This document shows positions 1 to 64,000 of a DNA stretch of 64,000 nucleotides, piece by piece. The notes below the pieces were generated by a model that did no database searches, was not told where the DNA came from, and saw nothing but the letters and a program-made list of their open reading frames with translations. Positions within the stretch are counted from its first letter, which is position 1. Each line of letters begins with the position of its first letter. The translations under genes were made by a program, and so were the position numbers. This DNA comes from Venturia oleaginea (taxonomy: Eukaryota > Ascomycota > Dothideomycetes > Venturiales > Venturiaceae). The stretch lies in assembly GCA_013176395.1 (NCBI GenBank), contig JABMLP010000003.1, forward strand, positions 248,001-312,000, given 5' to 3'.

Positions 1-103
1 AGGTGGAATGGTTCGACGGTGCTTCTGTCGATTCGAGTCGTGGTTTTTTGCTTGGTTGAGCTTTGGGAGCGAAGAAGTTATCGAGAGTTCGTTTCTTGGA
101 CAT
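1..103 (-). CDS. 5' end of a PIP-box protein (partial, runs off the left edge)
   Basis: An ATG at 103 on the minus strand opens a frame that stays open to the window edge (34 residues). The visible N-terminus reads MSKKRTLDNFFAPKAQPSKK. The stretch KRTLDNFF fits a PCNA-interacting-peptide (PIP) box placed at the extreme N-terminus, with K in place of the usual Q, followed by a basic KKPR stretch that could be a nuclear localisation signal. N-terminal PIP boxes of this form occur in DNA repair and replication proteins (uracil-DNA glycosylase, DNA ligase I and AlkB-like enzymes among others), so a nuclear DNA repair role is plausible. The rest lies outside the window and the enzyme cannot be named. 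The plus strand is also open here but its translation resembles nothing. Confidence 0.55.
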   Translation of the reverse strand, partial: MSKKRTLDNFFAPKAQPSKKPRLESTEAPSNHST

Positions 104-659
104 TTCGTGCGGATGATCTTGAGTTTGATACGTGCTTTGAATCCTTGTATTTGAAAGGAACTGAGATGGCCCACGTTCGACGCGTCAAAGTTCGCGTTCT
201 TCGATGATATCATTCCGAAATCCAGCCGACTCCTTTTTTAGACTAGCTTACCGTATTCGGTTAAGAAGTGCTAAAAACTCCGATTGGCGAATATAACGGA
301 CTTCTCGGCCCGGCCATAGGTTTGATGATTCCGAGCCTCTGAGCTCTTCGGTCTAAGAACTATCAAAGCCAATTGATAGTCCGAATGGAAGCCATATATC
401 TTCAAGAAAGGAAGTTTTCATGCAATTCTGGCCATTAAAACCGATTGGACGACTGCCAGCATGTCCATTCTCTCTATCGACCTGGGAGGGTCATATTCAT
501 GGGGATATCAATACATTAGTAGATCCGCCTCAAACGCCAACCATAATCTGTCACCCAGAAGTATACGCCAACCTTTCGTTGGAAAACTCCCTCGCTATGT
601 CTATAAATGTTTACTACTCAAAATGCAATTGTCTTCCTTCCCGGGCCCTTTTGCACCTA
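104..659. other. Intergenic stretch, no gene seen
   Basis: This lies between the start of the PIP-box gene (which reads left) and the end of the RNA-dependent RNA polymerase gene (which also reads left). It should hold the promoter of the former and the 3' untranslated region and terminator of the latter. Short open frames here have no coding character. No repeat or RNA gene was recognised. Confidence 0.5.
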
Positions 660-3600
660 TTACTCATCCGAACCATATAGTGCTGCCAATTTGCTCAACC
701 CTGCAGGCTTAGAAACAGAGGCAGTGTTCATGTCGACTTCGAACAATTTAACCTCATCACCAGTCTCCACAGCAAAACCGGCATCTTTTGATTCGGCTTG
801 TATGGGCAACTCTTCATCTTCGACCTCAACATTCTCATTCTCGTCCGAGTCCGATTCATACAGCGCTGCTAATTTATTCAATCCAGAGGGCTTGGAGCTA
901 GAGTTGATATCGATTTCGGCCAGTGTATTCTCCTCACCAGTCTCAGAAGCAGGATCAACGTCTTGTGAACCAAGAGTGACGGAAGCCTCTTCACCTTCAC
1001 TCGGGGTCAAATCCTCATCCTCTTCGGCGCTTCCATCATGTTCATCCTCATCTACGTCATGTATGAGGAGATCTTCATAATTGTCTGGAATCTCCTTGGT
1101 AGGACGCGCAGGCTTCTTGATGTACTCGGAATCATGGCGACGATATTCGATAGCAGCTTCGATCCTCTTCGCCTGCTCAGTATCTTCTTGAGGACGAATG
1201 GGTGATGGCAAGCTGTTGTCCATGTGTTTGTCTTTCTGGAAGAAGTCAATGAGCTCTCCTTTTGGCACCACTCCGTCAGCTGTCTCGATGGCGTCGGGAT
1301 TATCGGCCCCAGCGGCGCCAGCTCGCTTCGTGGTGCGCTTTTGAGCTCCCTGCTGTCTCACGACACTCTCTGAAGAATGGAAGATACCGCTAGCAATCAT
1401 ACCGAGCTCGCGATCGAAGATCCATGGAAAGGACATGAGCGGCATATTTTTGGAGTCCATATTTCTGACTGGGACCTCCATGCCACCGACAAGCTTCGTC
1501 GTCCTACACTCGTCCAAGGCAGCCCGCATTTGGCGCTCTGTAGTCTTGTACATGGCAGTGACAAAGGGCTGGAGTGTTCCAAAGGAATCTCCGCCAGCGG
1601 CGGTGGTACAGATTTCCCTGTACTTACTCTTGATAGAATTGACGATCTGACCCAGCTCTTCAGCAAGAGAGTAGTCTCGCTTCTCTCCATTGTGTGACAT
1701 GACAAACGTGGACCAAACCTCGAATTCAGTATCGATGTCATGCTGGGCCATGATTCTGCGAATGTCGGTGTCGTATTGCTCCTTAAACTCCACTATTCGT
1801 TGGAGCGTCTCTCCGCTAATTTCATGTGCTTGAAGGACGCGTTCATCGAAAGGAGCAGCATAGTCGGGAACGAAGTCGACAAGTTTGACCATGTCATAAA
1901 GCTGGCCCAGAATCTTTCCAGAGTGATATTGGTTCTTCGCATATCTCTTCTCCATGAAATGAGGCCATGTCTTCGGTCTCAAGTCCTGTGGCATCTTAGC
2001 TGGAACTCCGGACTTGTTGAAGTCGACAGCCTGCGAGTGCAACTGAGCCAGTGCAAGACCTGCTGTTGTTAGTTTGAGGGAGACAAAATGAGCATACAGG
2101 AACTTACATTTATCATCCTTGACGCCGAACTCCTGAAGATCAGCCTGAGCGAGATGTGCATGAGCAACTGTGCCGAGATTGTCATTCTTCATATAGCTGA
2201 CGAAGAATTCAGTCATATCCTTGACGGCTACCTTATCTCTGACCCGATGTGGAGTAATAGCTGTGAAATCCATAGCAGGATGGTTCCACTCTTCCGGGGG
2301 CGGAATCAAGTCTTGGTCCCATATGATCCAATAATCATCGCCATCCAAGTCGCCGCCGGAGCACATGTTTCCCAAATCTCGATCGCCAGTTTGAGGCAAG
2401 ACGACCGCGTTTCGGAGATGATGCAATTCTGGTTTGTCGACGGCACGAACGACGCGGATATCTCCTGGATGCAGGGAGGGGTTGCGGGCAATGATACAAA
2501 TACCTTCGATCGGCTCGTAGATACCAGTTTTCTTTTGATCGATGTAGCAGAAGACTTCGGGAAGAGCAGCCATTCTCTCCTCCATAGAAGCATTCTCTGA
2601 TGGCTGCGCATCATTAAAGTGGCCTTTGAGGACCGCGTATTCATCTACACACCCAAGCAGGCAAGCGCCTTGTTCGATCGTTATCTTGGCCTTCTCTTTG
2701 AGGTATTTCACCGTCCAGCTTCGCCAAAGATTGAGTATAGACATCATGAATGGATCCCTCGCTCTCATGAATCCGGCCTTGATCATGCCAGCAATTGTCA
2801 ATGTCATTTGATTAAAGTCAATGCTCTTTTGCAGTTCGGTGAGAGCGACTTGCTCGTCGATCATTGCGTGCGTCAAGTTCTCAAGTTGGGCATCCAGCTT
2901 GTGGCGGAAGACCTCATCTGGTACCTCAAGAGTGGAAAGTACAAGAATGATCTGGCGATTCAGGAAGGCTGTGACGTAGCTCGATGTGCGGATGATCTCT
3001 AAACCTTCGTGAATAGCAGCGAATTTCACTTGGCTTGGGCGAATGTGTATTTCATTTCCTTGAACGTCTGGCGCAATTGCAAGTACTCCTTTGCAACCAC
3101 CGAGTCGAAATTGGTAGATAGAAGGTGGGTCCTCAGTAGAGAGACCAAATTCTTCAGCGATGCGACGAGCGAGATCGGGCGCAATTTTCCCAACGCCATC
3201 GGTGAAGTTGTATCCGTTACGTTCAATGTCGTAGCAGGCAGCATGTTGATCTTGAACAAAAACTGTCGTGTTGATACCTCGTGTGGTGGAGAAGTTCTGT
3301 CCAATACGAGCACAGAATTTGGCAGGAATGGTCTCATCCTTAGGATCCATCTGTCCCAGGTGGTTGAGAAGGATTTGGGTCGACCAATCTGGAGTTGGAG
3401 CAAAAAAGTAAGCACCGTTTTCACGGAATTGGGAGTTTCCAGAGGCAAGATACTCGTACTTCCTGTCACCAAGAACAATCCCATTCTCCATGGCACGTTT
3501 GATCCTCGCAAAGACTTCATCCATGATCTTGTTGTCCTGAGACTGGACTCGGCCATTATCCAGCTCATCGGTGAATCGAATACGAATGAAGCGATCTTGG

Positions 3601-5429
3601 AGGGCACCCCAATGGCGAACTACGCGGTTCGAAATCTCCACCGATGGCGTGGTGTAGTAGATCATGGACGGTGTGACAACAGCTGATCTGGCAAGTGTGC
3701 AATATGGCGGGATCTTCTTTTTGGCTGCACGCCGGCGAACTCTGAGTTGAAAGATTGACATGGGATTGAAGAAACGTCCTTTGGTATCAGAAACTTGTTC
3801 TAGAATACCAACTGCGATCGAGTCATCCAGTTCCGCCAGCTTCTGAAGAAACTCCTCAGAAATGTTGCTTTCATGAAGATACCCATGAGACATGCAGACT
3901 TCGAGCTGATATCTGACCTCGAAGGAAAGCTGTTTGACACCGGTCGACAGTTCAAGAAGCATATCAGAGGCGTTTCTCATTGGATTGCCGGGTCCGTCCA
4001 GAAGTCGCCAGATGGGTATATCGGCGCGAGGAAGCAGCTTGATCTCGTCCCTCACAAGTTTGATATTCCAGTCTCTTAGTGCCTGAGTAAATGCTGGGTG
4101 GTATCTGAGGTCAGACAAAACCATACGGTACGTCGTCCAACGCCCAATGTCAATAATCGCGTCCTCTTTGTGAAGAGAGACCGGGCCTGTTTCGAGCTCA
4201 ACTAAGTTCTCGACGATGTCCGTCTGGCGGTACCATGAGAAACGTTCCCACCACTTAGAATTCTTAGGATTATGTGTCGCCTTGATGTCTTTTGTTTGGC
4301 GATAGAACTCTGGTGGAGATACGAGTGGAAGAATCATAGCCTTCTGCCCGGAGTCTGACTGTTCGTCGTGGATGACAGAGAGCTTGGGCAAAGGCACTTC
4401 AAATCGGAACATGGCTACCTCGGTTTCCTCGAGTCCTGGTCCCAAAGGAACTGTAAGAGGAAATCGGATATCAAGCTCTCTCCTGTACAGATCGAACCTG
4501 AACTCGGCACTTGTGTTGGGTGGTGGTGTGACAGATTTCATGACCATCATGGCGTTCTCGGAATGCATGAAGCCGAATTGTATCATCTCAAGAGGAAGGA
4601 TCTAAGACGAATTAGCAGCCCTTCTTCTGGATCTGAATACCACACGAATCCAGTTGTAAAATGCCAGTCTCTTAACTTAAAATCGCCGTAGTATGTGGGT
4701 GTACTTCCAAAATCGCCAGGAAGCTATCGATATCGATCCTGGATTCGACATGTTGCGTTGTGCAGAGCTACAAGCCTGGAGAGAGATGGCTTGCAAGCGC
4801 GCCGGTATTCGCAAAGTCCCAGGCCTTTAAGATCGACTCCTTGTGGTCAAGCCAGACGAATAGAATTAAGACTTACCATGCATTCTGAGTATTTTACCCT
4901 GGTCATTACTGGACTAGGCTCCATTCTCTCACGTCCCATTAGAGTGACAGTGATGGGGTACTTCCTACTATCGCGCTGGGAGATTAATTTGATGTTCCTT
5001 CGCCAAATCGCCTCCGTTGGAGGTGGACTAAGCCTGTCAGCTTCAAGCTCGCGACCAGCAGGACTAAACTTACCAGAACACGACGAATGACTCGTTATTA
5101 CGATTGATGTCGATGGAAGCAATGTTGCCGTATTTGGCAACGAATTGATGAATCTCCCAAGTACTGAGCTTCGCCTGGAATCCACTTAGTTTGACCTTGA
5201 CATATATCCAATCTTGCCAGCCGCTGTCGTCGTGGGGGCCAAAGTTTCGAGGTCCACGATGAATGTACTGTCTTCTATTCGCATTGTCTTGGTCCGATGA
5301 GGATAGCTCTGAGCGCGGAGGCGGAGAGTCAGTCGAAGATATTGAAGATGTGTTTCCTGGCGACGGGTAGGCAGGACGGTTGTCAATACCATTGACCCGG
5401 CTGGGTCCCCGCATCTGCTGAGGGAGCAT
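660..5429 (-). CDS. RNA-dependent RNA polymerase of the RNA-silencing pathway, with N-terminal RRM
   Basis: Predicted exons on the minus strand are 5429-5074, 5027-4877, 4723-4646, 4601-2108 and 2059-660 (1492 residues; phases agree). The introns of 153, 46, 44 and 48 nt have GT..AG ends, and the last is in frame, so it is invisible as a break. The catalytic motif CSGGDLDGDDYW (about residue 950, DNA near 2335-2352) is the DxDGD motif of eukaryotic RdRPs that make double-stranded RNA for quelling, meiotic silencing or siRNA amplification. Removing the 48-nt intron gives KCLALAQLHSQAVDF, a conserved family block. The N-terminal part (WIYVKVKLSGF ... SFVVF) looks like an RNA-recognition motif as in Rdp1/SAD-1-type enzymes. 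The C-terminus is acidic, with two similar GLxKLAALY repeats. The ATG at 5429 (MLPQQM) is the first convincing start; an upstream exon is possible. I cannot say which RdRP paralogue it is. Confidence 0.9.
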
Positions 5430-7965
5430 GGCGGCGGACTTTGGTTGAGGATGGGTTGGTCGAAAATGAATGGGCTTTGTGGTTGTCAGTGAGATTGTTA
5501 GCATGTGAGCCGGCTGAACTGATGCATACCTCGCTCTCTCAAAGAGCACTGTGCGTCAGTGGGCTTGCTGTTGATGCGTCCATGCCCTTCCGAGATAGTT
5601 GTTGGTGAAAAGTTATGAAGAAGAAATGGAGATGTAGATGTAGTTGAGGTAATGGAAGGTATCCGAATGAGGAATGTATAGATACCGAGGAAGTGAAGAT
5701 CTGCCAGAATTATATAGTGGAAAGAACGTGTGTGAGCCTACTCGTTCCGGAATGGGAGAGAGTGAGGCTGGCCGGGTCAGGTCAGGCTATTGAGGCTACC
5801 CGGCTAAGTCGAGGTCATCACGAAGCACGTATTTTCAAAAGGTTATATATGTTAACAGCAAGATTTGGATAAACTCAAGGCAGTTGTTCATGTCTCAGCA
5901 ATTTGCAATCGGGAGTATTTGCGAATGTTGTTTGTACTCGTACCCGTCGGGACGCTGCAAAGTCACCTTGCGTACCATCACAATTGTTTATTCATCGATT
6001 TACTCAAAGTGAGCGTCTTCTCAGCGTGTTTTGCTGAGTTTAGAATTGGAGCATTCCGCACCGCAAACCATGAAATTCGGCTTCTCATTACAGTCCGGAT
6101 GCGTCTGTGCCAGAGACTGTGCCAGACCCAAGATCAGCAATTTCGATACTATGAGAGCACTGATGTTGTGAACATCAGACGAGAAACCCAAGGCTGCCGG
6201 CGAATGAAGAAGGGGAATAGAGCGTCCGGGCCATATTCAAGGTGTGTGCTTCGGCTCCAGATGTGTGATGCGAAGGTTGCGCCTTTCAAGCGACGGGCTG
6301 CGTGGGGTTGGAGGACGTCGATATCGTCTCGTTTTGGTGTGCTCTACTCAGTGTAATATAATATAGCCTTGCTAAAAGAAAGGAAGGAAAAGCTTACAAT
6401 ATTGTACTATGGTATGATGGGTTTTAAAGGTTAATGAAGCACGGATAGCAGAGTCCTTGTGCCCATGTATGTCCAGATCTACAGCTGCAAGTATCAGTCC
6501 TCCAGTGAGAACCTCGCGGTAGATTTGAGAACGTATACTGGAAGTTTCGACGCTATAGCCACGACAGGGGTGCCAAATTAACGTTCAAAACCCATCATAC
6601 CATAGTATTACCCAGAGTACCCTCGGAAGCTGATTCATCCTTCTTTCTTCTTCTCGCTACACCTTTTGTGTTAGCTTGCTACCAACCATGTCAGCTTTGC
6701 CCTACAACCTCGATTCCCAATCCGTAGTTGTGTATATTGTAACATTCACATCACTGTCTCAAACTCTCTTGGAAATTCGGGGTGCATTACAGAGGGACTC
6801 CCATATTCTGCAGCTACCGGCCCGGTTTGTCCCACTTGCATGGAGAACTCGGACTGCGCGCAGGTACTCGTACGAAGGCAGGAAACAGAGGCTGACGGAG
6901 GCTGACGGAGCCTAATAGACTACTGCAACGATCAAAAGCAAGGCAAAGGGTGCCTCTCGATGATAAGGCATCTCTGCTCAAGGATTGGCGGTTGTTGATG
7001 CGCTTACCTAGGTATGCTGCACCTAAAGAAAAGCCAAAGAAGCCGGAGAGAAGAGAGCCCCCTGGCCCTCGGGCTATTTTAACCACTCAGTCGGGTCCGG
7101 CAGGAAAACAAAGGTACGGACTGCGGAAACCTCCGCTGAAAGATATATGCAGGGGAGTGCCTGCTGGCATACTATGCACTCAACGAGTCTGTCCATTCTC
7201 TCCAACCTCATTGTCTCCCCCTCGCCCATATTATGAACACGTCGGCGTGCCAATCTTGCTGCCGACGCTTCAAGCCCGTGTCAAAGCAACACTCCGAGAT
7301 GCCTTGACTTCGGTCCGCTTGCTTAACCCAGACATCTGTTCACGATGCCTCATCAGAGAGGGTGAGGAATTCTGCTTCTGGTTCTAGCGTAAAGATTAAG
7401 ACCCGACTGTGGCGCTGCTCGACGGCCGGTTTCACCACCCACTCTCTGCATGCGCTCCATAGAATCGCGATGGAGAATTTTACGACCAGGTCAAACTGAT
7501 CTGGCTGTTTTCCTTTTTGCTATCTCAGACATTCTCGAGTCATTAGGCTAACGGGAACTCACGATCCTGAAGTTTGAAACATACAGCGCATGGTCTGGCT
7601 GGGTATGGAGAACGAATTAACGAATCAACTTCGGCTACAGCCAACGCATCTAGCAACCCGTCCACGTAGACGATCGACCATCTGATTGTACGTGCCTTGA
7701 ACGAGCAACAGGTTCCTGGCCATGATGGACCTGCGTAAACGCATTTTGTCCACACCATAACTTCATCACAAACTAACGTGTCAGATAACGTCTCTTCGTC
7801 CGGGATGTTTGGAAGAGCTAGGAACGGACCAGGCTGTTATAATTAACCTCTAAAAGCGCATGAGATTCCGCCCAGCCTCATGGCGTACAAGTCGCAGATG
7901 TTAGTGCTTAACTACAAGTACTATTGGATCCCCACATCAGGTTCGCAAAAGAAATCATCACTTCT
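5430..7965. other. 2.5-kb intergenic region with one MITE, no convincing gene
   Basis: The region lies between the RdRP start (reading left) and the FAD monooxygenase start (reading right), so it should hold both promoters. Open frames of up to about 160 codons exist (for example 5865-6356 and 6950-7387), but they lack ATG starts in good context and their translations look like random composition. A 199-bp inverted-repeat element is listed separately at 6407-6605. Confidence 0.5.
6407..6605. mobile_element. 199-bp MITE with perfect 19-bp terminal inverted repeats
   Basis: CTATGGTATGATGGGTTTT at 6407-6425 is repeated as its exact reverse complement at 6587-6605. A TA dinucleotide flanks both sides (6405-6406 and 6606-6607). 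A further TTAAT match follows inside each arm. There is no coding capacity. Size, perfect ends and TA duplication fit a non-autonomous Tc1/mariner-superfamily MITE. The ends do not match the pogo copies elsewhere in the window, so another transposase would have moved it. Confidence 0.8.
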
Positions 7966-10185
7966 ATGATGGCGGAATTCTGGAGACAGAATAGCAACAA
8001 ACTGCATCGAAAACTCGGCCTTGCTGAAACTTCACCTCAAAAGGCTGAGAATGTCGACTACCACCGTACCCTTACTCCTAAGAGCTCTTATTCCTCCTCA
8101 TACTCGGCCAAGGACTTCATCTCCTTGCTCTCTCAAGAGCGTGCCCAGCAGAAGCAGCTCCAACGGAGAACACAAGAATCGTTGCAACTATTTGATCCTC
8201 TGCGAAGGTCTTCTTCGTCACCACAGTTCAATCCATATCGACAACTACCACCCTCACCACCTCCTCCCACCAGCAGCGATGTATTGGTAGTAGGAGCTGG
8301 GCCCGCAGGATTGATGCTGGCGTATGAATCGTTTCCGTCCTCGAGACTGTGGTAGGGCTAACATGGAATCCAGGTGTAACCTCATCCGGTTTGGAATTAA
8401 TGCGGAGATCATCGACAACAGGCATGAAAAGACGCCAACGGGGAGAGCAGATAGCCTCCAACCAAAGACGGTTGAAACCTTGAAGCAGATGAGGTTGGCC
8501 GATCGTCTACTTATCAAAGGCGTCAAGGTCCATGACGTACGATGTTGGGTAAAGTTGGAACGATTTCCCAGAACAAGAATAGTATTGACTCCGTTTAGCG
8601 ATCACATCCCGATAAACCACTTCATCGGATAAGCAAAGACCGTCAATTCCCATCTTCTTCACTAGACTGCTTAGATCCATATCTTCTCCTCGCGCACCAA
8701 GGATTTGTGGAAGATGTATTCATCAAAGATATCATGGAGCGAGGCGTCGAAGTTCAACGTGAACTAAGTTTCGTCGACTACAAAACAGAAATTGGCCAGA
8801 ACAACCCGGTTGAAGTCATATGCAAAGTTAATTCGTCGCAAGATAAAGAGGTACTGACAACGAGATATCTTGTCGGCTGCGATGGATCTCAAAGCAATGT
8901 GCGCAAGGTCATGGGATCGAGACCTGTGGGGCACTCTTCGGATGTCGTCTGGGCGGTCATTGATGGCGAAATGGAGACAGACTTTCCGGACCTCTTCAGT
9001 AAAGTTGCTATTCATAGCGAAGAATATGGCTCAGTACTTCTCTTTCCGAGGGAGCGAAATTTGACCAGACTCTATGTTGAGATGAGAAGGGATTTGAGGG
9101 AAGGATCCGCCCGAGAGTCTCAGGAAACCGTCATGGCCAGGGCCGAAGCAATTATGGAACCATACTACATTCACTGGCAACATATTGAATGGTTCGGACG
9201 CTATCAAATTGGTCAGAAAGTAGCCTCCAAATTCCAGGACGAAGAGAACAAGATCTTCATCGCAGGCGATGCAACGCAAATGGTGTCTCCAAACGCATCG
9301 CAAGGCATGAATCACTCGTTACACGACTCTTTCAATCTTGCTTGGAAACTCAACCTCGCGGTCCGTGGTGTCGCAAAACCATGTCTTCTCGCCACCTACG
9401 AAGTCGAACGCCGACAGGTAGCCCAAGAGCTTACAGACTTCGATCTAGAGCAGTCCTCAGCATTCGTGGCAACCAGCATACAAACTCCTCGAAATATCAA
9501 ATTCAACTCGGGTTACGCCGCAGAATACGCACCCAGCATCCTCAACAAATGCCAACCCTCAAAAGGCAGTTCCACACTTCCCCTCCGGCCAGGGACAATT
9601 CTCCCGCCCGCTCGCGCAACCCGCTGCATCGATGCCAACCCCGTGGATCTGCACCTCGACATTCCAATGCTCGGCCAATTCCGCCTCTTCTTCTTCGCCA
9701 GAAATCTAATAGATACTTACGATTTTCTCGATATCATGAGTAATCATGCCATCTCCCACAACACACTCCTAGGACGATTGACACATTCAATGAATACATC
9801 ATATACCCTCCAACCACCCCTCGCCGCCGCATCAGACGATTTCATAAGACCGGAACGCTACACGCCCATCTCCGGTCTCTTCACCTTTGCACTTGTACTC
9901 CAGCAGAAATATATTGAAGTGGAGATTGGAGAGATGCCATCTCTTTGGAGGGGGAGTAGTTCCACAGTTTATGCGGACGATGTACCGGAATCTGATACGA
10001 GGGGATTGAGTGTAACGAAGAAATGGATGGGCGGCGTTGATGCTGAGGAGGTTGGGATCATGGTTGTTAGGCCGGATGGGTATGTTGGGTGTTTGAAAAG
10101 GTTCAAGGGGAAGAAGAGTGATGCGTTCAAGGCGGCGAGATGGTTGGATGAGTATTTTGATGGGTTTTTGCAGGCAACTTGTTGA
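7966..10185 (+). pseudogene. Phenol 2-monooxygenase-like FAD enzyme, apparently frameshifted
   Basis: Exon 1 runs 7966-8321, a 52-nt intron (8322-8373, branch CTAAC) follows, and exon 2 starts at 8374. The product is a class A FAD hydroxylase (FAD_binding_3 plus Phe_hydrox_dim fold) that would hydroxylate aromatic substrates with NAD(P)H and O2. Visible motifs are the dinucleotide fold DVLVVGAGPAGLMLA, YLVGCDGS (DG motif) and FIAGDATQMVSPNASQGMN (GD motif, where the usual GDAxH histidine is Q). The frame breaks near 8615-8631. The upstream frame reads to DHIPI and then stops at 8630-8632, while the downstream frame resumes at SKDRQFPSSSLDCLDPYLLL and stays open to 10185. Skipping exactly 17 nt between two ATA triplets would join both halves, so this looks like a small insertion. 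No GT..AG intron restores the phase. It could be a real null allele or an assembly error. Confidence 0.75.
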
Positions 10186-10408
10186 TGGAGGATGTTTTGA
10201 TTAGGCGGTTGTTATGAGCATTTGTTTGGCGTTGACAAAAGGATTAATGTGGATTTTGGGTTAGGAGGAGATACCCTGGTGAGAAGACTCGAATGGTGGG
10301 GACCTGAGGTTATGATGGGACGCTGGTCATCGCCGCATCGGAACATAATGTGCAAACACCTTATGTAAATAGATTCTGTCAGCAGAAACAAACGAATGTT
10401 ATTTGCAT

Positions 10409-11468
10409 TTATTCGGGCTCCTGACCGGACCATTTACTCTTCACCTCGTTAACATTAAATCCACATAACTCCGCTTTCTTCACCAACACTTTCGCCTTGG
10501 CTACAACAGGCACATCAATCATCTTCCCCTCCAGCGTCCAAGCACCCCGTCCCTGTTTATCAGCCTTCTCATCCGCAATAACTACTCGCACAGCCCATTC
10601 CACCTCTTTCTCACTCGGCGAAAACGTTCTCTGAGCAATCTCCACTTGCGTGGGATGAATACATTGTTTTCCATTAAACCCCAGCCCCTTCCCACCAACA
10701 CACTCCTCCTCCAAGGTTTTCAAACCCTGCTCGCTTTTGTAAGTAGTACAAACCAAATCAATCGTCGATGGCAAATCATGTGCCCTCGCCGCCGTCGCAA
10801 TGGCACTTCTCGCATACAAGAATTCTGTCAAAGAAGGCGTTCGTGTCAAGGAGAGGTCTAGAGAGAAATCTTCTGCTGCGAAGATAAGACCGGAGAGGTA
10901 GGGTGATGCTTTACATATTTCATTCAGATTTGAGAGGGACTTTGCTGATTCGATTAAGGCGAGGAGGCGGATTGGGTTTTTGGAGTTGCTAGAGTGTCGT
11001 GAGGGGAGGGTGTGCCGGATTACGTCTGTTACGAAGTGGAGGTCTGATGCTGAGTTTACTTTTGGGATTACGATTGCGTCTATGTTTGGGGCTTGTAACT
11101 ATGTATTTCAGACTCAGCTCTTTTCAGGTTTTCGTAATCAAAATCTGGAGTTGCCTACCACTTCTGTGAGGTCATCTAGCGCCATTCCTGTTTCCACAGC
11201 GTTGATTCGGACGGCTTGTTCTTTAATGCCTTTTGATCTCTCTTGTCCTAGGAATTGACGTAGGTTTAATCGGGCTTCTGCTTTTCGGCCGGGTGTCACG
11301 GAGTCCTCTAGATCGTATGCTACACAGTCTACATTGAGACCTCGAGACTTTTCCAAGAATTTCATCGAGGATCCTGGTACTGTTTCATGGGTAAGTTGTT
11401 GAATACGCAGAGAGTGAGGATGGCCGACCATAGAGAAGAGCTCGCCGAATGATAGAAGAGGAGGCCAT
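10409..11468 (-). CDS. HpcH/HpaI aldolase / citrate lyase beta-like protein (CitE/CLYBL family)
   Basis: Exons on the minus strand are 11468-11429, 11379-11159 and 11098-10409, giving 316 residues with matching phases. Introns are 49 and 60 nt with GT..AG ends. The family acts on acyl-CoA substrates such as citramalyl-CoA or malyl-CoA through a Mg2+-dependent TIM barrel. Family blocks in order are [29 protein letters not shown] (metal-binding ED), [24 protein letters not shown] (second acidic metal ligand pair), IDLVC and [13 protein letters not shown] near the C-terminus. The first intron interrupts the YVPGSS block, which fixes the short first exon ([13 protein letters not shown]). The N-terminus is short and could be a weak mitochondrial presequence, as in CLYBL. 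The gene is divergent from TAF7. Confidence 0.9.
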
Positions 11469-11816
11469 TATCGAAAAGGAGAAAATAAGAGATTTTAGGT
11501 CGAAAGAACTTTAGATAATTTGATCAAAGATGAGGAATCACAATCAAGGTATGGTGTTGCGGGGAAGTGAGGTTATTTGCCGGTCGAAAGGGGTAATCAC
11601 GCCGGGATCTTGAGATACATTCACCTCACTTTCACGAGTGTGAAGATTTTCACCAAGTGTTGTGTTCTTGCATATCGGCGACTTGACATTGATTGGCATT
11701 CAGATGGATGTTGTAGTCCAGGCCACGTGGTCTCATACGTCTCTATACCTTGACGAGCACCTTATATATCCACAACTTCCCGCCTGCACAGTCCTCCTCT
11801 CCTTTACACCAGCAAT
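11469..11816. promoter_or_regulatory. Divergent promoter region between the CitE-like gene and TAF7
   Basis: The 348 bp between the two ATGs must serve both directions. On the plus side a TATATA stretch (about 11764-11769) sits roughly 50 nt before the TAF7 ATG and is followed by a pyrimidine-rich leader (CCTCCTCTCCTTTACACC), typical of a fungal core promoter. No other site was recognised. Confidence 0.4.
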
Positions 11817-13517
11817 ATGGTCAAACTTACCTTCAAGTCCGCAGGCGGCGCATCCTCTCCTCCTCCAGCTGCCACAACTCCTGCCCCAGAAACACCTGCT
11901 CCAGAGCGAACAGCTACAGGCAGCGTGAAGCTCAGCTTCAAGCCAAAGACCGCTCCCGCCTCCACACCGACCACAGAGCTCCCACCGATACTGGAAGCAG
12001 GCTCGGCCTCTACGGAACCAAAACCAAAGCGCAAATATGTCAAGAAGATCAAGACTGAAGTTGATGGCGATGGTCCGGAAGCCGCCCCTAAGCCAGCGAA
12101 GAAACGTGCTCGGAAGGACACCGGAACTGAAGATGGCGCGGGACCAGCAGCGAAGAGACAGACCAAGCCATCAGATCGCGTTGGCAGTATAACTCTCAAG
12201 ATCCCGCCTACCGCACCTCCGAGAATCAAGATACCTGGGGGTACAGGTACTCCAAGCTCCGGTTTGAAAGTATCCTTCGGCCAGAAGAAGGCAGCACAAT
12301 CAGCAGCGACTCCACGACTCAAGGTCAAGGCACTGGGAAAGAAGCCAGTGCGGCCTATTGGTGTTGGATACGATAGTGAGGACGAAGAGGCGGAAGAAGA
12401 TCCAGCAATTGAAAGTCAATTCATATTGAGGATGGAGCCTGGCGAGGATTGTGAATATCTGCGCGAGGCAATAGCAGATTCGGCTGTCAAACATAAAAGC
12501 GAAGACAAACACATAAAGGGTCCTCAGGTGTGGTTCCGATTCTTCGACAAAGAGGGCAGACGAGGCGTGGTGTCCGTTCGTAACAACCTCTATGCGACAA
12601 CGTTACTTGACCTGCCGTGTATAATCGAGGGGATGAAGAGTTGGGATAAAAAAGGGTGGTTCAAGACGGCAGACATTTGCCAAATGCTACTGGTCCTTGG
12701 CCGCGTGAAGAACGACGAAGAGGCGAAGCATTTCCCTCTGCCTCGAGAAATCGATCAGAATAATTGGCAGTACCCTCACGGCCTCACACCCCCCATGCAC
12801 TGGGTTCGCAAGCGACGATTCAGGAAGCGACTCAATGTCCGAACCATCGAGCGCGTCGAAAACGATGTGGAGGAGCTCAATCGGAAAGATAAAGAATGCC
12901 TAGATGACGGTGGCAAAGTCACGTTTGAATATGTAGATCCTGAAGAGGAACTCGTGGAAGATGCAGAGGATGTCATGGATGGTTACGAATATCAAACAGG
13001 CGATCAAGAAGAGTTGCAATACGCTGACATAGATGTAGACTCGAATGCACCTGTCAATGATGGCGAAGAGGAGGTGGACGATGAATTCACGCGCATGATG
13101 GAGGAAGCTATTGGTGCTGGAGAGGACCACGAAGACGCAGGTCCTCAGCCCACGATCAACGGTCAGGCATTACACATGAGCCCAGACAGCCTTCAGCCCC
13201 AAGAGCCTGTATCCACACCAGCGTCTGGAGGCGCGACATCTGCCACGGAAGGCGAATCACAAGATGAAGGCGGCGAAGAATCGGATGAGGATGAAGTTGA
13301 TGACGAGGACGACGATGCGAGGGCTGAGAGAGAGGAACGCGCCCAGCAGATGGAAGAGATCGACGATCTTAAAAAGGAGATTGGAGAACTGGAAGTGAGA
13401 AGGAGCAAACTTGCGAATCCTTTGCTTAAGGGCAGAGTCACTAAGGAGATTGAAAGCTTGCAGCGGGATTTGAAACTTAAGATGTCCAGTTTGGGTATGT
13501 CTACCGAAGAGGAGTAG
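11817..13517 (+). CDS. TAF7: Transcription initiation factor TFIID subunit 7
   Basis: This is a single open frame of 566 residues with no intron needed. The TAFII55 domain spans about residues 197-345 and contains ESQFILRM, GRRGVVSVRNNLYATTLLDL, PCIIEGMKSWD and KTADICQMLLVLG, the signature of TAF7. The first 190 residues are Pro/Ala/Lys-rich and low in complexity. The C-terminal third is highly acidic and ends in a predicted coiled coil (about 500-560). TAF7 is part of TFIID, where it binds TAF1 and regulates its activity at RNA polymerase II promoters in the nucleus. The start is the first ATG after a TATA-like element. Confidence 0.93.
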   Translation: MVKLTFKSAGGASSPPPAATTPAPETPAPERTATGSVKLSFKPKTAPASTPTTELPPILEAGSASTEPKPKRKYVKKIKTEVDGDGPEAAPKPAKKRARKDTGTEDGAGPAAKRQTKPSDRVGSITLKIPPTAPPRIKIPGGTGTPSSGLKVSFGQKKAAQSAATPRLKVKALGKKPVRPIGVGYDSEDEEAEEDPAIESQFILRMEPGEDCEYLREAIADSAVKHKSEDKHIKGPQVWFRFFDKEGRRGVVSVRNNLYATTLLDLPCIIEGMKSWDKKGWFKTADICQMLLVLGRVKNDEEAKHFPLPREIDQNNWQYPHGLTPPMHWVRKRRFRKRLNVRTIERVENDVEELNRKDKECLDDGGKVTFEYVDPEEELVEDAEDVMDGYEYQTGDQEELQYADIDVDSNAPVNDGEEEVDDEFTRMMEEAIGAGEDHEDAGPQPTINGQALHMSPDSLQPQEPVSTPASGGATSATEGESQDEGGEESDEDEVDDEDDDARAEREERAQQMEEIDDLKKEIGELEVRRSKLANPLLKGRVTKEIESLQRDLKLKMSSLGMSTEEE

Positions 13518-13877
13518 GCATAGGCATGCCCGGACGACAAGGAAAGGAAGGTCATATTTTTTGCGCAAAGCGCTAATTGAGCTTATGAGCTTGTTCAACT
13601 ACTAATCGATGTGTCAATACATGACATTCATTGACCATTCTCTGATCGTAGGAGGGTTCTGACCAGTGAGACCTGATCATGACAGCTGCTGTCGTATTCC
13701 TCTCTGCCAGAAAATACCAACAAAATGTACAGAATCGAAGCTAGGTCATTTGCGGCCCAAGCGCAATGTCATACATCGCGGAACCTCAGCTCCAATTGCT
13801 TTACCACGAACATCAAGCATCAACACCACCATGATCTGAGCCTGAGATCTCAATTGCCCTCAAAGCCGGCGCGAAAG

Positions 13878-15727
13878 ATGCTGCGCCTTGCAACCCGTCG
13901 GGGGACGTCTGTCTTATCTGTGCCGTCCTCACTTCTTGCACCATCAATATGCGTTCCAGTCGCGCCACAAAGGCGAACTTTCTTCGGCCTAGGGGAAATT
14001 GTAGGCGTCCTCGCCAACCCGGCAGAAACTATTCGTCAGCTTAAGGAGTCGAAAGAGCTTCTTACCAAAGCTCGAGAAGAGACGGAGTTGAGGAATGAGA
14101 AGAAGAGGATACCGAAGAAACATACTTTCTCCAAGTTACCTGGATTTCACGGAAGAGAAAACGAGCAAGGCAAGATGCTGCTTTGCTGGACGCAAAAGGC
14201 TGTACTGACTGATTGTTCAGCGCTTTTAAGGAAGGTTCTAGCGGGTAATCCCCAGATGAATGTTATCTTTGGAGCCACGAGTGTTGGTAAGACTGCATTG
14301 CTAAGGCAGGTTCTGGCAGGCGATGATTTTTACGTTATTAAATTTGATCTCAGGATCAGTGGATTTGCCGATTTGAGAACGCTGTATCTTGCCCTATGTG
14401 AGCAGTTCAAGAATCTCTTCGAGGAGGTAATTTTAAGTCGATTTCAGGTACCGTAGGTTGATGGCTAATATGAATGTAGATGCACGAGGAGGCAATGGAC
14501 AAGTTGGCTATTACCTTCAAACATCTCACGCTTGAACTGGACGAGAGGGAAGAGAAGAATCCAGAGTTCAAAGTCACGGTGGCAGATCTAGCAGACCTCA
14601 TGGAGGCCTTGCAATCATGCCTGCTCAAGTATTGGGAGTATGACCCAAAAGCCAAATTAGAAGCAGAGAGAGCGAAACAACAGGATGTGGAAAAATCGGA
14701 CACTGAACAACCGAAGCAACTGAGGAAGATCGATATCGCAGCTGATGATACCGGATCTGTCAATCCGAAAGAAAGAACGGTGGAACCCCGAACTGAGGAA
14801 GATAGGAAAGCAAAAGCAGAGGAGGATAGTCTTTTCAAAAAGCGACCGATCGTCTTCCTCGTCGACGAAGTTCATAAACTCCCAGCTCTTATTGACGACC
14901 AGCTTAGCCTCAAAGTGTTCCTTGACACACTCTTAGTTCTCACAAAACAAGACCGCCTATGCCATGTCATCCTCTCAACAAGCGACAGCTTCTTCCAACA
15001 CTTTCTTCGCTCTATGAACGTCGGACATCACTCGCAGCTGATGACAATTGGCGACTGCACAAAATCCGAGACCCGCCAATTTTTCAAAGACGAAATCATG
15101 CCTACAGTGCCCGACGACCTAAAATCAAAGGTTGACTTTGAAAAGGTCTACGCTGCTTTCGGTGGCAAATTAAGCCACATTTCGGATTATATGAGTGTCT
15201 GGATAAACAAATCCGGTCAGTCTGTCACTCCCTTCAACTCTGCGATTTTCACTCAGGCCTACACACTCCTCCAATTCCACCTCACGCACGAATCATTCGA
15301 TACCTACTCTCCTCTCTCCACAGCCACCGCCTGGTCTAATCCGGAAGATGAAACTCAATTTTCCCGCAAAGATTTGATTTACGTGATGCGTAAGTTGGTG
15401 CAGGAACCATATTCGCTGCCGTATTTCGAGCTTTGTCGGGATATTGGGACAGCACAGACTGATGCAATGATCAAAACCCGGGTGCTGGATTTGAGGTGGA
15501 CAGGAACGGTCAGTCCAGAGCAGGATTGGGTCGAGAGGGTTTGGAGTAAAGATGGAATTGAGAGACCAATTGTGTTGCCGATGACGAGGATTGTGAGAAG
15601 AGCTATGGAGGTTGTTTTGGGAGAGATAGATGAGGCGGAGAAGGATGCGAAAGAGCCCTCTGTCAAGAAGGATGCTACATTGGGACAGGGCGGAGGACCG
15701 CTTTATCGAGGAGAGAGAAAGAGGTAG
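13878..15727 (+). CDS. Mitochondrial-type P-loop AAA ATPase (ATPase_2-like)
   Basis: Exons are 13878-14169, 14221-14426 and 14480-15727 (581 residues). The first intron is GC..AG (51 nt, in frame): removing it joins HGRENEQ to ALLRKVLAG directly before Walker A. The second is GT..AG (53 nt, branch CTAAT). Motifs are Walker A GATSVGKT (about residue 118), Walker B IVFLVDEVH (about 290) and a sensor-like ILSTSDSFF. The resemblance is to the archaeal-type ATPase_2/STAND-like NTPases common in fungi. The N-terminus (MLRLATRRGTSVLSVPSSLL, then PQRRTFFGLG) looks like a mitochondrial presequence. An in-frame ATG at 13725 would add 51 residues, but the 13878 start fits the presequence better. The C-terminus is a winged-helix-like region. 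The substrate is unknown. Confidence 0.85.
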
Positions 15728-18193
15728 AGTAAATTTCGAGTCCTTATCCTCTCTCTATAGTAAATCACATTAGAACCTTCTGATCCCTAAACCATTGCTG
15801 GTCAATCGTAGTCAGACGCCCTAGCTATTAGGCCAGTTGACCAATCTGTTGATGGGCTTGGAAGGAGCTGTGTCATCTTGTGACATCGGGGTATAGAAAG
15901 AAGGCGAGAAAGTAGGAAGGTGGAAACTTCAGCCCCAAGCAAAGGAGGCAGCATAAGAAGTTGTTAAACCACCAAAGACACGGTATTGCGTCCTATCATA
16001 AAGTAAAATTGTGTGAAGGACAGTAATTTTATCACTATTGCTGGTGTCTCGCGGAGAAAGACAACCATACTTCGTCCTGCCTCACTTATTCTAGTTTTTT
16101 TCAAACAAGTTCTCGCGTTTCATATCTGGGTAGGCTTACAAGCTTGAATCACTTCAGGTACTTCTGCGACTGGGAGGCCGAAATCAACTCAGCGGATTGA
16201 TTGCGTGAGCTTTACAACTCCATAGTTTGAACTCCAAAAACGGTAAGGTCGAAAAGGCGATCTCATGGAAGGCGGATGAGAGACAGTATGATAGTAAGCA
16301 TGCACCCATGAAATAAATGTCATGTACGCTGACCCGGTTTCCCAATAATTTTGTTTTTGGGTTCTCCATTTGACGCATGCTGTTGATAGGCGAGGCTCAA
16401 ATCTGAGTTCTCAGCTTGATGAATCCGATCATACCACAGACACAACCAACAGTTATATCTACTAAACACGGTTAATCAGGTAAGAGGCTTCTAACCCTAT
16501 CTCCTGTCGAGTTGGCTTCGCGAATGGCGGTTGAAGTGGATGGGAGATGGTCCGGAAACCCCATCTTCTAGCAAATGACAATATAAACTATTACAACCTC
16601 TCCCACTGCTACCTACGGCCATAGGTTTTGGGGGAGGAAAGTGACAAAACCCGAAAGTCAACTTTACGATTGTACGATTGTTGGTTTCTCGATTTCGTGT
16701 TTTCAAGCTTGTATACATGCTGTATATACGGACCCCCACGCCTATATATCTCATAACCGCTAGAATCTATTGTTTTATTAAAATATCATCTAATATATCT
16801 ACTCGTATTATAAGCTTACCTTACTATACCTACTCTAAGGAGATAGGTGGACGAGCAATAGTGAAGGAGCGATGGTGCACGAGCGATGGTGCACGAGATG
16901 ATTGTGGACTTGGCGCCTAAGTTGATTCGACTGCAAGCACTGCATGCACAACTCAGTCGTCTCCTATTTAGTAGGAGGCCGCTCAACACTTACAAACAGA
17001 AGAGGAGAGATGATTGATGGTCCAAAATGGACGCCAGATGTAGCAGCGGTGCGAGCGACAATTGCGTTCGTAGACGCTACAAAACGATTCAGCCGAGAGA
17101 CGGAATAGTTTCTAACGAAACCAACTCCGAGCATGTGGACTCACTCATTAAGATAGTACCCATGCAAACAGCAATCCTAGATCCGACACCCCCTTTTTAC
17201 TAACCGCCAATCTCTGATCCTATCAGTCTATTGGTAGACGGTAAGTTGCGCCTTTCGTTTTTGTTGTTGTTTCTGGAGTTTTGGTCAATTTGAAAACAGA
17301 GTATGTTGGAAAGATACGTTATAAAATTTAAGGTTTGGGCTTGGAATGAAGGGAGCGTTGACAGTGGGATATAATGTATAATAGAGAGTCGGTAGTGTCC
17401 CCCTGGAGCCATACTGGTTCGACGGGTGTATTGAATTCATCCATCCATCCATTTAACTCAGTCGAGATCACGGCGCAACGACCAAAAAAGGCAGCGTTGG
17501 GTTCAAATTGGTAGTAAACGAAGATGCAATCAATTTTAAAAAGGTCAGCTTGCCGCAGTCACAGTCTCCATCACCGATTACAATCAAATCACACCTCAGT
17601 ACCTCATTATCCGCAGTGTAACTATCACATCCAATTCTCCCTCCAGGTTAGTTCGAGTCGCTTCCCTTCTCGATGTTTTCTATATGATAATAACGACATG
17701 TATTAGTCGATATGTGTCATACAGAAGTGAGATAGCACTGGTGTGGCTTTTATACAACAAGAATACCAGTATATCGCCAGCAAGCAGTGTGGAATGGGGC
17801 TACTGGGCGATATAATTCTTGCAGAAATCCGGGTGGTACTGTTGACGCAGGGTACACACATGGGCTCTGCAACAACTCTCAATGCCCATTCACGGTTCTT
17901 CAAGGCCTGTGAACTTGTTGTCAGTGCGGACGCGGGGGTAATAATACAAACCCTTATGAACAGTGCCCACATGTTTGTTGCTGGAACTGCCCGCCATAGG
18001 GAATCGTCCTGCAGCCGGGTTTTCGAACCAGCCCATTTTGGTTCATTAGTGCCCGATTGGGTTATTAGTCATGCTTTTCCCCAAAATAAATAGCGCGCTA
18101 TGCTAGGCCTAGAATTTAATATTTACATCACAACTAAGTTATCATCTATCGTCCTCAACCTTTAACTAGTTTGCATTCTCATCTATCCAAACA
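15728..18193. other. 2.5-kb gene-free, AT-rich region
   Basis: The stretch between the AAA ATPase and the kinase pseudogene has no convincing open frame. It includes AT-rich sequence (around 16.7-16.85 kb) and a short tandem duplication of an ACGAGCGATGGTGC unit near 16865-16895. Frames at 17743-18093 (+) and 17703-17972 (-) overlap each other and match nothing I recognise. This may be decayed repeat sequence. Confidence 0.45.
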
Positions 18194-19093
18194 ATGATCC
18201 TGGAGACTCGCCTTGTCTGTATAGACATGGGTATCAAGTCCGAGTGCGTTTTGACCATCGACTGCGGTAATACAAGATTCCATATCCGCATTCCTCATGA
18301 TGCTCCCACGGACTCTATCGCGTAAAATACACTCGAGCAGTTGGACACCTATCAAATTTCTGGTGACGAGGCGTGCCTTGATACATATTGCGAACAGCTT
18401 TGCAATACCATCGTTGTCGAATGCCAACCACTATTTTCTTCCTACCTAAACTCTAGAGCACTGACAGGAACACTCTCTGACATCGTTGACAACCCACCCG
18501 TCCGGATCAAAATGACGTCTGATTTGGGACCAATGAAATTCGTTCCTGACGACGACGACCCAAAGCTTTGCCAAAGGCACCCATTCACGCTACGTCCCAT
18601 CAAAACGCCTGACACTCTGCGGCGCTTCAATGCCAGCGACCTCTAAATGAAAGCGACCCTGAAGCAGGACACTACCTTAAAGGTAGTGTTTGACGATTCT
18701 CCGTTTTGCGCTGATACGATCGGGCGCGCGGGCCTACGGATTCCCACTTTGGAAGGCCTTATTTGTACTGAGAAGTCTGCTGTAGTTGGGTTCCTCATGG
18801 ATTACATCGACTCAAGATCACTGGCGTCAATTGCAATCGAGCAAGTGGCCCCCGAACAGAGAAAGCGTTGGTTTGAAGAAATAGAGGGCTCTTTGAAACC
18901 TCTTCATGGCGTTGGTTTGATCTGGGGGGACGCGAAACCCGACAATGTGCTCATAGACAGAGATGACAATGCATGGTTGATAGACTTCGGAGGTGGCTGG
19001 TCGACGGGATGGGTAGATAGTCACCTGCATGACAGTATAGAAGGAGACAAACAAAGATCAAGGAGGATGAAAAAGTATTTGCAGCTTGAGTAA
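18194..19093 (+). pseudogene. Fungal protein-kinase-like gene with two in-frame stops
   Basis: One frame runs from ATG 18194 to the stop at 19091-19093, interrupted by TAA codons near 18326 and at 18644-18646 with no frameshift. The C-terminal part holds kinase catalytic motifs: VGLIWGDAKPDNVLID (catalytic loop, with GD in place of HRD), then WLIDFGGGWSTGWVD (DFG). This arrangement is typical of the large fungal family of small kinase-like proteins. The glycine-rich loop and lysine region are not clearly recognisable. Both stops read TAA and could each come from CAA by one C-to-T change in CpA context, the kind made by repeat-induced point mutation. The gene sits beside repeat-rich DNA. A spliced functional gene is unlikely, because no introns would remove the stops. 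Confidence 0.7.
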
Positions 19094-19625
19094 GATGTGG
19101 AGGTCTCCTCGAAATCATTGTGTCCATGTTTCTAACAAACTGGCTGGTGGCGTTTGAATTGCAATAGGATTTGGCTGGACTGTAAGCTTAGGCGTACGAT
19201 CTGCATATTATAATGCCAGAAAATGTCAAGTGCAGAGCAAGTGCGAACATTCTCTCAAGATTAAGACGAATTCTTGGTGGTCTAGTATACCCATAAGCCA
19301 GGCTATGATTATACCGATCAGTTGGAGTAGAACTCATTACAATCCACTGAGATTTAATAATCGACTAGTTCTACAAGTTTTGTATCAGGTAGAGGCGATT
19401 CCTTACTTAACTAGAAAATCGGGAAATTGTAAGCTCTTCTCTTCTTGTAAAGCTTGTAGATAAAAAGCTTTAAGGAATAACTCTTCAATCTTATTCTTGT
19501 AATTAAGTGTTAGAGATCACCTCAAGGCTGAAGAGCAGGAAGGCAGGACTCGCAAAGAATGGTTGGATGACAAGAAGTTATTGCTAGGACTGATAATGGA
19601 GGGGAATACTTCGAGCACACAGGAT
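19094..19625. other. Gene-free AT-rich stretch
   Basis: Nothing was recognised between the kinase pseudogene and the target-site duplication of the first LINE copy. Confidence 0.4.
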
Positions 19626-19639
19626 GAGACTGGTGCGAC

Positions 19640-20492
19640 TGATTGATTGATTGATTGATTTTATCCTACTCGGTTGCAGCCGCTTAATCACGCAGCTATG
19701 CCCGGTTAGGGGGACTTCATCAGACAGCCGACACGTGATATGATCTACCACGTCCCACTTCGCCCTGCTTACCAAAACAAGACCAGCTATCCCCTCGACC
19801 CCCCTCTTTTCCCTCAACCACTATTTCCAAATGCCCAATGGCTCTTGTAAATGTCGATTGTTCTACCAGTACATCTGTGCTATCTAGATTCCGGGAGGCA
19901 ATGCCTCATATTTCGCTTTCCGTCTACCTACAGTCTCCCCTCAATGCTCAGCGTCGTCTGCGCGTTTTCGATCCCACTATGCCCAAGGACCCGCGTCTGT
20001 TCCATAAATCTGATAGCTTTTGTGGCTAACTTATGCGTAGTCAAGATATTCCGGAGGTTGTTTCGTCCTGGGAAGCGGCCCAAGTCGTCTCTCCGGATGT
20101 CCCGGAACTTGCGGCATTCCAGGAGGATATGGGCTACGGTCTGCATCCCTTCACGGCAGTCATACCTAGATTCTGGGATACCTTGGACACGTCGGCTGAA
20201 GAGGAAGGCCTGGAGCCCTATCTTTTCAGTTCTCATCTGTACGAGGATCGCACTTTCTCGTTTGCTCCGGTCTTGATGGAGTTGGAGCACCCTTTTAGTA
20301 GGCTTAGGTGTGTATCTCCTCGTGGCTTTCCCCTTTGTCTCGGATTTCCAGCTAGTCAACCATTGTTTATTCACTACCTTCCAGCACCACGTCTTGAGTG
20401 TCGTTCTTAGCGGGTACAGTTCCGGTGGCATATCAGCTCTTGGTCCTTTCTCTCCGTCTTCTCTCCATCCAGTGGCCTCCCTGGCGGCTTGG
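19640..20492 (-). mobile_element. 5'-truncated LINE (non-LTR retrotransposon), copy 1
   Basis: The element lies on the minus strand. Its 3' tail is the (CAAT)n repeat seen as (TGAT)n at 19640-19660, and its body extends right. A 14-bp target-site duplication, GAGACTGGTGCGAC, occurs at 19626-19639 and 20493-20506, so both ends are defined (853 bp). The 3' untranslated part (GGTTGCAGCCGCTTAATCAC as read on the plus strand) is shared with the copies at 20.9, 22.9, 39.3 and 56.8 kb. This copy retains the end of the second open reading frame (listed next). The 5' truncation, variable-length duplication and short-repeat tail are standard marks of target-primed reverse transcription. Confidence 0.88.
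19928..20431 (-). pseudogene. LINE ORF2 C-terminal fragment
   Basis: A 167-codon open frame inside LINE copy 1. It contains SKRESAILVQMRTEKIGLQ and TVAHILLECRKFRDIRRDDL, the conserved tail after the RNase H domain of Tad/I-like fungal LINEs, with a zinc-knuckle-like block (DCREG, H, LLEC). The reverse transcriptase and most of RNase H are missing through 5' truncation, so it cannot act alone. Confidence 0.75.
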
Positions 20493-20506
20493 GAGACTGG
20501 TGCGAC

Positions 20507-20748
20507 GGAGTCAGTCCTAAAGAAGAATAGTACGTGCAGGAGTCACATGATATCACCACATTTCCCACAGGTCTTGGCAAGGCTTACAGGTGTGGGAAGT
20601 GTGGGAAAAGGCCAAGAGGTGGGGGAATACACCTTGGCACCCAGAACCAGAAGGGTATATAGAGAGGACGTTGGACGGCCTCTCCTCTCTCTCTTCGTGG
20701 TTATCTCATGTTATGTTTCTCACATAGGAGCTTCTTCAACCTACTACA
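20507..20748. other. Promoter-like repeat remnant between LINE and LTR
   Basis: A short stretch with a tandem CACA/GTGTGGGAAG-like motif, a TATATAGAGAG box (about 20656) and a CT-rich leader. It resembles a promoter or LTR U3/R fragment, but I could not define ends. Confidence 0.25.
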
Positions 20749-20753
20749 GTAAC

Positions 20754-21502
20754 TGTTGAACAGTGGCATGCCAGTCCTTGATACCTCAGGCAAAGTGCAC
20801 GTGATAGATGCCAAGGAATGCAATTGACGTGCATATATTATATGCATGCAGATGCTACGCGGAGTATCACACCCAAGCAGCGAAATCACGACTACGATGG
20901 TTACTATTGTCTCCAGCATCACACAACCAAATACACTGCCGCATGGGAATCTGGTGTAAGGTAACCTTCACAAGCAGAAACATACTTAGGGAACCCATTG
21001 GCCTTGAGGGATAAGGCGAAACAGATAGACAAAGCTGAGCATTAGAGGGAGACTGTAGGTAGAAGGATAGCGAAACACGAGGCATTGCCTGTTGAGTCTA
21101 CATAGCACAGATATACTAGCAGAGTAACCAGTATCTACAAGAGCCAGCGGGCATTTGGAGATACTGGTTAAAGGAAAAGAGGGAAGACCGAGGGGACACA
21201 GCTGGTGTTGTTTCAGTGAACGGGGCGAAGTGGGGCGCGGTGGATTATATAATCTATCACGTGTCGGCTGTCTGATGAAGTCCTCCTAACCGGACATAGC
21301 TGCGTGATTAAGCGGCTGCAACCGAGTAGGATAAAATCAATCAATCAATCAATCAATCAATGCAGATGCTACGGTGTACTTAACCTCCTCAGTCAATACA
21401 GTCAAGTCACAGGGTGACACTCGTTCTGTTCATCGGCTCCTATCGTTAAGTTCGTGTTGAATCTACTTCCGAATAACTCTGTTTTGCTCGTTCAGCGTAA
21501 CA
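20754..21502. mobile_element. Solo LTR with a LINE nested inside (composite A)
   Basis: The sequence starts TGTTGAACAGTGGCATGCC and ends CGTTCAGCGTAACA (TGTT...AACA ends). It is flanked by the 5-bp duplication GTAAC (20749-20753 and 21503-21507), so it is a complete LTR insertion. The LTR itself is about 250 bp and is split by a LINE fragment at 20860-21360. The same LTR with a LINE at the same internal site recurs at 55106-56954 with a different 5-bp duplication. Confidence 0.88.
20860..21360 (-). mobile_element. LINE fragment nested in LTR A
   Basis: The 3' (CAAT)n tail ends at 21360 and the body is homologous to the 3' end of the other LINE copies. The target-site duplication TGCAGATGCTACG occurs at 20847-20859 and 21361-21373 inside the LTR. 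On the minus strand a 72-codon open frame (20867-21085) recurs in four copies. It is an accident of the antisense of the LINE 3' region, not a gene. Confidence 0.85.
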
Positions 21503-21659
21503 GTAACGACCTTCTACTTAGATACAATCAAGCACAAGTCATATGCATACGAAGCAAGCCCACCCCCAACCTTCATACTAACCGATAAGCGTCCAGGATT
21601 GATCTGAGGATCAAATCGGTTAGACGACAATTGAATTGGGAGATACATCGGACGGCTAG

Positions 21660-22923
21660 GATCTAGTGAGCCTCCAAAGAACCTGAGCAAGGGAAGGTAC
21701 TTAAGGTAAGTACTTCCAGACTGATATTGCCCTTATCCCAAACCCGCGGACCAGAACAAGAGAACACAGGTGTCAAGAAGGTCTTGACATAATCAACTGT
21801 GTTGAGAAACGAGTTCCCCGTAACACTTAGCCTATACCAACCATGGGCCACCCAGTTATGGCATTGGCAAGAGTAGGTGCGCGACACAGTAAGTAGTAAG
21901 GACGCATAGAAGGAGCCTATTGGCGGCAAATCCCCTCCCTGTAAGCTAGCAGACGTAGCCTTGAGCCTCTCCCCAGACTGTTGCGTCCCAGTTATGGCAT
22001 TGGCAAGAGTAGGTGCGCGATATAGCAAGCAGGGAGAGCGACTAGCAGCAGATAGGCTCCGACTATAAGACGACAGGTCTACAACACAATCGGTGCGACA
22101 CGATACGGCAGCTGCTAGAGAACCTCATCTACTATCGTCTCCGCAAACCGTCCTGCTGCAAGCTGATGTTCAGAGCCTTGAGCCTCTCCCCAAACTGTTG
22201 CGTCCCAGTTATGGCATTGGCAAGAGTAGGTGCGCAACACAGTAAGCAGTAAGGACGTATAGAAGGAGCTTATTGGCGGCAAATCCCCTCCCTACAAGCC
22301 AGCAGACGTAGCCTTGAGCCTCTCCCCAGACTGTTGCGTCCCAGTTATGGCATTGGCAAGAGTAGGAGCGCGATATAGCAAGTAGGGAGAGCGACTAGCA
22401 GCAGGTAGGCTCCGACTATAAGACGGCAGGTCTATAGCACGATCGGCGCCATACAATACGGCAGCTACCAGACAGCCTCGTCCACGGGCATACCCGGAGT
22501 ATCACACCCAAGCAGCGAAATCACGACTACGATGGTTACTATTGTCTCCAGCATCACACAACCAAATACACCGCCGCATAGGAATCTGGTGCAAGGCAAC
22601 TTTCACAAGCAGAAACATACTTAGGGAACCCATTGGCCTTGAGGGATAAGGCGAAACAGATAGACAAAGCTGAGCATTAGAGGGAGACTGTAGGTAGAAG
22701 GATAGCGAAACACGAGGCATTGCCTCTTGAGTCTACATAGCACAGATATACTAGCAGAATACCCAGTATCTACAAGAGCCAGCGGGCATTTGGAGATACT
22801 GGTTAAGGGAAAAGAGGGAGGACGGAGGGGACAGCTGGTCTTGTTTCAGTGAACGGGGCGAAGTGGGGCGCGGTGGATTATGTAATCTATCACGTGTCGG
22901 CTGTCTGATGAAGTCCTCCTAAC
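21660..22923 (-). mobile_element. LINE-derived repeat with internal tandem units, tail missing
   Basis: The region contains four copies of a block with core GTTATGGCATTGGCAAGAG (near 21.85, 21.99, 22.21 and 22.34 kb), spaced alternately about 136 and 216 bp, followed by the LINE 3' region. It stops abruptly at 22923 before the usual (CAAT)n tail. It closely matches 55.62-56.73 kb. The left boundary is uncertain. Confidence 0.7.
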
Positions 22924-23098
22924 ATGGGCCATGCCCATAACAGAATAATGTTATTGGTGGATTAGTAGTTGAATGGGTAACCACCAGGGAGCGAATCCCC
23001 GCGACTATATATTTTAGTTGTTTTTTTGGACTTTCGCTGACATGTATGTTTTTGATCTTTTGTCTTTTACTGTTGGAATTGGTGAGACTGTATTCTAG

Positions 23099-23372
23099 TG
23101 TGACGGCTTGCTAGGCTACTGGAACAACCACAGTGTTCAAGCACCTAACAAAGCGCCACAGTACGCGAGCCATGTGACGGCTTGCTAGGCTACTGGAACA
23201 ACCACAGTGTCCAAGCACCTAACAAGGCGCCACAGTACACGGGCGATAGCAAGACCTATAAGTAGGCCTTGCCCCCAGCCCCCATTTACATAGCTACCTG
23301 TAGTTCGCTATCACATTTAGTCCAAACCTGATTGCTGCTCACGCCTTTTATTAGTTACTACTAGCCGTGACA
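23099..23372. mobile_element. Solo LTR (274 bp) with internal tandem duplication
   Basis: It starts TGTGACGGCTTGC and ends CTAGCCGTGACA, and is flanked by a perfect 5-bp duplication TCTAG (23094-23098 and 23373-23377). The first about 74 bp are tandemly duplicated (second unit from about 23173, differing by a few bases). A TATA-like CTATAAGTAGG lies in the second half. It is unrelated to the LTR at 20754. Confidence 0.85.
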
Positions 23373-23410
23373 TCTAGTAACTAATCATAGTTTTAGAGGG
23401 GATACGTATA

Positions 23411-25259
23411 ACGTATTCGATCACCCAACCCGTCAGATCACCCAACCGGTCAAAATTTCTTGGCACGACCATCTTATATTACGACTCTTCAATTTCATCG
23501 CTATCAACAATAGATTCTGAGTCCGTCGTGCTGCTATCTAATTCAGAAGATATCTCGATATCTTTTCTACAAGTTCGCGCATTATGCCCAGTTGCGTCGC
23601 AGTTCCCACAGCGCCGTTGAGTTGGTCGTGCTGTTTCTTGGTCACCGATACCACGAGCCTTCTTCGATCCCTGAGGCGCTACAGACGCCTCTGCTGCTAC
23701 CTGCGCTGCTACAGTCCCATACTCCATAGTACCACCTTGCTGGATCCACTTCCTTTGGCGCAATTTTCGCTTCGTCATTACTGCCAATTGCTCGTCAAGC
23801 TCGCGGTTGCGCGCAACAAGTAGAGCGTTTTGGTGCAGCATCAATTCAGCGCCCTTAACAAGCTGGGAAAAGCCTGTCTGGGCAGTAATTGGTGACCGAG
23901 TAAAAGAGCCGCTTACGAGCTTGGATTGGGATCCAAATTCATGAGTATTGCTTGGAGTCTTTGACTGCCACGGCGTTTCTGGGAGACGGGGTTCTGGCGA
24001 GGTACGTAGCCGTACTTAAAGGCGATCCAACACCACCTGCGCGTCGATAGGGACTAGCCCTACTGCCTCAAAGGCCTTTTGACAGTTCTCTTTTGTAAAT
24101 ACGTCGAAAAACGCGTCTTTGAAGGCGGGGAGAAAGCCTTCCTTGTTGATATGGTAGACGCGTCGGCGTGCCAAGTCCCGGACGCGTTGGGAGTACTTGC
24201 GCTTAAACGGCGAGAAGCAGACCACGTCAAGGGGCTGGAGTATATGCGACGAGTGCGATGGCATGCAGAGGGTTATAATCTTATTTTCGAGGCAGTAGTC
24301 CTTGAAATCCTGGCTGAGATGGCTCTCATGGCCGTCCAAAATAAGCAGCCTATACACCCCCGCCTGCCGCGCCTTTGTATGCGCGCCAAAGTGCTTCAAC
24401 CACTCAAGACCAAGCGCGTTGTTTGTCCAGCCGTTCTCAGAGACTGAAAGCTTCCAATTGCGCGGTATATCTGCCTCCTCATACCACGTAGAGATGTGAA
24501 CTCGTCCTTTGTAGATAATGAATGGCGGGGTCACATACCCAGCTGCGCAGATGCTCTGAATAACCGTAACCCATTCGCGATCGCCCGGCTGAATGAGTGC
24601 AGACCTTGTACGTCTCTCAGAGGCTGTAACGACCTTCATTGACCCAATAACACCCATCTGGAAGCCAATCTCGTCAAAGTTGTGCGTATCCTCGTCGTGG
24701 ATGCCGTACTTTGCCTTGGTGTCTGCAACGAGCTTGAACCACGTGCCAATAATCTCTGGATCTTCCTGTAGTATCCTCTGCCTATCCTTTGCTCGATTGA
24801 AGGCTGTCTTGAGCTCATCTGAGCGCGTAACGAACCTCTCAGCCCACTTTTTGCCTACTGGCTCTCCACCGCGTATACCCAACAGTTTATCCGCCATATC
24901 TGCCACCTCACACAGCCGGGGCGCAAATCCTCGCGAATCGAGGTCGAGGATATATCGGAAAAGCGTTTTCTCTTCGGTAAGGGTAAGTTTCCGACCGTTT
25001 GGTGTTCTTTCGAGGATAAATGGGACTCCTCTGACGCGATCGGAGAGGGTTTGTTGTTTAACGTTGAAGGCGCTCGCAGCAGCCCGTTGGCTTTGGAGTT
25101 GGCCGATATTCAAAGCTTGGATTGCAAGCTGAATTCTCCCTTCGTTTTGGAGTAGTAACTCATTACGTTGTTGAGACATAGTAGAATAAGAAGAGTGGTT
25201 GGGGTCTTGGCAAATTTTGACCGGTTGGGTGATCTGACAGGTTGGGTGATCGAATACGT
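23411..25259 (-). mobile_element. Pogo/Fot-like DNA transposon, copy 1 (1849 bp)
   Basis: The ends are inverted repeats beginning ACGTATTCGATCACCCAACC, flanked by TA (23409-23410 and 25260-25261). Each end contains the motif GATCACCCAACCnGTCA twice in tandem. The element carries one transposase gene on the minus strand. Its length equals that of copy 2 (1849 bp). Confidence 0.93.
23479..25179 (-). pseudogene. Pogo-like transposase with C-terminal zinc knuckle, one premature stop (copy 1)
   Basis: One frame of 567 codons with a single in-frame TAA at 24016-24018, where the other copies read GAA. Layout: N-terminal helix-turn-helix (about 1-70, MSQQRNELLLQNEGRIQLA), a CENP-B-type HTH (about 70-140, GKKWAERFVTR), the DDE domain with THNFDEIGFQMG (first D), RLLILDGHESH (second D) and LQPLDVVCFSPFK (third acidic position), then a coiled coil and a CCHC knuckle CGNCDATGHNARTC. 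This is the Tc1/mariner pogo lineage (Fot1-like) that cuts and pastes at TA. Apart from the stop it is intact, so the copy has probably been inactive only briefly. The stop separates the DDE domain from the knuckle, so a truncated protein with a full DDE domain could still be made. Confidence 0.9.
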
Positions 25260-25261
25260 TA

Positions 25262-25761
25262 GGCCTTTTTAACAATTATATTTTAGCTCCGGTCCTAGAT
25301 TGATATCAACCACTTCAAAGGAATGGATACAAAAATACCAGGATGGATGAGGAGTCTATTTCTATTCCTATTTCTTTTTCGTATAAGAGGTGGAAGGGTC
25401 AATACACATCAGACTTGATCAGGTTCATCAGAGCTACGAACACAGGTAGTACCGGGAATGTCATGTCTAATGGGTGTTACTTGTCCATGATGCGGATCAT
25501 TGCTGCTCGACTCATTGCTTTTCCATCTGCTAGAAGCATCAGCCTCAAAATTGAGACTGGTCAAAGACTTTCTGTAACAGAGCCTTGAATGATATCTATC
25601 AAGAGTATATACAATACATAACCTTTGGGGTCCCTCTCCATCATTTCCTGTAAGACATGCGCCCCTTATTCGTCACCCGTATTGGCACATTGTAAGTACA
25701 TCGTTTCCCTTGCGATGAACCGCTCCAACGCGCCGTAACATGCAACATCACCTTGAGATCC
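25262..25761. other. Short intergenic stretch, 3' side of the P450 gene
   Basis: The 500 bp between transposon copy 1 and the P450 stop codon hold no recognised gene and should include the P450 3' untranslated region. Confidence 0.4.
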
Positions 25762-27525
25762 TCAAAATCCCAACTCGTCCGCTCTCCGCCTTCGCACCCT
25801 TATCTTCGCCTTCATCGGCGGGATAACATTTTGCCCAAACCAAACATTCGCCGGTCTAGTCTCAAGCGGCTCAATCTCATAAAACATCGTCGCATACGCA
25901 AGCAACATCTTCAATTCATGGGAAACCATGAAGCGGCCCGGACACGCATGCCGTCCGTGGCCGAACGGCAGGAATGTGCCTGAAGTGGTGCTCAGGCTCA
26001 TTTGCTTGCTCTCTAGCAACCCTGCCGTCTTAGGCTGCTCGCCATTCGAAGCTGTAGAAGCTGCCTCCTCTTGTTCTTGTGCGCGGGCGAATCGGAAGGG
26101 ATCGTAGGAGTCTGGATTCGGGTATATTCTAGGGTCGTGCATGACGCTGTGCACATCGAATCCGACAGTCGTGCCGAATGGCAATTTCCACCCAGCTCGC
26201 TTGTTTTCGATGCCCTCCTTTGCAACGACTTTCCGTTGTAGGCCTCTGGTGAGGAAATTTGACACACGCATGCTTTCTCGAATCGCAGAGTCGGCGTGAA
26301 CAAGTCGCCCCAGGGCTTGTTTCGACCACGAGCCTTCTGCAGCAATGTATTCAGCGCGTGCTTCCTGACGCACCACTTCAAGGGGTGAGATTAGAGATCC
26401 ATGTTCTTCCACTGATTTCTGTGATAATAGGTCGAATAGGCAATTCGTGATCGTGAAGACCGTGGTATGGATGGCGGCAAAATTGATCGGCATCAGTCTT
26501 CGTCCGATTCTATCTGGCTGAAGCTCCACTTGGTTGTTCTCCTTTTGTGCCACACGAATATGCCACGTTATGTAATCATTTGGCTCTTCCCACTCCCAGT
26601 CCGGGTTGGCGTCCTTTCTCGCAATATTGGCGAGGCGCTCGTGTATCAGAGGACCATGCAGAGCTCGAGCCTGTCGAAAATGACGATTATTAGGAATGGT
26701 AACCAGTCTGCCTAGGAGAGGCTCGAGTATTTTGGGAACGAATTGCAAAAGCATATTTGTCGTGATGACGTCTTGCGCAAAGGCACCCATCGACTTGAGA
26801 TAATCCTCGTTTCGACATAATGGCAGGCCAACGAAGACGCGGTTTGATACCCTTGCAATGACGTTCATCATGTTCTCAAAAACACAAATCTCTTTCCAGT
26901 TGTCCGTATCCATGCCCCAAGAGTCGTCGAGGGCACAACTTATTTCGTCATACAGGTCCGGTACCAAGGCCCCGATTCGTCTGGTAAGGCTCCGATGGAC
27001 AACATGTTCGTGGTAGGGATCTTTGAGAATTTGAGGATGAGTGAATGCGTAATCTCCTTTTAAGACTTCGTGATGCTGCTCTGATATTGAGAGAACATTG
27101 TCCGGCTATGTTTGATCAGTCCGGGTATCCATTATTTCCAAGACGGGATCATACCTGATCTAGCAGCCATCGCATTTCTGAGTTTGGAAGGAGAACTTCA
27201 GGAGTTCCTGAGAAATCCGGAAATACATAGGTTTTGCCATTTCGTGAAAACTGTAGAACTGTTATGAGTGGTGATTTCCGGTAAATGTATCAGGTCATAC
27301 CTTGTTATATCCTTCATGCAGCAATTGTCGCACGTTGTTGAAGCTCGACAGATGTGCCCTGGTTTCCGCAAACATCTTGCTCTCATCCTTGCCTACCCAT
27401 GGGAGATCCGAGGGCGGAGGAAGTCTTGCTGAAAGTCGGGAATATAAGATGGAAATGATAACGAACAGTAACGGCATCCAGACAAACGGACTCGAAAAGT
27501 ATTGCATGACAGCGTAAGAAGCCAT
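25762..27525 (-). CDS. Membrane-anchored cytochrome P450 monooxygenase
   Basis: Exons on the minus strand are 27525-27301, 27250-27155 and 27105-25762 (554 residues, all phase 0; introns 50 and 49 nt). An N-terminal hydrophobic anchor (about 8-27, FVWMPLLFVIISILYS) is followed by a PPPSDLPWVG hinge, so it should sit in the ER membrane. Motifs are an I-helix FAAIHTTVFTITN (oxygen-binding Thr), ExxR in RESMR, and the heme loop FLPFGHGRHACPGRF with the Cys ligand near residue 493. The AIHTT and FGHGRHACPG forms are common in fungal P450s of secondary metabolism (ent-kaurene-oxidase-like clades). The substrate cannot be told. No biosynthetic cluster is visible nearby: the gene is flanked on both sides by pogo-like transposons. 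Confidence 0.92.
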
Positions 27526-28428
27526 TTTGAATGGCGGAACCTTCTCCAATTGTTTTTCGAAATGGGAGGGAAAGGGACTATAGGTCGACCATGAGGGGAT
27601 CACCGTGACCAAGTAAGATGTCGCAGCGTGCAGTATGGGTGGAGGTGGGCTGTTAGCTGGTCGGGAGCAAGGACTTCCGGGGACGATCTCCCAATAATTC
27701 ACCGACAGAAGCAGCGACAGGGTGAGGATCGCTCTCAGGGTAGCTCTAGTACAGTACCACGTACTGTTAATACTACGTACAATGGCGGTTCATCAGGTTT
27801 AATACTTCGTGTTGCTGTCGAAGGTTCAGAGCAGCACTAGACCAAGCAAAGGAAGAAACATAGGTCTGTTATTGAAGGACACCACGAGTGGCTTGATACT
27901 CTTACTGTTACATGTTGAGGGCGCGTTCGCTGCAGTACTCGAACTTTGGAGCGACCAAAAATCAGGGATGGACCAGGCCATCGGGCTGCTCCTAGCAGAA
28001 TCTAGGAGTTATCCGCTTGCGATAAGGAGTTGGTACATGTGTATGTAGTATGTGCTAGGAGAATGACAGCACCCGGGCACTAAAGTTGCTGAAATAGTTC
28101 AAGGTTCGTGAATCGTGCCAGCCCTGTTAAACATCTCACTTTCCCACGTGATCCTATCGAGCGCCAAGCGCCATCATCAAGATGTGAGACGGGCTCCTGC
28201 AAGGTGCGCAAGGGGAGATGAACGTCTTTGTTTTAAGTGACAGCGTCTTGCCAAGCACATGCTCCACCAAACCCAAACCTAATTCCATCTCAGAAGGCAA
28301 TTTACGTCTTCAGGAATGCGACAGCAAACAACTTCAGCTTGGCAGGATGAGGGCGAACCTCGTCACTAAATATGGCTCAAAGCGTCATAGAGAAACGTTT
28401 GATATTGTACATGATGATCTTTGCTATA
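27526..28428. other. P450 upstream region
   Basis: The 900 bp between the P450 ATG and transposon copy 2 should contain the P450 promoter. No gene or repeat was recognised. Confidence 0.4.
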
Positions 28429-30277
28429 ACGTGTTCCACCACCGAGCTAGTCAACCCACCGAGCTGGTCAGTTTCTGCCAAGACGACCAACTCCCTCATT
28501 AACACGATATGTCTCAACAACAAAATGCGCAATTATCTAACAGAGAAGGCAGAATTCAGCTTGCCCTTTCTGCCTATAACACCCAACAATTCCGAAGCCT
28601 CCGGCGCGCTGCTGAAGCGTTTGATGTACCTCCTTCAACATTGACTAGCTGATACAACGGAATCACGTATCGCCTAGATACTCGCAACGCCCAACACAGG
28701 CTCACTACGACTGAAGAGCAGACAATTGTCCAATACATCCTCGACCTCGATTCGCGAGGATTCGCGCCCCGGCTGTGTGAAGTGGCAGATATGGCGGATA
28801 AACTGTTGGGTATACGCGGTGGAGAGCCAGTAGGCAAAAAGTGGGCTGAGAGGTTCGTTACGCGCTCAGATGAGCTCAAGACAGCCTTCAATCGAGCAAA
28901 GGATAGGCAGAGGATACTACAGGAAGATCCAGAGATTATTGGCACGTGGTTCAAGCTCGTTGCAGACACCAAGGCAAAGTACGGCATCCACGACGAGGAT
29001 ACGCACAACTTTGACGAGATTGGCTTCCAGATGGGTGTTATTGGGTCAATGAAGGTCGTTACAGCCTCTGAGAGACGTACAAGGCCTGCACTCATTCAGC
29101 CGGGCGATCGCGATGTGGGTTACAGTTATCCAGAGCATCTGCGCAGCTGGGTATGCGACCCCGCCATTCATTATCTACAAAGGACGCGTTCACATCTCTG
29201 CGTGGTATGAGGAGGCAGATATACCACGGATTTGGAAGCTCTCGGTCTCTGAGAACGGCTGGACAAACAACGCGCTTGGTCTTGAGTGGTTGAAGCACTT
29301 TGACGCGTATACAAAGGCGCGTCAAGTGGGGGGGTATAGGCTGCTCATCTTGGACGGCCATGAGAGCCATCTCAACCAGGATTTCAAGGACTACTGCCTC
29401 GAACATAAGATCCTACGCTCTGTATGCCACCTCATTCATCGCATATTCTCCAGCCGCTTGATGTGGTCTGCTTCTCGCCGTTGAAGTGCAAGTACTCTCA
29501 ACGAGTTCGAGACTTGGCACGCCGACGCGTCTACCATATCAACAAAGAAGGCTTCCTCCCGGCCTTCAAAGACGCGTTTTTCGACGTATTTACAGAAGAG
29601 AACTGTCGAAAGGCTTTTGAGATGGTAGGGCTAGTCCCTATCAACGCGGAGGTGGTATTGGATCGCCTTGAAGTACGGCTACGTACCCCACCAGCACCCC
29701 CACCGCAGGAGACGCCGTGGCAGTCGAAGACTCCAAGCAATACTCTTGAATTTGGATCCCAATCCAAGCTCGTAAGCGAGTCCTTTACTCGGTCACCAAT
29801 TACTGCCCAGGCAGGCTTTTCCCAGCTTGTCAAGGGCGCTGAATTGATGCTACACCAAAACGCTCTACTTGTTGCGCGCAACCGCGAGCTTGAAGAGCAA
29901 TTGGCAGTAATGACAAAGCGAAAATCGCGCAAAAGGAAGTGGATCCAGCAAGGTGGTACTATAGAGTATGGGACTGTAGCAGCGCAGGTAGCTGCCGAGG
30001 CGTCTGTAGCGCCTCAGGGATCAAAGAAGGCTCGTGGTAGTGGTGGTCAAGAAATAGCCCGACCAACTCAACGGCGCTGTAGGAACTGCGGCGCAACTGG
30101 GCATAATGCGCGAACTTGTAGAAAAGATATCGAGATATCATCTGAATCAGATAGCAGCACGACGGACTTAGAATCTATTGTTAATAGCGATTAAATTGAA
30201 GAGTTGTAACATGAGTTGGTCGTGCCAAGCCTTTTTGACCAGCTCGGTGGGTTGACCAGCTCGGTGGTGGAACACGT
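28429..30277 (+). mobile_element. Pogo/Fot-like DNA transposon, copy 2 (1849 bp)
   Basis: The ends begin ACGTGTTCCACCACCGAGCT, flanked by TA (28427-28428 and 30278-30279). Each end holds a doubled motif of the form CCACCGAGCTGGTCA. The right end lies about 100 bp from the stop codon of the uL22m gene. Confidence 0.93.
28510..30194 (+). pseudogene. Pogo-like transposase, multiply broken (copy 2)
   Basis: The ATG is at 28510 (MSQQQNAQLSNREGRIQLAL). A TGA near codon 48, a frameshift near 29112 (between QPGDR and WVTVIQS) and another near 29410 (after CLEHKI) break the frame. From about 28735 to 29095 it is, by eye, nearly identical to copy 1, whereas the preceding N-terminal region is strongly diverged. 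It keeps the CENP-B-type HTH, the DDE motifs and the CCHC knuckle CRNCGATGHNARTC. The second frameshift is shared with copy 4. Confidence 0.88.
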
Positions 30278-30378
30278 TATCTAGTTGCACAATCTCAAGA
30301 GCCACTCTCACGGTGACCAGATGGTATGCGAGCCTGACCATCAACCAAGAAGATGAATTGGAACTAATCGGTTTCCCA

Positions 30379-31473
30379 TCACCATAGCGGATATTGTCGC
30401 TGTGCAGTGACTGGTCGGTCTGGTAGGTGAAGCCAAAGTTTTCGATTCTCAAACTTCTTTTTCTTTTCTTCGAATAAACGCACTCGGGTAGCCTCTTCTT
30501 TCAGTAGCACGGTGACACCTAGCGAGCACAGTTAGCTAAATGTGAAAGGGGAGACAGCTAGACTTATCTGGTGCTTACTCGTGAAGGGATTTTGCATCAA
30601 GTTGGCTTGTCCTCTTGCCCGATAGTCAGTCTCAAATCCATGGGGACCTCTGCCAACCCACGCTTGGTCGATATAAATGCCCGTACGGTCCATGATTTTC
30701 TCCCTCTTCCCATCCTTCAGCTCGATCTCAACGGGCTTCCCTTCTCTGCCTTCGACTTTGCCTAGTCCCATTCCCCTGTTTACAATAGCCATGTCCCTTG
30801 AATACTCGAGATGTTTCTTGAGGTCCTGGGCCACTCTTTTCTTGCTGAACCGCATTTGTACGATTGCCTCCTCGATGGGCTTTCCAGCGATCTGTCGAGC
30901 AAGCATGCCTAGCTTCTTTGTAGACGTCTTAAGCCATTGACTCTTTGTCAAACTTTCACGCTCGGTGCGCTTTAACCATTCTTTCTTGGTCAAGCGACCC
31001 CGTCTCTTGACCTGCTTCACAACCACTTTCCGTTCCCATTTCACGCGCGACTTCGGGTCTGGGTCCAGTATGGTTCCCATGTAGCCGCTATTTCTGCCTT
31101 GAAATGGAGATCTATCGGTCTGCTGATCTTTCCGTGGCATGTGTTCATCTTCGTCTTCAAAGTCGGCTTCGTCATGTTCGCCATCCTCGAAAATGGAGTC
31201 TTCCGAGATATTTCCACGCTGGGGCACGACCTGTGCTTCCTTCTTTGGTTTCTTCTTGAGGAAATCGTCGACACTTTTGTTTTCAGTGCTGCTGAGGTCC
31301 TTTTTGTTGGATGCGGCTCGGGCGAATACTCGGAAAGGAGATGGAGTTTGGCGACAAGATGGACAGGTACGGAGGGCAGCAAGGGCTACAAGTAGGGATT
31401 AGACCATTTATTCCATCATTAGATTGAACATACCAGGCTCTAAGAGCCGCCTCTGCGGTATTCGTAATGCCAT
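30379..31473 (-). CDS. MRPL22: Mitochondrial large-subunit ribosomal protein uL22m
   Basis: Exons on the minus strand are 31473-31434, 31385-30579 and 30518-30379 (328 residues; introns 48 and 60 nt). The ribosomal L22 domain lies in the second half: GKPIEEAIVQMRFSKKRVAQ, YSRDMAIVNRGMG and IYIDQAWVGRGPHG. It ends with ATRVRLFEEKKKK and PDRPVTAQRQYPLW, typical of fungal uL22m. The start ATG 31473 gives MALRIPQRRLLEPALAALRT, a good mitochondrial presequence. A longer frame reaching 31564 is out of phase with exon 2, so I rejected that start. An acidic fungal N-terminal extension follows the presequence. The gene is boxed in by pogo copy 2 on its 3' side and copy 5 on its 5' side, the latter 122 bp before the ATG. 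Confidence 0.9.
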
Positions 31474-31596
31474 TTGCTATGGCGGTGGGATACTTCCGCC
31501 GATGGCGATGCGGCAGTCTTGACTGGAGAAATGTCGAGGGCTGAGAGCCTATTTTGTAAGGCATCACTAGATTCAAGCGCCACAGCTTCTTTGGTA

Positions 31597-33265
31597 ACGT
31601 GTTTCACCACTCAGTGGGCCACCCCCAGTCAGTGGGCCACCCCATCAAAAAGTCCATTCTCTTCGTACAATAACTGCGATAATGTTAACACCAACGCCTG
31701 AATCAGCCCACAAAGAGGCTAGATTACATCTTGCGAAGCAAAGCTTTCAAAAGAATCAAAATTCAAGTCAACGTCAAATCTCAGCGTTGTACGATATATC
31801 TCGAGCTACACTTCAGCGTCGTCTCAAAGGCATCAAACTGTTGAAAGTATTGATTGAAGCTTGCTACGGAGGTGGCCGGAAGGTCCCTATATATAAGCGC
31901 CCAGCGCTATTTCCCAAATGGGACACAAATAAACAAGGAGAATAGCCACTTCCTCCATGTCACGGCGAGCATTGAACCAGACAGAATGAACTAAGATTCC
32001 ATTTACTCAGTGTGATGAGAGAATATCAGATAGAGAGTAAGTAACTACGGGGCGCGCGAGTTGATGTTCCTCTCGCCACAGTGTGGCTGCGAAACGTTGT
32101 CATGTGACAAAGATGGCCACCATGCCATGCCGTCACACTCCAACAGAATGGACAACAGCGATCGAGGGAATCAACGCGTCAGGCTGGGCGATACCGCCAT
32201 TCATTATCCTTCCTGGAAAAGTGCATCAATCAAACTGGTATCATCAGTTACCGGCTGTTCGGGTTATTGCTATAAGCAATAATGGCTGGACAACTAATGA
32301 GCTTGGATTTGAGTGGATCAAGCACTTCAATACTCATACAGAAGCTCGTACAAAGGGTACTCACCGTCTCCTTATCCTCGATGGCCACAACAGTCACGCA
32401 ACACCAGAGTTTGACGGATATTGTTGTACAAACAACATTATTACACTCTGTATGCCGCCACACACATCACATCTTCTTCAGCCACTTATTGTAAGTTGTT
32501 TTTCGCCTCTGAAACGCTCGTACGGCCAAGCAGTTCAAGAGCTTGTTCGTCAAGGAACCCACCATATCGACAAAGAGGACTTTCTATCGATCTATACAAG
32601 CACCCGACCAACTGTCTTCTCTGAGCAGAATATCAAGAGCGGTTTTCAAGCGACAGGACTTGTTCCATACAACCCGCAGCGTGTTCCTTCGTCGCTTACA
32701 GTCACCAAAACGCCATCACCACCAGGAACACCCCATAGAGGAGCACCATAGTGGACGTCAGAAACTCCTCGTACAATAGCTCAGCTTCAACAGCAGGCTC
32801 AGCTCGTCCGAGACCTTCTTCATCGCCAATCTCAGAGCCCAAGCAGTCAAGCAATCAGTCAACTTATCAAAGGATGTCAAGTCGCAATGAATTCAGCAGT
32901 GATACTTGCAGAAGATAATAAGAAGCTTCGTGTAGAGAACCAACGACGAAAACAGAAGCAATACTATCGTAGACAATATATTGCACATGGAGGCGTTTTA
33001 CAGGCTCAACAGGGTCAGTTCTTAGTTCAGGGAGGCAAAAATAACTCTGGAGAGAGTGTTCAAGATCAGGAAGTCGTCGTACAACAGCGAGCATTACCAA
33101 CGTGCAGTGGCTGCGGTATTCAAGGTCATAAGATCAATCGATGTCCAAATACCTAGAGAATGTATTATTAGAGTTATTTTGATAATGATCATAGTGGTGG
33201 TAGATTTATTGGACGATAACATAAAATTTAGTGGTGAGGGTGGCCCACTGAGTGGTGAAACACGT
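31597..33265 (+). mobile_element. Pogo-like DNA transposon, second subfamily, copy 5 (1669 bp)
   Basis: The ends begin ACGTGTTTCACCACTCAGTG, flanked by TA (31595-31596 and 33266-33267). The left end holds a doubled CAGTGGGCCACCCC-like motif. It is related to copy 6 and more distantly to copies 1-4. It is inserted in the upstream region of uL22m. Confidence 0.9.
31682..33156 (+). pseudogene. Pogo-like transposase, internally rearranged (copy 5)
   Basis: The ATG at 31682 (MLTPTPESAHKEARLHLAKQ) starts an N-terminal HTH like that of copy 6. The CENP-B-type part and the first catalytic region (about 31.86-32.1 kb) are scrambled or lost. The later DDE part is present from about 32130: ASGWAIPPFIILPGK, HRLLILDGHNSH and LLQPLIVSCFSPLK (I in place of D at the third acidic position). 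A TAG near 32749 reads CAG in copy 6. The C-terminus has the CCHC knuckle CSGCGIQGHKINRC. It cannot encode an active transposase. Confidence 0.85.
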
Positions 33266-33267
33266 TA

Positions 33268-34082
33268 GTCTTGTTTCAACTTTTCGATTGGTAATCATCG
33301 GCTGGTAACCTGATCGACAAGCTCTGAGATCACTGATTGGCGAACTATCCTTACTAGAGGCCTGTATTTATTGGTTGTTGAAACAACACTGATGCGCTTT
33401 GGTAGTTTCAGTTGTTATCGATAACTTTCTAGCGATTCCATTTTCAATAATAGCTTCGAATTTATGAACAGAGGCGCCGCAACACGCTGTAACAGGGATT
33501 AGTAGGGATATTCCTCTCTACAAACTGAGTAGGGACGTCGGTGAAGATTTACAGAAGCTGGCCTCATTGCCTGACTTCAAGTTTTCGGATTCGGATCATG
33601 TCATAGATGAGGAGACAGCTCCGTAGTAGAACGGCAACAGGGTCTGGAACCGTGACTCTGGGTCCGGATTTCTGAAGATTAGTTCTATCGATGAGCTGAC
33701 GCATAATCCGCCCATGCTTTGATGCTCTTTGTGGTTACAAGCTCCGAATCTTGAATCCTTTGCTCCTGTCCTATCTGATTCCACCTCGTGAACCATCGTA
33801 TGATAAAGCTCCAGAGCCCCTTCGCTCGCTTCAGCCACAGGCTAGAACTATACTAGTACACGCCGCAGCAAAGCCGTCACTGTCTGTACGGATACTGGCA
33901 GCAAACCACGCATACAACCCAGAAGAACTTTGCGACAAGCCTGACTTTCTACCACGAATTATACCATCCATCGCCGCATCCCCCACACTTCGAATGATTC
34001 CGCAATCCCTACCATCGCCATATTGAACGAGGTTCTGTCGTCCTCCTGGCATAACGTACAGTCGACCACTACTCCCGGCGCA
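33268..34082. other. Upstream region of PRP24
   Basis: Between transposon copy 5 and the PRP24 ATG there is no convincing gene. Overlapping frames at 33751-34026 (+) and 33831-34052 (-) look like chance. The PRP24 promoter and the original upstream sequence of uL22m are expected here. Confidence 0.4.
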
Positions 34083-37000
34083 ATGGACATCAACTCTCTC
34101 CTCTCGCCCTCTGAGTCTCCTGCGACAGAGACACCGCCGCCACTTGCGTCTCCCTCACCCCGCGCTTCTCCAGCAAAAAGACCCGGAAGACCCTTTGTCC
34201 AGCAAAGAAAATCGTCAGGCCTCAGTCAGGTCTCCACTCTCTCTCCAATAGAGCAATCGTTGCCATCTCTCGCCGTCCATAATGCTGCCATCGCATACCA
34301 GAACCAACAAGGGGTTTATGGGCAATCGGCTACAAACCCGCCATTCCAGAACGTTGGCTATGCTGCAACCAGCGCATCTCCCGTCAATCCTGCGCATGTA
34401 GTCGAGACGAAAGCATCCGCTTCGGAACCGGTTATGCACAGGACTGGTTCGACTCCCCAGATGGATACACTAGCCGGTAAGTTGTTGTGTTGGTGGAGTG
34501 CAAAAGTCGATGGGATTTTTTGGTGTCAATCGAGAGAAAAATAGGAGACCCTAGAATTTTGCAGCAGAATAACCAGCTGACGAAGTGTTGTTATCAGATC
34601 TAGCATTGATGCGCCAACACCAAAACCATCCTCCGCGTCAAATATCAGGTGGTATGCGCGATCATCAGACCACGAGGTGAGTAGTGCAGACCGTTTTGAG
34701 CTCTAGGCAGCGTTCCGCTTTGACTGACTACTGCCTACAGTTATAACATCCAAAACATCTCCCGTCCCCCGTTATCTGCACACAATTCGGACGATATACA
34801 CATGGCCGACGCAGCCCCAAAAGAGCCTCGTGTGTTCAAGGCGCGCGCTCTGTCGGAAGGAGACGAAAACACACTGGAAGAACTTGCTCAACGCCTGTAC
34901 GATGATCCCTTCGATTTTCATTCCCACGCTCAATTCGTCACCCTCCTTCAGAACGGCTTTCGTAGTCACGTTTCATCAGGACTGGATCCACGCGAGTATG
35001 AGTTGCTCGCCGACCTGCGGAAGGCGCGTCAGGCCATGGATCGAATATTTCCAGTCGGTGAAAAGCTATGGGCAGACTGGCTGCAAGACGAGATGCAACT
35101 CGCTCACTCCATCGACGACAGAGTCATGGTTATGGAGTATTTTGCGCTTGCTGTCAAGGATGAACCCAGTAGTGTTTCTCTGTGGCGCATGTACGGCGAT
35201 TTCATGTACTACCTGTGGTCTACGGCATACGAGATCGACGGTGCGGATTCTGCTGGCTGGTCGGCAGAAGACAAGGAAGTGGCGAAGGAAGTGTTCAAGT
35301 GGGATCCGATGATGGATATTTGGAAGCGCGGAGTGATCAACACCCAGCGACGTCTGAACGACAGTAACAAGGTGTGGGATCGCTATATGGAAATGCTCAT
35401 GCTCGACCACCAAAAATGGTCGTCACCGGACAAAGTTGAGAACATCAAGATGATTTTCCATGAGAGGCTATCTGTTTGTCACGCAACTTGGGAGGAAACA
35501 CGTCAAATGTTCTCTAGCTTCTTATCTCAATATGACGAGGCTGCTTGGGAATCAACCATGGAGGAGGTCGCCAGGCGTAGTAAGGGTGTTAAGATTGCAT
35601 ACGCTATTCGTGAGCCGTTCGAAACCGCTATCGAGAAGGCTTCCCGCAGCGGTGACGATGGAGCAGAATGGACCGCATACAGTGAATACCTGGCCTGGGA
35701 GGTGGAAAAGAGGGGCGTCTTCAGTTTCAGCTTGATCAACGGTTTGTACGAACGGGCGACGATCCGATATCCATCGATGCCAACACTCTGGAACGACTAT
35801 GTCGAGTTCTTGATCATCAACGCGCCGAGGGACTTTGAGATACTACCTGTCATGGAGAGAGGAACTCGACATTGTCCATGGTCTGGAGATTTGTGGTCGC
35901 ATCGATTACTAACAATGGAGCTCGAAAACAGCGATTTCGAGGCGATCGAGCGCACAAAGCATCACGCGACATCGACTGGACTTTTGGACGTAGGTGGTAT
36001 GGAGGAGTTGATGAAAGTCTACATTGCTTGGTGCGGCTGTTTGAGACGTAGAGCTTTTGCGGTGGCTGCGACCGAGGACGATCTTGATATCGCTGAAGTT
36101 GCCATCCGCTCAGCTCTCGAGCATGTCAAGCAAATAGGCGAGAAGAAGTACGGAAAGGAATTTGCTGGCGATCCACATTACCGACTCGAGCGCATTCACA
36201 TCAAGTTCCTCACTCAGCGTGGAGACGTCAAAGCGGCTCGTGCAAATTGGAAGTCACTCAAGTCCGTTCAGGGCAACAGCTATGACTTTTGGTACCGATA
36301 CTACATCTGGGAAATGGTGATATGGGCAAAGTTTGCCATGAGAGGAACAAATGAACCCGAAACTCAACTTCAAGTTCCAGAAACGGCCACCGACGTTCTC
36401 GAGCAAGGCCTCCAATATATTGCCACGATGGATTGGCCTGAACAGCTCATACAAATGTACATCAATCATTGCGAACAGCATGAGGGCGTCAAGAAATTGA
36501 GGACCGCGCTTATCGAGGCGCGAAAATATACTGCGATTGTCGAGAGAAGACGCGAGAAGGAGGCCGCAGATGCCGCCGCTGCCGCCTACCAAAATCAGTC
36601 GCAAATACACCCAGTCCAAACGGACACAAATACCAATGGTAAACGTAAGCGCGATGATGAGGTCGTCGAGGAAGAGAGTGCCCCGAAGAAGAACAAGCCT
36701 GTTCCATCAATGGAAACAACAGAAACAACGGCAGCGTCACAGGCGAAGCGCGACCGTGAGCACTCGACCATAATTGTCGAGAGCCTCCCTCTTGATGCCG
36801 ACGAGATGAAGGTTCGAAAGTTCTTCCGTGATTGCGGTACCATCAACAGTATCAAGCTTGTTCCAGAGTCAGATTCACAAGTGGCCACCATCGAGTTCGA
36901 GAACAAGGAAGAGGCCTTGTTTGCACAGAGTAAGGCAATCAGACCTTTTGATGATCGCGAGATCAAGATTAAGTTCGGTACCGGCACAACTTTGTGGGTG

Positions 37001-38248
37001 ACGAACTATCCCCCCGAAGCAGACCAAGCATATATTGAAAATATTTTCAAGGATTGCGGTGAGATTGTGGACATTCGCTTCCCATCCGTGGCTGCCAATG
37101 TGCGGCGCTGTTTCTGCTACGTTCAGTTCCTCACCCCAGCCATGGCCGAAAAGGGTACTTTGCTCCACGGCACGGATCTAGGCGGCCCGCACAAGCTGAC
37201 AGCCAGAATATCTAACCCAGAAGACAAAGCTGCGCGACGCGGGGCTACAGAGGAGGGGCGAGAATGTTACGTCAAAAACGTCTACTGGCATGCGACCGAG
37301 AGGGACATTAAGAATCTGTTCTTATCTTATGGCAAAGTCGAATCAGTCCGGCTACCAAAAAATCAGGCTGGCAAGAGTAAAGGCATGGCTTTCGTGGTCT
37401 TCTCCGATACGGTATGTACTCCACCCATTTTCACTGGCTCTGGGCCATTGCTAACGACTACATCACAGGCATCAGCGCAGAGAGCAATCGCTAAGCTTCA
37501 CAAGACAGACTTTCGTGGTCGTGTCATTGATGTTGAACTCTCCGGGCCAAAATTTTCCAAAAGAATTAACACGGTTCATCGCGATGAAACAACGTCGCCC
37601 GCTCCAGAAGGAGCCTCTCCATCTGCAGTATCCACTGACACGAACGGCCACGGTGACAATGCAGATGGTAAGAATAGAATGGCTCGAACAATCGCCATCA
37701 TGAATATGCCAGACACAGTGACAGCAGCACGTGTGGAGAAGCTGGCCGAACAGTTCGGCACATTGAAAAAATGTACTCTGCGACCCGATCATGCAGGAGC
37801 CATTATTGAGTACGGTGAGGCGAGCAGTGCCGGGAAAGCTGAGTTCGGACTGCTAGACAAAGAACTTGACGGACAAAAGATCAGTGTGGGCACCGTGCCG
37901 GATCTGCTCCAGCAGAAGCCCTTCGTGAGGAAACTCAAACTGGCAGATCAGCTCTCAGAGAAGAAGAAGGAAGAGAAGAAGAAGGAAGAGAAGAAGAAGA
38001 GCCAGGAAACACCAGGCGGCTTTGGTGGTCTTGCACCGAGGCAGACGCAGGGCGCAACTCGCGGCAGTGGACGCCGTGGTGGGCTGGGCGCGAAGAGGGG
38101 GCTTGGTTTCGGAGCTTCTCCTGCAATTGCGAAAGATAGCGGTGAAAAGCCTGCTGGCGGAAAGGGTAATGATTATTTCAAAAACCTGATGGCTGGTGGC
38201 AAGAAAGAAGGAGACCAGAAAATGCAGGATTTAAAGACTGAGGAGTAG
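34083..38248 (+). CDS. PRP24: U4/U6 snRNA-associated splicing factor PRP24 (SART3-like)
   Basis: Exons are 34083-34476, 34598-34676, 34741-37411 and 37469-38248 (1307 residues, phases consistent). The last intron (57 nt, CTAAC branch) is in frame. Layout: a Pro/Ser-rich N-terminus (MDINSLLSPSESP), HAT-type helical repeats (about 190-780), an NLS-like KRKRDD, four RRMs (about 833-905, 906-985, 1000-1080 and 1119-1185; for example TIIVESLPL, ECYVKNVYW, GMAFVVFSD and RTIAIMNMP), and a C-terminal NDYFKNLM that resembles the Lsm2-8-binding tail of Prp24. It anneals U4 and U6 snRNAs during snRNP recycling in the nucleus. A shorter start at 34802 would drop the first two exons, but the exon phases and fungal-style N-terminus favour 34083. 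A GAAGAAGAAGGAAGA-type repeat encodes a Lys/Glu run near the C-terminus. Confidence 0.92.
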
Positions 38249-39288
38249 AGGTAACTTGGTAGTTGCAGGGATAGGACTTTCTAGTGGTGCTAGAGGAGAG
38301 TCTGCACTCTCTGGCCTCATCTTCATCAGCCAGCACGATATTCGGGCGTATGTGGACAAAGCTGTGAGTAGATTCATCGGAATAGATCGGAGATTCGATG
38401 CGGAGCAGTTCCGTTGTAAAATAATACATCGACCTCACTTAATCTATCGGCATGCACTATTACACGTTCAAGTAATCTATCGAACAAAAGACGATCTCGG
38501 CGATGCGAGAAAATCTCCATGGCATCGAAGCGCTCTCAGCTTCAGTCAGAATGATCCAACTTTGTTGATTCAAATGCTTATTCTTGACTTAGATATTGGT
38601 TCCATCGGTTTACTCATCGTTGGCCCTTGACATCAATCTTTCGGCGCTTAGGAACTTTTCGTCTCAACGAGCCCGATGCCTTCCTCGCCCTTTCCAGCTT
38701 CGTCGCACCGTCGATGAGGAGACATCCACTCGGCTTGATGATATCATCGCCTAGCAAAGAGGGAACGATGGAGAATTGTAGATGGTCTGCTATGATTTTG
38801 TTCTGCTTGTTGATCAGTAGCAATCCCGCTTCCCTCGTGAATCGAATTATTACCTCGGGATATGGAAACGCGAAGAGCTTGGCCACTAGTAGAAATGTGT
38901 GTTCGTATCCTACACACACATACCACGTGGAATGTCGAAGAACGTGTTTCCGGTATCCCTGTTACAATCCTATTTTCACTATAAATATGAGGCGGAGGTG
39001 GTATCACAATAATCTTGATCCTTTAATGTGGTTTTGTTACGCAGAGGCTATGGCTCAAAGTAATATAGCTGGATTTGGCTAATCCATACAGTAGAGTTCA
39101 AGTGGTCCGGGGCGACAATATCGTATCAAACAAGTGAAGCAAAGCTTGCAAGATATAAGAGTCGTGAATTGTGCTAAGTAACTAAAAGCAATAGCGAAGT
39201 AACTAGAGAGTGAAGATACGAGACACTGAGGGAGCAGAGTCTCGTCCTATATATAGAGATCCATCTCCTAAGAAATCCTGCGCTCGTG
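38249..39288. other. Region downstream of PRP24, with a possible small spliced gene on the minus strand
   Basis: On the minus strand, frames at 38614-38919 and 38744-39007 could be joined exons: GT-start and AG-end sites occur around 38.88-38.93 kb. The C-terminal translation (KIIADHLQFSIVPSLLGDD, then a Lys/Arg-rich end) has protein-like composition. I recognise no family and no firm start, so this is only a candidate. The right end of this stretch is the LINE target site. Confidence 0.3.
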
Positions 39289-39303
39289 GCGCTCGCAATC
39301 GAG

Positions 39304-40087
39304 ATTGATTGATTGATTGATTTTATCCTACTCGGTTGCAGCCGCTTAATCACGCAGCTATGTCCGGTTAGGAGGACTTCATCAGACAGCCGACACGTGA
39401 TAGATTATATAATCCACCGCGCCCCACTTCGCCCCGTTCACTGAAACAAGACCAGCTGTCCCCTCCGTCCTCCCTCTTTTCCCTTAACCAGTATCTCCAA
39501 ATGCCCGCTGGCTCTTGTAGATACTGGTTATTCTGCTAGTATATCTGTGCTATGTAGACTCAAGAGGCAATGCCTCGTGTTTCGCTAACCTTTTACCTAC
39601 AGTCTCCCTCTAATGCTCAGCTTTGTCTATCTGTTTCGCCTTATCCCTCAAGGCCAATGGGTTCCCTAAGTATGTTTCTGCTTGTGAAAGTTGCCTTGCA
39701 CCAGATTCCTATGCGGCGGTGTATTTGGTTGTGTGATGCTGGAGACAATAGTAACCATCGTAGTCGTGATTTCGCTGCTTGGGTGTGATACTCCGGGTAT
39801 GCCCGTGGACGAGGCTGTCTGGTAGCTGCCGTATTGTATGGCGCCGATCGTGCTATAGACCTGCCGTCTTATAGTCGGAGCCTACCTGCTGCTAGTCGCT
39901 CTTCCTACTTGCTATATCGCGCTCCTACTCTTGCCAATGCCATAACTGGGACGCAACAGTCTGGGGAGAGGCTCAAGGCTACGTCTGCTGGCTTGTAGGG
40001 AGGGGATTTGCCGCCAATAAGCTCCTTCTATACGTCCTTACTGCTTACTGTGTTGCGCACCTACTCTTGCCAATGCCATAACTGGGA
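39304..40087 (-). mobile_element. 5'-truncated LINE-derived copy with 15-bp target-site duplication
   Basis: The (ATTG)n end at 39304 is the 3' tail seen in reverse; the body runs to 40087. GCGCTCGCAATCGAG flanks both sides (39289-39303 and 40088-40102). It contains the shared 3' region and two of the GGCATTGGCAAGAG-type tandem blocks. There is no coding capacity in the sense direction. Confidence 0.9.
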
Positions 40088-40237
40088 GCGCTCGCAATCG
40101 AGCGCATCGAGCGCGCTCGCTTTGCCAAGGCTCGAGCGTTCACATGATCCTTCCGATCCCGTGTAATAACTTACTAATCACAAAGGAAACGCGCCATACG
40201 TGTCACTAAACGTTCCACGTGACAGTATCCGTAACAG

Positions 40238-40529
40238 GTTTGTGCATCAACGTGGACATTCTCTAGATTTTGACCGACTGATTGAGAGTAACGCCCGTAA
40301 TTGTGATCTACGCTAAGGTAATAATATATTAACGGCTAAGGACTCGTGTAGGACCGCTCTATATATAGTACAGGCTTTTATAACCTATTTTCAGAGGAGA
40401 TTTTATTACTTAAGGGGTAATAATCAACTGATCTAGATGTTTCAGCTAGGTTCCGGTTTAGGGTAGAGCTCTTAGAATCACTCAGTCAGCCAGTCAAACA
40501 CTTGAGATTGTCCACGTTGATGCACAAAC
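40238..40529. mobile_element. MITE of the GTTTGTGCATCAACG family, copy A
   Basis: GTTTGTGCATCAACGTGGAC at 40238-40257 is repeated inverted at the right end (ending 40529). Internal sequence matches copies at 61976-62312 and 62320-62450. There is no coding capacity. The flanking duplication is unclear here. Confidence 0.75.
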
Positions 40530-40896
40530 CACAACAATTATTGATACCATCATACCATTGTGGTTTTCATGTGATTGAGGACGATTCTCTCAGAAGCCGA
40601 GAGAGCGATCGGAAGATTCAACACACTGGTAGCCCTAAAATCCACAAAAAGATAAACACCGAATTAAGTCATCCCTAGGTCGAAGGGATTCAATTGGCTA
40701 AATCTAGAGTAAGTCGTACAATACAGGCCTGTACTGTCCCTCTTGGGTACTGGCAGCTTCAACTGGATGCTGAAAGAATCGTCCTCGATCACTCGTAAAC
40801 CATAATATAGTATATAACCTACATGTACACCCAAGATGATTTCTTCTCTTAAAACCACTCGTAATTACAAATTTCTAAAGTACTTCGACTCTAAAC

Positions 40897-41297
40897 ATGC
40901 TCGTTCCACTTTACCTCTCCATAGTCGCCGCCATACAGCAAGTTTCTGCATCTCCTACCGTAGATCTATCCAATAATAACGGTGGGCTCCTTGCTTCCAA
41001 AGCTCCAAGCGGTATCATCAAGGCCGCCTGCGCTGCTTGTGATGCGAGTGGCTATAAATGGATCGTACGCTCTACCAATTACCTTTATTGTAGAAACTTC
41101 AGGGCTGATGGGATATTATAGCTAGACTACTGTGGCCTGAGACATATACCTCAGAACAAATATTGGTGCAGGACTAGCTGCAATGATCAACAGGTATCGG
41201 TTCGCAAAGTACTCTGCTGCGTAGGTTCTACCTCTCGAACGCTGATAGGAAGAGCTTATAGGTGCTAACGTGTTTGCAGGACATCGAGTGTCCCTAG
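40897..41297 (+). CDS. Predicted small secreted cysteine-rich protein 1
   Basis: Spliced model: exons 40897-41064, 41122-41193 and 41280-41297, giving 85 residues with all junctions phase 0. Introns are 57 nt (CTGAT branch) and 86 nt (GCTAACG branch). The N-terminus MLVPLYLSIVAAIQQVSASP is a good signal peptide with likely cleavage after ASA. The mature part holds six cysteines (CAAC near residue 45, then YC, WC, SC and a final EC), an even number fitting three disulfides. A TATA-like run lies about 90 nt upstream. Without splicing the frame ends at 41121 with only the first cysteines, so the model rests on splice sites and cysteine content. No family was recognised. Small secreted cysteine-rich proteins are often used by fungi outside the cell; a role in host or microbe interaction is inference. 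Confidence 0.55.
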
Positions 41298-41627
41298 ATT
41301 TGGGGAGGATGGGGTATCGACGATATCGGACCAAAGACTTTGACAGATGGTTGGATGATGGATTCGATGACTGTTGGTGCGGGTGATATTACATGAATTG
41401 TGAGATGTAGCAAATGTGCGCTCGCCTAAAGTAGCAACATGGAATGAGAAGCTTGTCTTCCAAATTTTGCAATGTTAGTCTATCAAAACTTCACATACAT
41501 TTTCCCCACAGCATCGAGAACATGTTCTCTCATTATTGGTATCACTTAGGGTGATAACGAAACAACGTGTACGTTTAAAATAAGCATTCAGAAATGAGTT
41601 CTGATAATTGATGTCTCATCTATGTAC
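41298..41627. other. Gene-free stretch up to the long-TIR element
   Basis: Nothing recognised apart from AT-rich sequence; it likely includes the 3' untranslated region of the small secreted protein gene. Confidence 0.4.
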
Positions 41628-41634
41628 AATATGA

Positions 41635-43881
41635 TTATCTCATAAATCAGACTCCCGATATGTTTTCTTCCTTCCGTTCCTTACCGCCTCAAATTCGAGG
41701 CATTCAAAAGTTCCGCTAAGCTCCACCAAATTCCTTTGTCCAATCATATCCATTCGCGGCTTCACCGCTAATCCACCCTAGACGCACATCCACCAAACCA
41801 AGTTCCACCATGTTCCTCCCACCAATTAGACCATTTGGTGGCTACGCCACCAGCATGGTACCTATATAGGCCCTTTTTTAAGCTCCAAAAAGCTCCAACA
41901 GCCAATGAGCGTCACGGAAGGAAGAAAACACACCGGGAGTCTGAGAGCAAATGGGCGCGGTTTGTATGGGCGACCGCTATCACCACACAGCCCCAAAATC
42001 ATAACACCACTTTTACTTATTATATACGCGTCAAATTATTAGAATGGACTCTTTTATACCGCCCTCAAGTTCTCTGCCTTCAGCTGCCCCTCCCACAAGT
42101 CCTATTGTCCCACCGTCGAGTCAACTCTCTCCACCTCCTGCCAGTTCCCCCACCTTTTTGGAAGAAGATTCGGATGATGAGTCCGAAGAAGATCTCGAGG
42201 ACGCCGAAATAGAACTCAAAGATATACAGACTCCTGTCCCTCGCCCTTACCGTCCATATATACTTTCGTCGTCTACTCGCCTTCCGTCATCGTCATCGCG
42301 CCAGCCCAAAATCAGCGCGTCGGATAAGATACAAGAGGTCTTGGACTTGCTAAGCCTTCGTGGTTGGAGCTTCCAGGACTTCTTAAGAGCTTGGGTGGGA
42401 GCACGTCCTCGTGGCAGTGGTGGTGGGTCTATACAGCGCGATCTGGTAGAGGATATAAGGCATTCGCAATTCCGTACGGTTGAGCTTCGCCAGCGTGCAC
42501 TGAACAATGTTGCTAGCGAGTTGGTTACTGCTGGCTTGTTGACTATCCCGGCACCCCCATCTTCACTTGAAGCCGTTAGTATTACACTTCTCGCGGAGAT
42601 AGATACCCTCATTCTGTCGTCTACGGAATACTTTGGCAAATTCGGAGAAGGGGAGGTTGATTCCACAGTGCTCGAAAGACTTGATTTCGTCGCAGGCTGT
42701 AGCACGATCAATCGCTTTGCTCCTACCTGGTATACATTCATATCCCGTCTCTTGGTCAATAGGCATTGTGTGTAAACCTGGAACCTGCCGGAACTTATAG
42801 GAGCTTGTCGATGCCTGCTCTACAACCTGCACTCACGGATACGCCACCCGATATCAGATTCCGGTGCGGGTGTGGTATTATCTAATTGGTTGCGGGAACT
42901 TCGCGGAACCCCTGGGAGGTTGCGAATGCTGAACGTCGCGAGCTTAAAGGCACCAGTTGCTGACAAGTGTGCTACAGCTGGTGAAGAAGCTTGGTTGTAG
43001 GAGCTTCCCGGAACTCGTAGGATCTTACGAACACCGATGAATGCTGCAATGCGTCAGTATATAGCTTACGGCAAATGGGCTTTCTCACCTCGATGAACAC
43101 GACATATAGACTCATGATTATTTCGATGGAACAGGTACGAGGTGTGAGAGAGGGGTCCATCTTACCAGCATACGAAGTTTAGGGATAATGCGACCGGTGT
43201 GGTGGTGTATACATGTATGGTGTAGTTATCAGGGTTAGGGTCCGGATTTCGACGTTTACACCACCACTGTACAGAACACCACAACGCCTGGACTGGGATT
43301 CTGAATACACTACGTACGAGATCAATATCAATCTCATGGGCTTCTTTATTATGGTGTTTATACCTCGAAATCTGCACGTTAGCCTGGGGGCCCAAAGGTC
43401 GGGCTTTTGGATAGCGGCCGCAGGCTTCAGAGTCGATGCACGCCAAATCCATGAGAAGACATTCGAGAATGGAGGTGGTATTTAAATAAAGTGTGCTATA
43501 TACAAGAAAACCAGCGCTATAAAGTTATGTCTTTGTTTGATCGATATTCGCGGTGTACATTGTGGTGTTTATAAAAACGCATAAATTCGAAGATTGATGA
43601 TAGCGGCCGCCCATACAAACCGCGCCCATTTTCGCTCAGACGCTACGATTGTGTGTTTTCGGGATGGTAGGGGTTCTTGGGTTTAATTGGTTGTAGGAGC
43701 TTGGTGGAGCTTGAAAGTGGGTCTGGGTAGGGGGGCATGTCGGTGGCGGAGCCACCGGTAGTTTTGATTGGATAAAGGAAGTTGGCGGAGTTTTTAGGAA
43801 TTTGGGGTCTGGAGCGATACCGTAAATGGTCTAGCGCTTTCCACGAAAACACACAATTGTAGCGTCTGATTTATGAGATAA
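41635..43881. mobile_element. 2.25-kb DNA element with long terminal inverted repeats
   Basis: The outer ends are TTATCTCATAAATCAGAC at 41635-41652 and its exact reverse complement at 43864-43881, flanked by the 7-bp direct repeat AATATGA (41628-41634 and 43882-43888). The inverted similarity continues inward imperfectly for about 280-340 bp; for example, ATGGGCGCGGTTTGTATGGG at 41951-41970 matches the reverse complement near 43610-43630. The right arm also contains its own hairpin (about 43636-43655 with 43845-43865). One plausible gene lies inside (42044-42775). No transposase motif was seen, so it is probably non-autonomous. A 7-bp duplication does not match the TA of pogo elements. Confidence 0.82.
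42044..42775 (+). CDS. Unknown ORF carried in the long-TIR element (243 residues)
   Basis: The ATG at 42044 has a TATATA-like box about 25 nt upstream. Residues 1-95 are Pro/Ser-rich with an acidic stretch (EEDSDDESEEDLEDAE). Residues 100-240 are better ordered (IQEVLDLLSLRGWSFQDFLR, then several predicted helices), with a conserved-looking RGWS block. From memory this block resembles N-terminal regions of large repeat-associated fungal proteins (DUF6589-like), which would make it a truncated passenger, but I cannot confirm that. The frame is intact and its codon use looks real. No cysteines suggest a metal site and there is no signal peptide. Confidence 0.5.
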   Translation: MDSFIPPSSSLPSAAPPTSPIVPPSSQLSPPPASSPTFLEEDSDDESEEDLEDAEIELKDIQTPVPRPYRPYILSSSTRLPSSSSRQPKISASDKIQEVLDLLSLRGWSFQDFLRAWVGARPRGSGGGSIQRDLVEDIRHSQFRTVELRQRALNNVASELVTAGLLTIPAPPSSLEAVSITLLAEIDTLILSSTEYFGKFGEGEVDSTVLERLDFVAGCSTINRFAPTWYTFISRLLVNRHCV

Positions 43882-43888
43882 AATATGA

Positions 43889-44349
43889 CACGAATTCCCT
43901 AAGTCCAACTTGCCAAGAAACCACGTGATATGAACACTCATATCGGCTCATCGATATTCGCCGTCTTTCCCGTACCGAGTTCTTTCAGGAAGGCGTGATG
44001 TTTTAGTCTTTGGTCCGTTTCCGGGGACGAGTTCGTGAACTGAATATGAATGTATGCAGCAAGGCGATTCTGGCTGAAACGCTGCAATACAGGGATTAGT
44101 TCGTGATTTTATCGCGATTCTTCGAAGATTCCAATTTCTAAAAAAAACCAAATACTAGCAGCACCGGTAAATAGGGTTCTAACCAATCAGAGAAGAGAAT
44201 TTACCGTACTGGGTTGGGTGTATTCATCTTCAACTCTTGTCGAAGAAAACCGCTTGCAGAAAACAAACAGCCACGGAAATCTGCGGATAAGAATGAGAAT
44301 GAGAATACGGCAATAAATGCTAGCAGCACAATCCCTAATAATTGCTTAA
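43889..44349. other. Gene-free stretch
   Basis: No coding or repeat structure recognised between the long-TIR element and the foldback. Confidence 0.35.
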
Positions 44350-44517
44350 TACCGTATCTCTAGCCAAAGATGAACAGCGCTCTGTCATTGTAATGGTCCT
44401 TGCATCGCTCGAAAAAGTGGCGGCTAAACTATAGGAAGTTCAGCTACTAGCACTTTAAACGATGCAAGGCCCATTACAGGGACAGGGAATAATTTATCTT
44501 CGGCCCGAGAACACGGT
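44350..44517. repeat. Imperfect long palindrome (foldback), about 58-bp arms
   Basis: The arm at about 44350-44407 ends TAATGGTCCTTGCATCG and pairs with the arm at about 44460-44517, which starts CGATGCAAGGCCCATTA. Outer parts (TACCGT.TCTC..GCC.AAGAT) also match. The loop is about 50 bp. It may be a foldback MITE or a decayed one; no clear target duplication was seen. Confidence 0.65.
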
Positions 44518-44710
44518 ACATTCAAATCGAGTTCACGAACACGTTCGGGAAGCCAAGATGCCAGGCTCGCCAACCCAGTTTAATTTCACATGAAACGTGC
44601 GGAGGTGAGTCCGAGAATCTATATCAATTTGGCCAAACAACCCGGGGTGTTAGAAAGGATTGATTCCACATTACTACGACAAAACGTCTCGATTGTCCTT
44701 GTCCTCCATT

Positions 44711-45012
44711 ATGCACATCACATCTCTCCTTGTGGCTACCATCAGCCTCTTTTCTTTCGCGGGAGCCGAGTTATGCAGCGATGAGCCACATGAATGCACA
44801 TGGCCAGGAAAAGCCCACCGTCGCGTAAGCTAAATTAATCTTTATGTCTGTTGGTCGAAACTAACTGGGGTGTTTTACAGTGCAAGGGAGCCAACAACTG
44901 TACTATCAACAACGCGTGTCCAGGAAGGAGAGGTCACATCTGCTGTGCGAGCAGTCCTGTCAATGAAGAACATTGCGTTTCGGAACACCGCTGGATGTAT
45001 CGAGCGAGGTAG
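44711..45012 (+). CDS. Predicted small secreted cysteine-rich protein 2
   Basis: Spliced model: exons 44711-44824 and 44881-45012, giving 81 residues; the single intron is 56 nt (GTAAGC...ACTAACTGG...TTTTACAG). The N-terminus MHITSLLVATISLFSFAGAE is a clear signal peptide. The mature part has eight cysteines (LC, EC, RC, NC, AC, ICC and HC), fitting four disulfides, plus an NCT glycosylation sequon. Exon 2 alone carries six of the cysteines and its frame ends at TAG 45010-45012. A second donor at 45009 could add a short different C-terminus. No family was recognised. It lies in the same gene-poor, repeat-flanked stretch as the secreted protein gene at 40897, which suggests, but does not prove, an accessory region. 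Confidence 0.6.
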
Positions 45013-46594
45013 GCTTTATAGGTCCTCTAAGTTTTACTCAATGTTTTGGTTGACCAATTCTGGATTAGGTTCGTATAATGTCTATGCTCGATGTATGTAT
45101 GACCACAGAAGTGTGTATTACCGTGCCGCTGTGGACTAAAATGTACCTAGTAAACTCTATTCGCAATATGAACCTAAGAGATAAATGGATATTGTAAAGC
45201 TGCTTCGAATGAATCATACATATCTATCCTACAGAAGCTATCTTGCCTCTCAGAAACCACTTGATCGTAGGTTGCTGACGTCCTCGTTAACTGCATATTG
45301 TATTCTCGAGGTTATCGAGGACAACCACTTTTCACAAGGATTCTGAGTAGCCGAGATAGGTGAACAAGTACAAAGTATGTATATGCACTGTCGATCAAAC
45401 ACGTCGTTTAGCGTCGCTACGTACCGTGGATATTTCCCACGTCCCTCGTAAGGATTAGAAAGTCCAGGAACTCCCTAACTAGCTCGGGAAACCCGGTAAG
45501 CCGTTTAGACGAGTCTCGAAGACGAGTTCTCTAAGCCTATGAAGACCTTGAAAACGGTAGCATAATTCTCCGTACCTACTAGCCCGAACTCTGCATTGAC
45601 CTTTCCAATCAACGGTACAAGTCTTCCCGTCTCATGTTGTCGTTCTCAGGTTTAATTAGAATTTCGTTCCCAGATCTGCTTAGAATCCCGATCCAAGTCA
45701 TAGGAAAGATGTCATATATGATGGACAGCTTATCGTACCTGATTCCAAGGAAAAGCACCCAACTCCCAGTCCTCAACTTCATAATCTCCCATCTCAAGAC
45801 ACCAGACTAACAGCAACAATCTCTACCTCAACTCTCCACCAAAATTCCAATTCTACAAAACGATACAGCAACAAGTTTGAGAAGGTATCCAGCCGCCTTC
45901 ATCCACTCTGCAGTGTCTCTCCCCACAAGCGTCGAAAGATCGATTACACACCGGGGTCGAACTCATCAGCGTCTGAACAACGCAGCTGTAGTTCTCACAG
46001 ATGGGGAGGAAGAAAAGTCCAAGAGCAATTGTTGGTATTACGAAACTTCACCATATCCATCCAACTCTGTTAGGGAACTCGAGGTTATCCTTCGACGCTT
46101 TCAGGGAGAGAAACTGCAGACCTGGGGTAAATGTGGATGGATACCTTCTTAAATGTACATATTTATTGGTAAATTATCATTTGTGGAAGTACTGCCCCTG
46201 CATTTTTTACGAAAGTATTCTATCCGGTTGTTAGCGCACACGGAGAAAACAATATCGAGACCCGCGTTTCCTATATCTGCCAGAGCGATCCACAGAAGGG
46301 GAAAGGCGGTACATGGCATCTGTTACAGAGAGGATGTAGAGGGATGTTAGGGGAGGGAAAGTGGAAGTAGAAGAAGTTGGTCAGGATGGTACGTGATGGT
46401 TAGACTGATTGAATGGTGATCTTCTGCATGATATGCTTGGATGAAGAGAGTATATTCACTACCTCTACGCGAGGGACGAGATGCCGTTCCTTTTGGATAC
46501 ATAATTCCAGACGCCTTGCAATCAATGCCCATGCGATGAATCCTGAACAACCGAGAGAAACGCCTCCTACCATAACCGCGAATTCCTCTGCAAT
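45013..46594. other. Gene-free stretch up to UTP15
   Basis: Short frames (for example 45877-46152) look random. The right part should include the UTP15 3' untranslated region. Confidence 0.4.
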
Positions 46595-48250
46595 CTATGA
46601 AATGGCGGCCTTGTTAGAATCTGCTTCCAACAGACCCACCATACCTAACGTCCCCCAACACATTTGCGCGACCTCACAGCCGGATCGAACTTGTCCATGT
46701 AACTTGTAAATCTCTCGATCAACCTCTGCACTCTGCCCAAGGTGTTCTCCATACAACTCCAACACCATCATGGCCACATCCGTCGTTACCCTCACGTATC
46801 TCGGATCGCCAACGCGTTTCGTCAACCACTTGAGTAAGGGGAGGATCGTCTGCGCATTTCGGTTGCTCAATGCCGTTCTCAGTGCAGAACGATGGATCAG
46901 CGCTTGCAAAAGTGTCAACACAGCAATCGGATTCCTCGTATCCTCAAGCACAAGATCGAGAGCAAGATCGTACCGTCCCTTTCTCAAAAAGTTCTCCCAC
47001 TTGGTAGGATATTTTGGTTTCGATCGGTCATTTCCCTCGATGATGATATCGGCTCCTTCGCCTGAATGGTCCTTGCCTCGCAGACTTTTCTCCCACCCAC
47101 GTCCTCGCTTTTTCTTCTCACTCTTCTTGTCGTATTCTTCGATTTTACCGGCCATGAGGGCAGCCATTTCCTTCTCCTTTTCCTTTTTGGCGGCCTTTGC
47201 AGCACCAGAGAGACGAGTGCGGATGCTGAGGAGACCAGATTGCATGCCTACACAGAGATGGCGGTCTTCTCTTTGAGGACCGGCTTGGACGACATCGAGA
47301 GTGAGGATGGGAGAGGGGTATTTGAAGCCGGCGACGACGTTCCAGGATGCTGTTTCGAAGACTTTGACGTGGCCGTCCAGTGCACCGGTGAGGACTCGAG
47401 CGCCGTTGCTGGCGACTGCTAGACTTGTGACTGTCTTTTGGTGATTTTGTAGTAAATGTAAAGGGCGACCAGCGACTAGATCAAGAACTGCAATCTTTTC
47501 TCCTGCTGAACCGACGAGTGTAGTGCCTCCTGGTAGGGCGAGAACGGATTCTACCGGCGCGGGCATTTTGAAGTGCATGACCGTTGCTCTGCTCTTGCTT
47601 TCTAAATCACTGTTGCTCCCACCTATCCTCGGGTCCCATAGTCGTATCGATTGATCATAACCTCCTGTCGCGATCAAGTTGCCATCTCCTACGAAAGTTC
47701 CACAGCGCACGTAATCCGAGTGCCCATTACCTTGCCACGTACTCGATTCTGCTGGTAGATCCCATAACCTGACTGTGCCATCATCACTACAACTCATGGA
47801 TGTCGTGAGCTCGCGCGGATGCCATTTCGTCACCCATACTGGTTGTTTATGCTCGGTCCACGTTTTCAAAATAGCTCTTGAAGAAGTATCGTATGCCTGT
47901 ATGACACCCGATTCACTTCCCGCAAGACATATCCTCCCGTCTCTCCGTACATGCGCCGAGTGAAAGGCAGTATTTGATCGTGTGATAGACTTGAGAGGTT
48001 TCAGCGTCTGCGGCGAAAGCAATTGTAACCTTGGACCTGTCGTTATAGCTATATAACTTGAGGTAGGCGCTGCTGAAGCAGATGTGTAGGAGGTGGCAGA
48101 GTTTGAGGATATATTCGTGATTGGCGACGAGTTTGGGGAGGGGAGAAGGATTTGCTGGGAGAATGTCGCCCAGTATTTTTGATCGGGTGTAAGGGCAGCT
48201 TCGGAAGCTGGGAGTCTTATGGGCGCGAGGGGCGCTACTTGGGTCGCCAT
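46595..48250 (-). CDS. UTP15: U3 small nucleolar RNA-associated protein 15 (WD40)
   Basis: Single-frame gene of 551 residues starting MATQVAPLAPIRLPASEAAL. WD40 repeats occupy about residues 50-330 (SCSDDGTVRLWDLP and ATGGYDQSIRLWDPR are clear blades). The C-terminal UTP15 domain (about 400-540) includes WENFLRKGRYDLALDLVLE and LLKWLTKRVGDPRY. UTP15 is part of the t-UTP/UtpA complex of the small-subunit processome, which acts in the nucleolus in pre-18S rRNA processing and rDNA transcription. A Lys/Glu-rich linker joins the two domains. The last five codons could be replaced by a further exon, but the frame as read is complete. Transposon copy 3 sits 146 bp upstream of the ATG. Confidence 0.92.
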   Translation of the reverse strand: MATQVAPLAPIRLPASEAALTPDQKYWATFSQQILLPSPNSSPITNISSNSATSYTSASAAPTSSYIAITTGPRLQLLSPQTLKPLKSITRSNTAFHSAHVRRDGRICLAGSESGVIQAYDTSSRAILKTWTEHKQPVWVTKWHPRELTTSMSCSDDGTVRLWDLPAESSTWQGNGHSDYVRCGTFVGDGNLIATGGYDQSIRLWDPRIGGSNSDLESKSRATVMHFKMPAPVESVLALPGGTTLVGSAGEKIAVLDLVAGRPLHLLQNHQKTVTSLAVASNGARVLTGALDGHVKVFETASWNVVAGFKYPSPILTLDVVQAGPQREDRHLCVGMQSGLLSIRTRLSGAAKAAKKEKEKEMAALMAGKIEEYDKKSEKKKRGRGWEKSLRGKDHSGEGADIIIEGNDRSKPKYPTKWENFLRKGRYDLALDLVLEDTRNPIAVLTLLQALIHRSALRTALSNRNAQTILPLLKWLTKRVGDPRYVRVTTDVAMMVLELYGEHLGQSAEVDREIYKLHGQVRSGCEVAQMCWGTLGMVGLLEADSNKAAIS

Positions 48251-48395
48251 TGTGGGTTATCGCGTTGGTTTGAGGGTTGTTGGACAATTACGGCGATGAA
48301 TTGATTTTCTCGAAGCCACACGAAAAGATGCAGATGGTCGAACTTTTGATGCACGCGAGTCATGTCCGATATTCGAGAACATAAGATGCAGGATA

Positions 48396-50217
48396 ACATA
48401 CTCCACCACCCAACCGCTCAAAATTTCTTGGCACGACCATCTCATGTTACGACTCTTTAATTTTTTCGCTATCAACAATAGATTCTAAGTCCGTCGTGCT
48501 ACTATCTGATTCAGAAGATATCTCGATATCTTTTCTACAAGTTCGCGCATTATGCCCAGTTACGCCGCAGTTCCCACAGCGCCGTTGAGTTGGTCGGGCT
48601 GTTTCTTGATCACCGATACCACGAGCCTTCTTCGATTCCTGAGGCGCTACAGACGCCTCTGCAGCTACCTGCGCTGCTGCAGTCCCATACTCCATAGTAC
48701 CACCTTGCTGAATCCGCTTCCTTTTGCGCGATTTTCGCTTCGTTATTACTGCCAATTGCTCTTCAAGCTCGCGGTTGCGCGCAACAAGTAGAGCGTTTTG
48801 GTGAAGCATCAATTCAGCGTCCTTAACAAGCTGGGAAAAGCCAGCCTGCGCAGTAACTGGTGACCGAGTAAAAGAGTCGCTTACGAGCTTGGATTGGGAT
48901 CCAAATTCATGAGTATTGCTTGGAGTCTTTGCCTGCCACGGCGTTTCTGGGAGACGGGGTTCTGGCGAGGTACGTAGCCGTACTTCAAGGCGGTCCAATA
49001 CCGCCTGCGCGTCGATAGGGACTAGCCCTACTGCCTCAAAGGCCTTTTGACAGTTCTCTTTTGTAAACACGTCGAAAAACGCGTCTTTGAAGGCAGGGAG
49101 AAAGCCTTCCTTGTTGATATGGTACACGCGTCGGCGCACCAAGTCCCGGATGCGTTGGGAGTACTTGCGCTTCAACGGCGAGAAGCAGACCACGTCAAGG
49201 GGCTGGAGTATATATGACGAGTGCGATGGCATGCAGAGGGTCAGAATCTTATTTTCGAGGCAGTAGTCCTTAAAATTCTGGTTGAGATGGCTCTCATGGC
49301 CGTCCAAAATGAGTAGCCTGTACCCCCCCCCCCCACCTGCCGCACCTTTGTATGCGCGTCAAAATGCTTCAACCACTCAAGACCAAGCGCGTTATTTGTC
49401 CAGCCGTTCTCAGAGACTGAAAGCTTTCAATTGCGCGGTATATCTGCTTCCTCGTACCACGCAGAGATATGAACGCGTCCTTTGTAGATAATGAAGGGTG
49501 GGGTTGCATACCCAGCGACGCAGATACTCTGAACAACCGTAACCCATTCGCGATCGCCCGGCTGAATGAGTTCCGACCTTGTACGTCTCTCGGAGGCTGT
49601 AACGACCTTCATTGACTCAATAACACCCATCTGGAAGCCAATCTCGTCAAAGTTGTGTGTATCCTCGTCGTGGACGCCGTACTTGGCTTTGGTATCTGCA
49701 ACGAGCTTGAACCACGCGCCAATAATCTCTGGATCTTCCTGTAGTATCCTCTGCCTATCCTTGGCTCGGTCGAAGGCCATCTTGAGCTCATCTGAGCGCG
49801 TAACGAACCTCTCAGCCCAGTTTTTGCCCACTGGCTCTCCGCCGCGTATAGCTAGCAGTTTATCGGCCATATCTGCTACCTCACACAGCCGGGGCGCAAA
49901 TCCTCGCGAATCGAGGTCAAGAATGTATCGAACAAGCGTTTAATCTTCGCGGTAAGGGTAAGTTTCCGACCATTTGGTGGTGTTTCGAGGATAAATGGGA
50001 CTCCTTTAACGCGCTCAGAGAGGATTCGCTGTTTAACGCCAAAGGCACGAGCGGCGGCCCGTTGGCTTCGGAATTGGCCGGCTTGGAGGGCTTGGAGTGC
50101 GAGCTGGATTCTCCCTTCGTGTTGGAGTAATAGTGCGTTTCGTTGTTCAGACATAATCACATAAGAGGAATGATAGAAGTCTTGGCAGATTTTGAGCGGT
50201 TGGGTGGTGGAACACGT
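48396..50217 (-). mobile_element. Pogo/Fot-like DNA transposon, copy 3 (1822 bp)
   Basis: The ends are ACATACTCCACCACCCAACC on the left and the reverse complement of ACGTGTTCCACCACCCAACC on the right, flanked by TA (48394-48395 and 50218-50219). The inner motif (CACCCAACCGCTCAAAATTT) is close to that of copy 1 but present once per end. It is inserted between UTP15 and the ABM gene, close to the UTP15 promoter. Confidence 0.92.
48447..50154 (-). pseudogene. Pogo-like transposase with frameshifts (copy 3)
   Basis: The ATG is at 50154 (MSEQRNALLLQHEGRIQLAL, close to copy 1). Frameshifts occur near 49.94 kb (after LTLT, where insertion changes the EEKTLFRYIL block) and near 49.32-49.44 kb, where a run of 13 C lies at about 49323-49335 in place of the CACCCCCG of copy 1. 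The remaining 286-codon frame (49307-48447) is open and ends in the CCHC knuckle CGNCGVTGHNARTC. The catalytic D in DEIGFQMG and the DGHESH block remain recognisable. Confidence 0.88.
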
Positions 50218-50537
50218 TACTACATGGATATTCCAAAACATATAAGTCGTTTGCTGACAACAATAGTCGTGAGAGGATTGAACACAAATCGATTCGATCG
50301 AATCTTGATCTCGAAGCCACGGCGACTAAAAATGTGGCTCCTTCTAGAAAGAAAGTTGAAGTCATCAATACCGGATACTGAGTATGATGAATACATACGC
50401 ATGCGCACCGGATTCTGTTGCCCGGTCCGGTAGCACTTCCGTGAGCCTCCGTGATGATGAGCCATGAAGCTGAAAATGTATATAGACTCTGATCAATCCT
50501 GTTTCTCGCCCATTTGATTCTGATCTGTATATTCGAG

Positions 50538-51243
50538 ATGCCTACCTTAGTGACAACCGCCCACCTCCAGGCGAAGAGCAAAGAAGCTCGCGACAAGCTC
50601 ATTTCCATCTTCAGGGAGATAACCGAGTACTCCTTCGCTAACGAGAAGGAAGGCGTCCTCAGATATGTCACAGCTGTGCCATTCGACGGATCGAACGAGA
50701 CATCGATATACATGATCGAAGAGTACGTATGTCGGTCTTTACCAAGCGTTCCTCCTGACAGCTCCTAGATTCGCCGACAAAGCAGCTTCCGATGCCCATT
50801 TCAATACTCCACCAGTTCAAAAGCTCGTCACCGAACTTAGAGCATCGGAGCCATTGATTGGAACTCCGGAAATTTTCAACCTCGCATCCTCAGTCGAGTT
50901 CAAAAGACCAAAAACCTCAACACCAGGATTGTTGGCTTTGGCTCATTTCGGATACAAGTCCGGGAAAGCTGCACCTGCTTTGGAGGGGTTCAAATCTCTG
51001 GTGAGATCCCTCGAAGAATCGGAAAAGGCTGTCCTAGCTTATGCAGTTCTCCTGGACGAGGAGAACGAGGCGATTCGGACCGTCAAGGTGTTCGAGAGTG
51101 CAGAGTATTATGATGAGGTACTCAGGGATCCGTCTTCGGGCTATTCAAAGGCTATCAAGGAGAACCAGCATCAAAACGGGGCAGATAGAACTGGCGTGAA
51201 ACTGGTGAAGCTCAATGTCGTTCAAGGTTTCTTTGGACGATAG
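50538..51243 (+). CDS. Two-domain ABM-type (antibiotic biosynthesis monooxygenase-like) protein
   Basis: Exons are 50538-50722 and 50769-51243 (219 residues); the intron is 46 nt (GTACGT...CTAG). Two copies of a ferredoxin-like alpha+beta fold are suggested: the first at about 1-100 (TTAHLQAKSKEARDKLISIF, then SIYMIEEFADKAASDAHF) and the second at about 115-215 (FGYKSGKAAPALEGFKSLVR, then FESAEYYDEVLRD). This matches the ABM/dimeric alpha-beta barrel family, small cofactor-free oxygenases or stress proteins, here as a tandem fusion that could fold as one barrel. No signal peptide. The reaction is unknown. Confidence 0.75.
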
Positions 51244-51330
51244 CAAGTAGAATTTATGTCAACCTTGTTTTTACGACGCACTTCAGGGGTGGTGGACATA
51301 TTTCGGGTTGTGAAAGGACAGCAGATGCAG

Positions 51331-51424
51331 TAGGACGCAGTCACAGAAGGAGGACAGCAGTCACAGGAGGACAGCAGTCACAAGAGGACAGCAGTCACAG
51401 GAGGAGGACAGCAGTCACAGGAGG
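51331..51424. repeat. Minisatellite with GGACAGCAGTCACA unit
   Basis: About five tandem copies of AGGACAGCAGTCACAGG-like units with small length changes lie just downstream of the ABM gene, in its 3' region or the promoter of the next gene. Confidence 0.85.
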
Positions 51425-51765
51425 TTGATGGTGTATGGTTCCAATTGTTGGATGCCACGGATGCGTTGTCCGTCGGTGGTGGCGGTGGAATATCCAGAGT
51501 GCATATCTTAGCGTCCATCGTCCGAGCTCTTTCTTTGTCAGATTGGCATTCCTTGAGCGAGGGAGGCCTCGAATCTCAGTGTGCATTTGTTCACCAACAA
51601 CTTCAACAAACCCGCTCATTCCCACCAAATCCCCCAGCCCACATTGCCCTCCGTGAGCACCTTTTGTGTCGCTGACTAATACTTGATTCCTCCCCCGTTT
51701 CTCTCTCCATCGCTTCCTCCATGTGATCCCCCATCTTTGTGAGGCCGCATCCTTCGGAGCTCGTC

Positions 51766-54220
51766 ATGTCTTCCTCCGGACCTGCGAGTGCGAGCATCAC
51801 CAACGACAAAGGTAGCTTACCTGCCGAGCTCAGTATCCATCTCGCTAAATCATTGCGACTTGATGTCGACCTCAACCATGTTGGCTCTCGCTTCGACGAC
51901 CAGGAACACGAGAATGGCCCCGACAGATATCCTGCTCCCACTGTTGACCATGGCTACGACTTTGGCTCCCTGGCTGCCTCGGCCAGACTGGCAGATGAGG
52001 TCGACGATATCACACAGCAAGCTACGAGAGCGTCGCTGGAAGATTCTGCCTGTACTGGTACTGTTGCTCCTGCGAACGACGCGACTGCATACAACATCTA
52101 CTGCACACAACAAGCACCAGTCTATACATCATGGCAGCCGAGATGCGCCAAGACAGAAAACAACGTTATCCCTTCGCTAGACGACCTATATTTGCAAAGA
52201 AGAACTGTCGGCTCATCCCTGGCGCCGCAATCATCGTCTGGTGGATCAGAGAACGAGGCCTCGAGACCCGCACCAGCACACGGGAAGAGACCCAGCTACG
52301 ACAGACCTATACTGCCTGCAAACCCAGTACAATACCAACACCCGCCGCTACTGCGCGATGAGCCTCAGGTAGCTGCTCAGCCGCCTCGGATTGCGCATGC
52401 TCCTCAACCGCAGCCTCAGATCGCGCCTCGGCCTTTGCAATTCGCGCCGCAGACCACCGAAGACTATGGTTGTTCAGAATGTGGGAAGGTTTTCAACCGA
52501 AAGAGCGACTTGGTGTGAGTTGAACCCCCTCCCCGTAATGTGATCGCGCACTAACGACGAATCTTACAGGCACCACAAGCGCTACCACACGAGGAACTTC
52601 GATCGACCATACAAGTGCGATGAATGTGGCCAAGGATTTATACATTACAAGGATCTCGCTCGACACATGCCGCGCCACACAGGACAAAGATCATTCCAAT
52701 GTCCCTTTTCCGACTGTGACAAGACATATACAAGAAAGGACAACCTTAATCGCCATGTTCGCCACGACCATGCCGCTGATCCGAATGCGCCAATGGCTGA
52801 AGACAGTGCGCCTCAACCAACGGCACCACCTGCCGCAGAAAAAAGAACGAATATGGAACTTGACCCGCCATCTGACGCTGTTTCTAGACGTCCGTCTGTT
52901 GGGAATTCTCGTCACGATACTCTAGCCGTTCAAACCCGCGAGCCTATGCCGGGCAATGGTAAAAGATCAATAGACGAAGTGGAGTCAGAGAGACCCAATT
53001 ATGCCATGAAAGCAAGAAGGCAACCAAAAGAGAAATGGGCGCATCGACTCGGTTGTCCGTTCCGGAAGTGCAGGCCAGAAATGTTCACGACCCCCCTTGG
53101 ATATCGGGTTTGTCAAACTACACCTCACGAGTTCACAATTCGCCTCTTGGAGCATCTCAAAAGAAATCATGATATTTTTGTCTGTGGCGATTGCTTCCTG
53201 GCTTTCACCTCGCTAGAATTCCTTACACAACACAAGAATACTTTCGTCCATTGCGCAGAGTGCTACCTATCGTTTCCAGATAAGAATGCCTTAGCTGCTC
53301 ATTCTCAGTCCTGTATTTCAGTCGAATCCTCAACGCAAGAGCACGTGTGGCAAATAATGTACGAGACTATATGTTCGGATGGTGTGCGCCACAACCCAGT
53401 CTTTGATGAAGATGATCCTGTGCCCCAGTCCATCGATCAAAGCAATTTAGAAAGAATGGGACGACTTCGCAACCAGCCGGCACAGCCAGGACAGGTGTCA
53501 TCATTCAATGAGCGACATCGTTCCTCATTTTCCTCTGCTTCCTCGGGAAACGATAAAGCGCCTCCGACCTCCACTGCTGATGAGCGAGATCGACAGCAAA
53601 TGGCACCGGTAGGCGCGAGTTCCTCTCAGTCCGAATATCGAGCTTACGATGGCTTTGAAACTCAACAATACCGGCCACAGAAAATGTCGCGCCTCCAGGC
53701 CCATGTTTCCTCCTCACATCCGGTCATTCCGCACGAAGCTATCATATCAGCAGTGATGAGTTCAGCTTCCCTCACACCTAAGGTTGAGCAGGTTGTCTCA
53801 ACATCACTCTGGCACCTTGAGAGCTTAGACCTGGATTCTTACGATGTGGCAGTCCTGTCGGTCTCGCCTATCCGGTTAACACCAACACCTATGCTGAAAC
53901 CGTTGCCCGTGGGAGCTGTCGAATCCGAATCAGCAATATCAGCCCTACCAATGGCAGTCCAGGCCTATCGCTGCCCATCTCTTACCTCGGAAAGCACCGC
54001 GGAGTCTCAAGAACAGCGTTTCGACCTACCGCACGACATTCCTCGATACCCGACAATGGGATCACCTCAAGATCCCAATTTACCGATCAAGCAGAGATCA
54101 GAGAGTTTCGAGTACAGCTGGTTTGCCAATATCTCGAGCAACTGTGGTGTCTGCGGCGTAAACATCGACTCATACCTCCGATATTGTGAAGATTGCTTCG
54201 TACCATCGCACTCCCGGTAA
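51766..54220 (+). CDS. C2H2 zinc-finger transcription factor
   Basis: Exons are 51766-52514 and 52570-54220 (799 residues); the intron is 55 nt with a CTAAC branch and splits the first finger. Three classical fingers lie at about residues 235-320: YGCSECGKVFNRKSDLV..H...H, YKCDECGQGFIHYKDLARH and FQCPFSDCDKTYTRKDNLNRH. A later Cys/His-rich part (about 410-500; FVCGDCFLAF and VHCAECYLSF) holds degenerate fingers. The N-terminus is disordered and rich in Gln/Pro (APQPQPQIAPRPLQF), as in activation regions. The C-terminus has CGVCG...YCEDC, a possible extra metal site. A nuclear DNA-binding regulator is expected; targets are unknown. The start MSSSGPAS is the first ATG of the frame. Confidence 0.88.
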
Positions 54221-55105
54221 GAGTCCTGTGCTTCAGATGTTTGCAGAATTGTATGGAGTAGGGCGTAAAATGCATGGTATTGATCTGGAAGACGAGATCG
54301 TAATGGATAGAATGTCGTTACCGGGGGAGGTAGGTGTCTTTATTTTGGGGCCGGGATCTAGGTCTGGAGTTTGGAAAGTCGGGGTATGGTTTTGATATCC
54401 CAGATGGCAGTTTATTATAGGTACGCGCATTATCAAAACGCGCTAGAACGAGAGTACAATTGTACGTTAGAAATCTCTACGCGGAACATTCAGTATACGT
54501 TCTTGGGGTCTTCCAGATCTCAATCTGATATGTTGCTGCGTCCGACAGCGATGTTGGGAAATACCAACAGATGACGAAATTTGTACTCGTTGTGCAGCGG
54601 TTGATGCTCGGCCAGGTTCATCAAAACGCCCTGTTCTTCGGACACCACCTACGCGGTACGCGGTGTTTCTCGGATCACGGCGGCGAAGGATGGTCGGGTT
54701 CTATCAGCATCCAGCGAATATCGGTAGCCGGGCCACACGGTAGAACCTGACCCTGCCTGTCGCGGCCGTCGCTCCAGGCAGGGTCCGCCACCTTAATGCA
54801 AAGGGTCGGCTCAATGCAAAGATTTTAAATATTTCAACTTCATCAATTAATTACACCACCACCATAGCTCCTAATTAATCCAAGATTTACAGAGATCAAT
54901 AAAAGGATATAGATGATGCTCTAGTAGAGTTATCTTGTCACGGGGCGCGTTCGGGTATCAGGAAGGAGCAGCAGCAGGAACAGGTATCATTTAACAGGCT
55001 ATACTATGGTAAACGGACAAATAAACGTTAGTTAGTGGGACTGATCTGCACTTAATATTGGCCGGAGATCCCACATTCTTGGTGTAATAATACATGATTA
55101 TAAAG
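54221..55105. other. Gene-free stretch with a GC-rich hairpin
   Basis: No gene was found. A perfect 11-bp inverted repeat, GACCCTGCCTG ... CAGGCAGGGTC (54749-54759 and 54775-54785), sits in a local GC-rich patch, followed by AT-rich DNA. A segment near 55.0 kb (GGACAAATAAACGTTAGT) resembles the reverse complement of one near 59.31 kb, so part of this is repeat sequence. Confidence 0.4.
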
Positions 55106-56954
55106 TGTTGAACAGTGGCATGCCAGTCCTTGATACCTCAGGCATAGTGCACGTGATAGATGCCAAGGAATGCATTGACATGCATATATATGCATGCAGA
55201 TGCAACGGAAACAGCACACACAGCGAGAACTCAATTTTTGGAATTTACAGAAGTATCATCTAAGGATCATCAAAACACCTCTGCCAGTGGCCGCTCCGGC
55301 CTCTAGAGGCCATCGCGCGTCCCTCAGCGTCGATGAGATATCTCTAGAGTCGCCGTCGCGGCCACGGCAGAGCAAGCAGACGAATACATGAGCAAGCTAC
55401 ACGAACGATGCGTCCACCAAAGACAACAGCAACCATCTAGTCACTATCTCCCGGCTAGTCCATCACCCCAGATGACACTGCAACGCTCCGAGTCGACGAG
55501 TCACTGCTAGAACGGCAATACCTTCAACACAACTCAAACACCAGACGCCCGGTGCGCAACAATCGGCACCACACACCACTGCAACGACTAGACAACCTCT
55601 CCCAACGTCTTGGCAAACCGTCCTGCTACAAGCTGTTGCCCAGAGCCTTGAGCCTCTCCCCAAACTGTTGCCTCCCAGTTATGGCATTGGCAAGAGTAGG
55701 TGCGCGACAGAGTAAGTAGTAAGGACGCATAGAAGGAGCCTATTGGCGGCAAATCCCCTCCCTGTAAGCTAGCAGACGTAGCCTTGAGCCTCTCCCCAGA
55801 CTGTTGCGTCCCAGTTATGGCATTGGCAAGAGTAGGTGCGCGATATAGCAAGCAGGGAGAGCGACTAGCAGCAGATAGGCTCCGACTATAAGACGACAGG
55901 TCTACAACACAATCGGTGCGACACGATACGGCAGCTGCTAGAGAACCTCATCTACTATCGTCTCCGCAAACCGTCCTGCTGCAAGCTGATGTCCAGAGCC
56001 TTGAGCCTCTCCCCAAACTGTTGCGTCCCAGTTATGGCATTGGCAAGAGTAGGTGCGCAACACAGTAAGCAGTAAGGACGTATAGAAGGAGCTTATTGGC
56101 GGCAAATCCCCTCCCTACAAGCCAGCAGACGTAGCCTTGAGCCTCTCCCCAGACTGTTGCGTCCCAGTTATGGCATTGGCAAGAGTAGGAGCGCGATATA
56201 GCAAGTAGGGAGAGCGACTAGCAGCAGATAGGCTCCGACTATAAGACGGCAGGTCTATAGCACGATCGGCGCCATACAATACGGCAGCTACCAGACAGCC
56301 TCGTCCACGGGCATACCCGGAGTATCACACCCAAGCAGCGAAATCACGACTACGATGGTTACTATTGTCTCCAGCATCACACAACCAAATACACCGCCGC
56401 ATAGGAATCTGGTGCAAGGCAACTTTCACAAGCAGAAACATACTTAGGGAACCCATTGGCCTTGAGGGATAAGGCGAAACAGATAGACAAAGCTGAGCAT
56501 TAGAGGGAGACTGTAGGTAGAAGGATAGCGAAACACGAGGCATTGCCTCTTGAGTCTACATAGCACAGATATACTAGCAGAATAACCAGTATCTACAAGA
56601 GCCAGCGGGCATTTGGAGATACTGGTTAAGGGAAAAGAGGGAGGACGGAGGGGACAGCTGGTCTTGTTTCAGTGAACGGGGCGAAGTGGGGCGCGGTGGA
56701 TTATATAATCTATCACGTGTCGGCTGTCTGATGAAGTCCTCCTAACCGGACATAGCTGCGTGATTAAGCGGCTGCAACCGAGTAGGATAAAATCAATCAA
56801 TCAATCAATCAATGCAGATGCAACGGTGTACTTAACCTCTGCAGTCAATACAGTCAAGTCACAGGGTGACACTCGTTCTGTTCATCGGCTCCTATCGTTA
56901 AGTTCGTGCTGAATCTACTTCCGAATAACTCTGTTTTGCTCGTTCAGCGTAACA
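55106..56954. mobile_element. Solo LTR with a LINE nested inside (composite B)
   Basis: It has the same LTR as at 20754: start TGTTGAACAGTGGCATGCC, end CGTTCAGCGTAACA, here flanked by the 5-bp duplication TAAAG (55101-55105 and 56955-56959). The LTR is interrupted by a 1.6-kb LINE-derived insert at the same internal position as in composite A. Confidence 0.88.
55209..56812 (-). mobile_element. LINE-derived insert in LTR B
   Basis: The (CAAT)n tail ends at 56812. The target duplication TGCAGATGCAACGG lies at 55195-55208 and 56813-56826. From 55.62 kb on it matches 21.6-22.9 kb, including the four tandem GTTATGGCATTGGCAAGAG blocks (spacing about 136, 216 and 136 bp). The left 400 bp are not seen elsewhere in the window. 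No reverse transcriptase is present. Confidence 0.85.
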
Positions 56955-56986
56955 TAAAGCTGTTTTTGAGCTCAATTTCAACGCTA

Positions 56987-58034
56987 TCACCATTTCGTAT
57001 ACATAGTCTCTATCAAACTCCACAGTTTCTGCGGAGTTATAGCATTCTCCCAGGCTTCCTGTACAATCCTTCTCAATTCTGGATGGTTATAATACCTATC
57101 CTTATAGTTTGCCTCTATCCAATCCTTCATCCAATTCCATACTGTCTCAATTGGGTTCATATCTGGTGAGAAAGGTGGCCAAAAGATGAGAGGGACCCGG
57201 AGGCGTAGGAGCTCTGCTTTCGTAAGAGAACCTGAGTGCCCTGGGGCGTTATCCTGCATCAAAAAGAGCCTATTCTGTCGTGTATATTCAGCCATTGTAG
57301 GCACGATTCTCTCCGTGTATGACTCCTAAATTGGTAAGAAAAGGAGGCTTAAGAGAGGGAGAATCTACCGACCATATTGATAGCACCCCAGTTCTTCTCC
57401 CAGAAAAGAGATGGCCCTTTTTGAGCCCCGTAGAATGAACCCCAGAACATCCACCCTTTCTTCCTTTGAACCTTCTGAACTACACAGTCAGGGTGGAGTT
57501 CTTCGCCGGCTTTGCGGGTAACCCATTGCTTCTTATGCCTCCCTCCTGTTACCCAGGTCTCATCAGTCCACAGTATAGTAGCCCATTGTTGTAAGGTCCA
57601 GTGTTGGTGCTCTAGGGCCCAGGCAAGGCGGAGGCGTCGATTCTTATCGGAGAGGGTGGTTTTTGCCTTGCAACATAGCGCTTGTAACCTCTTTTAGCGA
57701 GTGCTTTTCGGAGGCAATCTGCTCCTACACCAAGGTGGGCAAGAGGGCTAATTGAGAGTGCTTGCCAGCTTAATAGTCGAGCTGCTTTTGAGCTACATAT
57801 GTAGGCTTCAAGCTCATCAATCTGCTCCTCTGTAAGGTATCCTTTTCGGCCCGCACGTCGCTTCTTTTGAGGCGTAGGGTGACCTGCATTGACGGCCAAC
57901 TGACACTGCCGTATAGTAACACAGGTGCCGTGTTTCTCCTGGAAAAACTGCGAAATTGCGTGGTTGGTTAAGCCTGCTTGGTGTAGGTTAAGGATAATAA
58001 GGCGTTGATCTCGTGTGAGCTCTTGAGACCTCAT
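56987..58034 (-). pseudogene. Tc1-like transposase with intron and one frameshift
   Basis: The ATG at 58034 (MRSQELTRDQRLIILNLHQA) begins an N-terminal HTH, with a second HTH-like part (GRKGYLTEEQIDELEAYI). A one-base loss near 57651-57665 (after RQKPP) shifts the frame; the next frame continues through WTDETW (first D). A 47-nt GT..AG intron (57326-57372) can be spliced out, then LFLMQDNAPGH (second D) and SPDMNPIETVWNWMK (third acidic residue, E) follow to the stop at 56987. The whole DDE triad is therefore present and the single frameshift is the only visible lesion. Family: Tc1/mariner superfamily, distinct from the pogo copies. Element ends could not be defined; the left side abuts the LTR target site and the right side abuts pogo copy 6. 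Confidence 0.82.
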
Positions 58035-58127
58035 GATGGCTGCAGTTATAACACCAAAATCTTGTGTATACAGAATGTCAACGTGGCTGTGGAAGGAGAT
58101 TACATAAACACCAAAAATACGAGATTA

Positions 58128-59252
58128 ACGTGTTTCACTACTCACTTGGCCACCCCACTCACTTGGCCACCCCAACCACTCAATCTCAAGTCATCGTGCG
58201 ATAAACCTCCCACCAATACAGCTTTTATTAAAATAATTCTAATAATGCATTCTTTACGTATTTGGGCATCGATTAATCTTATGACCTTGAATACCGCAGC
58301 CACTACATGTTGGTAATGCTCGCTGTTGTACGACGACTTCCTGATCTTGAACACTATCTCTAGAGCTATTTTCGCATCCCTCGACCAAGAACTGACCCTG
58401 TTGAGCTTGTAAAACGCCTCCATATGCAATATATCGTCTACGATACTGTTGCTTCTGTTTTCGTCGTTGGTTCTCTGTACGAAGCTTCCTATTCTCTTCT
58501 GCAAGTATTACTGCTGAATTCATTGCGACTTGACATCCTTTGATGAGTTGACCAATTGCTTGACTGCTTGGGCTCTGAGATTGGCGACGAAGAAGATTTC
58601 GGACGAGCTGAGCCTACTGCTCAAGCTGAGCTATCGTACGAGGAGTTTCTGACGTCCACTGTGGCGCTACTCCATGGGGTGTACCTGGTGGTGAGGGCGT
58701 CTCTTCAACACGCTGAAACCACGCGTTGATTGTCGCTGGATCTTCGCATTTTGCACGCTGTGAATGGAATTTACGATTCCACTTCGTATAAAGCTCCGGC
58801 TGAGCGTTGATGAAGCGGAATACCCAGTTCTTCCCGACTAATAACGGTGGAGGATTCGTACCGCGTTTTTCGAGTAAAGCGTTAGCCATTCGTCGTACGT
58901 CGATAATTTGGGGCGGAAATCCTCGTCGATCAAGGTCTAGGATCCACTGAACCAGAGCCTGCTCTTCATGTATTTGTAACTTTCTCTTTTGGTGGTTAGA
59001 TTCGCTTCGTGGTTTACCACCTTGAAGACGAGACTGAAGTGTAGATCGAGGAATATCGTACGACGCTGAGATTTGACGTTGACTTAAATTTGGATTCGTT
59101 TGAAAGCTCTGCTTCGCAAGAAGTAATCTAGCCTCTTCGCAAGCCGATCCGGGGGTTGGTGTTGACATTATCGCGATAATTGTACGAAGGGATTAGACTT
59201 TTTGGTTGGGTGGCCAAGTGAGTGAGGTGGCCAAGTGAATGGTGAAACACGT
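58128..59252 (-). mobile_element. Pogo-like DNA transposon, second subfamily, internally deleted (copy 6, 1125 bp)
   Basis: The ends begin ACGTGTTTCACTACTCACTTGG on the left and match inverted on the right, flanked by TA (58126-58127 and 59253-59254). Each end has a doubled motif of the form CACTTGGCCACCCC, one base set different from copy 5 (CAGTGGGCCACCCC). Confidence 0.9.
58254..59168 (-). pseudogene. DDE-less pogo-like transposase: DNA-binding part joined to zinc knuckle (copy 6)
   Basis: From ATG 59168 (MSTPTPGSACEEARLLLAKQ) the frame holds the N-terminal HTH (SQRQISASYDIPRSTLQSRL) and the CENP-B-type HTH (VGKNWVFRFINAQPELY). It then jumps in frame from NAWFQRVEE to TPSPPGTPHG, skipping the entire catalytic domain found in copy 5. 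One TAG (58614-58616; CAG in copy 5) precedes the C-terminal part, which includes the coiled coil and the CCHC knuckle CSGCGIQGHKINRC. The frame is otherwise unbroken over 305 codons. A protein made from it could bind ends but not cut them. Confidence 0.85.
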
Positions 59253-59254
59253 TA

Positions 59255-59739
59255 CGGCTTGTATACAGCTTAACATGATTGCGGCGTCACCTCGGTAAAT
59301 CGCCATACTAACGTTTATTTGGCCGGCAACCATAGTAGACGAACTGGCAGGCAAACCGACAGGCAGGTTTAACGACAGGATGTAGCTCAAAGAGCTACGA
59401 ATTGGTTGAAGCCACGTAGGCTTTAAAACCTTTCCTCGGCAGAACCCCGGTTCTGCCTTGATCACGTGCCGTAGGGCCACCCCAACGGCGGGAAGGACTT
59501 GTCAGCGGTCGTACCGTGACATATCTCGAGATTCCACCTTTACCGTCGCGTTAATTACCCTTCTCTACTCTTCCTTATTAGTTATGGCTGTAGCCTTTCT
59601 AAGACAAGATACGTAATATAACGTGGAATCTAGTCTAGAATAAGCTTAAAACTATATTTAAGAGAGCCTCCTAGACTCCTAGTTTAGTATATTAAGACAA
59701 TAGATATGCTAGGGCTAAGAGTAACGCTAAAATCAATTA
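59255..59739. other. Gene-free stretch between pogo copies 6 and 4
   Basis: No gene was seen. Part of it (near 59.31 kb, reverse strand) resembles sequence near 55.0 kb, so it is probably old repeat. Confidence 0.35.
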
Positions 59740-61101
59740 ACGTATTCCACCACCGAGCCGGCCACTTTTCCTTGGCACGACCAACTCATATTACGCCTCT
59801 TCAATTTTATCGCTATCAACAATAGATTCCAAGTCTGTCGTGCTGCTATCTGATTCAGAAGATATCTCAATATCCTTTTTACACCTTCGCGCATCGTGCC
59901 CAGTCGCGCCGCAGTTCCCACAGCGCCGTAAAGCTGGCCGGGCTGTTTCTTGATCACCACTACCACAAGCCTTCTTTGATTTCTGAGGCGCTACAGACGC
60001 CTCTGCAGCTACCTGCGCTGCTGCAGTCCCATACTCCATAGTACCACCTTGCTGGATCCGCTTCCTTTTGCGCGATTTTCGCTTCGTCATTACTGCCAAT
60101 TGCTCTTCAAGCTCGTGGTTTCGTGCAATAAGTAGAGCGTTCTGGTGTAGCATCAATTCAGCGCCCTTGACAAGCTGAGAGAAGCCAGTCTGCACACTAA
60201 CTGGTGACCGAGTGAAAGATTCGCGTACAAGCTTTGATTGAGATCCAAATTCAAGAGTATTGCTTGGAGTCTTCGACTGCCACGGCGTCTCCTGCGGTGG
60301 GGGTGCTGGTGGAGTACGTAGCCGTACTTCAAGGCGATCCAATACCACCTCCGCGTTAATAGGGACTAGCCCTACCATCTCAAAAGCCTTTCGACAGTTC
60401 TCTTCTGTAAATACGTCGAAAAACGCGTCTTTGAAGGCCGGGAGGAAGCCTTCTTTGTTGATATGGTAGACGCGTCGGCGTGCCAAGTCTCGAACTCGTT
60501 GAGAGTACTTGCACTTCAACGGCGAGAAGCAGACCACATCAAGCGGCTGGAGGATATGCGATGAATGAGGTGGCATACAGAGCGTAGGATCTTATGTTCG
60601 AGGCAGTAGTCCTTGAAATCCTGGTTGAGATGGCTCGATTGAAGGCCATCTTGAGCTCATCTGAGCGCGTAACGAACCTCTCAGCCCACTTTTTCCCTAC
60701 TGGCTCTCCACCGCGTACACCCAGCAGTTTATCCGCCATATCTGCCACCTCACACAGCCGGGGCGCAAATCCTCGCAAACCGAGGTCGAGGATATATTGG
60801 ACAAGCGTTTGCTCTTCTGTTGCAGTGAGCTTATGGGAGTTTGGGCGAGTTTGAGATGGAGAGGTAATTCCGCAGAGCCGATCAGAGAGCCTTTGGTGTT
60901 TGATGTTGAAGGCTGCAGCAGCGCGCCTTAGGCTTTGAAATTGGCCAGAGGTATAGGCCTGAAGAGCGAGATCAATTCTGCCTTCTTCTTGAACGGCTAT
61001 CGCGTTGCGTTGTTGAGACATTGCGTGTTGAAGAGGATAAGGGCTGTGCCAAGGAAAAGTGGCCGACTCGGTGGTGTGGCCGGCTCGGTGGTGGAATACG
61101 T
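59740..61101 (-). mobile_element. Pogo/Fot-like DNA transposon, copy 4 (1362 bp, internally deleted)
   Basis: The ends begin ACGTATTCCACCACCGAGCC; TA is on the left (59738-59739), while the right flank reads TT, so one duplication base has changed. The right end has a doubled CCACCGAGCCGGCCA-like motif. Confidence 0.88.
59791..61021 (-). pseudogene. Pogo-like transposase with core deletion (copy 4)
   Basis: The ATG is at 61021 (MSQQRNAIAVQEEGRIDLAL; then RRAAAAFNIKHQRLSDRL, an HTH). After AFNRA the sequence jumps to the region after the DGHESH block, with GAGC microhomology at the junction, removing the first two catalytic aspartates. The second half (60576-59791, 261 codons) is open and nearly identical to copy 2. 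It carries the same one-base loss after CLEHKI and ends in the CCHC knuckle CGNCGATGHDARRC. Confidence 0.87.
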
Positions 61102-61975
61102 TTTATATATATATATAATACACCACAGCTCGGTAGCAAAGACTAGATAGACTTACGTTTATAACATTCCCCTTTAGATATCTAATAGTTCCTCCAGTAC
61201 TAGTACAAGCCTCTAGCGTCGCTGTACTATCAAGTTGCCCCTTTGGTACTCTACCCACTGTGTACTGGCATGCAAGAGCTGATTTATAAAAGTAATACAA
61301 GATTAAGATGGGGTATAACTAGCAGTTTACTATACTTACCCAGACAGCGCGAGTGTCACGGAAGCGATAGAAGTAGTCGCAAAACACGTTGACAAGTGTT
61401 CGGCCGTACTAGCTATGAGCGAGCGTGATAGAAGTCATTGGTATTATCTTTCTAAGAGTCAAGACATTGCGTGAAGAACCTAAGCACAGTGGAGGAATCG
61501 CGAGGTAGGTAAGGGATTCCTCGATTTGTACGCTATAATCACGTGTATACCAGTTCATGGTAACACTCTCAGTGCCACTCCGTGACAGCGAGGACGAGGA
61601 ATTGCTTTAAGAAGGACGTATTTGAGTAACTAAATAACTAAGTAACTGAGTAACTAACTGAGGGGGTAACGCCCGCAATTCTACTAGTAATCTACGACAA
61701 GGTAATACATTAACGGCTACGGACTCGGATAACCGCTCCAGAGTCTTTTAAGATAGATGTCACAGGCTATGGCCTAGATTGTGGTTCTCGGCTATGCCCT
61801 CAACCTTTGGAAACTTCTGGAAGATTCCACAACCCCACCACCACTGATTATAAAACCATGTATTCTAGTCTTTCTCTCTTCTCTTCAAGTTTGTAATACT
61901 CGTCAATCAGGATAGTCAATTGAAAAACATATTGACCACGCCTCTCACAATAGAAGCCTTTTAAAGGAATTCTTA
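61102..61975. other. Gene-free stretch with MITE fragment
   Basis: About 61668-61740 (GTAACGCCCGCAATT, then ACATTAACGGCTACGGACTC) resembles an internal part of the MITE at 40238, so it is a broken copy. Nothing else was recognised. Confidence 0.45.
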
Positions 61976-62312
61976 TTGTAGTTTGTGCATCAACGTGGAC
62001 AATCTCTAGATTTTTGACTAACTTCGTGAGAAACTCTGAGAGCTTTACCCCACAGTAAAGCCTAGCTGAAATACGTAAATCACTTAATTCCTACCCCTCT
62101 AGCAATAATAATCCTTTAAAAAGGCTTAGTATATCTTAGAAGACCGTTCTAGAGCCCTATCCGGGTCTCTAAGCGTCCTTGGCCGTCCTTAGCCGTTAAT
62201 ACTTTACCTTGTCGTACGTTATAGATCAGAATTGAGGGCGGTCCTCTCACAGAATCTCTCACGAAGCAAGTCAAAAATCTAGAGATTGTCCACGTTGATG
62301 CACAAACCACAA
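61976..62312. mobile_element. MITE of the GTTTGTGCATCAACG family, copy B (337 bp)
   Basis: Terminal inverted repeats of 44 bp with one mismatch (61976-62019 and 62269-62312), flanked by TA (61974-61975 and 62313-62314). There is no coding capacity. TA flanks point to Tc1/mariner-type mobilisation. Confidence 0.88.
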
Positions 62313-62319
62313 TACTGCT

Positions 62320-62450
62320 GGAGGGGTAGGAATTGACTGATCTACGTGTTTCAGCTAGGCTTTGCTGTGGGGTGGAGCTCTCAGAATTACTTACTTACGA
62401 AGTCACTCAAAAAATCCCCCTCCTCTGCACGTTGATGCACAAACCACAAT
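62320..62450. mobile_element. Half copy of the same MITE family (copy C)
   Basis: GGGGTAGGAATTGACTGATC to GATGCACAAACCACAA matches the reverse complement of the left half of copy B with about 15-20 percent change. It ends cleanly before TA (62451-62452). Lying back to back with copy B, it makes a head-to-head pair. Confidence 0.75.
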
Positions 62451-62684
62451 ATACCATTACCTTCTTACCGATCCGATTGTTTAATTCCCAGGACAGATCC
62501 ACCTCCGCCCCCCACCTCCTCCATCCCATATCGATCTGAGTCTTCTACACAGTGCTACAGTCACAATCGGCAATTTTACCAAGATACACCGAAATCACAC
62601 GTTTTTGATAGAATTCACAGCCCTGTTAAAGATTCCACAGGAAAGCTCGAAAAAGGCTGTAAGAAGCTGTAAAAAGTCTGTCAA

Positions 62685-62895
62685 GAGGCTGCTGATACGC
62701 TTTTGCTCGTCAACGGGTTGGGGAATATTATTGCTTTTGGGTTTTTGAATGAGGTTAGTGAGTGGGTTGCGTCGGCTTGGTATATCGATGCCTTTGGTAC
62801 TCAGGCTGGGATTTGCGTTGGCGGTTCCATTGTACTTTTTTGGTGAGGGGATAAGGCATATGACTCCGCTGTGGAAGATTGTCTTGAGGAATTGA
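62685..62895 (+). pseudogene. C-terminal remnant of a major facilitator transporter
   Basis: One frame reads EAADTLLLVNGLGNIIAFGF, then NEVSEWV and a hydrophobic stretch ending SIVLFW before a stop. Shifting frame near 62840 continues as GIRHMTPLWKIVLRN and a stop at 62893-62895. The order (last two membrane helices, then a basic cytoplasmic RHxTPxW tail) is that of fungal MFS transporters. Upstream sequence has no matching exons, so this is a fragment. It converges with the ligase gene. Confidence 0.5.
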
Positions 62896-63044
62896 GGATG
62901 GTGTATGTCTGGCGGGAATCCATAGAGGAAAATAGCCATAGAAATGCCTGTAATGTTTAATTCGTAAATGCGTCATTGCTCAGACATCGTGTCTTCATGC
63001 CCTCATACATCCAGGCTCTTTCCTTCCTTGAATCGATCAGATTC

Positions 63045-64000
63045 TCACTTAGCGGTCGCCTTCTCAATGACCCGTTCATGCAAAGCCGCAATCTCGGGTA
63101 TAATCAGACTTTCAATCTCCAGCGGCGGTTCACCCACAAATCTATGCTCCTCGGCACCACCCCCATCCACCCCCTTCCCACCAGCCTGTCCAACCAGTCC
63201 CTCAATCCCCGAAAAGCTCTTCGTCCTCCTTCCCCTCGGCACCCGAATCCATTTCGTACCCTCCTCGGCACTGACAAAAACAACCTCCCACTTCCTCGTA
63301 CCAAGTAAATTCCCAATAACCAAATGATGCGAGTACTTATTCAAAGCATACAACGCCTTGGTCGTAAGAATCGCCGGATCAGTCTCAAGCTTGAAAGAAA
63401 CAATCATAGCATCCGGCGCCCACCCATCCACAAGCGCTTTGAGGAATTTAGGAACAGGTTCCAAATCAACAATCAAACTTTTCCCCTCCGTCCTCACGCC
63501 GGGCATCTTCTCCCCACCCTCCCCACCATACTTCCCAGCAAACTCCTCACTAGACTGAATCTTGTGCTCGACCATCCGATCCCTCGGCACAAAAAAATCA
63601 CTCACAGCAGCTGCAAGGTAAAAAAGCGCCCTGGAACCGAGCGGCTTCATCAGTTTAGCAACCTCCCTCAGTTCCCAGAGGTAATCCGTAATCGTCGTGA
63701 AACTCAAAATTAATAATCTCCCTTCCCTCTTGGCAGCAGCATATTCCCTAAACACCCTAACCATCTCATCCTGATGTTCCTGATCCACCACGATCCTACC
63801 TCCCTCCTCCTTCATATAATCCAGAAAACTCCGCGTATTGTGGCTATAATGCCGCGAAAACGGTAATAGTGAGAATTGCCGGTGGAGAAAGATAACGGCA
63901 TATCCCGCTTCTAGGAAATACTCGGCGGACGTGGCGCCTCGGGTTCCGGCGGAGAAGTTGTCTATGTAGCGGACTGTTTGGTTTTCGAGCGGGACGGTGG
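63045..64000 (-). CDS. CAB2: Phosphopantothenate-cysteine ligase (3' part; 5' end beyond the window)
   Basis: The frame is open from the right edge to the stop at 63045 (318 residues visible). It starts inside the family's N-terminal block TVPLENQTVRYIDNFSAGTR, then GYAVIFLHRQFSLLPFSRHY, FYLAAAVSDFFVP, EHKIQSS, VPKFL.LV..WAPDAMIVSF and KLETDPAIL, YSHHLVIGNLLGTRKWEVVF. These are hallmarks of eukaryotic PPCS (CoaB domain), which joins cysteine to 4'-phosphopantothenate using a nucleotide triphosphate in coenzyme A synthesis, in the cytosol. Only a few N-terminal residues should be missing. A Gly-rich insert (GGKGVDGGGAEEH) near the C-terminus is unusual. Confidence 0.93.
   Translation of the reverse strand, partial: TVPLENQTVRYIDNFSAGTRGATSAEYFLEAGYAVIFLHRQFSLLPFSRHYSHNTRSFLDYMKEEGGRIVVDQEHQDEMVRVFREYAAAKREGRLLILSFTTITDYLWELREVAKLMKPLGSRALFYLAAAVSDFFVPRDRMVEHKIQSSEEFAGKYGGEGGEKMPGVRTEGKSLIVDLEPVPKFLKALVDGWAPDAMIVSFKLETDPAILTTKALYALNKYSHHLVIGNLLGTRKWEVVFVSAEEGTKWIRVPRGRRTKSFSGIEGLVGQAGGKGVDGGGAEEHRFVGEPPLEIESLIIPEIAALHERVIEKATAK

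What the first reader, a model, noticed from the sequence alone, without database searches (positions are those of the whole stretch)
23411..61101. Pogo-like transposons with matched, swappable recognition modules (ends plus transposase N-terminus)
Six copies share the outermost bases but differ in the motif just inside: copy 1 CACCCAACCGGTCA, copy 3 CACCCAACCGCTCA, copy 2 CACCGAGCTGGTCA, copy 4 CACCGAGCCGGCCA, copy 5 CAGTGGGCCACCCC, copy 6 CACTTGGCCACCCC. Transposase N-termini sort the same way: copies 1 and 3 share a SQRAAA..F.VKQ helix, copies 2 and 4 a SLRRAA..F helix, copies 5 and 6 a SQRQISA.YDI helix. In every copy the two ends match each other. The pattern suggests coevolving, exchangeable specificity around a common catalytic core.
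Basis: partly seen in the sequence, partly recalled or inferred. Interest (0 to 1): 0.85.

Follow-up and report, generated by a model that had tools for sequence, protein, structure and literature searches.

The report
Jumping genes with interchangeable recognition cassettes
In a fungal genome, closely related jumping genes share one cutting enzyme but carry different matched pairs of DNA-reading head and end tags, and the shared part is traded between copies while the matched pairs are mostly kept, which lets one ask how such elements change what they recognise.

Summary
Six pogo/Fot1-like elements (ACGT ends) lie in the window, each with two ends of one type. Copies 1-4 share one core (A) but differ in the first ~67 codons (HTH1) and in a 14-bp end motif, part of a 17-bp tandem site. 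Copies 5-6 are another family (core B) and show no conflict.

Among 117 elements on contigs C1-C13 that I could link, N-terminal type equals right-end type in 112 (full-length: 62 of 65). Between non-sister types, silent divergence is 0.37-0.66 in the N-terminus but 0.13-0.30 in the core (medians). N-terminal and core trees reject each other, also without hybrids. Core tracts have moved between types inside elements whose ends still match. Among 57 proteins, this genome's cores form one exclusive clade while its N-termini are scattered.

So recognition cassettes persist as old matched types while the core beneath is overwritten. Matching is favoured, not absolute: one mismatched hybrid occupies two sites. 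A possible recognition code (residue 47 with base 9) is a lead only.

The parts
23411..25259 (-). Copy 1: element with N-terminus N1 and T1 ends (two 17-bp sites at each end)
24979..25179 (-). Copy 1 N-terminal module (67 codons, HTH1)
24019..24978 (-). Copy 1 core A (second HTH and DDE_1)
28429..30277 (+). Copy 2: N2b N-terminus, T2b ends; one stop in the N-terminus; about +200 to +600 from the ATG the core is N1-like
28509..28709 (+). Copy 2 N-terminal module (N2b)
48396..50217 (-). Copy 3: N3 N-terminus (76% aa to N1), T3 ends, one site per end; frame broken in the core
59740..61101 (-). Copy 4: N4 N-terminus, T4 ends (one site at the 3' end, two at the 5' end); internal deletion
31597..33265 (+). 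Copy 5: N5 N-terminus with core B (separate family), T5 ends; shorter than its relative L070
58128..59252 (-). Copy 6: N6 N-terminus of the core B family, T6 ends; 1.1 kb deletion derivative
23422..23452 (+). Copy 1 3' end: two 14-mers 17 bp apart (23422, one mismatch; 23439, exact)
25218..25248 (-). Copy 1 5' end: two 14-mers 17 bp apart (25218, exact; 25235, one mismatch)

Best explanation
These are Fot1/pogo-type cut-and-paste transposons whose recognition is carried by a matched cassette: HTH1 (codons 1 to ~67) plus the 17-bp sites at both ends. Five main cassette types (N1, N3, N2a, N2b, N4; a sixth, N3x, read once) sit on one core family (second HTH plus DDE nuclease). SHOWN by sequence: between non-sister types the N-terminus is far older in silent sites than the core; stretches of core have moved between types; in matched elements these stretches begin after the diverged N-terminus and end before the right-end motif; N-terminal type and right end agree in nearly all linked elements; one-sided exchanges exist as mismatched hybrids, each met once among the elements read or typed, except one met twice; similar N-terminal types occur in foreign proteins while the cores of this genome form a clade of their own. 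INFERRED: (1) the exchange is ectopic gene conversion or repair between copies and stops where identity falls to ~50%; (2) HTH1 reads the variable part of the site, and HTH2, which travels with the core, reads conserved parts; (3) an element spreads well only if its transposase reads both of its own ends, so matched cassettes are kept and mismatched hybrids mostly do not multiply; (4) distinct cassettes let closely related elements coexist without mobilising each other.
For: N-type equals right-end type in 112 of 117 linked elements, 62 of 65 at full length (187 typed right ends, 70 without a listed N-terminus in reach). Sharp change at codon ~68: N1 against N2a 45-63% DNA before, 83-100% after. 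Silent divergence medians, N against core: N1-N2a 0.658 / 0.207, N1-N4 0.617 / 0.263, N2b-N4 0.485 / 0.130; inside N2b 0.000 / 0.166 (52 of 68 elements kept). AU tests: core rejects N tree p 2.7e-40, N rejects core tree p 5.8e-15; without hybrids and doubtful copies, core rejects N2a+N2b as sisters p 1.2e-6 and N rejects N2b+N4 p 7.7e-4 (37 elements). Core tracts: N2a turns N1-like after about +800 and N2b turns N4-like between about +470 and +800 (each p <= 5e-6, the floor of the permutation test; triplets chosen from 120 tested); N2b is mostly back to N2 lineage from +1238, N2a mostly from ~+1514; copy 2 has an N1-like stretch at about +200 to +600 (not tested for significance). Cross-species: 7 own sequences (6 types) form one exclusive clade in the core tree but are spread over a clade of 52 of 57 in the midpoint-rooted N tree; own N4 groups with foreign P0005, bootstrap 99. 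Diagonal controls: families C and D 61-64% N / 70% core DNA; L070 and L071 84.6 / 89.6%. The DNA-binding model (pLDDT 86) has two HTHs with the break at their border.
Against: The 117 elements are not independent: N2a and N4 are recent bursts, and 52 of the 117 are deletion derivatives, so the agreement partly reflects common descent. L023 and L024 are 1853 bp, identical, with unrelated flanks and one foreign end (N2a with a T3 right end), so a mismatched element moved at least once, or was moved in trans. The sister types N2a and N2b have slightly LESS silent divergence in the N-terminus (0.156) than in the core (0.184), and pairs with N3x among N1/N3 are near equal (0.24-0.30 / 0.17-0.24). 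Tract analysis uses one sequence per type; borders are approximate and patchy. No binding or transposition was measured.
Confidence: 0.75

Rival explanations
1. Rapid adaptive evolution of HTH1 and ends in place, without recombination between types.
For: The N-terminus is the more variable part also across species (N identity median 48-54% in core-identity classes from 70 to 95%).
Against: Silent sites are also 1.9-3.7 times more diverged in the N-terminus than in the core in the non-sister pairs; a sharp border; conflicting trees; visible tracts.
Confidence: 0.04
2. True module transfer: N-terminus and both ends of one type were moved onto another core.
For: For old types the resulting trees are the same as for core overwriting. 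L083 has an N1 N-terminus with N4-like linker letters, mostly N4-like DNA from ~+450 to ~+1100 and a T4 right end.
Against: It needs coordinated exchange at both ends. The tracts traced in matched elements lie inside the core and leave both ends in their own lineage.
Confidence: 0.15
3. The agreement of N-type and right end is only descent: few crossovers and recent bursts, no selection for matching.
For: Strong bursts (39 N2a-T2a and 43 N4-T4 pairs); mismatched L023/L024 moved.
Against: Interior exchange is found in several types, and six hybrid lineages are seen (L023=L024, L026, L082-L085), yet none was met more than twice among the elements read or typed. Their copy numbers in the whole genome were not counted.
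Confidence: 0.3
4. Each type arrived separately (horizontal transfer) with its own core, and the cores were later homogenised in this genome.
For: Similar N-types occur in foreign proteins (P0005 82% to N4, P0016 78% to N2a) while the own cores form one clade.
Against: No core A-type copy with an undoubted foreign core was met in the loci read; conversion between very diverged cores would be inefficient.
Confidence: 0.35

Closest known systems
Fot1-like / pogo elements of ascomycetes, e.g. DAHLIAE1a-e of Verticillium dahliae (PMC3441728: passages and section 9 read)
   Same: 1.86 kb, TA target, ACGT- ends, 41-62 bp TIRs with 15-17 bp internal direct repeats, HTH_psq + HTH_Tnp_Tc5 + DDE_1, several subfamilies in one genome
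   Different: There the subfamilies are 73-74% identical overall and were classed by whole-element trees; no separate tree of N-terminus and core and no matched exchange in what I read
Galileo of Drosophila mojavensis (PMC3573991: passages read)
   Same: Copies of one transposon exchange sequence; chimeric copies with TIRs of two subfamilies, and copies with TIRs of one subfamily around the inside of another
   Different: P-element superfamily, long TIRs, mostly non-autonomous copies; no link to the transposase recognition domain in what I read
mariner lineages that coexist because transposases do not bind each other's ends (Lampe et al. 2001, seen only as cited in passages of PMC4161770)
   Same: Loss of cross-recognition as a way for related elements to share a genome
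   Different: Divergence of whole lineages, not matched cassettes on one shared core
CENP-B DNA-binding domain, PDB 1hlv
   Same: Two tandem HTHs; first Foldseek hit of the model; reads a 17-bp box (box length recalled)

Membership tests
pogo / Fot1 transposons | DDE_1 catalytic domain | tested here: met
   PF03184 E 1.3e-28 to 2.3e-25, above cut-off in 5 of 5 core A sequences scanned
pogo / Fot1 transposons | TA target site and terminal inverted repeats | tested here: met
   TA|ACGT at both ends in copies 1, 2, 5 and 6, at one end in copies 3 and 4
pogo / Fot1 transposons | N-terminal HTH_psq plus HTH_Tnp_Tc5 | tested here: inconclusive
   psq above cut-off in 2 of 5 (L017 N2a, L077 N2b); Tc5 found at residues 68-123 but below cut-off in 5 of 5
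pogo / Fot1 transposons | ACGT ends with 15-17 bp direct repeats, as in DAHLIAE1 and 2 | tested here: met
   compared with PMC3441728
pogo / Fot1 transposons | Catalytic aspartates D169, D282, D318 (35 residues between the last two; that these are the triad and that Fot1 is DD35D is recalled) | tested here: met
   the three D columns are invariant in the 39-row alignment
CENP-B-type two-HTH DNA-binding domain | Fold of the two HTH domains | tested here: inconclusive
   core A family only, not core B
   no end tree built; right-end type equals N type in 112 of 117
   needs binding assays

The most novel reading that the evidence does not exclude
The cassettes behave like recognition alleles kept by selection across species: a small set of old HTH1/end pairs on a common, constantly homogenised nuclease, each pair escaping cross-mobilisation by the others' deletion derivatives. 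HTH1 follows a readable code in which residue 47 (just before the conserved R48, in the predicted recognition helix 42-49) sets base 9 of the 14-mer: Arg with G (6 of 6 types), Asp or Glu with C (4 of 4), Ser with T (2 of 3; family D has Ser with G), Tyr and His with G (one each). Two separate sister pairs, N2a/N2b and N5/N6, both change Arg to Ser together with G to T.
Probability: 0.3. Interest if true: 0.85.

Novelty: new variant of a known kind. Interest (0 to 1): 0.72.

Why it matters
How a transposase and its two ends change specificity together is an open problem, because a change in one part alone should stop transposition. Here one genome offers hundreds of copies with five main matched types on one core, interior exchanges that keep the match, natural mismatched hybrids, and sister types (N2a, N2b) that differ in two helix-region residues and two motif bases. 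That makes coevolution of protein and site, coexistence of related elements, and the recognition rule of HTH_psq domains directly testable.

Tried and rejected
Chance: reversed control patterns gave 0 matches.

Fast evolution in place: rejected by silent sites.

First divergence table and trees: the core was cut without gaps, so elements with indels (L048, L053, L054) looked falsely divergent. Replaced; the claim that N1 sits on far diverged cores is withdrawn (N1-N1 core median fell from 0.139 to 0.063; a maximum of 0.323 remains in pairs that I did not trace one by one, L041 having the longest core branch). In one search the low values of L003, L004, L007 and L008 come from the same ungapped cut and are not used.

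Cross-species '76% coverage' hits (P0054 and similar) looked like core-only matches but are gene models that start late (part of that output was cut); not counted.

Residue-base scan (repeated because one letter of family C was mistyped): 336 pairs, 15 types. Pair 47/9 has p 0.0015 but ranks only 7th, behind pairs that follow family structure, and 41/9 ranks above it, so the code is a lead, not a result.

Full-length structure model: poor (pLDDT 57.7), best matches integrase-like at E 0.46 or worse; the solved-structure sequence search gave no transposase.

Prior art: ten searches of open-licence papers listed no paper whose title or abstract start describes matched exchange of recognition domain and both ends. 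I read passages of PMC7325037, PMC4188875, PMC3573991, PMC4112212 and PMC4161770, passages and section 9 of PMC3441728, and abstract plus outline of PMC6696609; everything else was seen as listings only.

Not done: a tree of the ends, a full census (only the best 125-150 places per search and the first 100 pattern matches are listed), genome-wide copy numbers of the hybrids, identification of the organism (relatives named are Pyrenophora, Parastagonospora and Paraphaeosphaeria).
Full report
What is there. The window lies in an unnamed 46 Mb genome, taken to be fungal from its relatives. The motif is part of a 17-bp unit. Core A copies that I read have one to three units per end, probably four in L037, and one element of another family has five (L101). 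The protein has HTH1 (psq-like), HTH2 (Tc5-like) and a DDE_1 domain. The model of residues 1-125 is good (pLDDT 86) and shows helices 2-25, 31-37 and 42-49, then 67-82, 89-102 and 112-119. The sequence break near codon 68 falls at the border between the two HTHs.

Two families, not one. Copies 1-4 carry core A. Copies 5 and 6 carry core B: 51% aa identical to A in copy 5, 44% over a 95-residue remnant in copy 6. Within B, L070 (N5) and L071 (N6) are 84.6% identical in the N-terminus and 89.6% in the core; copy 5 against L071 gives 76.6% and 77.3%: an ordinary parallel divergence.

Numbers. A search with core A of copy 1 gave 1627 first-look candidates; the 125 scored were all at least 90% identical in protein. 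On such cores sit several N-terminal types: N1 (copy 1), N3 (copy 3, 76% to N1), N2b (copy 2) and its sister N2a, N4 (copy 4), and N3x, read once (L081).

N-terminus and far end agree. For 117 an N-terminus was found; 70 had none listed. Type agreed in 112 of 117: N1/T1 15, N3/T3 6, N2a/T2a 39, N2b/T2b 9, N4/T4 43. The five others were N1/T3, N1/T4, N2a/T4, N2b/T1 and N2b/T2a, one each. Of the 117, 65 are of full length (over 1.6 kb), 62 of them matched; the rest are deletion derivatives. These counts are not independent, because several types are recent bursts.

The core is younger than the cassette. N1 and N2a are 45-63% identical in DNA up to codon ~68 and 83-100% after it. With gapped alignments of 52 elements (16 of 68 dropped as incomplete), median silent divergence in N-terminus and core was: N1-N2a 0.658 and 0.207; N1-N2b 0.624 and 0.229; N1-N4 0.617 and 0.263; N1-N3 0.374 and 0.201; N2a-N4 0.534 and 0.232; N2b-N4 0.485 and 0.130; within N2b 0.000 and 0.166. 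Sister types do not show the gap: N2a-N2b 0.156 and 0.184, N1-N3x 0.241 and 0.166, N3-N3x 0.300 and 0.239. Selection on protein alone cannot make silent sites differ 1.9-3.7 fold inside one gene. Control families C and D lie on the diagonal: N-terminus 61-64%, core 70%.

Trees. With all 48 distinct elements the core data reject the N-terminal tree (AU p 2.7e-40) and the reverse (5.8e-15). After removing hybrids, copy 2 and the doubtful L010, L041 and L044 (37 elements left), the core still rejects N2a and N2b as sisters (p 1.2e-6), and the N-terminus rejects N2b and N4 as sisters (p 7.7e-4).

Where the exchange happened. In N2a (L017) the core follows N2b to about +800 (nt from ATG) and then N1; in N2b (L077) it follows N2a and then, from a border between about +470 and +800, N4 (each p <= 5e-6, the floor of the permutation test; these triplets were chosen from 120 tested with fewer permutations). 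Downstream, N2b is mostly back to the N2 lineage from +1238 and N2a mostly from +1514, before the right end, with patches. Window copy 2 has a further stretch: N1-like at about +200 to +600 inside an N2b element (97% to copy 1 over 404 bp); its significance was not tested. This is why copies 1 and 2 look so alike in the window. All three lie inside the core, with N-terminus and both ends still matched.

Mismatched hybrids. Sliding best match shows L026 (N2b to N2a from ~+515), L082 (N1 to N3 from ~+1240), L083 (N1 to mostly N4 from ~+450, with later N1-like patches, T4 end), L084 (N2a to N2b/N4 from ~+575), L085 (N2b to N1/N3 from ~+455) and L023 (N2a to N3 from ~+1475). L082-L085 were fetched because they were mismatched. 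L023 and L024 are identical over 1853 bp with unrelated flanks, so this hybrid moved with one foreign end. That is the main evidence against a strict rule.

Across species. From 2765 homologous proteins the best 120 were listed; 50 had a complete ungapped N-terminus and core and were compared with the types of this genome. In the core tree 7 own sequences (6 types; a second N1, L048, was left out) form a clade of their own; in the midpoint-rooted N-terminal tree they are spread over a clade of 52 of 57, and N4 pairs with foreign P0005 (bootstrap 99). AU tests reject in both directions (1.5e-88 and 1.7e-80). Most foreign sources are unnamed; named ones include Parastagonospora nodorum (P0004) and Paraphaeosphaeria minitans (P0034).

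How it most likely works. Inferred: the transposase binds each end through HTH1 on the variable bases and HTH2 on conserved ones. Copies in one nucleus exchange core DNA by conversion or break repair; exchange dies out where the N-terminus and ends differ too much. Because a working element must read both its own ends, interior exchanges survive and one-sided ones mostly do not multiply. The result is old matched cassettes on a core that keeps being made uniform within the genome.

A possible code. Across 15 types, residue 47 (before the conserved R48, in the predicted recognition helix) goes with base 9 of the 14-mer, counted from the element end: Arg-G 6 of 6, Asp/Glu-C 4 of 4, Ser-T 2 of 3, Tyr-G and His-G one each. 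The sister pairs N2a/N2b (differences in the helix region only at residues 40 and 47, and in the motif only at bases 3 and 9) and N5/N6 both show Arg to Ser with G to T. The pair ranks 7th of 336 (p 0.0015, not corrected for relatedness), so this is a hypothesis. For families C and F helix and motif were read from different copies of the same family, and for N3x from the inner site, its outer left site reading differently.

Known or new. The element type is known: ACGT ends, direct repeats in the TIRs and the same domains are described for Verticillium (PMC3441728), and ACGT ends with these domains for Sclerotinia (PMC4188875). Sequence exchange among copies, including copies with ends of one subfamily around another's inside, is described for Galileo (PMC3573991). 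I found no report that joins this to the recognition domain (ten searches, open-licence papers only). I rate it a new variant of a known kind.

Noticed in passing
G000:C12:1773894, 1788187, 1802480, 1816765: Four N4 hits spaced about 14.3 kb apart, each with a T4 right end at the same distance: it looks like a tandemly repeated 14.3 kb segment.
   Followed up: no
L101, about 62-146: A family H element with five tandem copies of the 17-bp end site at one end; core A copies read have one to three, probably four in L037.
   Followed up: no
contigs C1-C13: Recurrent deletion derivatives of one length: N1-T1 at 577 nt (7 of 15), N2a-T2a at 1314-1316 nt (8 of 39), N4-T4 at 993 nt (4 of 43, the C12 copies).
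   Followed up: no
window 19637-23250, 39303-40088, 55103-56954: Another repeat family: direct and inverted copies of 0.3-0.8 kb at up to 99% identity, with a GATT repeat at one edge of two copies.
   Followed up: no
window 663-4586: Gene for an RNA-dependent RNA polymerase (PF05183, E 1.5e-184), a likely RNA silencing component, in the same window.
   Followed up: no
L028, right end: An element end that holds a broken second end a few bases outside it, as if one element end had been inserted beside or into another.
   Followed up: no
L081: A type N3x, N-terminus 75-76% to N1 and N3, with its own end motif CACCCAACCCGCCA.
   Followed up: partly
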